Origin: Actinomycetospora corticicola
GTDB lineage: Bacteria > Actinomycetota > Actinomycetes > Mycobacteriales > Pseudonocardiaceae
Length of the DNA stretch: 64,000 nucleotides
Direction of reading: 5' to 3'
Assembly (NCBI RefSeq): GCF_013409505.1
Contig: NZ_JACCBN010000001.1
Coordinates: 5,146,001 to 5,210,000 of the forward strand
Shown here: positions 1-64,000 of the stretch, one piece after another
Numbering within the stretch: position 1 is the stretch's first letter
Layout: every line of letters starts with the position of its first letter
The notes under the pieces: model-generated
Told to the model about the DNA's origin: nothing
What the model saw: the letters and a program-made list of their open reading frames with translations, nothing else
Databases searched by the model: none
Made by a program: the position numbers and the translations under genes

Positions 1-279
1 GCCGCATACCGTCACTCTTCGTAGAGCTCTTTGCCAAGCAACTCGGACATCAGCCACTCGAATGGCGTAGTTAACGTGACGTTGTGCGATAACAGCAGGT
101 CAGCCCGTGGTGGCATCGCGGCCCCGTGTAGCGTCCGGCCACCGTCACCGGCATCGGGGCTACCACCTGCCCCCGACGTCGACCACCGATACGCGGTGCG
201 CGATGGTGGCACCGGCCGGCCCGTCCGGGGCGCGGTCGCAGTTGACCCAGACCTGCGCAGGTGAGGAGAGAGGGAGACC
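1..279. other. Leader region with a locally AT-richer edge
   Basis: No convincing complete gene is seen. The first 110 bases are visibly richer in A and T than the rest of the window. On the minus strand they read as a protein-like tail that ends at position 12 (FEWLMSELLGKELYEE), while the DNA upstream of that tail returns to very high GC. This could be the 3' end of a transferred or broken gene, or chance. The stretch 250-279 is the purine-rich leader of the integration host factor gene. Confidence 0.3.
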
Positions 280-591
280 ATGCCACTCCCCACGTTGACC
301 CCCGAGCAGCGCGAGGCCGCCCAGGCCAAGTCCCGCGAGGCGCGTCAGGCCCGCTCGGCGCTGCTCGCCGGGATCAAGAGCGGCGACGAGACCATCCCGG
401 CCGTGCTGGACCGCGGCAAGGAGGACCCGATCGCGGGCAAGACCAAGGTGTCGCAGCTCGTGCGCGCCCTGCCGGGCTACGGCCCGGCCAAGGCGGCGGC
501 GGTGCTCGAGCAGGCCGGCATCCCCGAGGACCGGCGCGTCGCCGGCCTCGGCGCCCGCCAGAAGGAGGCGCTGGTCTCGGCCCTTGGCTGA
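280..591 (+). CDS. Integration host factor, actinobacterial type (paralogue)
   Basis: This 103-residue basic protein resembles mycobacterial-type integration host factor, a nucleoid-associated protein that binds and bends DNA and is unrelated to HU/IHF of proteobacteria. The N-terminal helix starts LTPEQREAAQAKSREARQAR, followed by a helix-two-turn-helix core with LPGYGPAKAAAVLEQAGI and the family ending RRVAGLGARQKEALVSAL. Length matches the family (about 105). A strong purine-rich ribosome site (GAGGAGAGAGGGAG) precedes the ATG. The usual mihF lies beside guanylate kinase and pyrimidine genes; none is here, so this is probably a second copy. A large hairpin terminator follows. Confidence 0.85.
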   Translation: MPLPTLTPEQREAAQAKSREARQARSALLAGIKSGDETIPAVLDRGKEDPIAGKTKVSQLVRALPGYGPAKAAAVLEQAGIPEDRRVAGLGARQKEALVSALG

Positions 592-602
592 GTCCACCCA
601 TC

Positions 603-650
603 ACGACGACGGGCCCGGTCACCTCGCGAGGTGACCGGGCCCGTCGTCGT
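603..650. terminator. Perfect 24-bp stem hairpin terminator
   Basis: The 48 bases form a perfect inverted repeat centred between 626 and 627 (ACCTCG/CGAGGT at the tip, CGACGACGGGCCC at the base). It lies 12 bases after the integration host factor stop and before the convergent polysaccharide lyase stop, so it probably terminates transcription from both sides. No U-tract is present, as is common in high-GC actinobacteria. Confidence 0.8.
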
Positions 651-670
651 CGTGCGGGATGTCGCGGCGC

Positions 671-1870
671 TCAGTCGGTGCCGGCGGGCAGGTCCTTGCT
701 CACCGAGCCGAGGCTCGTGCCGATCGCCCAGCTGCCGAACGAGAGCTTGCCGGCCTGTCCGATCGAGGTGTCGCGGTAGATGCCGGTCTTCACGTAGCTG
801 TCCTTGCCGGGGTACAGCGTCCCGGACGGCGGGGCGAAGTCGGCGAAGCGCTGGACGCCGTCCTGCCAGGCGCTGACGGTGCCGTCGGAGGACGAGAACT
901 TCACCTTGAGCACGAGGTGGGTCCACTGGCCCGGCGTGGCGTCGCCGACGACCTTCGAGAACCCGCCGCCGTCACCGTCGATCAGGAACTTGCCGTCCTG
1001 CACCTTCAGCTCGAGCGGCGGCGTCCCGGTGCCGTCGTTCTTGAACTGCGTGATCACCTGCCAGTCGGAGGTGTTCACCGGGAAATCGGGCGCGAGCCGG
1101 ACCGAGAAGCCGAAGTAGTACTCGTCGCCCTCCGACAGGCTCTTGAAGTCCGGCTCCACCTCGGAGCGCTTGCCGCCGCCGGGCATGAGGAAGTTCAGCA
1201 GGCCGCCGGCCAGCGTCGGCGACTTCGCGCCCTGGTTGTTCCACGGCGTCGACTTGAAGTTGGCGAGGCCGGCCTCGCGGAAGTCCGCCGACCACAGCGT
1301 GCGGCCGCCGTCGTCGCGCGGGGCGGGCTTCGTGGTCGTGGCGGGCGCCGCGGTCGTCGTGGCGGTGGGGGCGGGCGCCGTGGTGTGCGGGCTGACGCGC
1401 GGTGCCACGGCCTCCGAGACCCCGGCGGGGGCGACGGCCTGGGTGTCCGGGCGGACGAACTCGCCGGTGTCGGCGGGCGGATCGGCCAGGAAGGTCGGGC
1501 CCGTGCTCGCCGCGGCGACGCTCGCTCCGGCGAGGGCGCCGAAGAGGGCCAGGGCGCCGGCGGCGCGGGTCGTGGTGAGGGCCCGCACCCGCGGGGCGCG
1601 GTGGGCCCGCGGCGGCGTCGGCAGGGGGCCGGTCCGCGGCGCGGCGGTCGGCGGGCCCGACGGAGCCGCGGCCGGGGTGGCGGGCCCGTCCACGCCGCCC
1701 CGGGCCTCGGCGGCGGCGCGGGCGATGGCGGCGAGGTCGAGCGGGGTGGTCGCCGGGTCGCCGCGGTGCCGACCACCGCCGTACGGGCGGGGTCCGGTCG
1801 CCGGGGCGTCCAGCGCTGCGGGCCAGGACCCCGTGCGGGGGGTCGGGGACCCGGAGCGATGTCGAGCCAT
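671..1870 (-). CDS. Membrane-anchored polysaccharide lyase-like protein
   Basis: The last 220 of 399 residues (from TLWSADFREAGLANFKSTPW) resemble the heparin-lyase/alginate-lyase type beta-jelly-roll family (PF14099-like), with the typical DWQVITQFKNDGTG, GQWTHLVLKVKFS and YVKTGIYRD segments. The first 110 residues are basic and Pro/Ala-rich, then comes one hydrophobic segment (AAGALALFGALAGASVAAA) and a Thr/Ala-rich linker. The lyase domain should therefore be outside the cell, tethered by a single helix. Substrate is unknown. The long cytoplasmic N-terminus is unusual for a secreted lyase, so the start may lie further downstream. Confidence 0.7.
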   Translation of the reverse strand: MARHRSGSPTPRTGSWPAALDAPATGPRPYGGGRHRGDPATTPLDLAAIARAAAEARGGVDGPATPAAAPSGPPTAAPRTGPLPTPPRAHRAPRVRALTTTRAAGALALFGALAGASVAAASTGPTFLADPPADTGEFVRPDTQAVAPAGVSEAVAPRVSPHTTAPAPTATTTAAPATTTKPAPRDDGGRTLWSADFREAGLANFKSTPWNNQGAKSPTLAGGLLNFLMPGGGKRSEVEPDFKSLSEGDEYYFGFSVRLAPDFPVNTSDWQVITQFKNDGTGTPPLELKVQDGKFLIDGDGGGFSKVVGDATPGQWTHLVLKVKFSSSDGTVSAWQDGVQRFADFAPPSGTLYPGKDSYVKTGIYRDTSIGQAGKLSFGSWAIGTSLGSVSKDLPAGTD

Positions 1871-2320
1871 GGGTCGGTCCTCGGTCGTGGCGCACGGGAC
1901 CCGGTCGAGGGGGAGCGAGCCGGTGTCGCGACGGGTCGCGACGTGTCCGCCTGTCCCGCACCGGTTTCGGGGGGCCGGGCTCGCCGGGACAGGCGGGCGC
2001 GTCGAGTCCGGGACCGGAACCGCAGTGGGAACCGGTCGATCACCACCGTAGGGACTCCCCGGTGATCCCGTCGTGCGGGCGTGGGCCCCGCGCGCGAGGC
2101 CTTCATCACGAATCGGTCACGTTCTTCCTGCTCACGGCCGGATCTCCCGAACGGGACGTGCAGGTCACGTCGACGGCCGCGGTCGGAGCGTGACGCAGTT
2201 CACTCTCAAGTTGCTCCGAACGGCCTCCGACCTGCGCGTCCGCCGGTTGGGGGCCGATCGTCGGCGTCCGTACCATCGTCGGCCGAGGCCCCCCGCGACC
2301 CCCGACGCGAGACGAGGACC
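1871..2320. promoter_or_regulatory. Divergent intergenic region with possible promoter
   Basis: This 450-base region separates the minus-strand lyase from the plus-strand PPOX gene and should hold both promoters. A possible sigma-70-like promoter for the PPOX gene is TTGGGG at 2247-2252 and TACCAT at 2271-2276, with an 18-base spacer. No small gene, RNA or repeat could be supported in the rest. Confidence 0.3.
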
Positions 2321-3040
2321 ATGACCGACGCTGCCCTGGATCCGCGTGACCTGCTGCCCGGTTCGCGCGGCGAACACCGGTTGCAGGAACGACTCGGCAC
2401 CACCGCCCGCGCCGAACGCTTCTACGGCGACCAGGTGCGCGACCGGCTGCTCCCGTCGATGGTGGATTTCGTCCACCGGATGAGCATGCTGTTCGTGGCG
2501 ACCTCGGACGGCCACGGCGAGTGCGACTCGTCGTTGCGCGCCGGGCCCGAGGGGTTCGTCGAGGTCCTCGACGACCGCCACGTGGCCTACCCCGAGTACC
2601 GCGGCAACGGGGTGATGGCGAGCCTCGGCAACATCGCCGAGAACCCGCACGTCGGCCTCATGATGATCGACTTCGTCGAGGACCTGATCGGGCTGCACGT
2701 CAACGGGACCGCGCGCGTGGTGGAGGACGCCGAGCTGCGCGACGAGTACCCCGACCTGCCGTCCGACCCGGTGCCCGGCCGGAAGGCCGAGCTGTGGGTG
2801 GTCGTGGAGGTCGAGGAGGCCTACATCCACTGCCGCAAGCACATCCCGCGGATGCTCCCGGCCGATCGCCGCCGGCGCTGGGGCACCGACGCCACGGCGC
2901 CGAAGGGCGGCGACTTCTTCGGTTCGGCGGCGACCCGCCGGGCCGAGGACGCGGCCGACGCCGCGGAGGCCGCGCGGGCCGCGGAGGAACGTGAGATGTC
3001 CCCGTCCGACGAGCGGGAGGGCGCGGGGGCGGCATCCTGA
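2321..3040 (+). CDS. Pyridoxamine 5'-phosphate oxidase (PPOX) family protein
   Basis: 239 residues. The core (SMLFVATSDGHGECDSSLR, YPEYRGNGVMASLGNI, HVGLMMIDF, LHVNGTARVVED, VEVEEAYIHCRKHIPR) is the split-barrel FMN-binding fold of the pyridoxamine phosphate oxidase-like superfamily. Such proteins bind FMN, F420 or haem and reduce small substrates; the exact reaction cannot be told. The C-terminal 45 residues are Ala/Glu-rich and probably helical or disordered. The ATG at 2321 is chosen because GACGAGGAC precedes it; the reading frame is open further upstream but with no family similarity. The next gene follows after 4 bases, suggesting an operon. Confidence 0.8.
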   Translation: MTDAALDPRDLLPGSRGEHRLQERLGTTARAERFYGDQVRDRLLPSMVDFVHRMSMLFVATSDGHGECDSSLRAGPEGFVEVLDDRHVAYPEYRGNGVMASLGNIAENPHVGLMMIDFVEDLIGLHVNGTARVVEDAELRDEYPDLPSDPVPGRKAELWVVVEVEEAYIHCRKHIPRMLPADRRRRWGTDATAPKGGDFFGSAATRRAEDAADAAEAARAAEEREMSPSDEREGAGAAS

Positions 3041-3044
3041 GCGG

Positions 3045-4106
3045 ATGACTGCCGCCGGAGACCGCCACGCCTGGAGCCGACCCGAGCCGGAACCCGTGGC
3101 GCCCGGGGTGCTGCGCGTCCCCCTGCCGCTGCCCTTCGACGCCCTGCGTGCGGTCAACGTCTACGTGCTGTCCGGGCCCGACGGGCTGACCCTGGTCGAC
3201 GGCGGGTGGACCCTCACCACCGCGCGCGAGGTGCTCGACGCCGCCCTCGCCGGATCGGGCGCGGCGGTCGGGGACATCACCCGCTTCCTCGTCACGCACA
3301 TGCACCGTGACCACTACACGCAGGCCGTGGCGCTGAGCCGCGAGACCGGCGCCGAGGTCGCGCTCGGGGCGGGGGAGCGGGACTCGCTGGAGCTGATGGC
3401 GACGCGCCCGACCCCGATGGGCGCCCAGCTCGCCGGGCTCCGGGTCGCCGGGGCGGCGGCGCTCGCCGACGAGGTCGCGGGCACGATCCCCCCGCCCTCC
3501 GACGAGGAGATGGCCGACTACGCCCTGCCCGACCGCTGGCTCGCCGACGGGGAGCGCATCGCGGTCGCCGACCGGACCCTGACGGCGCTCGAGACCCCCG
3601 GCCACACCCGCGGCCATCTCGTCTTCGAGGCCGAGGGGACGGCGGGGGCGGACGCCGCCTCCGAGCGGCTGCTCTTCGCCGGGGACCACGTGCTGCCCCA
3701 CATCACCCCGTCGATCGGCTTCGAGCCCGACGCCCGGCCGGGGGCGCTGCAGCGCTTCCTCACCTCGCTCGCCCGGCTGCGCGAGCGTCCCGACCGGCGG
3801 CTGCTGCCCGCCCACGGGCCGGTGGCGCCCAGCGTGCACGCCCGGATCGACGAGCTCCTCGACCACCACGACGCCCGGCTGACCGAGATCGAGCGGCGGG
3901 TGGTGGCGGGCGACGCGACGGCGGCCGAGGTGGCGGCGGCGATGACGTGGACCCGCCGGGAGTCCAAGCTCGACGACCTCGAGGGCTTCCACCGGGTGCT
4001 CGCGGTCCTCGAGACCGACGCCCACCTCGAGGTGCTCGCCGCGCAGGGCCGGGTGGTCCGGGAGCAGGGCGACGACGGGACCGCCCGCCACACGGTCGGG
4101 GCCTGA
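3045..4106 (+). CDS. MBL-fold metallo-hydrolase with C-terminal winged helix
   Basis: 353 residues. The metallo-beta-lactamase fold is shown by the zinc motif THMHRDHYTQ (HxHxDH), GHTRGHLVF, the metal-binding AGDHVLPHI and LPAHGPV. After about residue 270 comes a small helical domain (EIERRVVAGDATAAEVAAAM to VLAVLETDAHLEVLAAQG) typical of the winged-helix extension found in LACTB2-like hydrolases. Substrates in this family range from thioesters to nucleic acids, so no reaction is assigned. It starts 4 bases after the PPOX stop and is probably co-transcribed with it. Confidence 0.85.
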   Translation: MTAAGDRHAWSRPEPEPVAPGVLRVPLPLPFDALRAVNVYVLSGPDGLTLVDGGWTLTTAREVLDAALAGSGAAVGDITRFLVTHMHRDHYTQAVALSRETGAEVALGAGERDSLELMATRPTPMGAQLAGLRVAGAAALADEVAGTIPPPSDEEMADYALPDRWLADGERIAVADRTLTALETPGHTRGHLVFEAEGTAGADAASERLLFAGDHVLPHITPSIGFEPDARPGALQRFLTSLARLRERPDRRLLPAHGPVAPSVHARIDELLDHHDARLTEIERRVVAGDATAAEVAAAMTWTRRESKLDDLEGFHRVLAVLETDAHLEVLAAQGRVVREQGDDGTARHTVGA

Positions 4107-4210
4107 CCCGGCCCCGCCCGTCGTCTCCGGACGGGGACCCCACGGCGGGGCGGTTACGCTGGAGTGCCGTCGCAGGAGCAGGCACGCACGAGCGCGAACG
4201 AAGGTCGTCC

Positions 4211-6676
4211 TTGTCCCACCCCGTGTCCCCCGCCGCACCGGAGATCGAGCCGGCGCCCGGAGATCCGGTCGCCGCCGAGCAGCCGTACGTCTCGATGCTC
4301 TACGGGCGTCTCGACGTGCGCCGCAAGGAGACCGCCGAGCTGCTCGCCCGCGTGCTGCGCGACGAGACGACCGGCACCCCGCAGGCGGTCTCGGAGCGCG
4401 ACGCGGCCGCCGCGATGTACTCCGAGCAGCTGGCGACGCTGTCGGCGGTGGAGGAGGGGCTCTGCTTCGGCCGCCTCGACGTCGAGCCCGAGGCGCTCAC
4501 CGGCGACGCCGACCCCGAGGTGCCGGGCTTCGACCAGGAGACGGTCTACATCGGCCGGCTCGGGCTGCTCGACGAGGACCACGACTACGAGCCGCTGCTG
4601 ATCGACTGGCGCGCGCCGGTCGCCCGGCCCTACTACACGGCGACGGCGGCGAACCCGGACGGCATCCGCCGCCGCCGCCACCTGCGGACGCGCAGCCGCA
4701 GGGTGCTCGCCGTCGACGACGAGATCCTCGACCTGGCCGAGGCCGCCGCGGCGTCCGGCGCGCAGCGCGGGGGACTGACCGGCGAGGCGACGTTGCTCGC
4801 CGCGCTGACGGCGGGGCGCACCGGCCGCATGGGCGACATCGTCGCCACCATCCAGTCCGAGCAGGACCGGATCATCCGCGCCGGGGTCAACGGCGTCCTC
4901 GTCGTGGAGGGCGGCCCGGGGACCGGCAAGACCGCGGTCGCGCTGCACCGCGCGGCGTACCTGCTCTACACCCACCGGCGGCAGCTGGCGAAGCGCGGAG
5001 TGCTCGTCGTGGGGCCGAACCCGACCTTCCTGCGCTACATCGAGCAGGTGCTCCCGTCCCTGGGCGAGACGTCGGTGCTCCTGCAGACGGTCGGCGAGCT
5101 GTACCCCGGCCTGGCCGCCCAGGGCCACGAGACGTCCGCGCGCTCGGCCCGCAAGGGCGACCTCGACATGGCGAAGGTGCTCGCCGCCGCGGTGCGGGAC
5201 CGGCAGGAGCTGCCGCGCCGGCCGGTCCGCCTCGTCGTCGACGGCGAGCCGGTGGAGATCGACCGCGACCTCGTGGCGCAGGCCCGGACGCGGGCGCGGC
5301 GCACGCGCCGACCGCACAACGACGCCAAGCGCACCTTCCTGCGCGAGGCGGTCGACCTGCTCGCGCGCCGGGAGCGCGACCGGATCGCCACGCAGGGCTC
5401 GCACCCCGAGGTGCCGAACTCCGACCGGCGCCTGCTCGACCGCGGCGACCTCGCCGACATCCGCCAGGCGATGCGCGACGACCCCGACCTCATGGCCGCG
5501 CTCGACGCGTTCTGGCCGACGCTGACCCCGCCGCAGCTACTGGTCGACCTGTTCACCGACCCGAAGCGGATCACCGCGGCGACCCGCGGCTGGTCGGAGG
5601 CCGACCGGGCCCTCCTCGCGCGGGAGAGCCGGCCCCGGCACCCGCTCGACCCGCAGTGGTGGACCCCGGCCGACGCCGTGCTCCTCGACGAGGCCGCCGA
5701 GCTGCTCGGTGAGGACGACACCGCCGAGCGGGAGCGGGCGGAGCGCAAGCGCGAGGCCGACGAGGCCTACGCCGCCGGGGTGCTGGAGATCCTCGCGATG
5801 GAGGAGGACTGGGACCCGGAGCTGCTGCGTCCGACCGACGTCGTCGACGCCTCGGTGCTCGCCGACCGCAGCAGCGAGGTGTCCTACGCCAGCGCCGCCG
5901 AGCGGGCGGCCGAGGACCGCACCTGGACCTTCGGGCACGTCATCGTCGACGAGGCGCAGGAGCTCTCGCCGATGGCGTGGCGGGTGCTCATGCGCCGCTG
6001 CCCGAGCCGCTCGATGACGCTGGTCGGTGACGTCGCCCAGACCGGTGCCCGCGACGGCGCCTCTTCCTGGCACTCCGTGCTCTCGCCCTATGTGGCGGCC
6101 CGCTGGCGCCGCGAGTCGCTGACGGTCAACTACCGCACGCCCGCCGAGATCGCCGCCGTGGCCGCGGACGTCCTCGCCGTGATCGACCCGGGGCAGAAGC
6201 CGCCGGAGTCGGTGCGTGAGTCGGGCGTGCCGCCGCGCGCGGTCGCCACCGAGCCCGAGGGGCTGGACCACCAGGTGGCCACCACGGCCCGGGCCGCGGC
6301 CGACGAGGTCGTCGACGCCGAGGGCAACGGCCGCGTCGCGGTGCTCGCGCCGGAGAGCCGGGTGGAGGGCCTGCGGGCCCGGCTGGTGGCCGACGGCGTG
6401 GTCACCGAGGGCGCCGCCACCCCCGACGACGGGCGCGGCGGCTCCGACCTCGAGGTGGCCGTCATCGTCTCCACGGTGTCCGACGCGAAGGGCCTCGAGT
6501 TCGACGCCGTCGTCGTGGTGGACCCGGCGGCGATGGTCGAGGAGTCCCCGCGCGGGCTGAACGACCTCTACGTCGCCCTCACCCGGGCCACGCGGTCGCT
6601 CGACGTCGTGCATCCCGGGCCGCTGCCGCCGGTCCTCGCCGCGCTCGCGACCGCGGCCGACACGCCCGTCGGCTGA
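4211..6676 (+). CDS. helD: HelD/HelR-type RNA polymerase-recycling ATPase
   Basis: 821 residues, superfamily 1 (UvrD/Rep-like). The Walker A is GGPGTGKTAVALHRAAYLLY (about residue 234), the DExx box is VIVDEAQELSPMAW (about 576), and later helicase motifs include VGDVAQTG, LTVNYRTPAEI, SDAKGLEFDAVVVVDP and LYVALTRATRSLDVVH. The N-terminal YVSMLYGRLDVRRKE region is shared by actinobacterial HelD-like proteins that bind RNA polymerase and release stalled complexes. HelR in Streptomyces also confers rifamycin tolerance. I saw no obvious rifamycin-associated element upstream. TTG 4211 is chosen because AAGG lies 7 bases before it; GTG 4223 is an alternative. Confidence 0.85.
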   Translation: MSHPVSPAAPEIEPAPGDPVAAEQPYVSMLYGRLDVRRKETAELLARVLRDETTGTPQAVSERDAAAAMYSEQLATLSAVEEGLCFGRLDVEPEALTGDADPEVPGFDQETVYIGRLGLLDEDHDYEPLLIDWRAPVARPYYTATAANPDGIRRRRHLRTRSRRVLAVDDEILDLAEAAAASGAQRGGLTGEATLLAALTAGRTGRMGDIVATIQSEQDRIIRAGVNGVLVVEGGPGTGKTAVALHRAAYLLYTHRRQLAKRGVLVVGPNPTFLRYIEQVLPSLGETSVLLQTVGELYPGLAAQGHETSARSARKGDLDMAKVLAAAVRDRQELPRRPVRLVVDGEPVEIDRDLVAQARTRARRTRRPHNDAKRTFLREAVDLLARRERDRIATQGSHPEVPNSDRRLLDRGDLADIRQAMRDDPDLMAALDAFWPTLTPPQLLVDLFTDPKRITAATRGWSEADRALLARESRPRHPLDPQWWTPADAVLLDEAAELLGEDDTAERERAERKREADEAYAAGVLEILAMEEDWDPELLRPTDVVDASVLADRSSEVSYASAAERAAEDRTWTFGHVIVDEAQELSPMAWRVLMRRCPSRSMTLVGDVAQTGARDGASSWHSVLSPYVAARWRRESLTVNYRTPAEIAAVAADVLAVIDPGQKPPESVRESGVPPRAVATEPEGLDHQVATTARAAADEVVDAEGNGRVAVLAPESRVEGLRARLVADGVVTEGAATPDDGRGGSDLEVAVIVSTVSDAKGLEFDAVVVVDPAAMVEESPRGLNDLYVALTRATRSLDVVHPGPLPPVLAALATAADTPVG

Positions 6677-6879
6677 GCCGTACCGGGCGGTCGGTGGAGT
6701 GCCGGCCTCCCGTTCGTCACGATCGGGACAACCCTGCTCACAGGAGCGTAACGACGCGCGTCCGACGCCCGACGTCGTCGTTGACCAGGGATGAACCCCG
6801 GGCCCGTCCGCGCGGATCGCGGACGCCGGGCCGGGTTCCGGGGGATGATGGCCCGGGTGGAGCTCGAGGAGGTGGCGCG

Positions 6880-8451
6880 GTGAGCACGACCGAGGCCGGG
6901 CCGCCTGCCGTCGTGGGCGGGCGCTACTCCGTGGGCGACCTCATCGGTCGCGGCGGTGCCGCCGACGTCTACCGCGCCCGCGACGAGCTGCTCGGCCGCG
7001 ACGTGGCCATCAAGATGTTCGGCGCCGGCGGCGAGGTGGTCGCCGCGGCCAACGCCGAGGCCGCCGTCGACGGTGCCGACGCCCCCGCGCCCGACGCGGC
7101 GGGCGAGGGCGAGGGCGAGGGCGCGCGCTACGGCCCGGGCGACGGCGGCTCCGCGCCGCGGCCGTCCTCGCCGCCCGCCGAGCTGGTCGGGGACCTCGAG
7201 GAGGGCTCCGACGCCCGCAACCGGCGCGAGGTCCTCACGCTCGCGGCGCTGTCGCACCCCGGGCTGGTCACGGTCTACGACGTCGGGGACGACCGGGGCC
7301 GCGCCTACTTCGTCATGCAGCTCATCGAGGGGGACACCCTCGCCCAGCGGATCCGGCGCGGGCCGCTGCCGCTCGGGGACGTCGTCGCGCTCGGGGCCGC
7401 CCTCGCGGACGCGCTCGGCTACGTGCACCGCCGTGGCGTGGTCCACCGCGACGTCAAGCCCGGCAACGTCCTGCTCGACGCCGAGGGCCGGGCCCACCTC
7501 TCCGACTTCGGGATCGCCGCCGTGCGGGACGCGGCGCCGGTCACGGCGGCCGGCATGGTCATCGGTACGGCGTCCTACCTGAGCCCGGAACAGGTCCGGG
7601 GCGAGGCGGTGACGCCGGCGGTGGACGTCTACGCGCTCGGCCTGGTCCTCATCGAGTGCCTCACCGGCCGGCGCGAGTACCCGGGCAACGCCCTCGAGGC
7701 CGCGGTCGCCCGCCTGCACCGCCGTCCCGCGGTCCCCACCGGACTCCCGGACTCGCTGCGCACGCTGCTCGTCGCGATGACCGCCGACGAGCCGGCCGCC
7801 CGCCCCGAGGCCGACGAGGTGCTCGCGGCGATGCGGGCGGTGTCCCGCGAGATCGGGCTCGACGCCGAGACGGTGCTCTCGCCGGCCCTCATGGCCGCGC
7901 CGACCCACGCGGTGCCCCTCTCCCCGGGGCCGGCGGTCCACGCATCCGGTCCCCTGGTCGCCGCCGGCGCGCCGACCGGCCCGTACGTCGCCGAGTCGCC
8001 CACCGGGCCCACGCCGGGCTCCGGCCGTCGCCGCGGCGTGCTCGTGGCCGTGGGGATCGCCCTGGCGGCCGTCCTCGTCGCGGGATCGGCGCTGGCCTAC
8101 ACGCTCGTCGCCGGCGCGCGGGCCACGCCGCTGCCCGCCGTGCCCACCCAGATCCCGGCCCCGCCGGTCCCCTCCGTCGTGGTGCCGACCACCACCGAGG
8201 CACCCGAGCGGGTGGAGTCGACCCGGGTCCGGGTCACCACCACGCGGGCCCGCGCCCGCACCACGACCACGACGCCGGCGCCGGTCGCCCCCGTCGTGCC
8301 GGCGGCGCCGCCCGTCGTCACCACGCAGCCCGCGCCGCCGGTCACCACCGAGCCGACGGGGCGGTCGACGTCGTCCGCGCCGGTGCCGGACCCGAACCCC
8401 GACCCGAACCCGCAGCCCCAGCCGAACCAGGTCGTCGCCGCCGGACGCTGA
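6880..8451 (+). CDS. Membrane Ser/Thr protein kinase (PknB-like) with an insertion
   Basis: 523 residues. The kinase domain has the glycine loop IGRGGAADVYRA, Lys45 in VAIK, the catalytic HRDVKPGNVLL (about 189-199), SDFGIA and GTASYLSPEQ. A single membrane helix lies near 386-412, followed by a Thr/Pro-rich extracellular tail with many TTT and PNPDPNP stretches and no PASTA domain. Between the catalytic lysine and the alpha-C glutamate (RREVLTLAAL) sits an acidic, Ala/Gly-rich insertion of about 60 residues (50-112), which is rare in this family. GTG 6880 follows GAGGAGG at a good distance. The stop directly abuts the stop of convergent eccB. Confidence 0.9.
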   Translation: MSTTEAGPPAVVGGRYSVGDLIGRGGAADVYRARDELLGRDVAIKMFGAGGEVVAAANAEAAVDGADAPAPDAAGEGEGEGARYGPGDGGSAPRPSSPPAELVGDLEEGSDARNRREVLTLAALSHPGLVTVYDVGDDRGRAYFVMQLIEGDTLAQRIRRGPLPLGDVVALGAALADALGYVHRRGVVHRDVKPGNVLLDAEGRAHLSDFGIAAVRDAAPVTAAGMVIGTASYLSPEQVRGEAVTPAVDVYALGLVLIECLTGRREYPGNALEAAVARLHRRPAVPTGLPDSLRTLLVAMTADEPAARPEADEVLAAMRAVSREIGLDAETVLSPALMAAPTHAVPLSPGPAVHASGPLVAAGAPTGPYVAESPTGPTPGSGRRRGVLVAVGIALAAVLVAGSALAYTLVAGARATPLPAVPTQIPAPPVPSVVVPTTTEAPERVESTRVRVTTTRARARTTTTTPAPVAPVVPAAPPVVTTQPAPPVTTEPTGRSTSSAPVPDPNPDPNPQPQPNQVVAAGR

Positions 8452-9867
8452 TCACCCCAGCGGACGGGTGGCCGCCTCGACCGAGAGCGGCGGGCCGGTG
8501 GGCAGCAGCCCGATGACGGCCTGCGGCGCCGGCGCGAGGGCCCGGCCGAGCCCGAGGGCCTCGGCGGTGGCGGCGTCGGGCACCCCGTGCACGGAGCCGG
8601 TCGCCCCGACGACGACGAGGGCGCCGTCCTCCTCCCGGACCGCCACGCCGGTGCCGGGCAGCACCGCGCGGTCGACGCGGTCACCCGAGCCGTCCGCCTG
8701 GCGCAGCGTGACCCCGGGCGGCAACGGGTCGGAGGCGACCGTCACGCCCGCACCCGGCGCCGACCCGGCCGTGCGGTCCGCGCAGGCGGTCGGGGCGCGG
8801 TCGGGCGGCAGCGGGACGGGCGCGGGGTCGGGGAAGGCGCCGACGTCGATCGCCCGCGAGATCGGCGTGTTCGCGACCTGGGCGGGCGACACCGTGGGGA
8901 TCGGGACCCCGGCGAGCGCGGGGTCGTCGAGCCGGATCAGGCGCGCGAGCAGCTCCGGCACCACCTCCACCCCGTCGGTGAGCACGAGCAGGTAGGTGTC
9001 GGTGCTGCCCGCCCCGACCAGCCGGACGATGCCGCCGGCCCGTTCCCCGGCGAGGTCGGCCGGCACGGGCGCCCCGCGGCGCGGGATCACCGGGGGCGTG
9101 ATGGGCGGCGCCTCCGGCAGCGCGGCGAGGAACCCGCTGCTCGCGGGTCGGGGCAGCAGGCCGCCGAGTCCGAGGGCCTCGACGACGGCGGGCCGCGCGA
9201 CGTCGAGCCGGGCGCGGGTACCGCCGAGGACCAGCCAGTTCTGCCCCGCCCGGTCCACCACGACGAGTCCCTCGCCGGGTGCGAGCGGACGGCCGGGCGG
9301 CCGGGCCCCGGCGAGCACCGTCGTCGCGGTGCGGGGGCGGGCCCGGTCGGCGGCGGGGTCGGTGGTGTCGCAGACCGACCACACGGCGGGTCCGGGGAGG
9401 TCCGGAGGCGGCAGGACGGGGGCGTCCACGATCCCCACCGGGCGCGCCCGCGGTGCCGCCGCGAGCACGTCGTCGTCGATCTCCACCGGGTCGACCGGCG
9501 TCGGCGCACCGGCCACCGCGGCCGCCGCCAGCCGGGCCGAGGCGAGGTTCGGGACGCCGATCAGCGCGGGCGGGTCGGCGCGGGAGACCACGGCGAGCGC
9601 GCCGCTGCGCTCCCCGACGACGATGGCCGCGGCCCGCCAGTCGGCGGGCCGGTGCACGGCCCCGAGCACGGCCGCCACCCCGAGCCCGAGCGCGGCGAGC
9701 AGGGCCCCGGCGATCGTGGCGCGGGCGTGCGAGCGCAGCGGGTCGACCGTCGGCGCGGGGTCACGCCGGACGAGCGCCGAGGTCATCCGCCGTGCGGAGA
9801 ACCGCGCCGCGACCACCTGGCCAGTCGTGGCGCCACGACGACCGGGGGACTCGGGCGGAGCGGTCAT
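8452..9867 (-). CDS. eccB: Type VII secretion protein EccB
   Basis: 471 residues, close to the usual EccB length. Features are the N-terminal RGATTGQVVAARFSARRMTS segment, one membrane helix (IAGALLAALGLGVAAVLGAV), then a long periplasmic region with repeats such as GVPNLASARL, LVVVDRAGQNWLVLGGTRA and TDTYLLVLTDGVEVVPELLA. EccB is a core component of the ESX membrane complex. No eccA, eccC, eccD, mycP or WXG100 gene lies nearby, so this copy is isolated from a normal ESX locus within the window. It is convergent with the kinase gene with no gap between stops. Confidence 0.9.
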   Translation of the reverse strand: MTAPPESPGRRGATTGQVVAARFSARRMTSALVRRDPAPTVDPLRSHARATIAGALLAALGLGVAAVLGAVHRPADWRAAAIVVGERSGALAVVSRADPPALIGVPNLASARLAAAAVAGAPTPVDPVEIDDDVLAAAPRARPVGIVDAPVLPPPDLPGPAVWSVCDTTDPAADRARPRTATTVLAGARPPGRPLAPGEGLVVVDRAGQNWLVLGGTRARLDVARPAVVEALGLGGLLPRPASSGFLAALPEAPPITPPVIPRRGAPVPADLAGERAGGIVRLVGAGSTDTYLLVLTDGVEVVPELLARLIRLDDPALAGVPIPTVSPAQVANTPISRAIDVGAFPDPAPVPLPPDRAPTACADRTAGSAPGAGVTVASDPLPPGVTLRQADGSGDRVDRAVLPGTGVAVREEDGALVVVGATGSVHGVPDAATAEALGLGRALAPAPQAVIGLLPTGPPLSVEAATRPLG

Positions 9868-9972
9868 GGTGCGCCCGAGCCTGGCACACGCACCGGGGCG
9901 CGCACGGCCCGTTCGCCGGATCTCCCGGCGCGAGCAGGCCGTTCGGGCGTCGAGGGGGAGCCGTGGGACGGG

Positions 9973-10443
9973 CTAGCGGGGCGGGCGGGGCGAGATCCGG
10001 AGCCGGATGGAGGCGTGCACGGCCTCGGTGCCGCGGTCGTCGCGGATCGCGACCTCCACGGTCGCGTCCTCCTTGTCCGGCCCGAAGGTCGGAGGGGTGG
10101 CCCACTGCGCGTCCGCGGTGACGGAGGTCGTCGCCGTGGCGAGGTACCGGACCTCCATGCCGATCGGGATCCAGCGGTGGCCGGGCGGCACCGCGGCCTC
10201 GGCCAGCACCCCCATCGCGTACTCGGCGAGGTTGCACGAGGCGATGGCGTGCACGGTGCCCAGGTGGTTGTGCACCAGCCACCACTTCGCCATCCGCACC
10301 CGGCTGTGCTTCTGGTCGAGCTCCGAGATCACCGGAGCCGCCGTCAGGAAGTACGGGGCCCGCAGCCAGACCGCGCCGCTGACGAGCAGCCGCCCGGGCA
10401 GCGAGCCGGAGAAGCGGTTCCAGGAGGACAGCACGGCGCTCAT
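9973..10443 (-). CDS. DUF4442-type hotdog-fold protein
   Basis: 156 residues. The sequence (WWLVHNHLGTVHAIASCNLA, GHRWIPIGMEVRYLATATT, AIRDDRGTEAVHASIRLRI) has the layout of the hotdog thioesterase superfamily, matching DUF4442 proteins related to PaaI/YiiD thioesterases. Activity on acyl-CoA is likely but not shown. The ATG at 10443 is preceded on its strand by a purine-rich site; an upstream in-frame start is possible. It is divergent from the alpha-galactosidase gene. Confidence 0.75.
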   Translation of the reverse strand: MSAVLSSWNRFSGSLPGRLLVSGAVWLRAPYFLTAAPVISELDQKHSRVRMAKWWLVHNHLGTVHAIASCNLAEYAMGVLAEAAVPPGHRWIPIGMEVRYLATATTSVTADAQWATPPTFGPDKEDATVEVAIRDDRGTEAVHASIRLRISPRPPR

Positions 10444-10507
10444 GGGAGAGAACCTACTCAGGAGTAACCGATGGTGCACACAGGTCCGGGCGACAGGGTC
10501 GGTCCCG

Positions 10508-11617
10508 ATGCGGTCCCTCCTCGTGCTCCTCGCCACGCTCCTGGTGCTCGGGACGGCCGCCGACGGCCCTGCCGTGCCGATCCCGGTGGTCACCCTCGCC
10601 GCGCCGCCGATGGGCGTGAACAACTGGAACGCGACCGGCTGCACGGACGCCTTCGACGAGGACTGGGTGCACGCCCAGGCCGACGCCCTCGTCGCGACCG
10701 GGCTGCGTGACCGGGGCTACCGCTACGTCAACCTGGACGACTGCTGGGCCGCACCGCGGCGCGACGCGTCCGGGCGCCTCGTCGGCGACCCCGTGCGCTT
10801 CCCGCACGGCATCGCCGCCCTCGCCGACTACGTGCACGCCCGCGGCCTCCGGCTCGGCCTCTACACCAGCGCCGGGACCGCGACCTGCGACCCACGGGGC
10901 TTCCCCGCCTCGCTCGGGCACGAGACCGCGGACGCCGCGTCGTTCGCCGCGTGGGGTGTCGACTACGTCAAGGAGGACGACTGCTCCACCGCCGGTACCG
11001 ACGCGATCGCCCGGTACACCGCGATGGCGACCGCGCTGCGGGCGACCGGGCGGCCGATCGTGTTCGCGGTCTGCGACAAGGGGAACTCGGCGCCCTGGCG
11101 GTGGGCGGCGGGGATCGCCCAGGTCTGGCGCACCACCCACGACGTGGCCGACGACTGGGACTCGGTCGCCGACATCGTGCGGCTCACCACCGCGGTCCCG
11201 TACGCGCGGGGCAACGACCCGGACATGCTCGAGGTCGGCAATCCGGGGCTCACCCCGACCGAGCAGGCGACCCAGATGGCGGTCTGGTCGATGCTGGCGG
11301 CCCCGCTGCTGATCGGAACTGACGTCGCCGCGGCGGCCCGGGACGACCCCGCCGCCCTGACGTTGCTGGACAACCCCGGTCTCGTCGCGATCGACCAGGA
11401 TCCGGCGTGGCGGGCGCCCGTCGTGACCTGGACCGGGGACCGCCTCGTCCTGCGCCGGCCCCTCGCCGACGGCCGCACCGCGGTGTCGGTGACCGCGCTC
11501 GGGGACGGGCCGGTCGAGGTGCCGTCGGGGGTCGCGGGCCGGGACGTGGTGGCCGGGGGCGAGGTCGTGCCGGGGGATCCGGTGCCCGCGCACGGCACCG
11601 TCGTCGTCGTGAGCTGA
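10508..11617 (+). CDS. Secreted alpha-galactosidase, GH27
   Basis: 369 residues with a signal peptide (RSLLVLLATLLVLGTAADG). The mature protein follows glycoside hydrolase family 27: PPMGVNNWNATGC, DRGYRYVNLDDCW, GLYTSAGTATC, the nucleophile motif WGVDYVKEDDCS, WRTTHDVADDWDS holding the expected acid/base aspartate, and NDPDMLEVGNPGLT. The enzyme should release terminal alpha-galactose from plant oligosaccharides or galactomannan outside the cell. It ends with a short beta-sandwich domain. No transporter or other galactoside gene is adjacent. Confidence 0.9.
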   Translation: MRSLLVLLATLLVLGTAADGPAVPIPVVTLAAPPMGVNNWNATGCTDAFDEDWVHAQADALVATGLRDRGYRYVNLDDCWAAPRRDASGRLVGDPVRFPHGIAALADYVHARGLRLGLYTSAGTATCDPRGFPASLGHETADAASFAAWGVDYVKEDDCSTAGTDAIARYTAMATALRATGRPIVFAVCDKGNSAPWRWAAGIAQVWRTTHDVADDWDSVADIVRLTTAVPYARGNDPDMLEVGNPGLTPTEQATQMAVWSMLAAPLLIGTDVAAAARDDPAALTLLDNPGLVAIDQDPAWRAPVVTWTGDRLVLRRPLADGRTAVSVTALGDGPVEVPSGVAGRDVVAGGEVVPGDPVPAHGTVVVVS

Positions 11618-11733
11618 TTCCGGTCACCGGAACGTTCGACACTCATCTGGCGCAGAACAAGGGTTATGGAACATGACGACGGGGCAACAACCACTCGGTG
11701 CGGCATGGCGCCGCGGACCCGAAGGAGCACCCG

Positions 11734-12144
11734 ATGCCCTCCACCCCAGGCCACGAGCCGGTCGTCGTCCCCGGCCTCGCGATGCGCGAGTGCTCCCCGG
11801 CGGCGTTGGCGGAACGCCTCGTGCCGATCCTGCGCGAGCTGGACTTCCCGGCGCGTCGGTGGCAGATCCTCACGGCCGGCGACCTCTACGGGTGCGACAC
11901 GGTGACCCGCGAGCTGCTGGGCCGGGTGCCCGAGGCCGAGTACGCGTCGGTCCACGACGTGCTCGGCGTCCTCGCCGCGGTGCTCACCGGCCGGCCCGTG
12001 CCGGTGACGCCGCCCATGCGCGGGCCGGCCCCGGCAGGTCGGGCCGGCCGGCCGGGCGCCATGCCCGTGCGGGCCACCGCCCCGGCCCGGGCCCCCCACC
12101 GCGCCCTCGCCGCCCGCCGACCCGGGATGCCCCGCCCCGTCTAG
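11734..12144 (+). CDS. DUF2795-like small protein
   Basis: 136 residues. The middle part (ARRWQILTAGDLYGCDTVTR, LLGRVPEAEYASVHDVLGVL) matches the DUF2795 pattern of a helix, a polar segment, L..LP...Y and a closing helix. These small actinobacterial proteins have no proven function. The last 45 residues are Pro/Ala/Arg-rich and basic. ATG 11734 has GAAGGAG seven bases upstream. The gene stops at the edge of a long inverted repeat. Confidence 0.6.
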   Translation: MPSTPGHEPVVVPGLAMRECSPAALAERLVPILRELDFPARRWQILTAGDLYGCDTVTRELLGRVPEAEYASVHDVLGVLAAVLTGRPVPVTPPMRGPAPAGRAGRPGAMPVRATAPARAPHRALAARRPGMPRPV

Positions 12145-12220
12145 GTGCAGGTGCGCTCCGCGCAGGTGAGCACTGAGTGGGGCTATAGGCCCACCAAGTG
12201 CTCACCTGCGGAGCACCTAG
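12141..12220. terminator. Long imperfect inverted repeat between convergent genes
   Basis: Two arms (CAGGTGAGCACT on the left, AGTGCTCACCTG on the right, extended by CTAGGTG/CACCTAG and GCTCCG/CGGAGC with a small bulge) surround a loop near CTATAG. The repeat overlaps the stop codons of both the DUF2795-like gene and the convergent cupin gene, so it most likely acts as a shared bidirectional terminator. Its sequence is unrelated to the 57-nt family elsewhere in the window. Confidence 0.7.
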
Positions 12221-13284
12221 CTGTGGTTCCCGAACCGCTGGAAGCGGATGTCGTGGCTGCGCAGGTAGGTCTGCAGCCCGGCGTCCTGCACCGGGATGAG
12301 GTGCGCGTCGCGCCCGGACTCGTTGTGGTGCGAGTGCCAGAGCCCCGGCGGGGTGACGAAGGCGCCGCCCGGCTCCCAGTCGACCCGCGTCGGGTTCTTG
12401 ACCTCGCCGTTCTCGTCGAGCTCCCGGCCCAGCAGCGTGTAGCAGCCCGCCTCGCAGTCGAGGATCAGGTCGAGCGCCACCGACTGGTGGCGGTGCGGCT
12501 TCTGCACCTGGTCGTCGGGGAGCAGGCCGAACATCGCCCACAGCGTGTGCGTGATCGTGAGGGTCTGCTCCTCCTCGGCGTTCGCGAGCAGGACCGACAC
12601 GCGGTTCTTCGCGCTCGCGCCGTCCGCCTCGGCCACCTTCGTGAGCTCCTCGACCGCGCGGCTGCGCGGGAAGACGGTCGGCCGGAAGCGCGGCTTCGTG
12701 GCGTCCGCACCCAGGTAGCGCAGCAGCGGCTCGTCGTGCACCCAGTACATCGCCGCGTCGTCCTCGGCGTGGAACGTCGCCGGGCTGCTCGCGGGCAGCG
12801 TGATGAAGTCGCCCTTCTGCCAGCGGATGAGCGAGGAGTTCACCACCGCGAAGCCGCGGCCCGTCATCACGTAGTAGAGCTGCGAGGTCGCGTTGACCTC
12901 GGTGTGGACGTTGTCGCCGGCCCGGATCGAGACGAAGTTCGCGACCAGTCCGGGGCTGGTGGCCGGGCCGCTGGTGATGCCGAGGGGCTCGGAGAGGTCG
13001 AGCGGGGTGATCCGCGTCCGCCCGCCCTGCCACAGCTCCGGGCCGAAGCGCTCGGCCGGGACCTTCGGGGTGTAGCCGAGGCCCACGGGGTCGGCGGCCT
13101 TCGTGTACTCGAACCAGCGGGTGTCCGCGGTCCAGTCCTCGAAGCGGCCCTCGAAGCCGAACTCGGCGACGTTCACCGGCTCGGCCGGGACGGTGGGGTC
13201 GATCGCGTCGAGGTCGACGGCGTCGAGGTCGCCCCCCGATCGCGCGGGCGTGGTGGAGGAGTTGCTGGGCAGCGTGGCGGTCAT
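12217..13284 (-). CDS. Bicupin dioxygenase-like protein (gentisate dioxygenase family)
   Basis: 355 residues with two cupin barrels. The first carries AGDNVHTEVNATSQLYYVMT and the second PHRHQSVALDLILD followed by PPGLWHSHHNES; the histidines fit an Fe(II) site as in gentisate or 1-hydroxy-2-naphthoate dioxygenases. The C-terminus (LQTYLRSHDIRFQRF) resembles that family. No other gentisate pathway gene is adjacent, so the ring substrate is uncertain. ATG 13284 lies in a clear reading frame with a short leader. Confidence 0.7.
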   Translation of the reverse strand: MTATLPSNSSTTPARSGGDLDAVDLDAIDPTVPAEPVNVAEFGFEGRFEDWTADTRWFEYTKAADPVGLGYTPKVPAERFGPELWQGGRTRITPLDLSEPLGITSGPATSPGLVANFVSIRAGDNVHTEVNATSQLYYVMTGRGFAVVNSSLIRWQKGDFITLPASSPATFHAEDDAAMYWVHDEPLLRYLGADATKPRFRPTVFPRSRAVEELTKVAEADGASAKNRVSVLLANAEEEQTLTITHTLWAMFGLLPDDQVQKPHRHQSVALDLILDCEAGCYTLLGRELDENGEVKNPTRVDWEPGGAFVTPPGLWHSHHNESGRDAHLIPVQDAGLQTYLRSHDIRFQRFGNHS

Positions 13285-13360
13285 GGCGGCTCCCGGTGTG
13301 CGCTCACCGAACGGTGGGACTCTCGTGGCTACCCCGGCGCCGAGATCATGAATGCGCCAA

Positions 13361-14098
13361 CTAACGATGCGTCCATCGTCGTGCCACGGTTTCGAACGGC
13401 ACGTCGATCGGATCCGGTCCCTCGACGAGGTCGTCGAGCCGGCCCCGCGCGACCCGGAAGACCTCCCGCTGCGCGGCGTCGTCGAGCTCGAGCACGCCGC
13501 TGTAGGTGCACACCATCCCGGCGACCTCGTCGCGAGTCATCGCACGGGTCCACCCGACGTGCACCGCGTCCGGGGTGTCGTCGACGAACCCGTGCCCGTC
13601 CGGCAGGGAGAACGCGAACCCGCGCCGCGAGAGCTGCGCCGACCCGTCCGCGGCCGCCCGCCCGATCCCGCGGACCTCGGCGACCCAGTCCACCGTCGGA
13701 TCCGCCCGGCTCCACAGCAGCCCCAGCGTCCCGCCCGGCCGCAGCACCCGGGCGATCTCCGCCGTCGCCGCCTCCGCGTCGAACCAGTGCCAGGCCGAGG
13801 AGGCCACGACGGCGTCCACGCTGCCGTCCCGCAGCGGCAGGTGCTCCGCGGTGCCCCGCACCGCCACGGCGCCGGAGACCAGCCCGAGCATCCGGGCGTC
13901 GGGCTCGACCGCGATCACGACGGCGGGTGGGGTCGGCCGGGCGAGGACCGCGCGGGTGACGAGGCCGGTGCCGGCGGCGAGGTCGACGACCCGCCCGGCG
14001 TCCGCGGGCAGGACCCGCTCCAGGGCCTCGGGATGGGGACCGGGCCGCAGCCGGTCGTAGTCCGTGGCACGGAGGCCGAACGTCGTCGCACGGGGCAC
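13361..14098 (-). CDS. Class I SAM-dependent methyltransferase
   Basis: 245 residues. Motif I is VVDLAAGTGLVTRAVL, the acidic residue of motif II is in VIAVEPDARML, then AEHLPLRDGSVDAVV and EIARVLRPGGTLGLLWSR. This layout is the methyltransferase type 11 fold used on small molecules. The substrate is unknown. Start is GTG at 14098. It is divergent from the MFS gene 77 bases away, and the pair may share regulation. Confidence 0.8.
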   Translation of the reverse strand: MPRATTFGLRATDYDRLRPGPHPEALERVLPADAGRVVDLAAGTGLVTRAVLARPTPPAVVIAVEPDARMLGLVSGAVAVRGTAEHLPLRDGSVDAVVASSAWHWFDAEAATAEIARVLRPGGTLGLLWSRADPTVDWVAEVRGIGRAAADGSAQLSRRGFAFSLPDGHGFVDDTPDAVHVGWTRAMTRDEVAGMVCTYSGVLELDDAAQREVFRVARGRLDDLVEGPDPIDVPFETVARRWTHR

Positions 14099-14175
14099 GG
14101 AACGACGCTAGGCCCGGGATCGCGTCGGCGGAAACCGCGCGCGCCGGACGTCCCCTTCGTCCTAGCCTCCCGGGC

Positions 14176-15468
14176 GTGCGAGCGATCCGGCCCCTGCGGC
14201 ACCCGGCCTACCGGTGGTTGGCCGGGAACCTCGCGTGCTCGGTGCTCGCCGAGGGGCTCTGGGTCGTCGCCGTGGTGTGGCAGGTGATCGCGCTCGGCGG
14301 CGGGGCAGGGGAGTTCTCGCTCGTCAGCGGTGTCCTCGCGCTCGGAGCGGTGGTCACGGCCCTGCTCGGCGGCGTCCTGGCCGACCGGCTGCCGCAGCGC
14401 GGCATCCTGGTCGTGGTCGCGGCGATGCAGGTCGCGGCGGTCGGGCCGGTCGCGGTCCTCCCGCTCTCCGGCTCGCTCGGGCTGGTCGCCCTGGTGGTGG
14501 TGGCGGGCGTGATCGGGGTCGCGGGCGGCCTGATGTTCCCGGCCTACTCCGCGGTCGTGCCGCGCCTCGTGCCGGCCGACGAGCTGCAGGCCGTCAACGG
14601 TCTCGAGGGGATGCTCCGCCCGGTCCTGCTCTCGGCGGTCGGGCCCGCGATCGCCGGCGCGGTCGTGGCCGCCGCCGGCCCCGGCTGGGCGCTGGTGGTG
14701 GTCGCGGCGGCGTCGCTCGCGGCACTCGGGTGCGCGTGGCGGTTGCCGGCGACACCGGTCCTGGAGCGGGAGGGCGGGGAGGGGCCGACGGCGTTCGCCG
14801 ACCTCCGCGAGGGCTTCCGCTACATGCGCAGGACGCGGTGGCTGCTCGTCACGCTCCTGTTCGCCAGCCTGATGGTCCTCGTCGTGCTCGGGCCCCTCGA
14901 GGTGCTGGTGCCGTTCGCGGTGAAGGACCGGGCGGGCGGCGGTCCGGGCGACCACGCGGTCGTGCTGGCCTGTTACGGGGCCGGCGGGGTGGTCGGATCG
15001 TTCGCGGCGGGGTCCCTGCGCTCCCCGCGGCGCTACCTCACGGCGATGATCACGATGTGGTCCGTCGCGTCGGTCCCGCTGGCGGTCTTCGGCCTGGCCA
15101 CGAGCCTCTGGCCGATGGCGCTCGCCGCGTTCGCGGTCGGCGTGCTGTTCTCCGCGCCGCAGGTGATCTGGGGGACCCTGCTGCAGCGCCGGGTGCCGCC
15201 GGCCCTGCTCGGCCGGGTGTCGAGCCTGGACTTCTTCGTCTCGCTGGCCTTCATGCCGGTGTCGATGGCGCTCGCCGGGCCGATCAGCGGAGTCGTCGGG
15301 CTGGAGCCCGTGTTCCTGGTGGCGTCCGTCGTGCCGCTCGTCGTCGGTGCGGTGGCCCTGCTGCTCGGACGGCTCGGCCCCGACGAGATCGCCCACCCGC
15401 TGGACCCGACCGGCCCGGCCACCGCGGGGGTGGCCGGGCCGGACCTCAGTTCGCGATCGGGGACGTGA
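14176..15468 (+). CDS. MFS transporter
   Basis: 430 residues with about 11-12 hydrophobic segments. The loop 2-3 signature GGVLADRLPQRGILVVVAAM is visible, as is a central charged loop after helix six (LEREGGEGPTAFADLREGFR). The layout resembles the enterobactin exporter/macrolide efflux (EntS/MefA-like) group of drug exporters. Start is GTG 14176. The 3' end overlaps the convergent glycosyltransferase gene by about 23 bases. Confidence 0.85.
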   Translation: MRAIRPLRHPAYRWLAGNLACSVLAEGLWVVAVVWQVIALGGGAGEFSLVSGVLALGAVVTALLGGVLADRLPQRGILVVVAAMQVAAVGPVAVLPLSGSLGLVALVVVAGVIGVAGGLMFPAYSAVVPRLVPADELQAVNGLEGMLRPVLLSAVGPAIAGAVVAAAGPGWALVVVAAASLAALGCAWRLPATPVLEREGGEGPTAFADLREGFRYMRRTRWLLVTLLFASLMVLVVLGPLEVLVPFAVKDRAGGGPGDHAVVLACYGAGGVVGSFAAGSLRSPRRYLTAMITMWSVASVPLAVFGLATSLWPMALAAFAVGVLFSAPQVIWGTLLQRRVPPALLGRVSSLDFFVSLAFMPVSMALAGPISGVVGLEPVFLVASVVPLVVGAVALLLGRLGPDEIAHPLDPTGPATAGVAGPDLSSRSGT

Positions 15469-17479
15469 GGTCGTAGACGGTCCGTCCGCCCACGGTGGTG
15501 GCCGTGTAGTGCGCCTTCACCCACGCGGTGATCTGCGTGCCGACGGAGTCGGAGCCGCCCTGGCCGCCCATCCCGCCGCCGTCGCCGGATGCGATCAGGT
15601 AGTGCACCTCGCCCGCGGCGACCAGGGCCTGGAACCCCTGGAGCGTCGGGGCGGCGTCGGAGCCGCTCCAGCCGCCGATCGCCATGACCGCGGTCCCGCT
15701 CGAGAGTTCCAGCGAGGCCGCGCCCTGCGAGCCGACCACCGCGGCCGACCACCGGGTGCCCGCGTCCTGCAGCAGCGTGGTCAGTGCCGCGGAGGTGGTC
15801 GCCCCGCCGGGGCCGCCCTGGTCGGCCTGACCCGCCTGACCGCCCCCGCCGTCGGGACGAGCGCCGGACGGCGGCTGGCCGCCCTGGCCGCCCTGTCCGC
15901 CCGGACCGCCGCCACCGGGGCCGCCCGTCCCGCCGTCGGCGCTCGCCGGCCCGGCGGAGACGATCGAGCCGGAGTGCGTGGTCGCGGCGGTGTCCATCGC
16001 GTAGGCCACCGACCCGCCCGCTCCGGCGAGCACCGCACCGACCAGCAGCACCGGCAGCGCCCGCCGGACCCAGGCGCGCCGCGTCACCGCGCCGGCCAGC
16101 AGCCCGAGGACCGCGACGATCCCCACGACCGCGACGACCCAGCGCAGCCACGGCAGGAACTCCGGGGTGCGGCGCAGCAGCACGACGCTCCAGGCGGTCG
16201 TGGCGGCGAGGGCCGCGACGAGGGCCAGGCGCGCCGTGAGGAGCTCCCGGCGCCGCCACAGCAGGGCGCCGCCGACGGCCAGCGTGCCCGCGAGCCCCGG
16301 GGCCATGGCGACCGCGTAGTACGCGTGCACGGTGCCGCTCATGAAGCTGAAGACCAGGCCGTGGACCAGGAGCCAGCCGCCCCAGAGGACGAGCGCGGCG
16401 CGGGTGCGGTCGGTGCGCCCGGCACGACGGGTGACCCACAGGCCGGCCGCGAGCACGATCAGCGCGGCCGGCAGGAGCCAGCTGATCTGGCCGCCGAAGG
16501 ACTCGTTGAACATGCGGGTGATGCCGGTCGAGCCGCCGAAGCCGGTGTTGCCGGAGCCGCCTCCGGGGCCGCCGTTCCCGCCGGAGTTGCCGGAGCCGCC
16601 GAGGATGCGGCCGAGGCCGTTGTAGCCGAGCACGAGGTCGAGGAAGGAGTTGTCGGTCGACCCTCCGATGTAGGGCCGGGAGTCGGTCGGCCACAGGTCG
16701 ACCAGCAGCACGTACCAGCCGACCGACACCACCATGGCGCCGAGCCCGACTGCCAGCATCAGGAGCCGGCGGCGCCAGGTCACCGCCGCGGCCAGCACGA
16801 TCACGCCGGCCAGGGCGGGCAACACCAGCCAGGCCTGGAGCATCTTCGTCAGGAACCCGAGCCCGAGGAGGGCGCCCGTCGCGGCGGTCCACCACAGGCC
16901 GGCCCGGCGGTGCGCCACGTCGATCGCGCGGACCGCGGCGTAGGCGGCGGCGGTCATGCACAGCACGAGCAGCGCGTCGGGGTTGTTGAAGCGGAACATC
17001 AGCACCGCGACCGGCGTCAGCGCGAGCAGCGCCCCGGCGGCGAGCCCCGCGCCGGGGCCGGCCCAGCGACGCACGGTCGAGCGCAGCAGCGCCACCGACG
17101 CGACACCCATGAGCGCCTGCGGGACGAGCATCGACCAGGCGTTGAAGCCGAAGAGACGCCCGGACAGGCCCATGACCCACAACGCGGCGGGCGGCTTGTC
17201 GACGGTGATGAAGTTCGAGGCGTCGAGCGACCCGAAGAGCAGGGCCTTCCAGGACTGCGTGCCGGCCTGGACCGCGGCGGCGTAGAACTCGTTGGCGGTG
17301 CCGCTCGCCCCCAGGTTCCAGAGGTAGAGCACGGCCGTCCCGGCGAGCAGCACGAGCAGGAGGGGGCGCTCCCACGCCGGCGCATTGGCCGGGCCGCGCC
17401 AGGGCGTCCGGGCGGGACGGGCGTGCCGGGCCCGGGGCGGCGCGTCCGGGGGCGGCCGGAGCGAGGTCGTCGTGGTCAT
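15446..17479 (-). CDS. ArnT/YkcB-like polytopic glycosyltransferase (GT39/PMT_2 type)
   Basis: 677 residues. After a short cytoplasmic start come roughly ten or more membrane helices with family hallmarks: WNLGASGTANEFYAAAVQAG (acidic residue in the first outside loop), SNFITVDKPPAALWVMGLS, FRFNNPDALLVL and SRPYIGGSTDNS. A Gly-rich loop (near 310-340) and a Gly/Gln-rich stretch (near 540-570) precede a C-terminal soluble domain ending VGGRTVYDLT. Such enzymes move a sugar from a polyprenyl-phosphate donor to an envelope acceptor. A paralogue with the same order lies at 27190. Start ATG 17479. Confidence 0.85.
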   Translation of the reverse strand: MTTTTSLRPPPDAPPRARHARPARTPWRGPANAPAWERPLLLVLLAGTAVLYLWNLGASGTANEFYAAAVQAGTQSWKALLFGSLDASNFITVDKPPAALWVMGLSGRLFGFNAWSMLVPQALMGVASVALLRSTVRRWAGPGAGLAAGALLALTPVAVLMFRFNNPDALLVLCMTAAAYAAVRAIDVAHRRAGLWWTAATGALLGLGFLTKMLQAWLVLPALAGVIVLAAAVTWRRRLLMLAVGLGAMVVSVGWYVLLVDLWPTDSRPYIGGSTDNSFLDLVLGYNGLGRILGGSGNSGGNGGPGGGSGNTGFGGSTGITRMFNESFGGQISWLLPAALIVLAAGLWVTRRAGRTDRTRAALVLWGGWLLVHGLVFSFMSGTVHAYYAVAMAPGLAGTLAVGGALLWRRRELLTARLALVAALAATTAWSVVLLRRTPEFLPWLRWVVAVVGIVAVLGLLAGAVTRRAWVRRALPVLLVGAVLAGAGGSVAYAMDTAATTHSGSIVSAGPASADGGTGGPGGGGPGGQGGQGGQPPSGARPDGGGGQAGQADQGGPGGATTSAALTTLLQDAGTRWSAAVVGSQGAASLELSSGTAVMAIGGWSGSDAAPTLQGFQALVAAGEVHYLIASGDGGGMGGQGGSDSVGTQITAWVKAHYTATTVGGRTVYDLTSPIAN

Positions 17480-17637
17480 GGTGTCGACCCTGCGGGGGCC
17501 GGATGTCCGGTTCGTGGGCCGCAGTTGTGGGACGACTGTGAACGCCTGGATCGATGCAGCACCGCGCGTCGGCGCGCCCACTCCGGTACGTCGGATCTCA
17601 CGGTGACGGAATCGCGCACAACGGGAACGATGAAGAG

Positions 17638-18930
17638 GTGAGCGGAACCACGAACGGGCGGCGGCGTGTGCGCTTGGCCGCGCGCACCGTCGTCGTGGCC
17701 GTCTCGCTGGCCGTGCTCGCGGTCTCCGCCTTCGCCTGGGTGCAGGTGCAGTATCTGGATCGATCCACGGCCTCGGCCTCGGTGATCCAGCCGTCGGTCC
17801 CGCGGGCTCCGACCGCCGAGCAGAACATCCTGCTGCTCGGGGTGGACAGCCGCACCGATCCCCAGGGCAACCCGCTGCCGGCGGACCTGCTCGCGGCGCT
17901 GCACGCCGGGGGCAGCGACGACGGCGGGGACACCGCCGACTCGATCACCGTCGTGCACATCCCGGCCGGCGGGGGGCGCGCGACCGCCATCTCGATCCCG
18001 CGCGACTCCTACGTGCAGCTCGCCGACGGCTACGGCAAGCACAAGGTCAACTCCGCGTACTCGCGGGCCGTCGCGTTCACCACCGAGTCGCTCACCGAGG
18101 GGTCGGCGGGTGGCTCGGCCACGTCCCCGTTCGCGCCCGAGACCTCCGCCGCGGCCTCGCCCGACGATCCGGCGGTCCGGCGCGCCGCGCTCGAGGCGGG
18201 CGCGCGCACCACGATCGCGACGGTCCAGGCGCTCACGGGGCTGCCCATCACGCACTACGCCTCGGTCAACCTCGCGGGATTCGCGGACGTCAGCCAGGCC
18301 CTCGGCGGTGTGCCGGTGTGCCTGCGGGCGCCGGTCGACGACCCGTACTCCGGCCTGCGTCTGCCGGCGGGTCCGCAGGAGGTGTCGGGGGCCGAGGCGC
18401 TCGCCTTCGTCCGGCAGCGCCACGGCCTGCCCGGGGGCGACCTCGACCGCATCACCCGCCAGCAGACCTTCCTGGCGAGCGCCACCCGCGAGCTCCTCTC
18501 CGCCGGCACGCTCGCCAACCCCTTCACCCTCGACCGCCTCTCCGCCGTGCTCGGGCGCTCGGTCACGCTGGACGCGGACTGGAACGTGCTGTCCTTCGCC
18601 GGGCAGCTGCAGGGGCTGTCGGCGGGCGCGGTCACCTTCCGCACCATCCCCACCGGGGACACCGAGCTGGCCACGCCCTCGGACGGCACCGCGGTGGAGG
18701 TGGACCCGGTGCAGGTCCGGCAGTTCGTCGCCGACGCCGTCGCCGTGGACAGCGGGCGCCCGCTCCCGGTCCCGCAGCCCGTCGGCTGGTCCGACGCGGC
18801 GCGCGAGCACGCCGCGGTGTCCGGCGACGACGCCACGGAGTCCGAGGCCGTCCCGACGACGGGTGCGGCTCCCGCCCCGGCCCCGGTCACCCCGCCGATC
18901 ACCGCCGCGGCGCCCGGCTGCATCAACTAG
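17638..18930 (+). CDS. LytR-CpsA-Psr (LCP) family ligase
   Basis: 430 residues: cytoplasmic Arg-rich start, one membrane helix (VVVAVSLAVLAVSAFAWVQV), then the LCP domain with NILLLGVDSRTD, DSITVVHIPAGG, ISIPRDSYVQLADGYGKHK, the long central insert, FADVSQALGGVPVCL and EALAFVRQRHGLPGGDLDRI. LCP proteins attach undecaprenyl-linked polymers (arabinogalactan, teichoic acid) to peptidoglycan. The C-terminus is Pro/Ala-rich with PTTGAAPAPA. GTG 17638 is chosen because the membrane start follows; ATG 17554 is an alternative. It is divergent from the glycosyltransferase. Confidence 0.85.
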   Translation: MSGTTNGRRRVRLAARTVVVAVSLAVLAVSAFAWVQVQYLDRSTASASVIQPSVPRAPTAEQNILLLGVDSRTDPQGNPLPADLLAALHAGGSDDGGDTADSITVVHIPAGGGRATAISIPRDSYVQLADGYGKHKVNSAYSRAVAFTTESLTEGSAGGSATSPFAPETSAAASPDDPAVRRAALEAGARTTIATVQALTGLPITHYASVNLAGFADVSQALGGVPVCLRAPVDDPYSGLRLPAGPQEVSGAEALAFVRQRHGLPGGDLDRITRQQTFLASATRELLSAGTLANPFTLDRLSAVLGRSVTLDADWNVLSFAGQLQGLSAGAVTFRTIPTGDTELATPSDGTAVEVDPVQVRQFVADAVAVDSGRPLPVPQPVGWSDAAREHAAVSGDDATESEAVPTTGAAPAPAPVTPPITAAAPGCIN

Positions 18931-18999
18931 AGGGCTGGCGCGGGCCGCGCCGCGCTGGTGCGATGGGTGTCCGATTCCCGGACCGCTCCTGGAGGCGCC

Positions 19000-19758
19000 G
19001 TGCTCACGCGGATCGATCTGAACGCCGACGCCGGCGAGAGCCTCGGACTCTGGACGCTCGGCCACGACACCGCGCTGATGGAGCACGTGACCTCGGTGAA
19101 CGTCGCCTGCGGGTACCACGCGAGCGACCCCGTGACGATGCGCGACGCGGTGCGGACGGCGGCCGCCACGGACACCGCGATCGGCGCGCACCCGGGGCTG
19201 CCCGATCTCGTCGGGTTCGGACGACGGCGGATGGCGCTGCGCCCCGACGAGGCCGCGGCGATCGTCGTCTACCAGGTCGGCGCACTGCAGGCGACGGCCG
19301 CGGTGGAGGGCGCGCAGGTGGTGCACGTGAAGCCGCACGGCGCGCTCTACGGCATGGCCCTGACCGACGACGCGATCACCACCGCGATCACCGAGGCCGT
19401 CCTGCGCCTCGACCCCGACCTCCTGCTCTTCTGGCTCGCCGGGCCCACGGCCGACCTCGCCCGCTCCCTCGGGGCGAAGGTGGCCCGGGAGGGGTTCGCC
19501 GACCTGGAGTACGACGACGAGGCGCACATCATCGTCGAGCCCCGGCCGCTGGCGAAGGACCCGGCCGCCGTGGCGCAGCAGGCGGTGGACCTGCTCGAGG
19601 GGCACGTGACGTCGACGTCGGGGAAGCACCTCGACGTCGAGGTCGACACCATCTGCCTGCACGGCGACCGGCCGAACTCGCCGGACATCTGCGGCGCGAT
19701 CGTGGCCCGCTTCGACGAGCTCGGCGTCGAGCGCGTGCCGGCGGTGCAGCTCGTCTGA
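19000..19758 (+). CDS. pxpA: 5-oxoprolinase subunit A
   Basis: 252 residues of the LamB/YcsF family. Features are DLNADAGESLGLWTLGHD, SVNVACGYHASDPVTM, GAHPGLPDLVGFGRRRM, VHVKPHGALYG and ICLHGDRPNSPDI. PxpA with PxpB and PxpC hydrolyses 5-oxoproline to glutamate at the cost of ATP, removing damaged glutamine/glutathione products. GTG 19000 follows GGAGG at the right distance. Here pxpA faces the rest of the cluster (accC, accB, pxpC, pxpB on the other strand), whereas in many genomes they are in one operon. Confidence 0.9.
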   Translation: MLTRIDLNADAGESLGLWTLGHDTALMEHVTSVNVACGYHASDPVTMRDAVRTAAATDTAIGAHPGLPDLVGFGRRRMALRPDEAAAIVVYQVGALQATAAVEGAQVVHVKPHGALYGMALTDDAITTAITEAVLRLDPDLLLFWLAGPTADLARSLGAKVAREGFADLEYDDEAHIIVEPRPLAKDPAAVAQQAVDLLEGHVTSTSGKHLDVEVDTICLHGDRPNSPDICGAIVARFDELGVERVPAVQLV

Positions 19759-19770
19759 TCCCCGGGAGGG

Positions 19771-21138
19771 CTAGCCGAGGAGCCGCTCGAGCGTGGTGAT
19801 GTCGTGGGTGCCCGCGACGAGCGCGGGCTCGTCGACGAGGCGGCGGTGCAGGCCGAGGGTGGTCGGCACCCCCTCGACCCGGTACTCGGCCAGCGCCCGA
19901 CGGGCCCGGGCGAGGGCGGTCGGGCGGTCGGGGCCCCACACGGCGAGCTTCGCGACCATGGAGTCGTAGAACGGCGGGACGACGTCGCCGACGGCGAGGG
20001 CGGTGTCCACCCGGACGCCGGGTCCGCCGGGCAGCTCCAGGGCGGTGATCTCGCCGGGAGAGGGCAGGAAGTCCTCGTCGGGGTCCTCGGCGTTGACGCG
20101 GAACTCGACCGCCGCCCCGCGCACCACGACGTCGGGCTGGGTCACCGACAGCGGCTCCCCGCCCGCCACGCGCAGCTGCTCGGCGACCAGGTCCACGCCC
20201 GTGACCAGCTCGGAGACCGGGTGCTCGACCTGGATGCGGGTGTTCATCTCGATGAAGAAGAACTCGCCCCTGTCGGCGTGCTGCCCTTCCTCCACGAGGA
20301 ACTCCACCGTCCCCGCGCCGACGTAACCGACCTCGCGGGCGAGGTCCGCCGCCGCGGTGCACATCCGCTCGCGCAACGCCGGGTCGAGGCCGGGCGCGGG
20401 TGCCTCCTCCACCAGCTTCTGGCGGCGCCGCTGCAGCGAGCAGTCCCGCTCGCCGACGTGGACGACGTGGCCGTGGGTGTCGGCGAGGACCTGCACCTCG
20501 ACGTGCTTCGGGTGCTGCAGGGCGCGCTCGACGTAGACCGCGTCCGAGCCGAAGGCCGAGGACGCCTCGCGGCGCGCCTCGTCGACGACCCGGCGCAGCT
20601 CGTCGGCGTTTGCGGCGGGCCGGATGCCCCGTCCCCCGCCGCCGGCCGAGGCCTTCACGAGCACGGGGTAGCCGACGTCCCCGGCCGCCGCCACGGCCTC
20701 GTCGACCGAGGCGACGACGCCGCTGCCGGGTACGACGGGGACGCCCGCCGCCTCCGCCGTCGTCCGGGCCGTGGCCTTGTCGCCCATCCGCTCGATGACG
20801 TCGCCGGAGGGCCCGACCCACACCAGCCCGGCGTCCACGACGGCACGGGCGAAGCCGGCGTTCTCGGAGAGGAAGCCGTAGCCGGGGTGCACGGCGTCCG
20901 CGCCCGCCTCGCGGGCGGCCCCGAGCAGGGCGTCGACGTTCAGGTAGCTCTTCGACGCCGAGGACTTCCCGAGGTGCACGGCGGCGTCGGCGTGCCGGAC
21001 GTGCGCGGCGTGGGCGTCCGCGTCGGAGTAGACCGCCACCGACCGCAGCCCCAGGTCCCGGCACGCGCGGATCACGCGCAGCGCGATCTCCCCGCGGTTC
21101 GCGACCAGCACGGTGCCGATCCCGAGGGCCGAGCTCAC
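19771..21138 (-). CDS. accC: Biotin carboxylase (AccC type)
   Basis: 455 residues, full length for a biotin carboxylase subunit. Features are VLVANRGEIALRVIRACRDL, DAVHPGYGFLSENAGFA, the ATP-grasp glycine loop KASAGGGGRGIR, EVQVLADTHGHVVHVGERDC, FIEMNTRIQVEHPVSELVTG and the C-terminal biotin carboxylase domain. It carboxylates biotin on the adjacent carrier protein. GTG start overlaps the carrier stop by 4 bases. Lying between pxpA and pxpC, it probably serves the Pxp-like carboxyltransferase rather than fatty-acid synthesis. Confidence 0.9.
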   Translation of the reverse strand: MSSALGIGTVLVANRGEIALRVIRACRDLGLRSVAVYSDADAHAAHVRHADAAVHLGKSSASKSYLNVDALLGAAREAGADAVHPGYGFLSENAGFARAVVDAGLVWVGPSGDVIERMGDKATARTTAEAAGVPVVPGSGVVASVDEAVAAAGDVGYPVLVKASAGGGGRGIRPAANADELRRVVDEARREASSAFGSDAVYVERALQHPKHVEVQVLADTHGHVVHVGERDCSLQRRRQKLVEEAPAPGLDPALRERMCTAAADLAREVGYVGAGTVEFLVEEGQHADRGEFFFIEMNTRIQVEHPVSELVTGVDLVAEQLRVAGGEPLSVTQPDVVVRGAAVEFRVNAEDPDEDFLPSPGEITALELPGGPGVRVDTALAVGDVVPPFYDSMVAKLAVWGPDRPTALARARRALAEYRVEGVPTTLGLHRRLVDEPALVAGTHDITTLERLLG

Positions 21139-21374
21139 GTGTCCAGCTCCACCAGCTCCTGCCCGATCGACACCTCGTCCTCGTCCTCCACGTGCCAGGT
21201 CGCGACCGTCCCCGCGGCGTCCGCCTTCACCTCGCGGTAGGTCTTCATCACCTCGATCAGCCCGATCACGTCGCCCTCGGCGACCGTCGCGCCGTCGGCG
21301 ACGTAGGGCTCGGCGTCGGGGGAGGGCTTCCGGTAGAAGACGCCGGGGGTCTTCGCCGTGATCGTGTGTCCCAT
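21135..21374 (-). CDS. accB: Biotin carboxyl carrier protein, short form
   Basis: 79 residues, a lone biotinyl domain with no N-terminal extension. The biotinylation loop is GLIEVMKTYREVKADAAGTV, so the modified lysine sits in VMKT rather than the classical AMKM. The short length is typical of carriers linked to urea-amidolyase or pxp-type clusters. It overlaps accC by 4 bases and follows pxpC by 25. Confidence 0.85.
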   Translation of the reverse strand: MGHTITAKTPGVFYRKPSPDAEPYVADGATVAEGDVIGLIEVMKTYREVKADAAGTVATWHVEDEDEVSIGQELVELDT

Positions 21375-21399
21375 GGGTGCTCCTCGGGCGCGGGGCGGA

Positions 21400-22371
21400 T
21401 CAGGCCAGGGCGGATCGGATGCGGTCGAGCTGGGCGGCCCGGTCGCGGCGGATGGTGAGGGCCTCGTCGAGGTCGACGGCCACGAACCGCGTCCGGTCGC
21501 CGGTCTTGGTCTGCGCGAGCCGGTCGCGGTCGACGGAGACGACGGTGCCGAGCGTGGCGTAGCCGCCGCCGGTCACCGCGTCCTGGAGCAGCACGATCGG
21601 CTCCACTCCGCCCGGGACCTGCACCGACCCGACCGGGTAGCCGCAGTCGGTGACGTTGGCCGGATCGCTGCCCGCGCCGAAGGGCTGCTCGCGCGGCACG
21701 AACTCGAGCTCGGCGCCGCGGTAGCGGTAGCCGACGCGGTTGGCGTCCGGGGTCACCTTCCACGCGGTGTCGGTGAAGCGCTCGAGGCTGTCCGGGGTCA
21801 GCCGGTAGGAGTGCAGCCCGACCAGCAGGCGCAGCTCCGCGGTCGCCGGGTGGACCGGCACGTCGTCGTCGGCGAGGCGCCGGCCGGCCCGTGGCGACAC
21901 CGCGTCGTCGCCGAGGGTCAGCTCGTCGCCCTCGGCGAGGCCGCGCCCGGCGAAGCCGCCCATCCCGACGAGGGTGTAGGTCGAGCGGCTGCCGTAGACC
22001 TGCGGCACGTCGATCCCGCCCGCCACCGCGACGTACGGCCGGGCCCCGCCCGCGAGCTGGCCGAACGCGAGTGTCTGACCCGCGCGCACCGCGACCGACT
22101 CCCAGAGCGGGATCGCCTCGCCGTCGAGCGTGGCCGGGATGTCCGCCCCGGTCACCGCGATGACCGTGTCCGCGGTGAACTCCAGCGTCGGCCCGAGGTA
22201 GACCGCCTCCAGCGCGGCGGCGCCGGGTGCGTTCCCGACCAGCGCGTTCCCCACGTGGTAGGCGAACGAGTCCAGGGCCCCCGACGGCGGGAAGCCGATC
22301 GCGTAGTGCCCGAAGCGTCCGGTGTCCTGCACGGTCGTCTCGAGGCCGGGGTCGTGCACGAGGATGCTCAC
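21400..22371 (-). CDS. pxpC: 5-oxoprolinase subunit C / biotin-dependent carboxyltransferase domain
   Basis: 323 residues of the KipA/AHS2 family: HDPGLETTVQDTGRFGHYAI, GFPPSGALDSFAYHVGNALV, AVTGADIPATLDG, YVAVAGGIDVPQVYGSRST, GYRYRGAELEFV and SVQVPGGVEPIVLLQDAVTG. With PxpB it forms the ATP-using half of 5-oxoprolinase; the same fold is the carboxyltransferase of urea amidolyase. GTG start overlaps the pxpB stop by 4 bases (GTGA). Confidence 0.9.
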   Translation of the reverse strand: MSILVHDPGLETTVQDTGRFGHYAIGFPPSGALDSFAYHVGNALVGNAPGAAALEAVYLGPTLEFTADTVIAVTGADIPATLDGEAIPLWESVAVRAGQTLAFGQLAGGARPYVAVAGGIDVPQVYGSRSTYTLVGMGGFAGRGLAEGDELTLGDDAVSPRAGRRLADDDVPVHPATAELRLLVGLHSYRLTPDSLERFTDTAWKVTPDANRVGYRYRGAELEFVPREQPFGAGSDPANVTDCGYPVGSVQVPGGVEPIVLLQDAVTGGGYATLGTVVSVDRDRLAQTKTGDRTRFVAVDLDEALTIRRDRAAQLDRIRSALA

Positions 22372-23285
22372 GAGTACAGGCCCTCCAGCATCGCGGCGTT
22401 CGTCCCGTCGGGGTCGGCGAGGAAGCGGCTCGGCGAGAACTCCACCGGCGACGTCCGGTAGCGCCACTGCCTCGCCGCGACCTGCTCGCGGACCTCGTCG
22501 TAGCCGGCCTCGTCGACGCGGCGGAAGTTGATGACGTCGCCGTGGCGGAAGAACACCACCGAGTCGTTCTCCGCGAAGTCCGGCTGCTCCTGCGCGGCGT
22601 CGAAGATCGGTGCCGGGGCGGAGCCGAACAGCTGGTAGCCGCCCGCGCCCTTCACCGGGTAGATCACCGCGAACGCGCCGCCGAAGCCGAACGCCCGCTC
22701 GGGGGTCTCGGTGCGCGGCCGGATGTACTTCGGCACCTCGACCTGGCGGTCGCGGGGGACGAGCTGGAAGCACCATGGCAGGCCGGGGACGAACCCCATC
22801 ATCGTGACGAGGTAGGGCGACCCGGCGAGGGCGTCGATGAACGCCTCGGTGGTGTCGTAGCCGTTGATCCGCGCCCCGTAGTCGAGGTCGGTCCCGTCCG
22901 GGTCCTGGTGGCGGTCCCGGAACTTCATCAGGACCTCGTGGGTCCACGGGTCGTTCAGCATGATCGGCACGTCGACGATGCGGGTGTCGATCGTGAACGA
23001 CGGGTCGGCCGAGGCCCGGTCCCCGACCTCGGACTCGATCCGCTGCAGCTCGCGGACGAGGTCGCGCGGGTGGAGGCGGTCGGGGTCGACGCGCACCATG
23101 TACGAGGCGTTCGACGGGCAGATCTCCTCGACGCCCGGGATCGCCTCCTCGGCGAGGCGGCGGGTGATGGCCAGCGCCGTGAAGTGCGCGGGCAGGCTCA
23201 TCGCGGTGGACACCTCCGCGTAGACGAACTCGTCGCCACCGTGGTCGTAGCGGATGCCCTCGTGCCCACCCGACGTGTCGGCCAT
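22368..23285 (-). CDS. pxpB: 5-oxoprolinase subunit B (AHS1/KipI family)
   Basis: 305 residues of the AHS1/KipI family: DPDRLHPRDLVRELQRI, PYLVTMMGFVPGLPWCFQLV, RPRTETPERAFGFGG and VIYPVKGAGGYQLFGSAP. It is longer than typical PxpB (about 220-240) because of extra N-terminal residues and a segment between the N-domain and the catalytic part (DPWTHEVLMKFRDRHQDPDG). These extras resemble the AHS1 parts of larger carboxylases, so the real substrate may differ from 5-oxoproline. Its ATG overlaps the stop of a short upstream gene tail (TGATG). Confidence 0.85.
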   Translation of the reverse strand: MADTSGGHEGIRYDHGGDEFVYAEVSTAMSLPAHFTALAITRRLAEEAIPGVEEICPSNASYMVRVDPDRLHPRDLVRELQRIESEVGDRASADPSFTIDTRIVDVPIMLNDPWTHEVLMKFRDRHQDPDGTDLDYGARINGYDTTEAFIDALAGSPYLVTMMGFVPGLPWCFQLVPRDRQVEVPKYIRPRTETPERAFGFGGAFAVIYPVKGAGGYQLFGSAPAPIFDAAQEQPDFAENDSVVFFRHGDVINFRRVDEAGYDEVREQVAARQWRYRTSPVEFSPSRFLADPDGTNAAMLEGLYS

Positions 23286-23352
23286 CAGGACACCTTGGCC
23301 GCGTCGGCGAGGGCGCGCCAGACCTGTTGCGGGGTCGTCGGCATGTCGAGGT
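23285..23352 (-). pseudogene. Possible gene-tail remnant (CoxL/xanthine dehydrogenase-like C-terminus)
   Basis: A minus-strand frame of about 22 codons reads HLDMPTTPQQVWRALADAA and ends in TGATG, the stop overlapping the pxpB start. The phrase DMPxTPxxVWRAL resembles the extreme C-terminus of large subunits of CO dehydrogenase/xanthine dehydrogenase-type enzymes. Nothing in the same frame upstream looks like that family; the membrane-protein gene begins 4 bases away. It could be the tail of a deleted operon partner or chance. Confidence 0.3.
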
Positions 23353-23355
23353 GGG

Positions 23356-24009
23356 TCAGGTGGTCGCCCGGCGGCGGGCGGACCGCACCCACAGCCCGCC
23401 GGCGACGGCGAGGACCGCGATGACGACGAGGGTCAGCAGCTGGGAGACGAGGACCGCGACGCTCACCGGGAGCGCGAGCACGAGCGGCACGCGGACGACG
23501 GCCTCGGTGAGCAGGCCGACGCCCCACAGTGCGGTGACGCCCCGGACGGTGCGGCGCGCGGCGGGGCTCTCCGCGTAGCGCCGTCGAGCCTCGGCCGCCT
23601 GGGCCGGGCTCATGCTCTCCAGCGCGGCGAGGACCAGCGGCCGGCCGACGAGCAGGCTGACGAGGAAGCCCACGCCGACGACGCCGGTGCCGACCGAGTC
23701 CTTGAGGAGCATCACCCGGGGGTCGCCGGTGACGAACGAGGCGGCGAGTCCGACGGCGTAGACGGCCAACATGAGGGCCGCGAAGGCGCTGACCCGGCGG
23801 GCCCGCACGGCGGTCACGGCGAGGCGTGCCCCCGCGGCGACCGTGGCGGCCAGCAGCGCCGTCGAGTCGCCCACGCCCAGCGCGTGCAGCCCGTAGTAGG
23901 TGCCGACCGGCAGCCCGACGTCGAGCAGCAGTCCGTGCAGCTGCCGCATCCCCGACGTCGACGGGGCCGTGTGCTTCGAGTGCTTCGGGGAGATCGCCGT
24001 GATGCTCAT
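23356..24009 (-). CDS. VC0807-type integral membrane protein
   Basis: 217 residues with about six hydrophobic segments. The start GLLLDVGLPVGTYYGLHALG and the motif SLLVGRPLVLAALE are shared by the VC0807 family of uncharacterised membrane proteins (intracellular septation protein A-like). The function is not known. ATG 24009 is chosen as the first start giving that N-terminus. It is followed directly by the gene-tail remnant and pxpB. Confidence 0.65.
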   Translation of the reverse strand: MSITAISPKHSKHTAPSTSGMRQLHGLLLDVGLPVGTYYGLHALGVGDSTALLAATVAAGARLAVTAVRARRVSAFAALMLAVYAVGLAASFVTGDPRVMLLKDSVGTGVVGVGFLVSLLVGRPLVLAALESMSPAQAAEARRRYAESPAARRTVRGVTALWGVGLLTEAVVRVPLVLALPVSVAVLVSQLLTLVVIAVLAVAGGLWVRSARRRATT

Positions 24010-24076
24010 GGCGACGACCCTGCGCCGATCCGCCGCCCGGCACCTCGGCCTCCGGGTGGAGGTGGGGTGGAGAACG

Positions 24077-24124
24077 ACGGACGGGCCGCCCGTCACCGTC
24101 GACGGTGACGAACGGCCCGTCCGT
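24077..24124. terminator. Hairpin terminator after the HtrA-like gene
   Basis: Two 24-base arms (ACGGACGGGCC near the base, GTCACCGTC/GACGGTGAC at the tip) pair with two mismatches in the middle. The hairpin begins 15 bases beyond the protease stop on its transcribed strand and lies upstream of the VC0807-like gene, fitting a rho-independent-like terminator. Confidence 0.75.
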
Positions 24125-24138
24125 GGGGCCGGGGCGGC

Positions 24139-25608
24139 TCAGCTCGAGGGCGCCCGCTCCGAACCGAGGGTGACCTGGACCTGTCGCGGGGCGGCGTTGC
24201 CGGACTGCACGGTCAGCGTCACCTGCGCGCCCGGGTTCTGGGCGCGGACCGCCGCGACGAGGGCGTCGCCGTCGTCGATGACCCGGTCGTTCAGCTTCGT
24301 CACCACGTCGCCCTGCACGATGCCCGCGTTCGCGGCGGCCCCGCCCGGGGTGACGGGCCCGATCTGGGCGCCCTCGGTGGTCGCGCCCTGCTGGCCGGAG
24401 GCGACCTGCACGCCCAGCACGGCCTGCGTGGCGAAGCCCTGCTGCGCGAGCTCGTCGCCGATCCGCTTCGCCTGGTCGATCGGGATGGCGAAGCCGAGGC
24501 CGATCGAGCCGCTCTGCTGGCCGGAGCCGGACGAGCCGCCGAGGGTGGCGATCGAGGACGTGATGCCGACGACGCGGCCCTGCATGTCGGCGAGCACGCC
24601 GCCGGAGTTGCCGGGGTTGATCGCCGCGTCGGTCTGGATCGCGTCGGTGACGGTGGACTGGTTGGAGCCCTCGCCGCCGGCGACCACCGGCCGGTTGAGC
24701 GCGGAGACGATCCCGCTGGTCACGGTGCCGGACAGGCCGAGCGGCGACCCGACGGCGACGACGCCCTGGCCGACCTGCAGCGAGGAGGAGCTGCCGATCT
24801 CGACGGGCGTCAGGTTGGAGACCCCGACGGCCTTCACCACGGCGAGGTCGGCGCTCGAGTCGGTGCCGACGACCTGGACCTGTGCGGTCGCGCCGTTCTG
24901 GAACACCGCCTGCAGCTGGGGCGCCGACTGCTGCTGTTGCTGCTGCTCCTGGCCGCCACCGAGCAGGCCGCCGAGGCCGCCGAGGCCGCCCTGGGACTGC
25001 TGCTGCGCCCGGCCCGCCTCGAGGACGTGGGCGTTGGTGAGGATCAGCCCGTCCGGGGAGATGATGATGCCGGAGCCCTCGCCGGAGGCGCCGCGCAGCT
25101 GCACGACGCTCGGCAGGACCTTCTGGGCGACGGCCTCGACGGACCCGGCCGCGGCCGGCGCCGCCGACGAGGACGACGAGTCCGAGATCCCGGAGAGCAC
25201 GGAGCTGCCCCCGCCGGACGAGGCGGCCTCGTAGCCGACCGCGCCGCCGACACCCCCCGCGACCAGCAACGCCGCGAGCGCGGCGGCCGCGAGGACCAGC
25301 GGGCTGCGCCGACGGCGACCGCCGCCGTCCCCGCCACCTCCGTCGCCCGACCACGGGCTCGTGGGCGGCGGCGGGCCTGCGGGCGTGCCGGGCTGGCCGG
25401 GCTGGCCCGGCTGCCAGTGCTGCCCGGTCGGCTGGTTCCACGCCCCGGTGGGCTGCTGGTCGTTGCGCGGCATCGTGGCGGTGCCGCCCTGGGTGTCGTC
25501 GTACCGCACGCCGCCGGGGGTGGTGGACCCGTCCCGCGGGACAGGGCCGGCGGCGTGGGCGGGTTCGCCGGACTGCGGGGGCCGGGCGAACGGGTCCTGG
25601 TCGGTCAT
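24139..25608 (-). CDS. HtrA/DegP-like membrane-anchored serine protease with PDZ
   Basis: 489 residues: a Pro/Gln/Gly-rich cytoplasmic part (1-105), one helix (LVLAAAALAALLVAGGVGGAVG), a trypsin-like domain and a C-terminal PDZ. The triad is His in LTNAHVLEAG, Asp in DSSADLAVVK and Ser in NPGNSGGVL. The PDZ carries GIVQGDVVTKLNDRVI. Between His and Asp is an unusual Gln/Gly insertion (LGGLGGLLGGGQEQQQQQQS). The family degrades misfolded or regulatory envelope proteins. ATG 25608 gives the usual MTDQDPFARPP start. Confidence 0.9.
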   Translation of the reverse strand: MTDQDPFARPPQSGEPAHAAGPVPRDGSTTPGGVRYDDTQGGTATMPRNDQQPTGAWNQPTGQHWQPGQPGQPGTPAGPPPPTSPWSGDGGGGDGGGRRRRSPLVLAAAALAALLVAGGVGGAVGYEAASSGGGSSVLSGISDSSSSSAAPAAAGSVEAVAQKVLPSVVQLRGASGEGSGIIISPDGLILTNAHVLEAGRAQQQSQGGLGGLGGLLGGGQEQQQQQQSAPQLQAVFQNGATAQVQVVGTDSSADLAVVKAVGVSNLTPVEIGSSSSLQVGQGVVAVGSPLGLSGTVTSGIVSALNRPVVAGGEGSNQSTVTDAIQTDAAINPGNSGGVLADMQGRVVGITSSIATLGGSSGSGQQSGSIGLGFAIPIDQAKRIGDELAQQGFATQAVLGVQVASGQQGATTEGAQIGPVTPGGAAANAGIVQGDVVTKLNDRVIDDGDALVAAVRAQNPGAQVTLTVQSGNAAPRQVQVTLGSERAPSS

Positions 25609-25834
25609 GGAAGCGAGGTTTCCCCCGTCGGCTGTGCAGTCACTGTGGAAGTGTCTGCAAAGTTCCTGAGAGACGCAGGTCACAGCGTGGCCGAATCGGA
25701 CAGGACAGGACACAGCTCGCGCACAGCCTCTCCGCAGGGCGCGGACATCGCCGCTGACGACGCTGATCGTCATGCACAGGACGATCACAGGCGAGGCCCA
25801 CCGGTCGTCCACGTCCGACTCCGACGGTGAGGAC

Positions 25835-27097
25835 ATGACCGCCATCGCCCCCCTGGCGCAGCCCCGGCCAGTCGTCGAGAAGGCCCCCGCGTCCCCCGTG
25901 CTCGACGTCGTGGTGCCCGTCTACAACGAGGAGCGCGACCTCGGACCCTGCGTGGAACGCCTCCACGCCCACCTCGCGGCGGCGTTCCCCTACCCGTTCC
26001 GCATCACCGTGGCGGACAACGCCTCCACCGACCGCACGCTCGTCGTCGCGAAGGACCTCGTGGCGCAGTACGACGAGGTGGAGGTCGTGCACCTCGACCA
26101 GAAGGGCCGCGGTCGTGCGCTGCGCACGGTGTGGTCGGCCTCGGACGCGCCGGTGCTGGCGTACATGGACGTCGACCTGTCGACCGATCTGGCCGCCCTG
26201 CTCCCGTTGGTCGCGCCGCTGATCTCCGGGCACTCCGACCTCGCGATCGGGTCGCGGCTCTCGCGGACCTCGCGGGTGGTGCGCGGCGCGAAGCGCGAGA
26301 TCATCTCCCGCTGCTACAACGTGCTGCTGCGCGGCACGCTGTGGACGCGGTTCTCCGACGCGCAGTGCGGGTTCAAGGCGATCCGCCGCGACGTCGCGCA
26401 GCGGCTTCTGCCGCTGGTCGAGGACACCGGCTGGTTCTTCGACACCGAGCTGCTGGTGCTCGCCGAGCGGTCCGGGCTGCGGATCCACGAGGTGCCGGTG
26501 GACTGGGTCGACGACCCCGACTCCCGGGTCGACGTCGTGGCGACCGCGGTCGCGGACCTCAAGGGCGTCGCCCGCGTCGGGAAGGCGCTGGCGACCGGCG
26601 CGCTGCCGGTGGCGCAGCTGCGGCAGGAGTTCGGGCGGGAACCCCTGGGCGAGACCGCCGAAGGAACCGCCGACGAGACCGCCGGGGTGGCGCCGGGAAT
26701 GACCGCGCAGATCGTCCGCTTCGCCGCCATCGGGATCGTGTCCACGCTCGCGTTCCTGCTGCTGTACTCGCTGTTCCGGACCGCGATGCCGGCGCAGGTG
26801 TCGAACCTGTTGGCGCTGGTGATCACCGCGGTCGGCAACACCGCCGCCAACCGTCGCCTGACGTTCGGGATCCGCGGTCGCCGTCATGCCGGGCGAAGCC
26901 AGGTCGAGGGCCTCGTGGTCTTCGGGCTCGGGCTGGTCCTGACGTCGGGCTCGCTGGCCCTGCTCGACGTCCTCGCGCCCGGGGCCTCGCACGCCGCGGA
27001 GCTGGTCACCCTCGTCGTCGCCAACCTCGTCGCGACCCTGCTGCGCTTCGTCGCCTACCGGGCCTGGGTGTTCCACCCGCGCCGCCAGTCCGCGTAG
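25835..27097 (+). CDS. GT2 glycosyltransferase fused to GtrA membrane domain
   Basis: 420 residues. The first 245 are a dolichyl-phosphate-sugar synthase-like GT2 domain: VVVPVYNEERDL, TVADNASTDRT, YMDVDLSTDLAAL, SRCYNVLLRGTLWTRFSDAQ and EVPVDWVDDPDSRVD. After a linker, about four helices form a GtrA domain (IVRFAAIGIVSTLAFLLLYS, LVITAVGNTAANRRLTF). Such fusions make and translocate polyprenyl-phosphate sugars. The next gene is an ArnT-like transferase that could use that donor. ATG 25835 has GGTGAGG very close; ATG 25772 is an alternative. Confidence 0.85.
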   Translation: MTAIAPLAQPRPVVEKAPASPVLDVVVPVYNEERDLGPCVERLHAHLAAAFPYPFRITVADNASTDRTLVVAKDLVAQYDEVEVVHLDQKGRGRALRTVWSASDAPVLAYMDVDLSTDLAALLPLVAPLISGHSDLAIGSRLSRTSRVVRGAKREIISRCYNVLLRGTLWTRFSDAQCGFKAIRRDVAQRLLPLVEDTGWFFDTELLVLAERSGLRIHEVPVDWVDDPDSRVDVVATAVADLKGVARVGKALATGALPVAQLRQEFGREPLGETAEGTADETAGVAPGMTAQIVRFAAIGIVSTLAFLLLYSLFRTAMPAQVSNLLALVITAVGNTAANRRLTFGIRGRRHAGRSQVEGLVVFGLGLVLTSGSLALLDVLAPGASHAAELVTLVVANLVATLLRFVAYRAWVFHPRRQSA

Positions 27098-27105
27098 CAC
27101 CTCCC

Positions 27106-27134
27106 GGTGCAAGCAAAGCGTCACTGCTTGCACC
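27106..27134. repeat. Single half element of the palindromic repeat family
   Basis: A perfect 10-bp stem (GGTGCAAGCA/TGCTTGCACC) closes a 9-base loop, AAGCGTCAC. Aligned with the left half of the 57-nt element at 32772 it shares about 20 of 28 bases, including the AAAGCGTC core; the differences in the stem are compensated so pairing is kept. It lies between two same-strand genes 9 bases after the GT2-GtrA stop and may attenuate or stabilise the operon transcript. Confidence 0.55.
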
Positions 27135-27189
27135 CGACGCCAGGAACACCACACCGTCGATCCGGTTCGCCAGGAGCATCCACCCCGTC

Positions 27190-29283
27190 ATGAGCACCGT
27201 CGCCGACGCACCCGCGTCCGCCGCACCCGCCGAACCACCTGTCGTCGGGAAGGCCCCGCACGACCCCCGCTGGGTCCGTCCCACCTTCTGGGTCCTGCTC
27301 GCCGCCACCGCGGTGACCTACCTGTGGAACCTCGGCGCCTCGGGTTACGCCAACTCGTTCTACGCCGCCGCGGTGCAGGCGGGGACGCAGTCGTGGAAGG
27401 CCTGGTTGTTCGGGGCCCTCGACGCCCCCGGCCTGATCACCGTCGACAAGCCCCCGGCCTCGCTGTGGGTCATGGCGCTGTCGGGGCGGATCTTCGGGTT
27501 CTCGTCGTGGTCGCTGCTCGTGCCGCAGGCGCTGATGGGCGTCGCGTCGGTCGCGCTGGTGTACCTGACCTGTCGACGCTGGTCGGGGCCCCGGACCGCA
27601 CTCGCCGCGGCCGCCCTGCTGGCGTTCATGCCGGTCGCCGCGCTGATGTTCCGGTTCGACAACCCGGACGCGATGCTCGTGCTCTGCATGGTCGCCGCGG
27701 CCTACGTGACGGTGCGCGCCGTCGACGCCGCGGGCACGAAGGCCGGGACGTGGTGGCTGGTCGCGGCGGGCGCGCTGGTCGGGCTCGGGTTCCTGACCAA
27801 GCAGCTGCAGGTCATGCTCGTCGTCCCCGGCCTGGCCCTGGTCCATCTGGTCGTCGCCCCGACCACGCTGCGGCGGCGGATCGGTGACCTGCTCGCGGCC
27901 GGGGTCGCGATCGTCGTCTCGGCGGGCTGGTACATCGCGCTCGTCGACCTGTGGCCCGCGTCCGACCGGCCCTACATCGGGGGGTCCACCGACAACTCGC
28001 TGCTCGAGCTCGCGCTGGGCTACAACGGCCTCGGCCGCATCCTCGGGTCCGAGCGGGGCGGCCCCGGCGGGGGTGGCATGCCCCGGGGCGGGATGCCCGG
28101 CGGCGGCATGTCCAGTGGTGGGATGCCCGGCGGGGGGATGCCGCCCGGTGGCGGTTTCGGTCCCGGGGGCGGCGGGTTCGGTGGATCACCCAGCCCGTGG
28201 CGGATGCTGACCGCGGAGTTCTCCGGGAACGCCTCCTGGCTGCTGCCCGCGGGGATCGTGCTGCTGGTGGCCGGGCTGTGGGTCACGCGACGCGCGCCCC
28301 GCACCGACCGGACGCGCGGGCTGCTCCTGCTCGGTGGCGCCTGGATGGTCGTCCACACGGTCGTGTTCTCCGCGATGAGCGGGATCATCCACCCCTACTA
28401 CACGGTCGCCCTCGCCCCCGGCGTCGCGATCACGGCGGCCGCGGGCGCCTCGATCCTGTGGCGGTCCCGCAGCTCGGTCGTCGCCCGTGCGGTGCTCGCC
28501 GTCGTGGTGGTCGGGACCGCGGCCTGGAGCGCCGTGATCCTGACGCAGGCCGACTCGCTGTCCTGGCTGCGCTGGGTGGTGGTCGTCGCCGGCGTGCTCG
28601 GGGCGATCGGGCTGCTCCTGCCGCGGCTGACCGCCCGCCGGCTCGGCGCGATGGCCGTCGCCGTCCTCGCCCTGATCGGCACGGTCGGCGCCTCGACCGC
28701 CTTCGCGGCCGTGACCGCGGCGACCCCGCACCAGGGCTCGATCGTCTCGGCAGGCGCGAACAGCGGGATGGGCTTCCCCGGCGGCGGGATGCGCCGCGCG
28801 GGCGACCGCAGCGGTGCGATGCGCGGCGGACCGGAGGGTGAGCAGACCTCGCCGCAGCTGGTCGCGCTCCTCCAGGGCGCGGGCACCCGCTGGGCGGCCG
28901 CAACGACGGGCGCGATGAGCCAGGCCTCGATCCAGCTCGCCGCGGGCGTCCCGGTCATGGCTCTCGGCGGCTTCAGCGGCAGCGACCCGGCGCCGACCCT
29001 CGCCCAGTTCCAGGAGTACGTGGCCACGGGACAGGTCCGCTACTACATCGAGGGCGGCCCGTTCGGTGGCGGACCCGGGGGCTTCCCGACGGCGGGTGCT
29101 GCCGCTCCGGGTGGGTCCGCTCCGGATGCTGCCGCTCCGGATGCTGCCGCGGGCGCGGCGGACCGGGGTGGCCGGGCCGGTCGAGGGGTGAGCGGCGAGA
29201 TCGCCACCTGGGTCACGACGCACTTCACGAAGACCGACGTCGGCGGGAGGACCGTCTACGACCTGAGCCGTCCGCTCGCCTGA
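27190..29283 (+). CDS. ArnT/YkcB-like polytopic glycosyltransferase, second copy
   Basis: 697 residues, the same architecture as the minus-strand enzyme at 15446: WNLGASGYANSFYAAAVQAG, DAPGLITVDKPPASLWVMAL, FRFDNPDAMLVL, RPYIGGSTDNSLLELALGYN, about ten helices and a C-terminal soluble domain ending VGGRTVYDLSRPLA. A loop near 290-330 is a Gly/Met/Pro repeat (GGGMPRGGMPGGGM type), and a second low-complexity stretch follows near 635-665. It follows the GT2-GtrA gene, which likely supplies its lipid-linked sugar. The acceptor is unknown. Confidence 0.85.
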   Translation: MSTVADAPASAAPAEPPVVGKAPHDPRWVRPTFWVLLAATAVTYLWNLGASGYANSFYAAAVQAGTQSWKAWLFGALDAPGLITVDKPPASLWVMALSGRIFGFSSWSLLVPQALMGVASVALVYLTCRRWSGPRTALAAAALLAFMPVAALMFRFDNPDAMLVLCMVAAAYVTVRAVDAAGTKAGTWWLVAAGALVGLGFLTKQLQVMLVVPGLALVHLVVAPTTLRRRIGDLLAAGVAIVVSAGWYIALVDLWPASDRPYIGGSTDNSLLELALGYNGLGRILGSERGGPGGGGMPRGGMPGGGMSSGGMPGGGMPPGGGFGPGGGGFGGSPSPWRMLTAEFSGNASWLLPAGIVLLVAGLWVTRRAPRTDRTRGLLLLGGAWMVVHTVVFSAMSGIIHPYYTVALAPGVAITAAAGASILWRSRSSVVARAVLAVVVVGTAAWSAVILTQADSLSWLRWVVVVAGVLGAIGLLLPRLTARRLGAMAVAVLALIGTVGASTAFAAVTAATPHQGSIVSAGANSGMGFPGGGMRRAGDRSGAMRGGPEGEQTSPQLVALLQGAGTRWAAATTGAMSQASIQLAAGVPVMALGGFSGSDPAPTLAQFQEYVATGQVRYYIEGGPFGGGPGGFPTAGAAAPGGSAPDAAAPDAAAGAADRGGRAGRGVSGEIATWVTTHFTKTDVGGRTVYDLSRPLA

Positions 29284-29416
29284 CGCGAGCGGTGCGAGCC
29301 GACGCGGCGGTGTCCTGCCCCCCGGGACGCCGCCGCGTCGACGTGTCCGCCGCCGGCCCCGAATCCCACAGACGGCGCTCAGGCTGCGTCCAGGAACCCG
29401 GCGCAGCATCGTCGTC

Positions 29417-29893
29417 ATGAGGTTCTCGCTGCGTTCCGGCCGCCACGCCGTCCCGCGCCCGCGGACGCCCGAGCCCGTCGTGCGGGAACCCCGTCCCTCG
29501 GCCCCCGTCCCGGTCGAGAGGCCCCACGACCCGCGGCTGGTCGACGACGCCCCGGCGACCGTCGAGGTCGTCGCCTCCCGCTCGACCGCGCGCATGCTCG
29601 GGGAGGTGGCCCCGGCCTGCTGGCGCGTCGTCGCGACCGACCGGCCGTCCCACCACCCGTGCGTCGACTTCGTCGTCCTCGTCGAGCCGGACCGCGCGGT
29701 GGTCGAGGACGTGATCGCCCGCCAGCCCGGGGCCGAGGTCGTGGTCCTGCTCGCCCGGCACGCCCCGACCGAACGGATCGTGGCGATGCTCGACGCCGGC
29801 GTGTCGATCTGTCTGCGGGAGAGCCCGGCCCGCCTCGTCGCCGGCCACATGGTCGCCCGGCGGCGCCGCGGGCGGTCGCCGGTCCGGGGCTGA
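29417..29893 (+). CDS. Receiver-like small protein lacking a phospho-acceptor
   Basis: 158 residues with a disordered Pro/Arg-rich start (1-45). Residues 46-150 look like a response-regulator receiver fold: alternating beta strands (VEVVASRSTARMLGEVAP, VDFVVLVEPDRAVVEDVIA, GAEVVVLLARHAPTERIVAM, AGVSICLRESPARLVAGHM). The place of the phospho-accepting Asp reads VLVEPDR with no matching pocket of acidic residues, and no output domain follows. It may be a degenerate receiver that binds a partner, or unrelated. Confidence 0.45.
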   Translation: MRFSLRSGRHAVPRPRTPEPVVREPRPSAPVPVERPHDPRLVDDAPATVEVVASRSTARMLGEVAPACWRVVATDRPSHHPCVDFVVLVEPDRAVVEDVIARQPGAEVVVLLARHAPTERIVAMLDAGVSICLRESPARLVAGHMVARRRRGRSPVRG

Positions 29894-30316
29894 ACCCTCG
29901 GGCCCGACCGTCGATGGCGGATCCGTGGCACTGGATGCGTCGAACGGGACATCGACGGTGCGGGCCGTCGCTCCGGAGCAGGGCTTCGTCGAGCGTCGAT
30001 GGCGGATCCGTCGCACTGGATGCGTCGGACGGGACATCGACGGTGCGGCCCGTCGCTCCGGAGCAGGGGTTCGTCGAGCGTCGATGGCGAATCCGTCGCA
30101 CTGGATGCGTCCAATGGGACATCGACGGTGCGGGGTGACCCGGCCGGGTCGATGTCCCTGGCAGTGGGCGCCCGTGGAGGGCCTCGGTGCCACTGACGTC
30201 TGACCGGAGCACCCCGAGGCCGGGAACCGGACGTGTAACGCGAACGGGATCTCACGGCGATGCGTCCCTCGAACGGGTCCTGCGACGGAGCAGGGCGGTG
30301 ACGTCGAGGAGCTCAC
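29894..30316. other. 423-base gene-free region upstream of the excalibur-sortase operon
   Basis: No gene is supported here. The first half holds three tandem 85-bp units (separate entry). The rest (30137-30316) is ordinary high-GC sequence that should contain the promoter and leader of the excalibur gene; the last 15 bases (TCGAGGAGCTCAC) include a ribosome site GAGGAG before GTG 30317. Confidence 0.5.
29911..30136. repeat. Tandem 85-bp repeat, two full units plus a partial third
   Basis: Units begin at 29911, 29996 and 30081, a constant 85-base period that is not a multiple of three. Each unit holds an outer stem (CGTCGATG/CATCGACG), an inner imperfect stem (TCCGTCGCA and TGCGTCGGA around CTGGA in unit two) and, in the first two, a spacer with CGTCGCTCCGGAGCAGGG. 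Point differences between units fall partly in the stems. The array lies between two plus-strand genes and is probably non-coding. Confidence 0.85.
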
Positions 30317-31432
30317 GTGAGGTCTGGCAGGGCGACCCGCACCGCCGCGGTGCTGATGGCGGGTCTGGTGGGTGCCGCCGTGCTGGCGCCGGGGATGGCG
30401 TTCGCGCAGGACACGCAGGACACCTGCACACCCGCCGGCGGAACGGTGAACGCGAGCGGGGAATGCGTGTTCCCGTCGTCGACCGGTTCCGGTCCGGCCG
30501 ACAGCGGCAGCAACGCGGACTCGGGTGGCTCCAGCGGCGAGACCATCGTCGTGACGCCGCCGCCGTCCACGCCCTCGACGTCCGGGTCGACCGTGCCCGA
30601 TGGAACGGACACCGGCACCGGCTCGGCCGACGCGACGACGACCGACGCGACCCCCACCGGTACCACTCCGGCCGAGGTGACCGTCCCGGAGTCCGGCGAC
30701 GCGGACGCCGCGCAGAAGCAGGCGGCGGCCGCCGTCCCGACCATCTCGCCCGCGCAGGTGACGACCTCCCTGCAGAACCTCACCGGCCTCGACCTGGCGT
30801 CGGGCCTGCCGATCGCCGACGCGCTGAAGGACCTGCCGACCGGCAACCTCGACCTCGGCGACCTGACGATCCCCGACTTCCCGTCGTCCGGCTCCTTCTC
30901 GAGCCCGCGGGACGCGTGCCTGTTCCTGGCGAGCAAGGTGACCGTCGACGACGGGCAGGCCGGCGCCATCGGCCAGCAGTTCGCCTCGTTCTGCGGCGCC
31001 CTGCCCGGCTCGTTCGACCCGTCGACCGGATACGGCTCGCTGCCCGACCTGGTCGCGGCGCTCGACGAGCTGTGCCACGGGCTCGAGAACACGCACCACT
31101 ACGGCTACCACCTCCACGACGGGTACGGCCGCGACGACATCAATTGCGACGAGGTGACCGGCGACCAGGCCCAGGCCATCTACGAGGCTGACCGCTCGGA
31201 CCCGAACAACCTCGACGGCGACAACGATGGGATCGCCTGCGAGGACAACCCGCGCGATTACGAGACGGTGACCGCCGACTACGACGGCTATCCCCAGGGC
31301 GGCGTCGCGACCGGTGACTCCGCGCCGGGCCTCGCCCCGGGCACCGCGGCCGCGCTCGCGGGGCTGGGCGTCGCGAGCCTGGCCGGGGCCACCCGTCGTC
31401 GGGAAGAGGACGAGGACGAGGTGCGCGCGTGA
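30317..31432 (+). CDS. Secreted excalibur-domain protein with sorting-like tail
   Basis: 371 residues: signal peptide (VLMAGLVGAAVLAPGMAFAQ), a Thr/Ser/Asp-rich region, then a C-terminal excalibur calcium-binding domain (GRDDINCDEV and DNDGIACED, two cysteines with the DxDxDG-type loop). The end has LAPGT, a hydrophobic stretch (AAALAGLGVASLAGA) and a charged tail (TRRREEDEDE), the layout of a sortase sorting signal though the motif is not LPXTG. The stop overlaps the sortase start by 4 bases, so the sortase is the likely partner. Confidence 0.8.
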   Translation: MRSGRATRTAAVLMAGLVGAAVLAPGMAFAQDTQDTCTPAGGTVNASGECVFPSSTGSGPADSGSNADSGGSSGETIVVTPPPSTPSTSGSTVPDGTDTGTGSADATTTDATPTGTTPAEVTVPESGDADAAQKQAAAAVPTISPAQVTTSLQNLTGLDLASGLPIADALKDLPTGNLDLGDLTIPDFPSSGSFSSPRDACLFLASKVTVDDGQAGAIGQQFASFCGALPGSFDPSTGYGSLPDLVAALDELCHGLENTHHYGYHLHDGYGRDDINCDEVTGDQAQAIYEADRSDPNNLDGDNDGIACEDNPRDYETVTADYDGYPQGGVATGDSAPGLAPGTAAALAGLGVASLAGATRRREEDEDEVRA

Positions 31433-32046
31433 CCCGCACCCGCTCGCCGCTGCTCGTGTGGGCGCTCGCGGCCCTCGCCGCCGTGATCGCGTTGACGGTG
31501 CTGATGAACGTCGGACCGCGCTCGGCCCGGACCGGCACCTCGACCGTGTCGATGCCCGCCGGGGCGACGTCCGAGTCGCTGCCGCTGGCGGCGTCCGCGC
31601 CGACCGGTATCGAGATCCCGGCCATCGGCGTCACCCGCGACAGCATCATGAAGCTCGGCTACAACGAGGACCTGTCGCTGCAGGTCCCGCCGGACGCCGC
31701 GACCGTCGGCTGGTTCTCCCGCGGCTCCGCGCCGGGGACGAACGGGCCGGCCGTGTTCGCCTCGCACGTCAACTACCGCGGCGTGGAGGGCGGCTTCGCG
31801 CACCTCTCCGCGCTGACCGCGGGCGACGAGGTCCTGGTGCACCGCGCCGACGGGTCGTCGGTGGCCTACGTGGTCGACCGGGTCGAGCAGGCGTCCAAGC
31901 GGGCGTTCCCGACCGCCCAGGTCTACGGCCCGACCGGCGACGCGCAGATCCGGCTCATCACCTGTGGTGGTGATTTCGACTCCGCGACCCGGAACTACGC
32001 GGACAACGTGATCGTCTTCGGGCACGCCGAGCGGGCCTGGCGGTAG
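31429..32046 (+). CDS. Class F sortase
   Basis: 205 residues: N-terminal helix (LLVWALAALAAVIALTVLM), then a sortase barrel beginning PTGIEIPAIGV. The catalytic His lies in FASHVNYRGVEGGFAHL, the Cys in IRLITCGGDF and the Arg in ATRNYADNVIVFG, the pattern of actinobacterial class F sortases. It covalently anchors surface proteins to the wall. GTG 31429 overlaps the excalibur gene stop (GTGA), which strongly links the two products. Confidence 0.9.
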   Translation: MTRTRSPLLVWALAALAAVIALTVLMNVGPRSARTGTSTVSMPAGATSESLPLAASAPTGIEIPAIGVTRDSIMKLGYNEDLSLQVPPDAATVGWFSRGSAPGTNGPAVFASHVNYRGVEGGFAHLSALTAGDEVLVHRADGSSVAYVVDRVEQASKRAFPTAQVYGPTGDAQIRLITCGGDFDSATRNYADNVIVFGHAERAWR

Positions 32047-32088
32047 CGCTCTCACGCCATCCTCAGGTCCGGCGGGGACCCTGGTGCC

Positions 32089-32754
32089 ATGACCAGCCTC
32101 GAGACGCGCCCCACCGTCCCGCTGCACCCGGTCGTCCGGCGCGACGGCGGGTGGGCCGGCCGTGTGGTCGGTGGGCTGGTGCTCGGGGTGCTCGGCACGG
32201 TGGTCACGGCCGCGAGCTGGCTGCTGCTGGTCGACTCGAGCTCCGGGCGGCGGCTCGACCACGCGGTGATGGTCGCGGTGGAGGGCGTCTTCTCCGGGGT
32301 CCGCTCCGAGGTGCTCGACCTGCTGCGGCTGGTCAGCGTCGCGTCGGTCGGGCTCGCGCTCGTCGCGATCGCCGTGATCGGCCTGTCCCGACGACGGGTC
32401 GGTGCGGTCGGGGCCGGCCTGGTCATGGTCCTGCTCAGCCAGGCGATCACACAGGGCCTCAAGGCCGTGCTGCCCCGGGAGGGCGGCGCGGAGAACTCGC
32501 TCCCGAGCGGGCACGTCACGGTGATCAGCGCGCTCGTGATCGCGACACTGCTCGTCCTGCCCGCGGCGCTGCGCTACGTGGCCGGGGCCGTCGGACTCGT
32601 GGTCATCGCCGGGGCGTCGGTCGCCGTGATCGCCGCCGGCTGGCACCGGCCGGGGGACGTGCTCGCGGCCTACGGGGTCATCGCCGCGGTCGGGGGAGCG
32701 CTGCTCGTGGTGGACGGGCTCCGGCGGGCCCTGTCCGGCCCGCCGGCGCGCTGA
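32089..32754 (+). CDS. PAP2 family lipid phosphatase
   Basis: 221 residues with six predicted membrane helices. The phosphatase motifs are KAVLPREGG (KxxxxxxRP-like, with a changed ending), NSLPSGHVTV (PSGH) and AAGWHRPGDVLAAYG (SRxxxxxHxxxD-like, here GWHRPGD). Typical substrates are phosphatidate or undecaprenyl diphosphate. The first motif lacks the usual RP, so activity may be altered. It follows the sortase by 42 bases and ends 18 bases before the first 57-nt palindrome. Confidence 0.8.
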   Translation: MTSLETRPTVPLHPVVRRDGGWAGRVVGGLVLGVLGTVVTAASWLLLVDSSSGRRLDHAVMVAVEGVFSGVRSEVLDLLRLVSVASVGLALVAIAVIGLSRRRVGAVGAGLVMVLLSQAITQGLKAVLPREGGAENSLPSGHVTVISALVIATLLVLPAALRYVAGAVGLVVIAGASVAVIAAGWHRPGDVLAAYGVIAAVGGALLVVDGLRRALSGPPAR

Positions 32755-32771
32755 TGAGGCGCCCACCCCCG

Positions 32772-32828
32772 GTGACAGGAAAGCGTCGTTGCTGTCACCA
32801 GGTGACAGCAACGACGCTTTCCTGTCAC
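32772..32828. repeat. 57-nt palindromic element, copy A (perfect)
   Basis: A perfect inverted repeat: two 28-base arms around a single A at 32800. Each arm begins GTGACAGGAAAGCGTC and ends GTTGCTGTCACC, and each arm alone can also fold, because GTGACAG pairs with CTGTCAC. It lies between the convergent PAP2 and methyltransferase genes, 18 and 12 bases from their stops. A bidirectional terminator role is likely. Confidence 0.9.
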
Positions 32829-32839
32829 GGAGGGGCGGC

Positions 32840-33583
32840 TCAGACCGGGGCGCTCGCGTCGACCACGCGGATGCCGCCGAGGGAGCGCTCCGAGACGCCC
32901 GACCACCCCAGGTCGCGCAGCGCGCCGGCGAGGTCGCCCGGGCCGAAGAGCCGGGCCTGACCCCAGCGCGCGAACATCTCGGTGAACGGCCGCAGCGGCC
33001 CCGGGGCGTGGGCCGGCACCGCGAACGCGGCCGCGCCGGCGGGCCGCAGCACCCGGGTGATCTCGGTCAGCGTGGTGACGAGGTCGGGCACCAGGTGCAG
33101 GCAGAGCGAGCACGAGACGGCGTCCACCGCCGCGTCGTGGAAGGGCAGGTCCATCGCGTCGGCGCGGACGAAGTCCACCTGGGCGAAGGCGGTGGACCGG
33201 GCGGCGCGCGTGAGCATCGGCTCCGACAGGTCCACGCCGATCACGAGGCCGTCCCGGCCGACGGCGCGGGCGAGCCGCCGCGTCAGCGTGCCCGGCCCGC
33301 AGGCGAGGTCGAGCACCGTCTCCCCGCCCACGAGGCCGAGCCGGTCGTCGACCCGGTAGAACGCCCGCAGGTTGCCGCCGCCGACCAGGGCGGGGACGTA
33401 GGCCTCCACCTGGTCGCCGAGCGCGAGCAGCCCGTCGTACCCGCCCGCCCCGGACGTGCTCTCCCAGGCGTCCTGGATGCGTCCCCGGGACCCCGGCCGG
33501 CCCCGCACCAGATCGAGCCAGGGACCGGTGACGTCCGCGGGCTCCTCGGTGAGCAGGGCCAGCAGCCGGTCCCGGGCGCTCAC
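32840..33583 (-). CDS. SAM-dependent methyltransferase
   Basis: 247 residues. Motif I is VLDLACGPGTLTRRLARAVG, followed by VIGVDLSEPML, DAMDLPFHDAAVDAVSCSLC and EITRVLRPAGAAAFAVPAH. This is the ubiquinone/menaquinone methyltransferase-like (type 11) group. GTG 33583 overlaps the WS/DGAT stop by 4 bases, so the two are translationally coupled. Substrate unknown; a lipid is plausible from context. Confidence 0.85.
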   Translation of the reverse strand: MSARDRLLALLTEEPADVTGPWLDLVRGRPGSRGRIQDAWESTSGAGGYDGLLALGDQVEAYVPALVGGGNLRAFYRVDDRLGLVGGETVLDLACGPGTLTRRLARAVGRDGLVIGVDLSEPMLTRAARSTAFAQVDFVRADAMDLPFHDAAVDAVSCSLCLHLVPDLVTTLTEITRVLRPAGAAAFAVPAHAPGPLRPFTEMFARWGQARLFGPGDLAGALRDLGWSGVSERSLGGIRVVDASAPV

Positions 33584-35067
33584 GACGCGTCCGCGCCGTA
33601 CAGGGCGTGGAACTCCTCGGCGATCAGGTCGACCAGCCGCGACAGGTCCGGCACGAGCCGGGCGCACGACACGAGGCCGATGTCGACCGACCCGTCGTAG
33701 CTCTGCACCGTGATGTTGAGTCCCTGGCCGTCGGCGACCGCGCTCACCGGGTAGTAGTGGCGCGCCCGTGCCCCGGACATGTACAGCGGCTCCTGGGGGC
33801 CGGGCACGTTCGAGATGATCACGTTGAACGGCACGAGGCCGCGGGCGGCGGTCCGCGTGGTCACCCGGCTGATCAGCGTCGTCAGGGCCGGGACGCCGAG
33901 GCCCGCGCCCTCCGGCGCGAGCGCGCCCGGCGTCGCGCGGAAGACCGCCTTCGCCGTCTGCAGGGCCTGGTGGGCGGCCGCGAGGCGCTCGGTCCGGTCG
34001 GCGACGTCGGTGGGCAGCGAGGCGACGGTGGCGGAGACCCGGTTGGTCCACATGTCCGGCTCCTCGCCGGTTCGCAGCGACACCGGGATCATCGCCGAGA
34101 GCGGGGCGTCGGGCAGCGCGTCGCGCTCGAGCAGGTAGGTGCGCAGTGCGCCGGAGCAGGCCGCGACGACGACGTCGTTGACCGTGGCGTCGTGGTCCTT
34201 CCCGGCCGCCTTCACCTCGTCCAGCGACACCGAGCGGCGCGCGAACCGTCGGTAGCGGCTGATCGGGGCGTTGAACGGTGTCGCCGGAGCCGGGGTCGAG
34301 GGCAGGCGCGGGGATTCCGCGTCGGCGTCCCGGGCCCGCCCGACGTTGAGCACGGCGCCGATCTGCCCGCGCAGGCTGCGCCGCACCCGGTCGGCGAGAT
34401 CGATCACGGCCGGGTGCCGGGTGGCAGCGGCGACCTGCTGGCCGGCCTGCGCGGCGAGGAGCAGGGCGCGGCCGGGGCGCTGCACGCCGTGCCACGCGGC
34501 GCGCCCGAGCAACCCCGGGTACGACGGCGGGTCCTCCGGGCTCCAGCGGCCCGCGTCGGAGGGCCGCTCGGCGTCCGGGACGTCGTCGAGCATGAGGGTG
34601 AGCAGCTCGGCGCCCGAGGCCCCGTCGATCGCGGCGTGGTGGACCATCGTCAGCAGGGCGAACCGGCCGTGCGGGGCCTCCTCGGTCGCCGCGAGGCCCT
34701 CGATGACGTGCGAGACCCACAGCGGGTGCTCGCGGTCCATCGGGCCGGCGATGAGCCGGCCGACGAGCTCGTCGAGCTGGGCGTCGTCACCGGGCGGCGG
34801 GACGGCGGAGTGCCGGACGTGGAAGTCCAGGTCGAAGTCGGGGTCGGAGATCCAGTACGGGTGGTCCAGACCCAGCGGCACCTCGACCAGGCGCCGGCGC
34901 AGGGGCTCGAGCAGGTGCAGCCGGTCGGCGAGCTGACGACGCCAGGCCGTGAAGGGCTCGTAGTCCGGGTCCGGCTTGTCGAACACCACGAGCTGGCTGA
35001 CGTGCATGAACTGGTGGTCGTCCTCCGCGGCGAGGAACACCGCGTCCAGACCCGACAACTGCTGCAC
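33580..35067 (-). CDS. Wax ester synthase/diacylglycerol acyltransferase (WS/DGAT)
   Basis: 495 residues. The catalytic motif HHAAIDGAS (HHxxxDG) follows the N-terminal VQQLSGLDAVFLAAEDDHQF. Other family segments are DHPYWISDPDFDLDFHVRH, VNDVVVAACSGALRTYL, VPFNVIISNVPGPQEPLYMS and DGQGLNITVQSYDG. The enzyme makes triacylglycerol or wax esters from acyl-CoA. GTG 35067 is chosen because GGGAGGAG precedes it. The methyltransferase is coupled downstream. Confidence 0.9.
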   Translation of the reverse strand: MQQLSGLDAVFLAAEDDHQFMHVSQLVVFDKPDPDYEPFTAWRRQLADRLHLLEPLRRRLVEVPLGLDHPYWISDPDFDLDFHVRHSAVPPPGDDAQLDELVGRLIAGPMDREHPLWVSHVIEGLAATEEAPHGRFALLTMVHHAAIDGASGAELLTLMLDDVPDAERPSDAGRWSPEDPPSYPGLLGRAAWHGVQRPGRALLLAAQAGQQVAAATRHPAVIDLADRVRRSLRGQIGAVLNVGRARDADAESPRLPSTPAPATPFNAPISRYRRFARRSVSLDEVKAAGKDHDATVNDVVVAACSGALRTYLLERDALPDAPLSAMIPVSLRTGEEPDMWTNRVSATVASLPTDVADRTERLAAAHQALQTAKAVFRATPGALAPEGAGLGVPALTTLISRVTTRTAARGLVPFNVIISNVPGPQEPLYMSGARARHYYPVSAVADGQGLNITVQSYDGSVDIGLVSCARLVPDLSRLVDLIAEEFHALYGADAS

Positions 35068-35326
35068 GCGTCTCCTCCCACCGGCCCCGACGCCCTGTGG
35101 GCAGGAGTGTGGTCGGTGCGAGGAGCAGCGGCCAGTCGGACGATCACCGATCACGGAGAGCGAAATCCGGTCACGCGGCGTATCACCGGGTCGGCGGCTC
35201 AAGAAATCCGGACGTCACCCGTAACGGTGGTGGACCGGGCGCGTTAGGCGCTGCGAGTGGTCACGCCGCCGTGTGTCGGGGGACAGCGGAGGACCCGCGG
35301 ACGACCCGCTCCCGGAGAGGAACCCC

Positions 35327-35941
35327 ATGGCCCGCCCTCGCCACGCCATGCGTGTGCACCCGCTGCGCTCCAAGGGCGTCGTCGTCGGCGTCCCGGTGGC
35401 GGCGGCGGTCGCGTTCGGCGCGCACTCGGTGCTCGGTGTCACCCCTCTCTCCGACCAGCAGGACGCCCCGGCGACGAGCGCCGCCGCGGCCCCGGTCCAG
35501 AGCTACGGCCTCGCGGCGACCCCGCCGCCCACCACGCTCGACCTGCTCTCCGCGCCGGGCGACCAGACCTCCGCCGGATCGATCCCGACGACGGGTGCGG
35601 GCTCGCAGGCCCCCACGACCACCACGACGAAGATCGTCGGTGACCGGGCGGCCGCCCCGACGCGCACCGAGCCGATCGCCGCCGCGGCACCGGCCGCCGC
35701 CCCGTCGATGATGACGTTCTCCGGGGCCGGCCAGGCCGCACCGCAGGCGCCGCAGGCCCGCCCGGCCGCGGCCCCCGCCGTCGCGCAGGCCGCTTCCCAG
35801 CAGGACGCGCCGGAGCAGACCGCACCGCCGCAGCAGTCGGACGACTCCGACGGCGGGTCGCAGCAGCAGTCGGGCGGCGGGGCGCTGCTCGGCCTCGACC
35901 TCGGCGTCGCGAAGGTCTCGGTGCTCTCCTTCGGGCAGTGA
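35327..35941 (+). CDS. Secreted or anchored Ala/Pro/Gln-rich protein of unknown function
   Basis: 204 residues. The basic start (RPRHAMRVHPLRSKG) leads to a hydrophobic stretch (VVVGVPVAAAVAFGAHSVLG), then a long low-complexity region with Thr runs, IPTTGAG and Gln-rich blocks, closing with a short conserved-looking end (LLGLDLGVAKVSVLSFG). No known domain is seen. ATG 35327 has GGAGAGG upstream. It is likely exported and extended. Confidence 0.6.
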   Translation: MARPRHAMRVHPLRSKGVVVGVPVAAAVAFGAHSVLGVTPLSDQQDAPATSAAAAPVQSYGLAATPPPTTLDLLSAPGDQTSAGSIPTTGAGSQAPTTTTTKIVGDRAAAPTRTEPIAAAAPAAAPSMMTFSGAGQAAPQAPQARPAAAPAVAQAASQQDAPEQTAPPQQSDDSDGGSQQQSGGGALLGLDLGVAKVSVLSFGQ

Positions 35942-35978
35942 TCGACCGCCGGATCGGCGTCCGGAAGGATGCCGGTCC

Positions 35979-36857
35979 ATGAGCAAGGCCCTCGACGAAC
36001 TCGTCGGCGACGTCCTGGACCTCGAAGCCATCGAGCGCGACATCTTCCGCGGCCGCAGCCCGCAGGAGTCGCTGCTGCGCGTCTTCGGGGGACAGGTCGC
36101 CGCGCAGGCCATGGTGGCCGCCGGCCGCACCGTCGACGACGAGCGCCCGGTGCACTCCCTGCACGGCTACTTCCTGCGTCCCGGGGATCCGTTCGCGCCG
36201 ATCGTCTACGAGGTCGACCGGGCCCGGGACGGCCGGTCCTTCACCACGCGCCGGGTCACCGCGGTGCAGCACGGCGAGACGATCTTCACGATGTCCGCGT
36301 CGTTCCAGCGCCCCGAGGAGGGCGTGGAGCACCAGGCGCCGATGCCCGAGACTCCCGGCCCGGACGGGCTCGCCCGCCGCGACATGCCGCCGGTGCCGGC
36401 GGACCGCCCTGCCTGGACGACGACGGGCAAGGCCCTGACCTGGCCGCTCGACGTGCGCTACGTCGACCACGCGCCCTGGGACGACACCACCGACCGCCCG
36501 CCGCGCAACCGTGTGTGGATCCGGGCCGACGGCGAGCTGCCCGACCCCGCCGTCCCGGGCGGGCGCCTGCTCCACGTCTGCGTGCTCACCTACGCCAGCG
36601 ACCTCACCCTGCTCGAGGCCGCCGTGTTCCCGCACGTGCAGGGCGGCGCCGCGGCCCGCGACGTCAGCCTCGCGAGCCTCGACCACGCCGTCTGGTTCCA
36701 CCGGCCGTTCCGCGCCGACGAGTGGCTGCTCTACGTGCAGGAGTCACCCAACGCGGGCGGCGGGCGCGGCCTCGCGTCCGGTCGGCTCTACCGCGCGGAC
36801 GGGACGCTGGTGGCGAGCGTCGTGCAGGAGGGCCTCATCCGGCGCCGCCGCCCCTGA
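35979..36857 (+). CDS. tesB: Acyl-CoA thioesterase II
   Basis: 292 residues, double hotdog. Typical segments are FGGQVAAQAMVAAGRTV, LHGYFLRPGDPFAPIVYEVD, RSFTTRRVTAVQHGE, then HVCVLTYASDLTLLEAAVFP, SLASLDHAVWFHRPFRADEW and ASVVQEGLIR; the Asp, Ser/Thr and Gln in the last three match the TesB active site. It hydrolyses acyl-CoA to free acid. It ends 5 bases before repeat copy B. Confidence 0.9.
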   Translation: MSKALDELVGDVLDLEAIERDIFRGRSPQESLLRVFGGQVAAQAMVAAGRTVDDERPVHSLHGYFLRPGDPFAPIVYEVDRARDGRSFTTRRVTAVQHGETIFTMSASFQRPEEGVEHQAPMPETPGPDGLARRDMPPVPADRPAWTTTGKALTWPLDVRYVDHAPWDDTTDRPPRNRVWIRADGELPDPAVPGGRLLHVCVLTYASDLTLLEAAVFPHVQGGAAARDVSLASLDHAVWFHRPFRADEWLLYVQESPNAGGGRGLASGRLYRADGTLVASVVQEGLIRRRRP

Positions 36858-36862
36858 CCTTC

Positions 36863-36919
36863 GTGACAGCGAAGCGTCGTTGCTGCCACTGGACGACAGC
36901 AACGACGCTTCCCTGCCAC
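36863..36919. repeat. 57-nt palindromic element, copy B
   Basis: The same element as copy A with a few changes (left arm GTGACAGCGAAGCGTCG, right arm CAGCAACGACGCTTCCC). It lies between the convergent tesB and BVMO genes, 5 and 26 bases from their stops, and pairs well in its central 20 bases. Confidence 0.9.
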
Positions 36920-36945
36920 GTGGGTGGGCGGCACCGGGGAGGTGC

Positions 36946-38478
36946 TCAGACCGGAGCCGGGACCGGCGCCCGACCGGTCGAGTCCGCCGCACCCGTCGTC
37001 GGGACGGCGAAGTCCGAGGACCGGCCGAAGAACTCGTAGTCCTCCGGGCGGAAGCGCCGGGTCTCCGCCCAGTACCGCAGCGTGAAGCCGGGCCAGATGG
37101 TCCGGTTGTTCCCGGCGGCGTCCAGGTACCACGACGTGCAGCCGCCGCGGGTCCAGATGCCCTTCTCCAACCGCTGCATCACCGCCGCGTCGGAGCGCTG
37201 CATGACCTCGGCGCGCACGTCGAGCCCGGAGCAGCCGTAGCCGTGCACCGCGGAGATCGCCTGGGCGACGTAGCGGGCCTGGCACTCGATCATGAACACG
37301 ACGGAGTTGTGGCCGAGGCCGGTGTTCGGGCCGAGGAGGAAGAACAGGTTCGGGAAGTCGGTGACCGTGATCCCGTAGTGCGTCCGCATGCCGTGCTCGG
37401 CCCAGGCGGAGCGCAGCGTGCGCCCGTCCCGTCCGGTGATCTCCAGCCCGTCCATCGAGTCGGTGACGTGGAAGCCGGTGCCGTAGATGATCACGTCGGC
37501 CGGGTGCTCGACGCCGTCGTGGTCGACGACCCCGTGCTCGGTCACCTCGGCGATCCCGCTCGCCACCACGTCGACGTTCGGGCGGGCGAGCGCCGGGTAG
37601 TAGTCGTTCGACACGAGCACCCGCTTGCAGCCCAACGAGTAGCGCGGGGTCAGCCGGTCGACGAGCGCCGGGTCGGAGATCGACCGCTCGATGTGTTTGC
37701 GGGCGATCCACTCGGCGGGTCGGAGCAGCTCGGGGCGGCTCATGAACCCGATGGCGCGGGACTCGAGCCCGGCGTAGAGCGCTCCCCGATAGGCCTTCTG
37801 GATCAGCGGTGCCTTCTCGAAGAGCCGCTTGCGCCACGTGCCGATCGGGTGGTCGCCCTTGGGCAGCACCCACGCGGGCGTGCGCTGGAAGAGCGTGAGC
37901 TGCGAGACGAGCGGGGCGATCTGCGGCACGAACTGGATCGCGCTCGCCCCCGTGCCGACCACCGCGACCCGCTTGCCCCGCAGGTCCACGTCGTGGCGCC
38001 ACTCCGCGGAGTGGAAGGTCTCGCCGCGGAAGCGCTCCGCGCCGGGCAGGGTGGGCTTCGACGGCAGGTGCAGCGCGCCCATCCCGGAGACCAGGAAGCG
38101 GCAGCGGTACTCACCCGTCGTCGTGTGGACCGTCCAGGTGCGCGACTCCTCGTCCCACGTCGCGCCCGTCATCTCGGTGGAGAAGCGGATGAGGCGGCGC
38201 AGGTCGTGGCGGTCGGCGAGCCGCTCGAGGTAGTCGTGGATCTCCGGCTGCGGGGAGTACGAGCGCGACCAGTCCGGGTTGGGATCGGTCGAGAGCGAGT
38301 ACATGTGCGACGGGATGTCGCACGCGCAGCCGGGGTAGGTGTTGTCCCGCCAGGTCCCGCCCACGCCGCGCGGGGCCTTCTCCAGCATGACGACGTCGGT
38401 GATGCCGGCCTCGCGCAGGGCGAGCGCCTGGCCGAGCCCGGAGAAACCGGAGCCGACGATCACGACCTCACTGAACAA
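36946..38478 (-). CDS. Flavoprotein (Baeyer-Villiger-type) monooxygenase
   Basis: 510 residues. The FAD site is VVIVGSGFSGLGQALALREA, the NADP site VAVVGTGASAIQFVPQIA. Between them, FRGETFHSAEW matches the Baeyer-Villiger fingerprint FxGxxxHxxxW with Arg where Pro/Asp usually stands. The C-terminus has IYGTGFHVTD and GPNTGLGHNS. Such enzymes insert oxygen next to ketones or oxidise N/S atoms. The start overlaps the upstream hydrolase gene by 11 bases; the C-terminal tail carries VPTTGAADSTG. Confidence 0.9.
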   Translation of the reverse strand: MFSEVVIVGSGFSGLGQALALREAGITDVVMLEKAPRGVGGTWRDNTYPGCACDIPSHMYSLSTDPNPDWSRSYSPQPEIHDYLERLADRHDLRRLIRFSTEMTGATWDEESRTWTVHTTTGEYRCRFLVSGMGALHLPSKPTLPGAERFRGETFHSAEWRHDVDLRGKRVAVVGTGASAIQFVPQIAPLVSQLTLFQRTPAWVLPKGDHPIGTWRKRLFEKAPLIQKAYRGALYAGLESRAIGFMSRPELLRPAEWIARKHIERSISDPALVDRLTPRYSLGCKRVLVSNDYYPALARPNVDVVASGIAEVTEHGVVDHDGVEHPADVIIYGTGFHVTDSMDGLEITGRDGRTLRSAWAEHGMRTHYGITVTDFPNLFFLLGPNTGLGHNSVVFMIECQARYVAQAISAVHGYGCSGLDVRAEVMQRSDAAVMQRLEKGIWTRGGCTSWYLDAAGNNRTIWPGFTLRYWAETRRFRPEDYEFFGRSSDFAVPTTGAADSTGRAPVPAPV

Positions 38479-39433
38479 GGGACGCTTCCTTCCCGACGAC
38501 CGGTGCGGTGACGCTGGCGGCCTCGACGAGGCCCTGCAGGTGCGCGGCCACCTCCGGCGACCGCTCGAAGGTGATCATGTGGCCGGCGCCCGGGAGGACG
38601 ACCAGCTCGGCGGCGGGCAGGGCCGCGGCGATGGTGTGGGCGTGGTCGATCGGGCAGAGCCGGTCGTTCGTGCCGACCAGCACCACGGTCGGGACGCCGT
38701 GCAGCGACTCGAGCGACGACGTCCGCCGGTGCTCGCCGATCGAGTTCCGGAACGCGAGTACGGCGACCGGGTCGGCCGCGAAGGTCTGTTCGGCCACGCT
38801 CAGCACGTCCGCGCGCCGCGCGTGGCGCCCGAAGACGAGGGCCCGGACGACGGGGGCGAGGGCGATCGAGCGGGCGTGGGTGCCGCTGCCCTCGGGATCG
38901 GCGCGAGCGACCGGCGCGCGGTTCCCCAGCGACGCGAGGAACGGCATGATCGCCCGCTCCCCGTGGGCGACGAAGGCGCCGCGCCGGCCGGGCAGGCCCA
39001 GGGTCAGCTCCGCCATGTCGTCGCTCGCGGTGGCGACGAACCCGGCGCCGACGACGCGCTCGCGGACCAGGTCGGGGTGCCGCTCGGCCAGCGCCATGAG
39101 CGTCATCCCGCCCATGGAGTGCCCGGCGAGGACGATCGGCCCGTCGACGTGGTCGCGCAGCAGGGCCGCCAGGTCGTCGGCGGCGCGGCCGATCGTGGAC
39201 GCGTGCTCGCCGCCGGACTCCGAGCCGCCGTGGCCGCGGTGGTCGTAGCGGACGATCTCGCTCGTCACCCCGGCCCGGCGCAGGTCACGGACGACCCGGT
39301 CCCACGTGCGGAGGTCCTGCGACCAGCCGTGGGCGAGGACCAGGGTGGGGACGCCCGGCGTCAGGACCCCGCTCCGCGCCACCCGCAGGGTGATGCCCGT
39401 GGCGAGGCTGACGGGGCCGACGTTCTCGTTCAT
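38468..39433 (-). CDS. Alpha/beta hydrolase
   Basis: 321 residues. The oxyanion motif LVLAHGWSQD, the nucleophile elbow VLAGHSMGGMTLMAL and the closing His in LPGAGHMITFERSP are clear; the acid is in GTNDRLCPIDHA. In an operon with a BVMO, it would be suited to hydrolyse the ester or lactone product. ATG 39433 overlaps the diiron protein stop (TGATG), with GGAGAAG just before. Confidence 0.9.
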   Translation of the reverse strand: MNENVGPVSLATGITLRVARSGVLTPGVPTLVLAHGWSQDLRTWDRVVRDLRRAGVTSEIVRYDHRGHGGSESGGEHASTIGRAADDLAALLRDHVDGPIVLAGHSMGGMTLMALAERHPDLVRERVVGAGFVATASDDMAELTLGLPGRRGAFVAHGERAIMPFLASLGNRAPVARADPEGSGTHARSIALAPVVRALVFGRHARRADVLSVAEQTFAADPVAVLAFRNSIGEHRRTSSLESLHGVPTVVLVGTNDRLCPIDHAHTIAAALPAAELVVLPGAGHMITFERSPEVAAHLQGLVEAASVTAPVVGKEASLVQ

Positions 39434-40353
39434 CACTTCTCCAGCAGGAAGGACTTCTTCCACAGGGTCTTACCAGGTCCCGCGATCATCCCCGCCTCGT
39501 CCAGGAACGCGAGGATCTTCTCGCCGCCGAAACGGATCATCTCGCGGTGGTGCGGGTTGGCCAGGGCGGCGCGGCGGCCCTCGGCCGGGTCGATGCCGAC
39601 GGCCGCGTAGACCTTCGGGTTGATCAGGCTGCGCACCACGAAGAACGAGGTGAACGCGCACATGAACCGCTGGTACGCGAGCTCGGAGCGGGAGAGTTCC
39701 GCCAGCCCGCGGGTCACCTCGTCCCGCGCGAAGGCGACGTGGCGCGCCTCCTCCATGATGTGGATCCTGTTGACCTGACGCATCAGCGGCTGGATGCGGT
39801 CGTCGTTCGCCTGCTCGCGCTGGAGGCGGTCGAGCACCTCCTCGGCGACGAGGATCGAGGCGTAGGCGGCCGGGCCCCAGTTGACGACCGAGAACAGCTT
39901 GCCGAGCTGGTGCACGAACGGGATCGGGCCGTAGGGCTCCACCCCGGCGCGGTGCACCAGGCGGGCGAACATCTGCGAGTGCCGGCACTCGTCGGCGACC
40001 TCGGTGAGGGCCCACTGGGCGCGCTCGCTCGTCGGGTCGTCGGCGTAGAAGTCCTTGAGCAGCCGCTGCATGAGCAGGGTCTCGAACCACAGGCCGACCG
40101 ACGCGACGCTGCACGCCTCGTGCTTGCCCAGCTCGATCCGCTGCTCCGGGGTCAGGCGCTCCCAGAGCTCCGTGCCGTAGAGCGAGACGCGGTGCTCGGG
40201 GACCCAGATCTTCCCCTCGACCAGCGGCGCATCCCAGTCGATGTCGACGGCCGGGTCGTAGGACTTCTTGGCCGCCGAGCGCAGCAGGCGCGCCGCAGTG
40301 GCGTTCGCGTCCCCCTCGTTGCGGGTGGTCCGGGTCGTGGCGGGCGCCGACAT
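39433..40353 (-). CDS. AurF-like diiron oxygenase
   Basis: 306 residues, mostly helical. Iron-ligand motifs are GKHEACSVASVGLWFETLLM, ALTEVADECRHSQMF and IHIMEEARHVAFARDE, matching the p-aminobenzoate N-oxygenase AurF family (DUF3066). Such enzymes oxidise amines or fatty substrates at a diiron centre. It heads an operon with the hydrolase and BVMO and is divergent from a TetR regulator. ATG 40353 follows GAGAGGA. Confidence 0.8.
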   Translation of the reverse strand: MSAPATTRTTRNEGDANATAARLLRSAAKKSYDPAVDIDWDAPLVEGKIWVPEHRVSLYGTELWERLTPEQRIELGKHEACSVASVGLWFETLLMQRLLKDFYADDPTSERAQWALTEVADECRHSQMFARLVHRAGVEPYGPIPFVHQLGKLFSVVNWGPAAYASILVAEEVLDRLQREQANDDRIQPLMRQVNRIHIMEEARHVAFARDEVTRGLAELSRSELAYQRFMCAFTSFFVVRSLINPKVYAAVGIDPAEGRRAALANPHHREMIRFGGEKILAFLDEAGMIAGPGKTLWKKSFLLEK

Positions 40354-40395
40354 GGCGTCGTCCTCTCGGAGGGTCGAGCGGGGGAGCGAGCTGCG

Positions 40396-40457
40396 GGATA
40401 CGGACTGTATCCCCAACTTGTTGTACGTCTTACCGCTGGTAACCGTAACCGGTGGTA
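40396..40457. promoter_or_regulatory. Divergent promoter with two candidate TetR operators
   Basis: Two inverted repeats lie between the AurF-like and TetR genes: GGATAC-GGACT-GTATCC at 40396-40412 and a 27-base imperfect palindrome at 40431-40457 with half-site TACCNCNGGTNAC. The second ends 12 bases before the regulator start. Their position suggests binding by the TetR protein to control both operons. Confidence 0.6.
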
Positions 40458-40469
40458 GCGTCTTCGCCC

Positions 40470-41228
40470 ATGGCGGATGGTGTCAAGCCGACGCGGGGCA
40501 GTAAGCCCCCATCTCGTGACGGGCGTCGCACCCGGTGGACGAAGCACCGCGAGGAGCGCCGCGCCGAGTTCGTCGAGGCCGCCATGCGCGTGCTGGCCGA
40601 GGTCGGGCCCGAGTTCGGCATCGAGCAGGTGGCCGTCGAGGCCGGCGTCACGAAGCCCGTGCTCTACCGCCACTTCTCGGACAAGGCCGACCTGGTCGAG
40701 GCCATGGGTGAGCGGGGGACACACATCCTGCTCGACCGGCTGATCCCGGCGCTGAACTCCGAGGAGGCGCCGCTCCCGCGTATCCGTAAGTCGATCGACG
40801 CGGTGCTCGGGACCCTGGAGGACTACCCGAACCTGTACTGGGTGTTGGCCCGCCACGGCCACGGCCAGGAGGTGGTGCAGGCCGACAAGGAGCTCATCGC
40901 CACGGCCCTGTCGGCGTTGATCGGTGACTACCTGCGCTCCTTCGGCCTGGACTCCGGCGCGGCGGAGCCCTGGGCCTACGGCATCGTCGGGTTCGTCCAG
41001 AACACGGCGGAGTGGTGGCTGGAGCGCCGCTCGATGAGTCGGGACTCGGTGACCGAGTACCTGACGGTGCTGGTCTGGGCGGCGATCGACGGGTTCGCGC
41101 GGCAGCGCGACGTCGTCATCGACCCGAACGTGCCGCTGGAAATCAACAAGGTGATCCAGATGTCTCCCGGAGGATCCTCCGGGAACAGCGAGTCCGATGT
41201 CGCCGAGGCTGGGAACGGGGATCGATGA
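40470..41228 (+). CDS. TetR/AcrR family transcriptional regulator
   Basis: 252 residues. The helix-turn-helix is EFGIEQVAVEAGVTKPVLYR followed by HFSDKADLVEAMG. The C-terminal ligand domain contains ALSALIGDYLRSFGL and NTAEWWLERRSMSRD. The N-terminus is extended and basic (KHREERRAEFVEAAMRVLAE). A repressor of the divergent oxygenase operon and itself is likely. It overlaps the DUF4873 gene by 4 bases (ATGA). Confidence 0.9.
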   Translation: MADGVKPTRGSKPPSRDGRRTRWTKHREERRAEFVEAAMRVLAEVGPEFGIEQVAVEAGVTKPVLYRHFSDKADLVEAMGERGTHILLDRLIPALNSEEAPLPRIRKSIDAVLGTLEDYPNLYWVLARHGHGQEVVQADKELIATALSALIGDYLRSFGLDSGAAEPWAYGIVGFVQNTAEWWLERRSMSRDSVTEYLTVLVWAAIDGFARQRDVVIDPNVPLEINKVIQMSPGGSSGNSESDVAEAGNGDR

Positions 41229-41548
41229 CGACCACCGATCACGACGATGACGACGACGGGTACCGCGGGCCCGCCACGCTGGATCTCGGGGACGGGCGCA
41301 CCTTCGACGTCGAGGTGACCCTGCGCGGGTACGTCGAGCCGCTCGACGGCCGGTACCACTGGTACGGCCGCGTCGCGGTCCACGCCGGGCTCGAGTCCGT
41401 CCTCGGCGGCAAGCGGGCGCAGGCCGTGGTCTCCACGCCACAGGGCGAGGCGGTCGGGGAGCTCTCCGACGTCGACCCGTGGGGCCGCTACCGCGTCGCC
41501 GGCACCTCGACCCCGCCGTTCGCCGTGCTCACCGAGGTGACGGCGTGA
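41225..41548 (+). CDS. DUF4873 domain protein
   Basis: 107 residues. After an Asp-rich start, the segment YRGPATLDLGDGRTFDVEVT, VEPLDGRYHWYGRVAVH and RYRVAGTSTPPFAVL is typical of DUF4873, a small beta-barrel-like domain often fused to or near flavin monooxygenases in actinobacteria. Its role is unknown; here it may assist the divergent monooxygenase. It overlaps both neighbours by 4 bases. Confidence 0.75.
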   Translation: MTTTDHDDDDDGYRGPATLDLGDGRTFDVEVTLRGYVEPLDGRYHWYGRVAVHAGLESVLGGKRAQAVVSTPQGEAVGELSDVDPWGRYRVAGTSTPPFAVLTEVTA

Positions 41549-42066
41549 GCGACCGCGACGCGATCCTCGCCGCGATCTCCACCCCGGAGCGCGCGGTCCG
41601 TGACATCTCCGGTCTCATCGGCGACCGCATCGCCTTCGGTCCCGTCCCGGCCGGCCCCGGCGGGATGGCCACCGCGCGCGCGGTCGGCGTCGTCGGGAAG
41701 CTCCGCGGCCGGCAGATCGGCGGCACCGGCACCGAGGTGCACGTCCCGGTGCAGCTCGACCTGACCGTCGACATCGGCGCCCGCGCCGTCCCGGTCGAGG
41801 CCCGCATGACCGTGCGGATCGGGCTCGAGGCCTGCCTCGCGCCGGACGCCGACCACGTGGTGGTCGAGGTCGACGAGATCGGCCCCGACGACATCGCGCT
41901 CGAGACGAAGACGTCGGGTATCGGGGGCGTGCTCGTCCGCCGGCTCGGCAACCTCGACGCCGAGATCCGGCACCACGTGATCGGCTACGTCACCGACCTC
42001 CTGGCCTCCCCGGAGGCGCGGGACCTGCGGCGCATCGATCTCGACGAGGCGTCCGACACGGCGTAG
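41545..42066 (+). CDS. Uncharacterised protein in the TetR-DUF4873 operon
   Basis: 173 residues with alternating beta strands (GGMATARAVGVVGKLRGRQI, VHVPVQLDLTVDIGARAVPV, EARMTVRIGLEACLA, HVVVEVDEIGPDDIAL) and a terminal helix (HHVIGYVTDLLASPEARDL). No known domain was recognised, though lipid- or polyketide-binding folds look similar. GTG 41545 overlaps the DUF4873 stop (GTGA), so it is the third gene of the operon. Confidence 0.65.
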   Translation: MSDRDAILAAISTPERAVRDISGLIGDRIAFGPVPAGPGGMATARAVGVVGKLRGRQIGGTGTEVHVPVQLDLTVDIGARAVPVEARMTVRIGLEACLAPDADHVVVEVDEIGPDDIALETKTSGIGGVLVRRLGNLDAEIRHHVIGYVTDLLASPEARDLRRIDLDEASDTA

Positions 42067-42086
42067 TGCCCGGGCCGCCCGTGCCG

Positions 42087-42231
42087 CCGCGAGGTGTACG
42101 TCAGGCAGGTTTCCGGACGTCCGGGCCTGCCTGGCGTGAGTCTCGCGGCGGGCTGGTTGGTGGCCCGTGCGGCGAGGTGTACGTCAGGCAGGTTCCCGGA
42201 CGCCGGGGCCTGCCTGATGTGAGTCTCGCGG
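42087..42231. repeat. Two hairpin units spaced 83 bases between convergent genes
   Basis: Copies at about 42087-42148 and 42169-42231 share nearly all bases. Each has nested pairing: GCGAG/CTCGC at the base, CAGGCAGG/CCTGCCTG in the middle and CCGGAC/GTCCGG at the tip of copy one. The pair lies between the convergent 41545 and 42275 genes and should act as a double bidirectional terminator. Confidence 0.8.
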
Positions 42232-42274
42232 TGGAGTCCCCGGCGGACGGGATCTTCCCGACGGCGGGTGGGGT

Positions 42275-43273
42275 CTAGCGGGGGCGACGGCGCGCCGGGG
42301 TGCCGGAGGTCGAGCGGCCGGGCTGCTGCCGGGCCGACTCCTCGTCGTCCGTGCGGATCACCGGCGAGGTCGACCGACGCGTCCGCTTGACGTCGGACTG
42401 ACGCGTGGCGGTCGAGGTCCGGGACGACTCCGACGCCGGACGCCCCTGCCGTCCGCTGCGGGCCGCGGTCGGGGTGGACCCGGTCGTGCTCGATCGGCTG
42501 CGGCCCGAGGCCGTGCTCGTGCGTCGGGTCCCACGGTCGTCGGCCCCGTCGTTGATCGCCGCGCTGCCCTCGTCGGTGGCGGCCCGGGACGTGCCCACCT
42601 GCTCGTCGGCGTCGGCGTCGGCGTCGGTCGGGTCCTCGGCGTCCGAGTCCTCGGCCTCGACGGGTCCGGACTCCTCGTCGTCGTCCTCGGTGGACCCCAC
42701 GTCCTCGACCCGGCCCCCGGTGTCCTCCGCGTCGTCCTCCGACTCGGAGTCCGAGTCCTCGACCAGGTCGACGGTGTCGTCCGTGTCGGACTCGTCGTCA
42801 TCGGCGGCGGTCTCGTCCGAGGCCTCGGGGGCGGTCGTCTCGGATTCCTCGTCCCACCCGTCGTCGGAGTCCTCGTCGGAGTCCTCGATCTGCTCCTCGT
42901 CGGACCCGGCGACATCCTCCTCGCTGTCCTCGGCGGCGTCCGCCGAGTCGTCCGCGACGACGTCGTCCTCCTCGCCCTCGGGGTGGCCGGCGAGGGTGTC
43001 GCCGTCGGTGTCGACGTCGGCCTCGGGGACGGCCCGGTCGACGGACGTGCCGCCGGCGGAGCCCGCCCGGCGGCCCTCGCCGCTCTCGTCCGTCGTCGTG
43101 ATGGCCGCGAGGGAGACCTCCGTCGGAGCCAGGATCGCCTGGGCGAACCGGCGCTGGGCGGCGAGCATCCGCTCGAGGACGTCGAACATGTCGTCGACGA
43201 GGACGGCAGCCGCGGTGCGGTCCGGTCGGGGGAACCCGCCCAGCAGGCGGATGGTGTCGTCGGGCTCGCTCAT
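42275..43273 (-). CDS. Highly acidic low-complexity protein
   Basis: 332 residues. A short helical N-terminus (VLVDDMFDVLERMLAAQRRF, AQAILAPTEVSLAAI) is followed by about 180 residues rich in Asp, Glu and Ser (for example DSDEDSDDGWDEESE) and a basic Ser/Thr/Arg tail (SVKRTRRSTS-like). It resembles proteins with an acidic intrinsically disordered arm, but no family was recognised. Upstream of fprA on the same strand with a 215-base gap. Confidence 0.6.
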   Translation of the reverse strand: MSEPDDTIRLLGGFPRPDRTAAAVLVDDMFDVLERMLAAQRRFAQAILAPTEVSLAAITTTDESGEGRRAGSAGGTSVDRAVPEADVDTDGDTLAGHPEGEEDDVVADDSADAAEDSEEDVAGSDEEQIEDSDEDSDDGWDEESETTAPEASDETAADDDESDTDDTVDLVEDSDSESEDDAEDTGGRVEDVGSTEDDDEESGPVEAEDSDAEDPTDADADADEQVGTSRAATDEGSAAINDGADDRGTRRTSTASGRSRSSTTGSTPTAARSGRQGRPASESSRTSTATRQSDVKRTRRSTSPVIRTDDEESARQQPGRSTSGTPARRRPR

Positions 43274-43488
43274 GGCACTCCTCGTTCCGCGTCGTCCGCG
43301 GGGGCGCTCCCCGGGATGCGCGGGCGTGCCCACTCCGGGGTGCGGTCCAGCCGTCGTCGGGCGAAGTGGGTGCCGGGGGCCGAGCGGGGTCGCCCGACCG
43401 CGCCGGGGACGGCGCGAACGCGTCACGGATGTGCGGACGTCTGCCGCACGAAGACGGACCCGGCGCCGGACCCGTCGTCGGGAAGGTC

Positions 43489-44844
43489 CTACCGGGAGCG
43501 GATGAGGTCCATGAAGGAGGTGCGGTCGGTGACCTTCACCCGGGGCCGCCCGCCGGTCTCGCCCGCCGCGCGCTCGTGGGCGTCGATGGCCTCCCAGCCG
43601 TCGAGGTCGACGAGGTCGGCGCAGCGGCCGGAGAGCCACTCCTCGACCTCCTCCGCGCTCGCCACGGACGCGCCGTCGCGGGCGCCGGTCGCGAGATCGG
43701 CCAGGAGGTGGCGGACGGTCTCGTTGGCGTCCTTGCGGTTGGTGCCGATGATCCCGGTGGGTCCGCGCTTGATCCAGCCGACCACGTACTCGCGCTCCCG
43801 GCCCTCGATGCGGCCCTCGGTGTGCGGGATCGTGCCGGAGCCCTCGTCGAACGGGACCCCGGGCAGCGCCACGCCCTTGTAGCCCACCGCGCGGAACACC
43901 AGGCCGCACTCGACGGTCTCGCGGTCGCCGGTGTCGACCGGCCGCACCCGCCCGTCCTCGGAGGCCTCGAGCCGGTTGACGGCGAGCTCGACGCCGGTGA
44001 CCGGCCCGTCGTCGCCGTCCCCGAGGATGCGCAGGGGCGAGCGCAGGAAGCGGAACTCCATCCGGCGTTCCGCGTCCGGGTCGGGCCCGCGCTCGGCCCA
44101 GCCGCGGAGGATCTCGACGTTGCGGCGGGTGCCCTTGGCCAGGTCGGCGTCGCCGTCGGCGGACGGGATCTGGGCGGGGTCGACGACGGTGGTGAGGCCG
44201 TCGATCTCGTCGAGCTCCCGCAGCTCGGTGGTGGTGAAGGCGGCCTCGACCGGACCGCGCCGACCGCATACGACGACCTCGCGCACCGACGACCCCACGA
44301 ACGACGTGATGGCGTGGTCGGCGGTGTCGGTGGCGCGCAGGTCGGCCTCGCCGAGCAGCAGCATCCGGGCCACGTCGAGGGCCACGTTGCCGGCGCCGAT
44401 GACCACGGCGCGCTCCGCGGAGAGCTCCGGGTCGAGGTCCACGTAGTCGGGGTGGCCGTTGTACCACCCGACGAAGTCGACGGAGGCCAGGCTGCCGGGC
44501 CGGTCCTCGCCCTCGATGCCGAGCCGACGCTCGGTCTGGGAGCCCACGGCGTAGATCACGGCGTCGTAGCGCTCGACGAGCTCGTCGACCGTGACGTCCT
44601 CGCCGATGTGGACGTGCCCGAAGAACCGGAAGCCGGGGCGGGCGGCGATCTTCTCGTACTGGTTGCTGACCGACTTGATCTTCGGGTGGTCCGGCGCGAC
44701 GCCGGCGCGCACGAGACCCCAGGGGGTGGCCAGCCGGTCGTACATGTCGACCCGCACCGGCGGGTCCTCCGAGTCGAGGAGGGCGCCCGCCGCGTAGAAC
44801 CCCGACGGGCCCGAGCCGACGATCGCCACGGCGTGGGTCCTCAT
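43489..44844 (-). CDS. fprA: Ferredoxin/adrenodoxin-type NADP+ reductase
   Basis: 451 residues, mycobacterial FprA-like. The FAD motif is VAIVGSGPSGFYAAGALL, followed by RLATPWGLVRAGVAPDHPKI; the NADP motif is AVVIGAGNVALDVARMLL, with VCGRRGPVEAAFT. The C-terminus has VFRAVGYKGV and VGWIKRGPTGIIGTNRKD. It passes electrons from NADPH to ferredoxins that feed P450s or other oxygenases. ATG 44844. Confidence 0.95.
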   Translation of the reverse strand: MRTHAVAIVGSGPSGFYAAGALLDSEDPPVRVDMYDRLATPWGLVRAGVAPDHPKIKSVSNQYEKIAARPGFRFFGHVHIGEDVTVDELVERYDAVIYAVGSQTERRLGIEGEDRPGSLASVDFVGWYNGHPDYVDLDPELSAERAVVIGAGNVALDVARMLLLGEADLRATDTADHAITSFVGSSVREVVVCGRRGPVEAAFTTTELRELDEIDGLTTVVDPAQIPSADGDADLAKGTRRNVEILRGWAERGPDPDAERRMEFRFLRSPLRILGDGDDGPVTGVELAVNRLEASEDGRVRPVDTGDRETVECGLVFRAVGYKGVALPGVPFDEGSGTIPHTEGRIEGREREYVVGWIKRGPTGIIGTNRKDANETVRHLLADLATGARDGASVASAEEVEEWLSGRCADLVDLDGWEAIDAHERAAGETGGRPRVKVTDRTSFMDLIRSR

Positions 44845-45012
44845 GGACTGATCCTGTCGGAGGCGGGCGTGATCCGCACCTGTACCGACGCACGGCCCGC
44901 CACGCCGACGATCGGGTGCACCCCCACGGGCGGCGCGTCGGAAAACGGCCCTCGATCGAGTCATCACTCCATGCGGCATCAGGCCTGTGGAGGGGCCCGA
45001 CCTGCGCCGACG

Positions 45013-45243
45013 ATGACAGTGATGATCAGGAACGGACAGCATGCGTCGTGGCGTCGGGGCCGGGAGGTCCTGGACGACTACGACCTCGAGCGTGTCCTCA
45101 CCGAGGAGCTCGCGGACGACCTCGTGAACGAGCTCGCCTGCCTGCGCCCCCGGCGCCGCCCGGCCCACGCCGTGGGCGCGGTCCTCCCCGTCCTGGTCCG
45201 ACGCCCGCGCCTGCGCGTGATCCGGGGCGGCCTCGCCGACTAG
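45013..45243 (+). CDS. Small basic protein of unknown function
   Basis: 76 residues. The first half is helical and acidic (REVLDDYDLERVLTEELADD), the second basic (PRRRPAHAVGAVLPVLVRRP). No family is recognised. Two ATG starts (45013 and 45022) are possible. Its stop overlaps the convergent methyltransferase stop by 4 bases. The assignment rests on coding-like codon use only. Confidence 0.45.
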   Translation: MTVMIRNGQHASWRRGREVLDDYDLERVLTEELADDLVNELACLRPRRRPAHAVGAVLPVLVRRPRLRVIRGGLAD

Positions 45244-45953
45244 CTCTTCACCGCGGCGAGCACCAGGTAGTGGAGCTCGTGGCCGGCCATCGAGAGCCGG
45301 TGCCGGAAGGTGCGCCGCACGACGATGCGGGTGTCCGAGCGGGCGTCGATCATCGCCTCGACGTCGGACACGTCGTGGTCGTCGGGCGCGTCCTTGAGGG
45401 TCAGGGCGAGTACGGAGCTCGCCGGGAACGCCGACCACAGCTCGTCGAGCGCGTCCACCGGGACGTGGCCCTCGCCCACCGCGCCGGCCGCGACGAGGGC
45501 GTTGAGCCGCTCCTCGCCGACCAACCGGGCGACCTCGGCGCTCTCCAGCCGCTCGCCGACGAGGTAGTGCGCGTAGAGCCCGGGCCGGTCGCGGTGCGCG
45601 GCGTCGCGCGCCTCCGGGATGCCGTCGGCGCCGACCACCACGGTCACGCCCCGGGCGCGCAGCTCCTCGCCGACCACCCCGTTGCCCGCGCCCAGGTCGA
45701 AGGCGCGCAGCGCGCCGGGCTCGAGACCGAGCTCCGCGCCGGCCTCGACCGCCGCGTCGGCGACGGTGGCGGGGGAGGCGCACTCGAGCTGCCGCTGCAC
45801 GACCTCCTCGTAGAGCCCGGGGACGTCGTAGACGGTCGCGTAGTCGTGCAGCACGACCCGCTGCGTCTCGCCACCACGGTGGAGCAGGAACTGCTCCTCG
45901 CCCTGCCGGCGGCCGGGGGTCGGGTCGAGTTCGACGGTGAACGGAGCTGTCAT
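45240..45953 (-). CDS. SAM-dependent methyltransferase
   Basis: 237 residues. Motif I is AFDLGAGNGVVGEELRARGV, then VVGADGIPEARDAAHRDRPG. The start (MTAPFTVELDPTPGRRQGEE) and end (RHRLSMAGHELHYLVLAAVK) are conserved in form with other actinobacterial methyltransferases of unknown substrate. ATG 45953. Confidence 0.75.
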   Translation of the reverse strand: MTAPFTVELDPTPGRRQGEEQFLLHRGGETQRVVLHDYATVYDVPGLYEEVVQRQLECASPATVADAAVEAGAELGLEPGALRAFDLGAGNGVVGEELRARGVTVVVGADGIPEARDAAHRDRPGLYAHYLVGERLESAEVARLVGEERLNALVAAGAVGEGHVPVDALDELWSAFPASSVLALTLKDAPDDHDVSDVEAMIDARSDTRIVVRRTFRHRLSMAGHELHYLVLAAVKS

Positions 45954-46150
45954 GGCCTCATCGTGACCGCCGCGACTCCGGGCGGCCCAGACGATGTGTC
46001 GTTGCTCCCCCTGCCGTTTCCCCCGGGCGCCCGGGCGTCCACCCTGCGAGCAGTGCACCGCGCGCCGTCGTCGCCGCCCTCGCACGTTCCCGTCCGAGTC
46101 CCCGCGCCGGACCCCACCCGCGCCGGGACCCCGACGACAGGAGGCTCGCC

Positions 46151-46387
46151 ATGAGCACGTCGTCCCCCGCCCACGCACTGCTGCGTCCCGTGCTCGCCCG
46201 CGGCGCGCAGGTCGCGATCGAGGACCGGGAGCACGCCTCGACGATCGTCGCGGACCTGCTCCACCGGGAGTGCACCGAGTGGAGCTGGACCTCGCACCGT
46301 TCGGAGGCGCACCGCGCCGACGCCCGCCGCATCGTCGGAGCGCTCTGCCGGGAGGGATGGGGCCCGTCCGAGGCGCTCCCCGGATGA
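46151..46387 (+). CDS. Small protein of unknown function
   Basis: 78 residues, mostly helical (LLRPVLARGAQVAIEDREHA, STIVADLLHRECTEWSW, RRIVGALCREGWGP). GACAGGAGG precedes the ATG by a good distance, supporting translation. No known domain. Confidence 0.5.
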   Translation: MSTSSPAHALLRPVLARGAQVAIEDREHASTIVADLLHRECTEWSWTSHRSEAHRADARRIVGALCREGWGPSEALPG

Positions 46388-46493
46388 GTCACGGTGCCTC
46401 GCCACGAGACAGAAACGGTTAGGCTGATGCGCCGATCGGCGCAAGGTCGGCCGCGTTCCGGTGGTGTCCACCGGACCCGTGGGGAGGAACGCC

Positions 46494-46760
46494 GTGAGCA
46501 CGATGGAGATCGACGGACGTCAGGTCCGGGAGTCCAGCCGCCGCTCCGGAGCGGTCTGGACCTGGCAGTCGCAGAGCGAGCAGCCCATCGACTACGAGAT
46601 CGAGTGGGTGCAGGAGAAGGACGTCTTCCTGTACGGCACCCGGGTGCGGCCGGGCGGCTGGAACGTGTCCGAGCTCGACCAGTCCACCTGGGTCAACGAC
46701 GGCACTCTCGAGGGTGCCCGCGAGGTCGTCGAACGGCGCATGTCGTCGATGCCCCGCTGA
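46494..46760 (+). CDS. Small protein of unknown function
   Basis: 88 residues with a likely beta-rich centre (SGAVWTWQSQSEQPIDYEIE, DVFLYGTRVRPGGWNVSE) and a closing helix (LEGAREVVERRMSSM). GGGGAGGAAC before GTG 46494 is a good ribosome site. The family is not recognised. A perfect hairpin follows the stop. Confidence 0.55.
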   Translation: MSTMEIDGRQVRESSRRSGAVWTWQSQSEQPIDYEIEWVQEKDVFLYGTRVRPGGWNVSELDQSTWVNDGTLEGAREVVERRMSSMPR

Positions 46761-46763
46761 CCG

Positions 46764-46806
46764 CCGTCCCGACGACGGGTCCGGTCCGGACCCGTCGTCG
46801 GGACGG
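46764..46806. terminator. Perfect 20-bp stem hairpin terminator
   Basis: Arms 46764-46783 and 46787-46806 pair perfectly around a 3-base loop and each contains the CCCGACGACGGG 12-mer or its complement. It separates the 46494 gene from the convergent DUF2795 gene (46812), fitting a bidirectional terminator. Confidence 0.85.
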
Positions 46807-46811
46807 GCGTG

Positions 46812-47021
46812 CTAGGAGCCGCCCCCGAGGACGCCGGCCTCGCTGAGCTTCTTCATGACGGCGTTCGGGCCGTCGAACTGCTCCTTGTCGAGACCGCGCA
46901 GCGTCTCGACCAGCTGGTCGTCGGCGCCCTTCGACTTGGCGTGCTCGGCGAGCTGCTCGGGGTCACCCGGGTAGTCGAAACCGCCGAGGGACTTCTGGAC
47001 CTGCGTGACGTCGTAACCCAT
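46812..47021 (-). CDS. DUF2795 domain protein
   Basis: 69 residues: VTQVQKSLGGFDYPGDPEQL, AEHAKSKGADDQLVETLRGL and FDGPNAVMKKLSEAGVLGG match the DUF2795 pattern closely. These small helical proteins are frequent in actinobacteria and have no settled role. A more divergent relative lies at 11734. Confidence 0.8.
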   Translation of the reverse strand: MGYDVTQVQKSLGGFDYPGDPEQLAEHAKSKGADDQLVETLRGLDKEQFDGPNAVMKKLSEAGVLGGGS

Positions 47022-47047
47022 GGCCGGGGGATGACCGCTCTCCGGCG

Positions 47048-47515
47048 ATGCAACCGTGGAATCCTCGTCCCGTGGTCGGATGCCCGTTCTCGTGCGTCGT
47101 GTGGGACCTCGACGGCACGCTGCTCGAGCGCGGTGGGCTCACCCCCGTCGACGGGGTCGAGACGCTGCTCGCGGCCTGGTCGGCGGACGGGGTGGAGATG
47201 GCCGTCGCGACGTCCGCGCCGACGGGCCTCGCGCGCCGCGTGGTGGACGAGCTCGGCTGGTCGTCGTGGTTCGGCCACGTCGCGGGGACCGGCCCCGGTG
47301 TGGTCGGGAAGGACGAGGTGCTGGTCGAGGCGCTGCTCGGGCTGGGGCGCGTCCTGCCGGACGGGGCCGTCGGGGCGGCGATGGTCGGCGACGCCCCCAC
47401 GGACGTCGCGGCCGCGCGGCGGCACGGGCTCACCGCGGTCGGCGTGACGTGGAGCGGGACCCCGGCGGACGTGCTGGGCGGGGCGGATCTGATCTGGAGC
47501 CACCCGCCGTCGTGA
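47048..47515 (+). CDS. HAD-like phosphatase
   Basis: 155 residues. The nucleophile motif is VVWDLDGTLLERGG, the second motif VAVATSAPTG, and the acidic motif AMVGDAPTDVAAARRHG. No cap domain is present, making it a small C0-type HAD with an unknown substrate, perhaps a phosphoglycolate phosphatase relative. Its stop overlaps the dinB start by 4 bases. The exact start is uncertain (47048 or the downstream GTG codons near 47074). Confidence 0.75.
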   Translation: MQPWNPRPVVGCPFSCVVWDLDGTLLERGGLTPVDGVETLLAAWSADGVEMAVATSAPTGLARRVVDELGWSSWFGHVAGTGPGVVGKDEVLVEALLGLGRVLPDGAVGAAMVGDAPTDVAAARRHGLTAVGVTWSGTPADVLGGADLIWSHPPS

Positions 47516-48831
47516 CCGGCCGTTGGGTGGTCCACCTGGACCTCGACTCGTTCTTCGCCTCCGCCGAGCAGCTCACCCGGCCGACGTTGCGCGGGCGGCC
47601 GGTGCTGGTCGGCGGCCTCGGGCCGCGGGGCATCGTCGCGGGCGCGTCGGGCGAGGCCAAGGCGTTCGGGGCCCGGTCGGCGATGCCGATGGCGCAGGCG
47701 CGCCGGGCGTGCCCCACCGCGGTGGCCCTGCCGCCGCGCACGGCCGTCTACCGGACGCTCTCCGAGTCGTTCTTCGCCGTGGTGCGGGCGGCCGCCCCGG
47801 TGCTGGAGCAGGTCGCCTACGACGAGACGTTCGCCGAACCGGCCGCCCTGGCCGGAGCGGGCCCCGACGAGGTGCACGCGTGGGCCGAGGGCGTGCGCGC
47901 GCAGGTCCGGGAGGCGACGGGGCTCGCGGTGTCGGTGGGAGCGGGCTCGGGCAAGCAGGTCGCGAAGATCGCCTCCGGGCTCGCCAAGCCGGACGGGGTG
48001 CACGTGGTCGCGCACGGCGGGGAGCGGGCGCTGCTCGACCCGTTGCCGGTGCGGTCGCTGTGGGGCATCGGGCCGGTCGCCGAGACCGCGCTGGCGCGGG
48101 CCGGGGTCACCACGATCGCGGCCTTCGCGGCGATGCCGCCGGCGGAGGTCACGGCGCTGCTCGGCTCGGCGGTGGGGAGTGCGCTGCACCGGCTCGCGCA
48201 GGGGGTGGACGACCGGGCGGTGACCGAGCGGGGCGAGGCGAAGCAGGTCAGCGCGGAGACCACGTTCGACACCGACCTCTCCGACGTGGCCGGGGTGCGG
48301 CGCGCGGTGGCCGACCTGGCCGCCTCGGCGCACACGCGGCTCGTCGCCTCGCAGCGGGCCGCCCGCACCGTGACGGTGAAGGTCCGTGGCGGGGACTTCG
48401 TGACCCACACGCGCTCGGAGACCTCGACGGTCGCGTCGACCGACCTGCCGGCGCTGACCGCGGTGGCCCAGCGGCTCGCCGTCGACGCGCTGCCCGACGC
48501 CGGGGTCCGGCTGGTCGGGGTGTCCTACGCCGGCCTCACCACGGCCGTGCAGGGGACGCTGTTCGAGACCGGGGGCGCGGCACCCGAGCCGGTCGCACCC
48601 GACGTCGGGACGGAGCCGGCGGAGGCCCCGACCCCACCCCCGGAGCAGCCGTGGCGCACCGGCGACGACGCCGCGCACCCCGAGCACGGGCACGGCTGGG
48701 TGCAGGGCGCCGGGCACGGGCGGGTCACCGTGCGGTTCGAGACGCGGTCGACCGGGCCGGGGCGGGCGCGGACGTTCGCCGCGGACGACCCGGAGCTCAC
48801 GCGGGGCGATCCGCTCGTGTCGTTGACCTGA
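47512..48831 (+). CDS. dinB: DNA polymerase IV
   Basis: 439 residues, Y-family polymerase. HLDLDSFFASAEQL (first metal site), GARSAMPMAQARRACP, QVAYDETFAEPAAL (YDE instead of the usual VDE/IDE type SIDEAY), SVGAGSGKQVAKIASGLAKP and the helix-hairpin-helix LWGIGPVAETALARAGV are visible. The palm acidic pair reads YDETF, where SIDEA is typical, so the second catalytic Asp/Glu are kept as DE. A C-terminal extension (from about 355) carries a GHGWVQGAGHGRVTVRF motif. GTG 47512 overlaps the HAD stop. Confidence 0.9.
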   Translation: MTGRWVVHLDLDSFFASAEQLTRPTLRGRPVLVGGLGPRGIVAGASGEAKAFGARSAMPMAQARRACPTAVALPPRTAVYRTLSESFFAVVRAAAPVLEQVAYDETFAEPAALAGAGPDEVHAWAEGVRAQVREATGLAVSVGAGSGKQVAKIASGLAKPDGVHVVAHGGERALLDPLPVRSLWGIGPVAETALARAGVTTIAAFAAMPPAEVTALLGSAVGSALHRLAQGVDDRAVTERGEAKQVSAETTFDTDLSDVAGVRRAVADLAASAHTRLVASQRAARTVTVKVRGGDFVTHTRSETSTVASTDLPALTAVAQRLAVDALPDAGVRLVGVSYAGLTTAVQGTLFETGGAAPEPVAPDVGTEPAEAPTPPPEQPWRTGDDAAHPEHGHGWVQGAGHGRVTVRFETRSTGPGRARTFAADDPELTRGDPLVSLT

Positions 48832-48838
48832 CATCTGA

Positions 48839-48893
48839 TGGCAGGAAAGCGTCGTTGCTGTCACGGCATGACAGCAACGACGCTTCCTGCCAC
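48839..48893. repeat. 57-nt palindromic element, copy C
   Basis: Arms start TGGCAGGAAAGCGTCG and end ACGACGCTTCCTGCCA around a short centre (CACGGCATG). It lies between the convergent dinB and ABC transporter genes, 7 and 10 bases from their stops. Confidence 0.9.
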
Positions 48894-48903
48894 GAGAATC
48901 TGG

Positions 48904-50637
48904 TCAGAGCAGTAGCTGCGAGCGGGCCAGCTCCGCGTAGAGCGGGCTCGCGTCGAGGAGCTCGGCATGGGTGCCGACGGCTACGACCCGCCCGCCGTCG
49001 AGGACGACGATCTGGTCGCAGTCGACCACCGTGGAGAGCCGGTGGGCGACGATCAGGAGGGTCCGGTCCGCGGCCGCGGCGACGTCGATGGCGTCCTTGA
49101 GGGCCTGTTCGTTGCGGGCGTCGAGGCTCGCGGTGGGCTCGTCGAGCAGCATCACCGACGGCTCGGCGAGCAGGGTGCGCGCGATCGCGAGGCGTTGGCG
49201 CTCCCCGCCCGAGAGCAGGACCCCGCCCTCGCCGACCGGGGCGTCCAGCCCGAGCGGCGACCGCTCGACCAGCCCCGAGAGGTTCACCGACGCGAGGACG
49301 GCGAGCTGGTCGGCCTCCGGGGCGTCCGGCGCGGCGAGCACGAGGTTCTCCCGCAGCGTGCCGGCGAGGGCGGGCGACTCCTGCTCGACGTAGCCGAGTC
49401 GGGCCCGTAGTGCGTCCCGCGGCTGGTCCCGCACGTCGACCCCGTCGACGAGCACGGCGCCGCCGGTCACGTCGTAGAACCGTTCGACCAGGGCGAAGAC
49501 GGTCGACTTGCCCGCCCCGGAGGGCCCGACGAGCGCGGTGCGCGTGCCGCGGGGCACGGCGAAGCCGACCCGGTCGAGCACGACCGTGCCGTCGGGGTAG
49601 CGGAAGCCGACGTCGCGCAACTCCAGCGCGGGCGCCGCGCCGGGGGCGGCCGCTCCGGTGGGCGCGTCGTCCGCGGACTCCCCGCGCAGGCGGACGACCT
49701 CCTCGATCCGGGCCAGCGCCCCGAGCCCGGTCTGCAGCTGCGTCCAGGCCTGGGTGAGGCGCGCGAAGGGCAGCACGAGCAGGAACAGGTAGAGCACGAA
49801 CGACACGAGCTCGGCGACCGTCAGCTGCCCGGCCGCGACCCGCGCGCCCCCGATCCCGAGCACGGCGATGAACGAGCCCTGGGTGGCGATCGTGACGGCG
49901 GGCGAGACGAGGGCCTGCAGCCGGGCCGAGCGCACGCCGACCGCGTACGCGGCGGTGGCCGCCCCGACGACGCCGTCGACCTCCCGGTCGGTCGCCCCGC
50001 TCGCGCGGATCGTGCGGACCGCGCCCAGCGCGCGCTCGACCGCCGCGGTCATCTCGCCGACCCGCGCCTGGGAGAGCGTCGAGAGCGCCCGCAGCCGGCG
50101 CGACGCCGTCCCGATGACCACGACCCCCGCCGCGACGGCGAGCAGCGTGACGCCGAGCAGGACCAGGTCGACCAGGGCCATCGCGACGGCCGCCCCCACG
50201 ACGACCACGACCGAGCTGCCGAGCTCGAAGAGCCCCGACGTCACGACGGCCCGCAGGAGCGTGGTGTCAGAGCCGATCCGGGAGATCAGGTCCCCGGTGC
50301 GGCGGGCGTCGTACTCCGGCACGGACAGCCGCAGCACCCGCTCCACCAGCCGGCGGCGGGTCGAGAGCACCACGCCCTCGGCGGTCCGCTGGAGCAGGAA
50401 CGACATCACCGCGCCCACGAGCGCGCCACCGATCAGCACCGCCACGAGCAGAGCTGCGGCCGACAGGACCGGCCCGCCGCCCTGCACCGCCGCGATCACC
50501 CGGCCGACGAGCAGCGGCTGGGCCAGCGAGGTGCCCGCCGTGAGCAGGGACAGCAGCGCGACGACGGTCAACGTGCCGCGGTGCTCGGCCAGGTACGGCC
50601 ACAGGCGCCGCAGCCCTGCGTCGGACGGGGTCAGCAC
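48904..50637 (-). CDS. ABC transporter, fused permease-ATPase (exporter)
   Basis: 577 residues: six-helix membrane domain (LTVVALLSLLTAGTSLAQPL onward), then an ATPase with Walker A VGPSGAGKSTVFALVERFYD, Q-loop VEQESPALAGTL, signature LLSGGERQRLAIARTLL, Walker B VMLLDEPTASLD and H-loop IVAHRLSTV. It is a half-size type IV exporter that works as a dimer, probably moving a drug or lipid. GTG 50637 overlaps the epoxide hydrolase stop by 7 bases. Confidence 0.9.
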   Translation of the reverse strand: MLTPSDAGLRRLWPYLAEHRGTLTVVALLSLLTAGTSLAQPLLVGRVIAAVQGGGPVLSAAALLVAVLIGGALVGAVMSFLLQRTAEGVVLSTRRRLVERVLRLSVPEYDARRTGDLISRIGSDTTLLRAVVTSGLFELGSSVVVVVGAAVAMALVDLVLLGVTLLAVAAGVVVIGTASRRLRALSTLSQARVGEMTAAVERALGAVRTIRASGATDREVDGVVGAATAAYAVGVRSARLQALVSPAVTIATQGSFIAVLGIGGARVAAGQLTVAELVSFVLYLFLLVLPFARLTQAWTQLQTGLGALARIEEVVRLRGESADDAPTGAAAPGAAPALELRDVGFRYPDGTVVLDRVGFAVPRGTRTALVGPSGAGKSTVFALVERFYDVTGGAVLVDGVDVRDQPRDALRARLGYVEQESPALAGTLRENLVLAAPDAPEADQLAVLASVNLSGLVERSPLGLDAPVGEGGVLLSGGERQRLAIARTLLAEPSVMLLDEPTASLDARNEQALKDAIDVAAAADRTLLIVAHRLSTVVDCDQIVVLDGGRVVAVGTHAELLDASPLYAELARSQLLL

Positions 50638-51815
50638 ACCACCCCGCGGAAGGACTCGCGCAGCTCGGCGACGAACAGCTCGGGCACCTCGAGGGAGGCG
50701 AAGTGTCCGCCCCGCTCGAGCACGCTCCACCGGCGCACGTCGGTGTAGCGCGCCTCGACCCACGAGCGCGGCATCTTCGCCATCTCGGCCGGGAAGATCG
50801 AGATCGCCGCGGGCACCGTGACCTCCGAGCGGCGGTCCACCTGGGCGTTCTCCCAGTACATGCGGGCCGAGGAGGCCCCGGAGGCGCCGAACCAGTAGAC
50901 GGCCACGTTGTCGAGCAGCCGCCGGCGCGTCACCGAGTCGAGCCCGCCGTCGGTCCAGACCCCGAACTTCTCCGCGATCCACGCGAGCTGGCCCACGGGC
51001 GAGTCGACGAGCGCGTAGCCGAGGGTCTGCGGCCGGGTGCGCTGCTGGCCGGAGTAGCCGCCGCCGACCTCCCGGAACTCCCGGGCCTGGGCGAGCCAGC
51101 GCTGCTCGAGCTCGGGGAGGTCCTCGGTCCGCGCCCCCTCGGGGCGGTCGGCCAGCGGCATCGTCGTGTGGAGCATGGCGACGCGGTCCGGGTGCCGGAC
51201 CCCCAACGCCGTCGTGATCATGGCGCCCCAGTCGCCGCCCTGGGCGAGGAAGCGGGGGTAGCCCAGACGCGTCATGAGGACGGCCCACGCATCCGCGATG
51301 TGGTCGATGCCCCAGCCCGTCGTCGTGGGCTTGTCGGAGAACCCGAAGCCCGGGAGGGACGGCGCGACCACGTGGAACGCGGGTGCGGAGGGGTCCTCGG
51401 GCGTCGTCAGGGGGCCCACGACGTCGAGGAACTCGACCACCGAGCCGGGCCACCCGTGCGTGATCAGGAGTGGCTGTGCGTCATCTCGCGGTGACTCTAC
51501 GTGCAGGAAGTGGATCCCGAGCCCGTCGATCTCCGTGCGGTACTGCCCGAGGCCGTTGAGCTCCGCGGACAGCGCCGCGACGTCGTGCTCCTCGAGCCAC
51601 GTCCGGGCGAGCTCCGCCACGACCGTGACCGGGATGCCCTGGGACCAGTCGTCGACCGGCTCCGGCTCGGCCAGGCGCGCCCGGCGGAGACGTTCGTGCA
51701 GGTCAGCGACCTGGTCCGACAAAATGTCGAGGACGAACGGCGTGACCGCGTCGGGGTCGGCCGGGGTGGGGGACGACGGGTCGGCGGTGGTCGGCGCGGC
51801 GTCGTCGGGGGCCAT
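50631..51815 (-). CDS. Epoxide hydrolase (alpha/beta hydrolase)
   Basis: 394 residues. An N-terminal EPHN segment (FVLDILSDQVADLHERLRRA, DDWSQGIPVTVVAELARTW) precedes the alpha/beta core: LLITHGWPGSVVEFLDVVGP, AQGGDWGAMITTALG (nucleophile Asp), and the closing histidine in VLERGGHFASLEVPE. This is the microsomal-type epoxide hydrolase group. Start ATG 51815. It is probably co-transcribed with the ABC exporter. Confidence 0.9.
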   Translation of the reverse strand: MAPDDAAPTTADPSSPTPADPDAVTPFVLDILSDQVADLHERLRRARLAEPEPVDDWSQGIPVTVVAELARTWLEEHDVAALSAELNGLGQYRTEIDGLGIHFLHVESPRDDAQPLLITHGWPGSVVEFLDVVGPLTTPEDPSAPAFHVVAPSLPGFGFSDKPTTTGWGIDHIADAWAVLMTRLGYPRFLAQGGDWGAMITTALGVRHPDRVAMLHTTMPLADRPEGARTEDLPELEQRWLAQAREFREVGGGYSGQQRTRPQTLGYALVDSPVGQLAWIAEKFGVWTDGGLDSVTRRRLLDNVAVYWFGASGASSARMYWENAQVDRRSEVTVPAAISIFPAEMAKMPRSWVEARYTDVRRWSVLERGGHFASLEVPELFVAELRESFRGVVC

Positions 51816-51982
51816 GGCCGCGACGCTAACGGCACAGGTCCGAACGCGCCGTGGGGAGGCATCCGTCCGGGTGTCACCCCGACACGCCGTCGGATGGAGC
51901 CGGTCCCCCGAAGGTGGCATCTTCCGCCCACGCTGTCACACGGGCCGTCATCGTTGCGATGAACGGAGCGGAGGTGATCATC

Positions 51983-52231
51983 GTGCTGAACGAACGGCCC
52001 GCGGCACTGCTGGCGGCAGCGGCGGATCTGGACGAGTGCGACGGCTACGTGGTCCTGGTGTTCGACCCGGAGACCGGTGAGATGGACGCGCACGGCCCCT
52101 ACGAAGGGGTCGCCGCGACACTCCGCGCCGAGGAGCTCAGGCAGAACTTCGACTCCGACGACCTGCGCGACGTGGTCGTCCGGGTGAGCAGGTTGCACCT
52201 GCCCACGCCGGTGCCACAGCAGGCCTGGTGA
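51983..52231 (+). CDS. Small actinobacterial protein of unknown function
   Basis: 82 residues, start LNERPAALLAAAADLDECDG, then a beta strand (YVVLVFDPETGEMDAHGPYE) and a helix (GVAATLRAEELRQNF). GTG 51983 is chosen over ATG 51959 because GGAGGTGAT ends 4 bases before it, an ideal ribosome site. It precedes the decarboxylase by 30 bases on the same strand. Its role is unknown. Confidence 0.6.
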   Translation: MLNERPAALLAAAADLDECDGYVVLVFDPETGEMDAHGPYEGVAATLRAEELRQNFDSDDLRDVVVRVSRLHLPTPVPQQAW

Positions 52232-52261
52232 GGCGGGCGCCGGCGGGGTAGACCCTCCGGC

Positions 52262-53863
52262 GTGAGTCTCACTGTGCGCGACGCCGCGCTCGAGCTGTTC
52301 CGGGCGCACGGCATGACGACGGTCTTCGGGAACCCGGGCTCCACCGAGCTCCCGATGCTCCAGGACTTCCCCGACGACTTCACCTACGTCCTCGGGCTCC
52401 AGGAGGCGGTCGTCGTCGGCATGGCCGACGGGTTCGCGCAGGCGACCGGTCGGCCGGCCCTGGTCAACCTGCACACCGCGCCCGGCGTCGGGAACGCGGT
52501 GGGCGCGCTGGTCAACGCGGCGGCCAACAGGACCCCGCTCGTGGTCACCGCCGGCCAGCAGGTGCGGCCGATGATGACGCTGGAGGCGATGCTCGCGAAC
52601 CCGCGGGCCTCCGAGCTCCCGCGTCCCACCGTGAAGTACTCGGCGGAGCCGCCCCGGGCCCAGGACGTCGTCGCGACCCTGGCCCGGGCGATCCACCTCG
52701 CGACCACCCCGCCCACCGGCCCGGTGTTCGTGTCGATCCCGATGGACGACTGGGACGTCGAGCTGACCGGCGACGACCTCGAGGTGGCGCAGCGGGCGTC
52801 CCGACGACGGGTGACGGCGCCGCTCGCGCCGACCGGTCTCGAGGCGTGGGTCGCCGCGCTCGACGGCGCCTCCGCCCCGGCGCTCGTCGTCGGCGGGGAG
52901 ATCGACTCCGGCGGCGGCTTCGACGACGCCGTGGCGCTGGCCGAGCGCCTGGGCTGCGCGGTCTACGGCCCGCCCGCCGACGGCCGGGTCGGGTTCCCGG
53001 AGAGCCACCCGCAGTTCCGCGGCGCGCTGCCGATGGCCATCGCGCCGGTGTCGCAGACGCTCGCGGCGCACGACGTGGTGCTCGTGCTCGGCACCGCGGT
53101 GTTCCGCTACTACCCCTACGTGCCCGGCGGGTTCCTGCCCGAGGGCACCACCCTGCTGCACGTCACGTCCGACCCCGACGAGGCCGCCCGCGCGCCGATG
53201 GGCGACGCGCTCGTGGCCTCCCCGGTCGCCGTCGTGCGCGCGCTGCTGGACCAGGTCGCCCCGTCGTCGCGCGTGCCCGCCGGGTCCGCGCCGTCCGCGG
53301 CAGCCGCCCGGGCATCGGCCGTCCCGGGCACCCTGACCGCCGAGGCGGTGTTCGACGTCGTCGGCTCGGTGTGGCCGGCCGACGGGGTGGTCGTCGACGA
53401 GTCACCCTCGAACCGTGGCGCGCTGCACGCGCGCCGTCCGGTCTCCCGCCCGTCGACCTCGTTCTTCACGACGTCGGGTGGTCTCGGCTTCGGTCTGCCC
53501 GCGGCGGTCGGCGTCGCGCTGGCCGACCGGTCCCGGCCCGTCCTCGCGGCGATCGGTGACGGGTCGATGCAGTACGCGATCCAGGCGCTGGCCTCGGCCG
53601 CGATGCTCGGCGTGCCCGTGACCGTGCTCGTCCTGGAGAACCGCGAGTACGCGATCCTCAAGTGGTTCGCCGCCCGGGAGAACACCCCGAAGGCGCCCGG
53701 CCTCGACCTGCCGCCCGTCGACTTCGGCGCCCTCGCCGCGGGGTACGGGGTACCGGCGGAGTCGGTGTCGACGGCCGAGGAGCTGCGCGCCGCCCTGGAG
53801 CGTGGGCGTGACGGCGACGGGCCGCGGCTGATCGCGGTGCCGGTCGGCCGCGCGGCGAGCTGA
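52262..53863 (+). CDS. mdlC: Thiamine diphosphate enzyme, benzoylformate decarboxylase-like
   Basis: 533 residues, the three-domain ThDP fold. The N-domain has TTVFGNPGSTELPML and LQEAVVVGMADGFAQATGRP (catalytic Glu), and the C-domain has GDGSMQYAIQALASAAMLGV plus LVLENREYAILKWF for the ThDP-binding GDG...N motif. MdlC decarboxylates benzoylformate in mandelate breakdown; related enzymes take other 2-oxoacids. No other mandelate gene is adjacent. Start GTG 52262. Confidence 0.85.
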   Translation: MSLTVRDAALELFRAHGMTTVFGNPGSTELPMLQDFPDDFTYVLGLQEAVVVGMADGFAQATGRPALVNLHTAPGVGNAVGALVNAAANRTPLVVTAGQQVRPMMTLEAMLANPRASELPRPTVKYSAEPPRAQDVVATLARAIHLATTPPTGPVFVSIPMDDWDVELTGDDLEVAQRASRRRVTAPLAPTGLEAWVAALDGASAPALVVGGEIDSGGGFDDAVALAERLGCAVYGPPADGRVGFPESHPQFRGALPMAIAPVSQTLAAHDVVLVLGTAVFRYYPYVPGGFLPEGTTLLHVTSDPDEAARAPMGDALVASPVAVVRALLDQVAPSSRVPAGSAPSAAAARASAVPGTLTAEAVFDVVGSVWPADGVVVDESPSNRGALHARRPVSRPSTSFFTTSGGLGFGLPAAVGVALADRSRPVLAAIGDGSMQYAIQALASAAMLGVPVTVLVLENREYAILKWFAARENTPKAPGLDLPPVDFGALAAGYGVPAESVSTAEELRAALERGRDGDGPRLIAVPVGRAAS

Positions 53864-53926
53864 GCCCGTGTGGTCACCCGGTATCGAGATGCCCCGCCCG
53901 CCGATCTCCGCGTAGCGTCGCGGGAC

Positions 53927-54943
53927 GTGTCGACCCAGACGCATCCCACCTCCACGTCCACCGACGCCGGGCCGTCCGTCCCGCCCGCCGTCGAGGTCGT
54001 CGACCTGGTGAAGCGCTACCCCAAGGCCACGGTCAACGCCGTCGACGGCATCTCGTTCGCCGTCGCGCCCGGCGAGGTGTTCGGCCTGCTCGGCCCGAAC
54101 GGCGCGGGCAAGACCACCACCATCGGCGTGCTCACCACCCGCGTGCGCAAGACCTCCGGCTCGGCGACGGTCACGGGCATCGACGTGGCCGAGGACCCGG
54201 TCGGCGCGCGCTCGGTGATCGGCGTCGTCCCGCAGCGCCCGAACCTCGACCGCAGCCTCGACGCCAGGGGCAACCTCGTCTGGCACGCCGCGTACCACGG
54301 TGTCCCGCGCGCCCGGCGCGGTCCGCTCGCCGACGAGCTGCTCGAGCGGATGGGCCTCTCCGACAAGGCGCACACCAACCCCGACGAGCTCTCCGGCGGC
54401 CAGGCGCAGCGGCTGATCATCGCGCGCGGCCTCATGCACGACCCGCGGGTGCTCTTCCTCGACGAGCCGTCCACCGGCCTCGACCCCCAGGCGCGCCTGT
54501 TCGTGCACGACCGGGTCGTCGAGCTCGCCGCGAACGGGGTCACCGTCGTGCTCACCACGCACGACATGGACGAGGCCGCCAAGCTCTCCGACCGCGTCGG
54601 CATCGTCGACCACGGCGAGCTGCTCAAGCTCGACACGCCCGCGAACCTCGTCGCCGGCCTCTCCGGCTCCGCGACCGTCGACCTCGACGTGACGGGCGTC
54701 GACCCCGAAGCGCTGCGCCGCCGCCTCGCGGAGGTCCGCGGGACCGCGGGCGTCGAGGTGCTCGCGGTTCCCGACGAGGGGCCGGCGCGGCTGCGCATCC
54801 GCGTCGACGGGGAGGCGGGGGCCGCGCTGCCCGGCCTCGTCGAGGAGGTCACGACGGCGGGTGGACGCGTCTCCGACGTCGGGCTCGGCGAGCCGACGCT
54901 GGAGGACGTGTTCATCGACCTGACCGGGAGGGGACTGCGGTGA
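53927..54943 (+). CDS. ABC-2 type exporter ATPase (DrrA-like)
   Basis: 338 residues. Walker A is LLGPNGAGKTTTIGVLTTR, signature ELSGGQAQRLIIARGLM, Walker B VLFLDEPSTGLDP, H-loop TTHDMDEAAKLSDRVGI, and a C-terminal extension with a DUF4162-like end (EPTLEDVFIDLTGRGLR). It pairs with the permease gene, overlapping by 4 bases, in drug- or lipid-export systems of the DrrAB type. GTG 53927. Confidence 0.9.
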   Translation: MSTQTHPTSTSTDAGPSVPPAVEVVDLVKRYPKATVNAVDGISFAVAPGEVFGLLGPNGAGKTTTIGVLTTRVRKTSGSATVTGIDVAEDPVGARSVIGVVPQRPNLDRSLDARGNLVWHAAYHGVPRARRGPLADELLERMGLSDKAHTNPDELSGGQAQRLIIARGLMHDPRVLFLDEPSTGLDPQARLFVHDRVVELAANGVTVVLTTHDMDEAAKLSDRVGIVDHGELLKLDTPANLVAGLSGSATVDLDVTGVDPEALRRRLAEVRGTAGVEVLAVPDEGPARLRIRVDGEAGAALPGLVEEVTTAGGRVSDVGLGEPTLEDVFIDLTGRGLR

Positions 54944-55797
54944 CGCGCAGCGAGGCGGAGCCGGAGCGGGCTGCGGTGAGCACCGATACGACGACCGGGT
55001 CGACCGAGGTCGAGCCGTTCCGCCGCGTGTCCCCGGGGCGGGCGTTCCTCGGGGTGCTGGGCCGCGACGTCGCGGTGACCGGCAAGGAGCTGGGCAGCTT
55101 CATCTCGCAGGTGCTCGTGCAGCCGTTCTTCCTGCTGTTCGTGTTCGGGAAGGTGCTCTCCCAGCTCGGCTACATCGCGCCGGGGTACGCCCAGCTGCTG
55201 CTGCCCGGCCTGCTCGCCCTGAACGCGTTCCTCGTGGCGGTGCAGGCGGTGGCGCTGCCGCTGGTGATCGACTTCAGCTACACGAAGGAGATCGAGGACC
55301 GGCTGCTGGCGCCGCTGTCCACGCGGATGGTCGCGGTGGAGAAGATCGTGTTCGGCGCGATCCGGGGGCTGATCGGGTCGCTCGTGATGATCCCGGTCGG
55401 CTACCTGGTGCTCGACGAGGTCTCGTGGGACCTCTCCGGCCTGCCGCTCTCGGCGCTGCTGCTGGTCCTCGGTGCCCTCGCGGGCGGCGCGTCCGGCCTC
55501 GTCATCGGCACGTCGGTGAGCCCGCGCCGGATCAACATCGTGTTCGCCGTGGTGATCACCCCGCTGCTGTTCACCGGCTCGACGCAGTTCCCGTTCCTGC
55601 AGATCGGGTCGCTGCGCTGGTTCCAGGTGATCTGCGCGCTCAACCCGATCACGTACGTGGCGGAGGGGCTGCGCGGCGCCCTGACCCCGCAGATCCCGCA
55701 CCTGCCCGGGTGGCTGTGCGTCGCGGCGCTGGTGCTCGCCTGCCTGCTGTTCGGGGCGATCGGGATCCGCGGGTTCGTCCGTCGCGCGCTGGACTGA
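54940..55797 (+). CDS. ABC-2 type permease (DrrB-like)
   Basis: 285 residues with about six helices. Segments such as VLVQPFFLLFVFGKVLSQLG, LNAFLVAVQAVALPLVIDF, EDRLLAPLSTRMVAVEKIVF and FQVICALNPITYVAEGLRGA are those of ABC-2 membrane proteins. It forms the channel for the ATPase encoded just upstream. GTG 54940 overlaps its stop. Confidence 0.9.
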   Translation: MTRSEAEPERAAVSTDTTTGSTEVEPFRRVSPGRAFLGVLGRDVAVTGKELGSFISQVLVQPFFLLFVFGKVLSQLGYIAPGYAQLLLPGLLALNAFLVAVQAVALPLVIDFSYTKEIEDRLLAPLSTRMVAVEKIVFGAIRGLIGSLVMIPVGYLVLDEVSWDLSGLPLSALLLVLGALAGGASGLVIGTSVSPRRINIVFAVVITPLLFTGSTQFPFLQIGSLRWFQVICALNPITYVAEGLRGALTPQIPHLPGWLCVAALVLACLLFGAIGIRGFVRRALD

Positions 55798-55810
55798 CCT
55801 CCCCCTCGTC

Positions 55811-55867
55811 GTGACAGCGAAGCGTCGTTGCTGCCACTGGCCGACAGCAACGACGCTTTCCTGCCAC
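55811..55867. repeat. 57-nt palindromic element, copy D
   Basis: Nearly identical to copy B (start GTGACAGCGAAGCGTCG, end CAACGACGCTTTCCTGCCAC). It lies between the convergent permease and wrbA genes, 13 and 11 bases from their stops. Confidence 0.9.
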
Positions 55868-55878
55868 AGCGGTGCGGC

Positions 55879-56481
55879 TCAGGACCCCGCGGACAGCTTC
55901 CCCGCCACCTGCGCGAGCCGCGTCCCCTGGACCCGGGCGGCGCCGAGCGCGTCGTCGTCGGGGGCCGCGGACTTCTTCGCCACCCAGGACGCGCCGTAGG
56001 GGTTCCCGGTGGACATCAGCGACGGGTCGGCCGCGTAGCCGAGGGGCATGATCAGCGTGCCCCAGTGGTAGAAGGTCATGTTCATCGCCACGGTCGTCGT
56101 CTCGAGCCCGCCGTGCCCGGTGGAGGCCGAGGTGAACGACGTGCCGACCTTGTCCGCGAGCTTGCCCTGGGCCCAGAGCCCGCCGGTGGTGTCGAGGAAC
56201 GCCTTGAGCTGCTCGGCCGCGCCGCCGAACCGGGTCGGGCTGCCGAGGGCGATCCCGTCGGCCCACTCGAGGTCGTCCAGGGAGGCGACCGTGTCGTACG
56301 GGTTGTCGTCCACCCACGCCTTCCACCGGCGGTTGGCCTCGATCGCCTCGCGCGGGGCGCGCTCGGCCACCGGCCGCACCCGGACCTCCGCCCCCGCACC
56401 CCGGGCGCCCTCCGCGAGCGCCTCGGCGAGCGCGGCGACGTTGCCGGTGGCGGAGTAGAAGACGACGGCGATGTTGGCCAC
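55879..56481 (-). CDS. wrbA: NAD(P)H:quinone oxidoreductase, WrbA type
   Basis: 200 residues, flavodoxin fold. The FMN phosphate loop is VVFYSATGNVAALAEALAEG, then IALGSPTRFGGAAEQLKAFL, TSFTSASTGHGGLETTTVAM and MPLGYAADPSL. WrbA reduces quinones by two electrons and protects against redox cycling. GTG 56481 follows GGAGG on its strand. Confidence 0.9.
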   Translation of the reverse strand: MANIAVVFYSATGNVAALAEALAEGARGAGAEVRVRPVAERAPREAIEANRRWKAWVDDNPYDTVASLDDLEWADGIALGSPTRFGGAAEQLKAFLDTTGGLWAQGKLADKVGTSFTSASTGHGGLETTTVAMNMTFYHWGTLIMPLGYAADPSLMSTGNPYGASWVAKKSAAPDDDALGAARVQGTRLAQVAGKLSAGS

Positions 56482-56552
56482 GGGGCCCTCCTGGACGACG
56501 GGGATGTCCTGATCACCCTCTCGCGCACGCCCGCGCGCGGCACACTGGACCG

Positions 56553-57884
56553 GTGGCGGTGACGAACGGCCTGACGACGGGCTCCGCGCGGACGGTGTCC
56601 GACCCGCCCGCCGAGACGTTGCGCGGCCTCGTGCTGCTCCACCGGCGGATCTCCGGGCTCGCCGCGGCCGACGACGGGCCCGCCGCCGTGACGCGCCTGC
56701 TCGCCGACCAGCTCGGCGCGGTCGCCGCGGTGGTCGGCGCCGACGAGTCCCGCCCGGTGCTCGCCGCCTCCGCGCCGGGGGTGGACGACGCCCGCGCCGC
56801 GACGGTGCTCCGTGCCGAGCTCGCCGAGCCCCGGTGGGCCCGGGTGCTCGACGCGGCGCGGCGTGGCGCGCGGGCGATGCGGGTGCCGGGCCGCGGGACG
56901 TGGGTGCGGGTCGTCGTGCCGGTCGAGGTCGCGGGGGAGACCGCGGCGGTGCTGATCGCCGAGGAGGACCCGGCCGACCGCTCCCGCCCCGCCGCCCTGG
57001 ACGGCAGCGCCGCCGACGACGTCCTGCTCCTCGCCGCCGAACACGCCGCGACGATCGTCGGCGTGCTCCTCGGCCGCGAGCGGGTGCTCGCCGCGGCCGC
57101 CGGGCAGGTGCGCGACGACCTGCTCTCCGGGCTCCTGCTCGGCCGCGCCCGCTCGACGGGCGAGGCGGCGCAGTGGGCCGAGCACCTCGGCCTCGACGTC
57201 CCCGGCGCCCGCGTGATGGCCCTCGTTCCCGACGACGGGGCGGTGGCGGGTCTGCTCGCGGCAGCCCGCGAGCGGCTCGGCCGGCTGGTCCCCGACGTCC
57301 TCGCCGTCCTGCGCGACAGCGAACTCGTCGCGGTCGTCCCCGCGGGCGTCGACCCCGACGACCTGGCGGCCCGGCTCGCCTCGGGCCTCGTCCGCGGCGG
57401 GGGCCGCTGGCCGGTGACGGTCGGGCTCGGGCGGGCCGTCGCCGACCTCGCGGGGCTCGCCCGCTCCTACGACCAGGCCCGCCGCACGGTGGAGGCCGCC
57501 CGCCGGCTCGGCCGGGAGGGCCGTCTCGTGCGCTTCGAGGACCTCGGCGTGCACCGGCTGCTGCTCCAGGTCCCCGACCCGGAGGACGCCCGGACGTTCG
57601 CCCGCGAGGTCCTGGGCCGGCTGGTCGACGACCCGTCGGGCCGCGCGGGCGAGCTGGTCCGCACCCTCGCGCGCTACTTCCGGGAGGACGGCAGCCCGCA
57701 GCGCACCGCCCGGGCGCTCTCCGTGCACCCGAACACCATCGGCTACCGGCTGCGGCGCGCCGAGGAGCTCTCCGGGCTCGTGCTGGACCACTACTCCGAC
57801 CGGCTCGCCGCGCAGGTCGCCCTGGAGATCCTCGGCTACATGGACGACGGGGCCGACGCCACCGACGGGACCGGCCGCCGATGA
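56553..57884 (+). CDS. PucR/CdaR-type transcriptional regulator
   Basis: 443 residues: a GAF-like N-terminal part (RLLADQLGAVAAVVGADESR to VPVEVAGETAAVLIAEEDPA), a GGDEF-like middle domain (GRWPVTVGLGRAVADLAGLA) and a C-terminal helix-turn-helix (TLARYFREDGSPQRTARALS, VHPNTIGYRLRRAEELSG). PucR proteins act as activators of nearby catabolic genes. It overlaps the next gene by 4 bases (ATGA), so it is co-transcribed with the homocysteine/MTHFR fusion. Confidence 0.85.
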   Translation: MAVTNGLTTGSARTVSDPPAETLRGLVLLHRRISGLAAADDGPAAVTRLLADQLGAVAAVVGADESRPVLAASAPGVDDARAATVLRAELAEPRWARVLDAARRGARAMRVPGRGTWVRVVVPVEVAGETAAVLIAEEDPADRSRPAALDGSAADDVLLLAAEHAATIVGVLLGRERVLAAAAGQVRDDLLSGLLLGRARSTGEAAQWAEHLGLDVPGARVMALVPDDGAVAGLLAAARERLGRLVPDVLAVLRDSELVAVVPAGVDPDDLAARLASGLVRGGGRWPVTVGLGRAVADLAGLARSYDQARRTVEAARRLGREGRLVRFEDLGVHRLLLQVPDPEDARTFAREVLGRLVDDPSGRAGELVRTLARYFREDGSPQRTARALSVHPNTIGYRLRRAEELSGLVLDHYSDRLAAQVALEILGYMDDGADATDGTGRR

Positions 57885-59857
57885 CCTTCGCCGACGCCCT
57901 CGCCGCCGGGACCCTGCTCGGCGACGGGGCCATGGGCACCCTTGCGCAGGCCACCGGCGCCCGCGCCGAGGGTGCGGTGAGCGAGCTCGTCCTGCTGGCC
58001 CCGGAGCTGGTGGGCGCCCTGCACCGGCGCTACCTCGACGTCGGCGCCGACGTGATCCAGACCCACACCTACGGTGCGAGCCGGTTGCGGCTGGCCCGGC
58101 ACGGCCTGGCGCGCCAGGTCGGGGAGATCAACGTGGCGGCCGCGCGGCTCGCCCGGGAGGCGCGGGACGAGGCGGGCCGACCGGCCTTCGTCGCCGGGTC
58201 GATCTCGCCGGCGACCTCCCCGCGGATCGCCGGCCCGGTCGAGGCCGCCGCGGTGCGCGCCGCCCTGCGGGAGCAGGCCGACGCACTCGCCGAGGGCGGC
58301 GTCGACGTGCTGGTGTGCGAGACCTTCGCCCACGCCGAGGAACTGGCCGAGGCCGTGGAGGCCGTGCGGGCGGCGACGGACCTCCCGGTGATCGCCCAGG
58401 CCACCTTCATCGAGGAGGACGGCGGGCCCGTGACGACCCACGGGGAGACCCCCGAGGACGTCGCCCGTGTGGTCGGGGCGCTCGGACCGGTCGCCCTGGG
58501 CTCCAACTGCACCCTCGGCCCGCAGGGCCTGCTCACCGTAGTCCGCCGCCTGGCCGCCGCGGTACCCGACGGGATCGCGGTGACGGCGCTGCCCAACGCC
58601 GGCCTGCCGCACGTGGTGTCCGACCGCAGCGTCCGCTTCGCCTCCGACGCGGCCCACTTCGGCCGCTACGCCGCGCGCTACGTCGCGGCCGGGGCCCGGC
58701 TGGTCGGCGGCTGCTGCGGCACCACCCCCGCCCACGTGGCCGCGGCTGCTGCGGAACTCGCGCGCGGTCCCGTCGTCGACGAGCCGCCGGCGCTCCCGAT
58801 CGTGCGTGGCGTCCCGCTCCGTGGCGACGACGTGGCGTTCCTGCCACTGGATGACAGCAACGACGTTTCCCTGCCACAGGGGGCGGGACTGCCACGGGGA
58901 GAGGGAGCGGCGGTCGGGGCAGGGCGGGAGGGCCCCGGCCGCGGCGCGGTCGCCCGGTGGCTCGACGCGCCCCGACGGACCCCGCTGCTCGTCGCGGAGG
59001 TGACCGGGCCGGGGGCCGACGACCTCGACGTCCACGTCGCGCGCGGCCGCGCCGCGCTGGCGGCGGGCGCCGCGGCGCTGTGGGCGGGGCGGGAGCGGGC
59101 CCGGCGGCGGCGGACCACGACGGCGGGGGTGGCCGCCGGGGTGCACGAGGCCCTCGACGTGGACGTCGCGCTCACGGTGACCAGCTGGAACACGAGCCGG
59201 ATGGCGTTGCAGGCCGACCTGCTCGGCCTCGACGCGCTCGGGCTGCACACGATCGTCACCGAGACCGGCAACCCGCCCGTCCACGCCGACCGGGCGGTGC
59301 GCGACGGCGTGTGGGAGGTCGACGCGGTGGGCCTGGTCGGGCTGGCCGCGTCCCTGACGGCCGGGGTGGACGCCGACGGTGCCCGCCTCGCGCCGACGCC
59401 GTTCCGGGTCGGGGTGCGCGTGACGTCCGGGACCGACGACCTCGACCGCGAGATGCACCGGGTGCGTCTCAAGGTCGAGGCCGGCGCGGAGTTCCTGGTG
59501 ACCCGCCCGGTCTACGAGCTCGACCGGCTCCGCCGCGTGCTGGCGGGGGCCGGGGTCGACGTCCCCGTCCTGCTCTCGCTCGCGCCGCTCTCGGGGTTCG
59601 CCGAGGCGGAGCACCTGCGCCACGAGGTCCCCGACGTCGTCCTGCCCGACGCCGTCCTCGCCCGCGTCCGCGCGGCCGGCGAGGACCCCGCCCCCGGCCT
59701 GGACCTCGCGGCCGAGCTGGCCGCCGAGGCCCTGGCCGAGGGGCTGGTCCACGGCCTCGTCGTGCGGCGCCCCGGCCCGCCCGAGCTGCTCGCCGAGGCG
59801 GTCACGCGACTCGGCGCGGTCCTCCGCGCGTCCGCCGGTCAGCTGGGTCGGCGGTAG
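57881..59857 (+). CDS. Bifunctional homocysteine S-methyltransferase / methylenetetrahydrofolate reductase
   Basis: 658 residues, YitJ-like fusion. Domain one (1-300) has LLGDGAMGTLAQATGA, VIQTHTYGASRLRLARHGLA and zinc cysteines in LGSNCTLGPQG and GGCCGTTPAHV (near 210 and 277-278). Domain two (about 350-650) is MTHFR-like: GLDALGLHTIVTETGNPP, VKVEAGAEFLVTRPVYELD-like and PVLLSLAPLSG. The protein probably makes methionine and supplies the methyl-folate. The linker (residues 314-332) is encoded by repeat copy E. ATG 57881. Confidence 0.8.
   Translation: MTFADALAAGTLLGDGAMGTLAQATGARAEGAVSELVLLAPELVGALHRRYLDVGADVIQTHTYGASRLRLARHGLARQVGEINVAAARLAREARDEAGRPAFVAGSISPATSPRIAGPVEAAAVRAALREQADALAEGGVDVLVCETFAHAEELAEAVEAVRAATDLPVIAQATFIEEDGGPVTTHGETPEDVARVVGALGPVALGSNCTLGPQGLLTVVRRLAAAVPDGIAVTALPNAGLPHVVSDRSVRFASDAAHFGRYAARYVAAGARLVGGCCGTTPAHVAAAAAELARGPVVDEPPALPIVRGVPLRGDDVAFLPLDDSNDVSLPQGAGLPRGEGAAVGAGREGPGRGAVARWLDAPRRTPLLVAEVTGPGADDLDVHVARGRAALAAGAAALWAGRERARRRRTTTAGVAAGVHEALDVDVALTVTSWNTSRMALQADLLGLDALGLHTIVTETGNPPVHADRAVRDGVWEVDAVGLVGLAASLTAGVDADGARLAPTPFRVGVRVTSGTDDLDREMHRVRLKVEAGAEFLVTRPVYELDRLRRVLAGAGVDVPVLLSLAPLSGFAEAEHLRHEVPDVVLPDAVLARVRAAGEDPAPGLDLAAELAAEALAEGLVHGLVVRRPGPPELLAEAVTRLGAVLRASAGQLGRR
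58821..58877. repeat. 57-nt palindromic element, copy E, inside a coding sequence
   Basis: The right half (ATGACAGCAACGACG onward, TTTCCCTGCCAC) differs from copy B at two of 27 positions; the left half agrees with B at 23 of 30. It lies in frame (57 is 19 codons) in the linker between the two domains of the homocysteine methyltransferase/MTHFR fusion, encoding the peptide FLPLDDSNDVSLPQ. The left arm has decayed, so the hairpin is weaker. Confidence 0.85.
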
Positions 59858-60276
59858 CTCCCGACGACGGGCGCGAGCTCGGCCGGGGTCGAGGCGTGCA
59901 TGATCACGCCGTCGAGGCCCAGGTCGAACTGGGCCGCGACGGCCTTCGCGCACTGCTCGGGACTGCCGGTGGCGGCCGCGGCGAGCCAGTCGTCGGGAAG
60001 GAGCGTCCCGAGGTGCTCGATCTCCGCGCGCGTCGCGACGATGTCCGCCCACCCGCCGAGCCCGGTGACGACGGGGTCGGCCCGGAAGCGTGCGAGGACG
60101 GCGGGGTCCCAGTCGTTGGTCCGGACCATGAGGTCGCCGTAGACCTGCAGGTAGGTCGCGAGGCGGGCCACGGTCCGCTTCAGACGGACCTCCTCGGGCA
60201 GATGGTCGGGCACCGTCGCGAAGCAGGACCACACCGCGACCGACGCCGGGTCGCGACCGGCCCGCTCGGCCGCGCG
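59839..60276 (-). pseudogene. C-terminal fragment of an LLM-class flavin/F420 oxidoreductase
   Basis: The readable frame runs from about 60276 to the stop at 59839 (about 145 codons): ERAGRDPASVAVWSCFATV, RLATYLQVYGDLMVRTNDW, ADIVATRAEIEHLGTLLPDD, GSPEQCAKAVAAQFDLGLDG. These are C-terminal segments of luciferase-like monooxygenases (LLM), which are normally about 330-350 residues with an N-terminal TIM barrel. The N-terminal half is absent; beyond 60276 the frame turns into antisense of another gene fragment. The 3' end overlaps the fusion gene by 19 bases. Confidence 0.7.
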
Positions 60277-60278
60277 GG

Positions 60279-60734
60279 TACCTGGAGGGCTCGTCGACGA
60301 CGGGCGGGGAGACGGTCGCGACGGGCGTCGGCGCCGGGCCGGGGGTGGCGTCCGGGGTGGTCGTCACCGACCCCGACGACGCCCTGGACGCCGAGGGCCC
60401 GGTGGTGCTCGTGCGGCCGTTCACGGCCCCGGACGACGTGCCCGCGATGTATGCCTCGGTCGCGGTGGTCACCGAGCACGGCGGCACGACCTCGCACGCC
60501 GCGCTGGTCGCGCGGGAGGCCGGGCTGCCGTGCGTCGTGGGCTGCGGGGACGGGGTGGTCGCCGCGCTGCAGGGACGGACGGTGACCGTCGACGGGACGC
60601 GCGGCGTGGTGCTGGACGGCGACGTCACCGGTGAGGCGGGTCCGCGCGCGACCGCCGCGTGGGAGTCCACCCTGCTGGAGTGGACCGGCGCGGCGACGCC
60701 GGCGGACCTGCCCGACCGGCTCGGGACGAGCTAG
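60279..60734 (+). pseudogene. C-terminal fragment of a PEP-utilising/PPDK-like enzyme
   Basis: In the frame that ends at 60734, readable protein starts near 60279: YLEGSSTTGGETVATGVGAG, PGVASGVVVTDPDDAL, VVLVRPFTAPDDVPAMYASV, EHGGTTSHAALVAREAGLPC and VVGCGDGVVAAL. These are the central swivelling domain of pyruvate phosphate dikinase or phosphoenolpyruvate synthase, with the phosphohistidine in TSHAA. The N-terminal ATP-grasp and C-terminal PEP-binding parts are missing, so this is a fragment. GTG 60345 could restart a 129-residue product. Confidence 0.7.
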
Positions 60735-60910
60735 ACGGCGACGGGGCGCGGGGTGGTGCTGTGCACCGCCGCGCGCAGCCGGGCGACGGTCTCGCGCAGG
60801 TAGGTGACCTCACGGGTCAGCGACTCGACGGTCTCCCCGGCGAAGTCGTAGGCCATCTCCTCCGGCATGACCACGACCCCGCAGCAGGGGCAGGTCGCGG
60901 GGGTCGTCAT
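60731..60910 (-). CDS. Small CxxC zinc-ribbon-like protein
   Basis: 59 residues. CPCCGVVV near the N-terminus looks like one half of a zinc knuckle; the rest is helical (ESLTREVTYLRETVARLRAA) and ends in a Pro-rich tail. No second CxxC is present. ATG 60910 follows a purine-rich leader. The 3' end overlaps the PPDK fragment by 4 bases. Confidence 0.55.
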   Translation of the reverse strand: MTTPATCPCCGVVVMPEEMAYDFAGETVESLTREVTYLRETVARLRAAVHSTTPRPVAV

Positions 60911-61048
60911 GAGGTCCACTCCTGGGGTGCGTCTGGTGCGTCGAACCGTGTGCACCGTCCAGTTTCCTGACGACGGAGCGGCCCGGCACTGTCGCGCGCA
61001 CCAGCGTTGCCGGGGCCGATTTTGTGGTCGACCACAGCGTGCGTCCGG

Positions 61049-61828
61049 TCAGCCCAGCAGCAGGCTCCGCCACTGCTCCACCCGGTCGTCGGCCAGGCCG
61101 GCGGCCCGCGCGACCTCCCGGGCGCCGTCGCCGTCGAGCCGGTCGAGAACGCCCAGGAGGTGCTCGCGGGTGACCCCGATGTCGCCGGCCGGGACGACGC
61201 CGGGCCGCAGGAGCGGCCGCCGTTCCAGCCGCCGCTGCAGGCCGATCCGGCGGGCGTTGGTGCGGGTGAAGTCGGCGTCTACCGCGGCGCGCGTGACGCC
61301 CGCGAGCCGGAGCAGGACCGCGACCGACACCCCGGTGCGGTCCTTCCCCGCCGCGCAGTGCACGAGCACCGGGTGCGGCCCGTCGAGCACGGCGTCGAAC
61401 AGCGTCGGCAGCCAGTTCGGCGCGGCGTCGAGGAGCGCCAGGTAGAGCTGGTCGGTGGGGAGCCGGTCGTTCTCGTCCCGCGCGAGGACCGTCGGGTCCA
61501 GGGCGTCGATCATCGACAGGTGCACCCACCGCGTGCCGGCGAGCGGGTACGGGTGGTCGAGCTCCCGTTCGCTGCGCAGGTCGACCGCCACCCCGGGCGG
61601 CCAGGCGAGCCCCTCCGGCCAGCCCGGCGACCCCGGTCCGTCCTCGGCGAACGGGGCGTCGCCGCGCAGCAGGATGCCCGGCCGGGTGCGCCGGCCGTCG
61701 ACGGTCGGCAGGCCGGCCACGTCGCGGATGTTGTGGGTGGGCGGACCGGGCGGGACGTGCGCGAGGACGTCGCGGCGGTTCGCGGATTCCCGACGGAGAC
61801 GGCGGATGCGGTTGAGGGGGTTCCTCAC
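61049..61828 (-). CDS. Tyrosine-protein phosphatase (PTP-like)
   Basis: 259 residues. The active-site loop is LVHCAAGKDRTGVSVAVLLR (HCxxGxxRTG). N-terminal segments NIRDVAGLPTVDGRRTRPGI and LLRGDAPF, plus VAVDLRSERELDHPYPL, match the PF13350 family that includes mycobacterial PtpB. It may act on phosphotyrosine, phosphoserine or phosphoinositides. GTG 61828 is chosen as the first good start; an upstream ATG (61909) is possible. Confidence 0.85.
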   Translation of the reverse strand: MRNPLNRIRRLRRESANRRDVLAHVPPGPPTHNIRDVAGLPTVDGRRTRPGILLRGDAPFAEDGPGSPGWPEGLAWPPGVAVDLRSERELDHPYPLAGTRWVHLSMIDALDPTVLARDENDRLPTDQLYLALLDAAPNWLPTLFDAVLDGPHPVLVHCAAGKDRTGVSVAVLLRLAGVTRAAVDADFTRTNARRIGLQRRLERRPLLRPGVVPAGDIGVTREHLLGVLDRLDGDGAREVARAAGLADDRVEQWRSLLLG

Positions 61829-61972
61829 GCCCGCATCCTCACAGGCCCGGTGTTCCGACGGTGATCCGGATGATCGCCGGCGTCCTGAACGAACGGCACT
61901 CTCGCGCACATAGATGCTGCGAACGTGCCGCTCGCTCGGTCGGAACCCGCCCCGACCCGGCGTCGGGACGGC

Positions 61973-62704
61973 TCAGACGGAGAAGCCGAACGGGAGTTCC
62001 AGGCGGTGCCGGGCGAGGAGGTCCGGGTCGGCGAGGAGCTCGCGGGTCGGGCCGTCGGCGACGACGACGCCCTCGTCGATCACCACCGAGCGGGGGCAGA
62101 GCTGCAGGGCGTAGGGCAGGTCGTGGGTGACCATGAGCATCGTCCGCCCGAGCCCGAGCAGGACCTCCGCGAGCTCCCGGCGGGCGACCGGGTCGAGGTT
62201 CGACGACGGCTCGTCGAGCACGAGGATCTCGGGATCGCAGGCGAGGACCGTGGCGAGGGCGACCCGTCGTCGTTGGCCGCCGGAGAGGTGCATGGGGGAG
62301 CGGTCGGCGAGGTCGGGGACGCCCACCGCGTCGAGCGCGGTCTTCACCCGCAGGGACAGCTCGGGCTCGACGACGCCGAAGTTGGCCGGCCCGAAGGCGA
62401 CGTCGTCGGCGACGGTGGGCATGAAGAGCTGGTCGTCGGGGTCCTGGAAGACCACACCGACCCGGCGCCGGATCTCCTGCAGGTACGGCTTCGCCACCTC
62501 GAGCCCACCGACACGCACCGTCCCCGCACCCGCGCGGTGCACGCCGTTGAGGTGCAGGACGAGCGTGGTCTTGCCCGCCCCGTTCGGACCGAGCAGCGCG
62601 ACGCGTTCGCCGCGCTCGATGCGCAGGTCGACCCCGAAGAGCGCCTGGTGGCCGTCGGGGTAGGCGAACGCCAGCCCCTCGACCTCCAGCGACGGGGGGT
62701 TCAC
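61973..62704 (-). CDS. cbiO: Cobalt/nickel ECF transporter ATPase (CbiO)
   Basis: 243 residues. Walker A LLGPNGAGKTTLVLHLNGVH, signature MHLSGGQRRRVALATVLACD, Walker B EILVLDEPSSNLD and VTHDLPYALQLCPRSVVID are typical. It powers the uptake system encoded by the upstream genes. GTG 62704 overlaps the cbiQ stop by 4 bases (GTGA). Confidence 0.9.
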   Translation of the reverse strand: MNPPSLEVEGLAFAYPDGHQALFGVDLRIERGERVALLGPNGAGKTTLVLHLNGVHRAGAGTVRVGGLEVAKPYLQEIRRRVGVVFQDPDDQLFMPTVADDVAFGPANFGVVEPELSLRVKTALDAVGVPDLADRSPMHLSGGQRRRVALATVLACDPEILVLDEPSSNLDPVARRELAEVLLGLGRTMLMVTHDLPYALQLCPRSVVIDEGVVVADGPTRELLADPDLLARHRLELPFGFSV

Positions 62705-63459
62705 GCATACCCCGCCGTCGCGAGGACCACGGCCGCGGCGGCCGGGACGAGGGCGACGGTCCAGGTCCGGCGGCCGGTCGCGGCCTCTCCGAGCAGGGGC
62801 ATGGACCCCGTGTACCCGCGCGCGAGCATCGCCAGGTGCACGCGTTCCCCGCGCTCGTAGGAGCGCAGGAAGAGCGTGCCGATCCCGCGGATCGTCGGCC
62901 CGATCTGCCAGAGGAAGCGGGGGTCGTGCCCCCGGGCGACGCGGGCCAGGCGCATCCGCCGGGCCTCGTCGGCGATGACCTCGAGGTAGCGGACCATCAG
63001 CGTGGCGATCGTGGTGATCATCCCGGGCACGCGCAGGCGGGACAGGCCGGCGAGCAGGTCGCGCACCGGCGTCGTCATGCCGAGCGTCACCGAGATCAGC
63101 ACCCCGAGCGTGCCCTTGACCAGGATGTTCCACCCCGCGAGCAGGCCGTCGACCGACAGCGAGAGGCCGAGGAACTCGGTGCGGGGACCGGTCGCGAAGA
63201 ACGGCAGGAGCACCGCGAGCACCACGAACGGCGCTTCGATGAGCGACCGCGCCGCGATCGCCGCGACCGGGAGCCGGGCCGTCACCCAGATCGCGCCGAG
63301 CAGCAGGAGGTGCGCCCCGAACACCCAGAACGCCTCGCGGGGCGTGGCGACGACCGCGACCACCATGACGAACGCGGCGACGATCTTGACGTGGGCCGGC
63401 AGCCGGTGGACGACGCTGTCGCCGGCGTGGTGGAGGGTGTGTGCGTGCCCGGCCCCCAT
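62701..63459 (-). CDS. cbiQ: Cobalt/nickel ECF transporter membrane subunit (CbiQ)
   Basis: 252 residues, about five helices. HRLPAHVKIVAAFVMVVAVV, PFVVLAVLLPFF, MTTPVRDLLAGLSRLRVPG, MVRYLEVIADEARRMRLARV and the coupling motif AMLARGYTGSMPLL (ARG) are seen. It links the ATPase to the substrate-binding CbiM. The start ATG 63459 overlaps the PDGLE stop by one base. Confidence 0.9.
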   Translation of the reverse strand: MGAGHAHTLHHAGDSVVHRLPAHVKIVAAFVMVVAVVATPREAFWVFGAHLLLLGAIWVTARLPVAAIAARSLIEAPFVVLAVLLPFFATGPRTEFLGLSLSVDGLLAGWNILVKGTLGVLISVTLGMTTPVRDLLAGLSRLRVPGMITTIATLMVRYLEVIADEARRMRLARVARGHDPRFLWQIGPTIRGIGTLFLRSYERGERVHLAMLARGYTGSMPLLGEAATGRRTWTVALVPAAAAVVLATAGYA

Positions 63460-63800
63460 CAGGGGCCCGACCGGCGCCGCAGCACCCAGAACAGGCCTCC
63501 GGCGACGACGAGCGTGGCGATCACCCCGACCACCCCGGCGACGCCGGTGAGGGTGTCGTCCCCGCCGACCGCGTAGTCGGCGAACGGGCTCTCCGCGGTG
63601 GCGTGGTCGCCGGCGTTCTGCGCGATGCACTGCCCCTGCAGACTGCCCTCGGTCTCGCTGCACCCGGTCTGCGTGACCGCGTCCAGGCCGTCGGGCGAGC
63701 CCGACGCGAGGTAGGACGCGCCGCCGGCGAGCAGGAGTGCGACGAGGAGGAAGCCGCCCAGGAACGCGACGTAGCGGCGGTTGCGCAGTGGTGTGCTCAT
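63459..63800 (-). CDS. PDGLE-domain accessory protein of the cobalt transporter
   Basis: 113 residues with two membrane helices (FLGGFLLVALLLAGGASYLA and VVGVIATLVVAGGLFWVL) and SGSPDGLDAVTQ (PDGLE motif variant) followed by two Cys between. Proteins of this type replace CbiN as a partner of CbiM in many ECF metal transporters. It overlaps cbiM by 4 bases and cbiQ by one. Confidence 0.8.
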   Translation of the reverse strand: MSTPLRNRRYVAFLGGFLLVALLLAGGASYLASGSPDGLDAVTQTGCSETEGSLQGQCIAQNAGDHATAESPFADYAVGGDDTLTGVAGVVGVIATLVVAGGLFWVLRRRSGP

Positions 63801-64000
63801 CGCGCCGACTCCTTGATCGTCAGGGTGGTGCGCTCGCCGCGCAGCAGGTACACCAGGTCGGGCCGGACGGCCGCCACCGCGCCCACGGTGAGCGCCGTGA
63901 TGACGCCCTCGCCGATGCCGATCAGCGCGTGGAAGCCGGCCATCAGCCCGAACACCGTGCCGAGCGCGAGCCCCTGGCCGCCGAGGGCGTACTCGAGGAC
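63797..64000 (-). CDS. cbiM: Cobalt/nickel ECF transporter subunit CbiM (partial, 3' end only)
   Basis: 67 residues of the C-terminus are present; the gene continues past the window edge. FGLMAGFHALIGIGEGVITA, LTVGAVAAVRPDLVY and the basic end (LLRGERTTLTIKESAR) match CbiM, the substrate-binding component that takes up cobalt or nickel. Upstream control, such as a cobalamin riboswitch, would lie outside the window. Confidence 0.9.
   Translation of the reverse strand, partial: VLEYALGGQGLALGTVFGLMAGFHALIGIGEGVITALTVGAVAAVRPDLVYLLRGERTTLTIKESAR

Follow-up and report, generated by a model that had tools for sequence, protein, structure and literature searches.

The question raised by this locus is why similar palindromes lie between convergent genes in a 64 kb window (the whole stretch of 64,000 nucleotides analysed here) of Actinomycetospora corticicola (G000), a soil bacterium whose genome consists of one contig of 6.17 Mb. 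An earlier note on this DNA had described five palindrome copies with a common core and flanks, four of them 5–26 bases from convergent stops, and had likened them to REP/BIME elements moved by RAYT transposases. According to our analysis, all five sites carry an element (Table 1), but copy E is not a palindrome: it belongs to an asymmetric, one-way relative, here called type A, and lies on the minus strand. The palindromic unit, type P, is 57 nt long. The core AGCGTCGTTGCTG and its reverse complement were identical in copies A–D, whereas copy E has the core in one arm only and reached 38 bits with the palindrome model versus 71.9 with the type A model. Copy A was indeed a perfect 28+1+28 palindrome except for the central base, and the distances from core to called convergent stops were 17/11 (A), 5/26 (B), 6/9 (C) and 13/11 nt (D), in agreement with the reported range.

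Table 1. Elements of the window and genes that adjoin or carry them (positions within the window).
Feature	Position	Strand	Remarks
Type P copy A	32772..32828	.	28+1+28 palindrome at convergent stops; covariance model
Type P copy B	36863..36919	.	Between acyl-CoA thioesterase gene and FMO-like gene, convergent
Type P copy C	48839..48895	.	Between Y-family DNA polymerase gene and ABC transporter gene, convergent
Type P copy D	55811..55867	.	Between ABC-2 permease gene and flavodoxin-like gene, convergent
Type A copy E	58819..58887	-	R2 model 71.9 bits; in frame within called gene
Diverged type A copy, second spelling, arm GTGCAAGCAAAGCGTCACTGCTTGCAC	27101..27165	+	R2 model 32.4 bits; shortly after TAG stop, co-directional gap
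PAP2-family gene left of copy A	32089..32754	+	
Acyl-CoA thioesterase gene left of copy B	35979..36857	+	Matched in 17/18 genomes, own counted
Called gene carrying copy E	57881..59857	+	658 codons

The proposal of a repeat family was borne out. A covariance model recovered 57 strong type P palindromes genome-wide (≥46 bits, the next score being only 38 bits), and the exact two-arm pattern was found at 30 genomic places, versus none for the pattern read backwards in a control search. Type A, for which a covariance model (R2) was built from 21 sequences including copy E, has at least 101 copies, and the related repeats of both types in G000 number more than 150. A search of 27 kb spanning all five sites against Rfam gave a lone match (E 3.7), far under the cut-off and outside the elements, so that they matched no known RNA family.

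The elements share a directional module, in which a C-rich stretch is followed by a self-complementary arm X (23–27 nt), then a short linker that is often ATCCA, and a second half, Y, whose end lies near ATCGTCG. Arms in nine listed forms, two of them from G000, pair with themselves at 9–12 of 11–13 positions. The C content of the 12 nt preceding the element was 60% for P (n = 57) and 58% for type A (n = 53), versus 42% after 202 other stops. Between convergent genes the modules occur as a facing pair, either whole (~130 nt) or collapsed to the two X arms, the latter being the 57-nt type P; the inverted pair of self-complementary arms agrees with the REP/BIME layout suggested earlier, and type P may have originated from pairs of type A. 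DNA uptake sequences have a comparable layout, in which a short core forms inverted pairs downstream of genes, and the elements resemble it; nevertheless, uptake sequences set in inverted pairs at gene ends are scarcely credible here. Of 138 core matches in total, 20 isolated ones were fetched, and 20/20 lay within a type A element (one diverged), not as bare words; in the window the exact core occurred in P copies only, and no bare cores were found inside genes.

Placement was assessed with genes called by a custom shadow-frame codon-usage model, which over-extended some ORFs, and the counts of copies inside ORFs were re-tested via the coding signal on both sides of the element. All 57 P copies were examined: 28 lie between convergent genes, so that the convergent position described earlier holds for this part of the family, but 11 are co-directional and 16 inside a called ORF, with 2 divergent. 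The convergent excess was pronounced (28/41 against sampled gaps, p = 8e-11 by bases). In three relatives, 44 P copies were distributed as 17 convergent, 17 co-directional, 10 inside and 0 divergent. Type A behaves differently, with a convergent share distinct from that of P (p = 8e-7). Among 50 of the at least 101 copies, a same-direction gene ends upstream in 34, of which 31 lie within 25 nt of the stop and 29 at 8–21 nt behind it, and in co-directional gaps 27 copies are oriented with the genes versus 6 against (p = 3e-4). Such an upstream stop is missing for 16 of the 50 copies in G000 and for 5 of 11 copies in A. termitidis. The P/A pair ties element symmetry to gene layout, two-way versus one-way.

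Location behind stops and stable hairpins (RNA folding z of −3.5 to −11.0 for the four P copies of the window, copy A with flanks reaching −68.4 kcal/mol at z −11.0) are what would be expected of ordinary intrinsic terminators that look alike through shared base composition. We regard this explanation as highly improbable, being contradicted by the empty backwards control, in the face of exact cores, and by the asymmetric type A. TTTT was found within 12 nt downstream of none of the 57 P copies and in none of 53 downstream stretches of type A. Of four type A copies folded, three were no better than shuffles (z −0.2, −0.5 and −1.8), the other being copy E with flanks (−4.2). Furthermore, copies occur within genes, and the spelling depends on the species, as described below. 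Because most type A copies tested fold like shuffled sequences and P has no U-tract, recognition of the elements is probably sequence-specific.

The claim that conservation exceeds the needs of pairing was also upheld. In an alignment of 30 P sequences chosen by exact core, 15 of 33 stem pairs were invariant, a figure that is partly circular owing to this selection, and 12 pairs had changed on both sides versus 11.3 in shuffles. Covariation of P in G000 was weak (0.130 versus 0.113 shuffled, with 16 of 500 shuffles equal or higher), and that of type A in G000 did not exceed shuffles; covariation as proof of RNA structure was consequently rejected. Conserved sequence with little or no covariation, together with the weak RNA folding of 3/4 type A copies, would suit recognition at the DNA level, in which a protein bound to the conserved arm core is a roadblock to RNA polymerase at the ends of genes or organizes the chromosome. 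The clustering of P copies (16 in 350 kb, matched by 0 of 2000 random sets) points in the same direction, but type A copies showed no clustering along the genome. Self-complementarity in all nine listed arm forms is unneeded by a plain binding site, and a family-wide change of spelling would require the co-evolution of many sites. Overall, we consider DNA-level recognition unlikely.

Some copies are located inside genes. Copy E covers codons 313–332 of its called gene, between an S-methyltransferase domain (12–292) and an MTHFR domain (410–625), and the coding signal beside it is weak (2.9 before and −1.7 after, 30 codons each). Among 103 distinct P copies (105 less two duplicates), 22 were in called ORFs; coding signal flanked 12 of these on either side, and a single frame is used by 11 of the 12, at least one pair among the in-frame copies being orthologous. 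The element lay between Pfam domains in 4 of 10 carriers scanned. In eight orthologues, palindrome-like in-frame inserts occupy one and the same position but differ in spelling; this suggests that the palindrome is maintained as DNA while coding for protein. In-gene copies cannot serve as terminators there.

Comparison with relatives revealed both shared and variable positions. At the place of copy B, A. soli has a P, NBRC 106378 a type A plus a P, G002 an inverted A pair and G016, judged by eye, a relative. The place of copy D holds a P in NBRC 106378 and a differently spelled inverted A pair in both A. soli and G002, but no element in G009. The place of copy C is occupied in A. soli and G002 and empty in A. 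termitidis; in our reading, NBRC 106378 retains a short remnant at this place and A. soli a remnant at that of copy A. Among 43 copies in relatives, 27 share their place with a P copy of G000. The arm word GCGGCCATGCTGAC, the only spelling other than that of G000 counted genome-wide, occurs 68 times in A. termitidis, whose in-gene ligase copy also carries it; of 17 other genomes, 12 (including G000, G002, G005, G008 and G013) have none and five have 1–4. In filtered matches, the identity of orthologous P copies was 0.855 versus 0.844 for non-orthologous ones, and since orthologous copies are barely more alike, concerted evolution is suggested; the low site memory could also arise if the consensus is fixed and its few free positions are saturated. 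Features that go beyond the earlier note are the directional type A, the copies in frame within genes and the change of spelling among relatives.

The proposed link with RAYT transposases found no support. The Pfam family of Y1 transposases (PF01797) had no match in the own genome or in any of the 18 genomes of the genus, of which 15 are ≥90% complete; among 14 control genomes, 5 were positive. Spread by viruses was considered and not adopted; as a raw count, 21 viral contigs hold a 16-nt core, one each. It is possible, if doubtful, that the repeats are selfish non-autonomous elements served by a putative transposase in trans, their stop-adjacent placement being what selection tolerates. The presence and absence at shared sites (copy C in A. 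termitidis, the remnants read in A. soli and NBRC 106378), the L128 site, which is empty in G009, the copy number of 0 to at least 75 across species by the G000 model, and the in-frame copies, in 4 of 10 scanned carriers between domains, would fit. However, neither a Y1 transposase nor an autonomous parent was seen with PF01797, most sampled positions are common to species, so insertion is infrequent, and tolerance alone leaves the direction of type A and its tight distance from stops unexplained.

The reading that we favor, and to which we give an even chance, is that these gene-end elements form a REP/BIME-like family, kept up in the absence of any known RAYT. A module typically begins ~8–21 nt behind the stop codon, and a single one (type A) would serve one transcript. 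At convergent genes two facing modules, whole or collapsed to P, would let each transcript meet one. The elements would be likely to act at transcript 3′ ends: type P is predicted to form a highly stable hairpin in each of the two transcripts, which should cause their termination, pausing or protection, and it may also affect ribosomes terminating just upstream. The elements would be recognized by sequence through a putative trans factor, and copies would be replaced and homogenized within one genome by some copying route, giving rise to species spellings and leaving some copies in frame in genes.

REPINs have been described as duplicated by RAYT transposases. A REPIN-like population with a species spelling, little site memory and no RAYT gene found in 18 genomes implies either that another engine copies the repeats or that they are rewritten by selection acting through a common factor. 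More tentatively, some 150 scattered gene-end elements may be rewritten jointly into a species dialect by a RAYT-independent system, at fixed positions and even within coding sequence. If true, this would imply a factor of a new kind, acting in trans to copy or recognize the elements, which would read a directional signal at gene ends and evolve together with its sites. The P/A pair makes the old question of the role of REP-like sequences at gene ends directly testable.

Among known systems, REP/BIME/REPIN elements are described in passages of PMC8266576 and PMC8049555 as short self-complementary units in inverted pairs, mostly extragenic and present in tens to hundreds of copies, and in Escherichia coli, ribosome stalling has been reported for REPs ≤15 nt from a stop codon (excerpt of PMC12306157). 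The Actinomycetospora elements are likewise inverted self-complementary pairs in high copy (57 P, at least 101 A). In contrast, a RAYT/Y1 gene was found in none of the 18 genus genomes; the conserved tetranucleotide, most often GTAG, that precedes the REP palindrome has no counterpart, as neither GTAG nor CTAC occurs in the 30 P and 21 type A aligned rows, short flanks included; and the family has a directional asymmetric form, in-frame copies and, at fixed sites, spellings that vary from species to species. Rickettsia palindromic elements, according to a passage of PMC10969869, are palindromic repeats in frame in unrelated genes. By this description the in-frame Actinomycetospora copies are similar, but the unit is 57 nt instead of ~150 bp and lies mostly at gene ends, not in genes. 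The TRIT of mycobacteria is said to have been presented in the RNIE paper as a conserved terminator-like repeat. By description, it is likewise a repeated actinobacterial hairpin that lies at gene ends and has a conserved sequence. A TRIT model is mentioned in PMC3526491, in a passage silent on a P/A pair and in-gene copies. Finally, the U-less hairpin terminators and hairpin clusters treated in passages of PMC8355165 lie near stops, often without a U-tract, and sequence conservation ≤25 bases from stops is stated there not to have been found. The P hairpins also adjoin stops and have no U-tract, but, unlike the hairpins of that account, related sequences recur more than 150 times in Actinomycetospora.

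According to our analysis, all five sites that the earlier note described as copies of one palindrome lie where it had placed them; copies A-D are true copies of the 57-nt element (type P, two X arms facing each other), whereas copy E is not. The window sits within one contig of 6,166,488 bases, and the nearest relatives of its genome, judged by a polymerase gene, are Actinomycetospora species with at most 93% protein identity. The two-arm pattern GTCGTTGCTG-gap-CAGCAACGAC was found 30 times across the genome, and never when the pattern was read backwards. The covariance-model search that the note had proposed, with a model built on these 30 places and a cut-off of 46 bits, revealed further copies, 57 places genome-wide. 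Seven weaker places that were inspected (copy E and six others, 30-38 bits) were all matches, at 58-72 bits, to R2, our sequence model of a second, directional element (type A).

On its own, the arm core GCGTCGTTGCTGYC has 138 occurrences in the genome (one in the reversed control), more than the palindromes account for. All 20 fetched isolated core matches, of which locus L278 is the most diverged, share one layout, each differing at a few points: a C-rich stretch, GTGGCAGSAAAGCGTCGTTGCTGTC, ATCCA and GTGGCAGNNANGCCACATCGTCG, corresponding to arm X, a linker and a second half Y. R2, made from 21 sequences, gave at least 150 matches over the genome, at least 101 of them without overlap with any type P copy; the type P places at 4305984 and 5447058 also score high with it and may be hybrids. 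We infer that type P would have originated from two type A modules that faced each other head-on and each lost its Y half. Whole inverted type A pairs stand where A. corticicola has type P in the relative G002 (sites B and D) and in A. soli (site D), and A. corticicola itself has two type A pairs, with members 3 and 9 nt apart. In its genome, type P copies are clustered at 5.18-5.51 Mb (16 in 350 kb, reached by none of 2000 random sets), unlike type A copies. Sites A-E were compared in six relatives, where B, C and D cover only species with anchors found (Table).

Table. Individual elements, sites in relatives and other repeats (L, fetched loci; G, genus relatives)
Feature	Position	Observation
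Copy E	minus strand	Type A, 71.9 bits
Diverged type A	27101-27165	Another spelling
Site A		NBRC 106378, G002: P; G009: variant palindrome; A. termitidis, A. endophytica: other spellings; A. soli: remnant at most
Site B		A. soli: P; NBRC 106378: A plus P; G002: whole inverted A pair; G016: related composite (by eye); G017: no element seen
Site C		A. soli, G002: P; NBRC 106378: remnant; A. termitidis: empty
Site D		NBRC 106378: P; A. soli, G002: A pairs; G009: none
Site E		NBRC 106378, G002: P; A. soli: partial element; A. termitidis, A. endophytica, G009: no element seen
Hairpin units	window 42086-42234	Convergent gap; two 66-nt units, 89% alike, 83 nt apart; different repeat from P and A
Tandem repeat	window about 29908-30160	Intergenic gap; three copies of ~85-nt unit (TGGCGGATCCGTSGCACTGGATGCGTC...)
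CACGTGCGTGATCTTCTGAGCTATAGCTCAGAAGATCACGCACGTG or near it	L259:14485-14528, 19433-19476; L265:4507-4556; L032:4103; L033:19634; L036:19967	Another repeated palindrome common to relatives
Arm GGGCAGGAAAGCCACTTTCCTGCCC or near it	L105:5067, 12189, 16253, 20100	Four cousins in 21 kb, Pseudonocardia sp. TRM90224
TTCCCGACGACGGGTCCG...CGGACCCGTCGTCGGGAA or near it	L156:4520; L159:17846, 19705; L027:9343; L029:9713	Additional hairpin family

With genes called by a codon model that had this genome as its training set, rather than taken from annotation, the placement between convergent stops claimed in the note holds for 28 of the 57 type P copies genome-wide; 11 are co-directional, 2 divergent and 16 inside a called ORF. 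Most co-directional copies lie within about 20 nt of some stop. In a 284-kb reference (the window together with 220 kb from spaced stretches, element copies included), 148 gaps were co-directional, 58 convergent and 53 divergent, and convergent gaps made up 4733 of 22695 intergenic bases. Among 44 copies from three relatives (40 loci, the best-scoring among the matches listed), 17 were convergent, 17 co-directional, none divergent and 10 inside. For type A, 50 of the at least 101 copies were placed: 27 had a same-direction gene on both sides and 7 a same-direction and then a convergent gene, the remainder being reversed (6), divergent (5) or inside (5). The upstream stop lay -2 to 76 nt from type A (n = 34), at no more than 25 nt in 31 cases and at 8-21 nt in 29. 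In A. termitidis, 6 of 11 arm-word matches (from 68) start 10-17 nt past a same-direction stop and 5 do not. The 12 nt directly ahead of type P and type A copies are rich in C.

The A. corticicola model, with matches on both strands counted and hence halved, gave at least 75 copies in G013, 57 in A. corticicola, 44 in G008, 42 in G002, 15 in G005, 9 in G009 and at most 6 in each other genome; the zero in 3 of 18 does not mean absence of the element class, as the composite in G016 illustrates by eye. The arm word of A. termitidis has 68 occurrences in that species, 1-4 in each of five genomes and none in 12 (reversed controls, 0-1 per strand). Further spellings, each from one to a few sites, came from G002 and A. 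soli (second arm), G005, G010 and G016. Nine arm forms, two from A. corticicola and one from a Pseudonocardia, differ in sequence and are all self-complementary. By one or both flanks, 27 of 43 type P copies in relatives occupy the same place as an A. corticicola copy, and both flanks agree in 26 of 32 orthologous pairs. Identity was 0.855 for these 32 pairs, with flanks 87% identical, versus 0.844 when non-orthologous copies from different species were paired and 0.82 when both copies came from one genome; such near-equality of sequence suggests concerted evolution.

Among 103 distinct type P copies (59 in A. corticicola by this survey's pattern, 44 in relatives), 22 fall inside called ORFs, and coding signal flanks 12 of them on both sides; 11 of these 12 use the phase giving GRKASLLSPGDSNDAFLP, besides which one further phase is open in the consensus. 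Loci L023 and L223 are orthologous, also by codon position, and therefore the 12 are not all independent. Ten carriers (nine type P, one type A) were scanned with Pfam. The element lies between domains in four: BTAD and AAA; FMN-oxidoreductase and NAD-binding; PMT_2 and YkcB_C, with weak coding signal beside it; and, for copy E, S-methyltransferase and MTHFR. It lies within the AMP-binding domain of a ligase, after a glycosyltransferase domain and before a GGACT domain in one each, and three carriers had no Pfam match. All eight close orthologues of the ligase carry, by eye, a palindrome-like insert, every one different, which is absent from two more distant homologues. At another in-gene place, the L128 site, five species have such an insert and G009 is empty.

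The four type P copies of the window form very stable folds (-39 to -68 kcal/mol, flanks included). Of four type A copies, three fold no better than shuffles, copy E being better (z -4.2), and TTTT follows none of 57 type P and none of 53 type A copies; the elements thus do not match a classical intrinsic terminator. Their anatomy agrees with a gene-end module that would act in one reading direction and be doubled for convergent genes. Judged by titles and abstract openings, none of the papers listed in searches of an open-access collection describes this family; the comparison literature comprises PMC8266576, PMC8049555, PMC10969869, PMC12306157, PMC8355165 and PMC3526491, the last of which mentions RNIE/TRIT.
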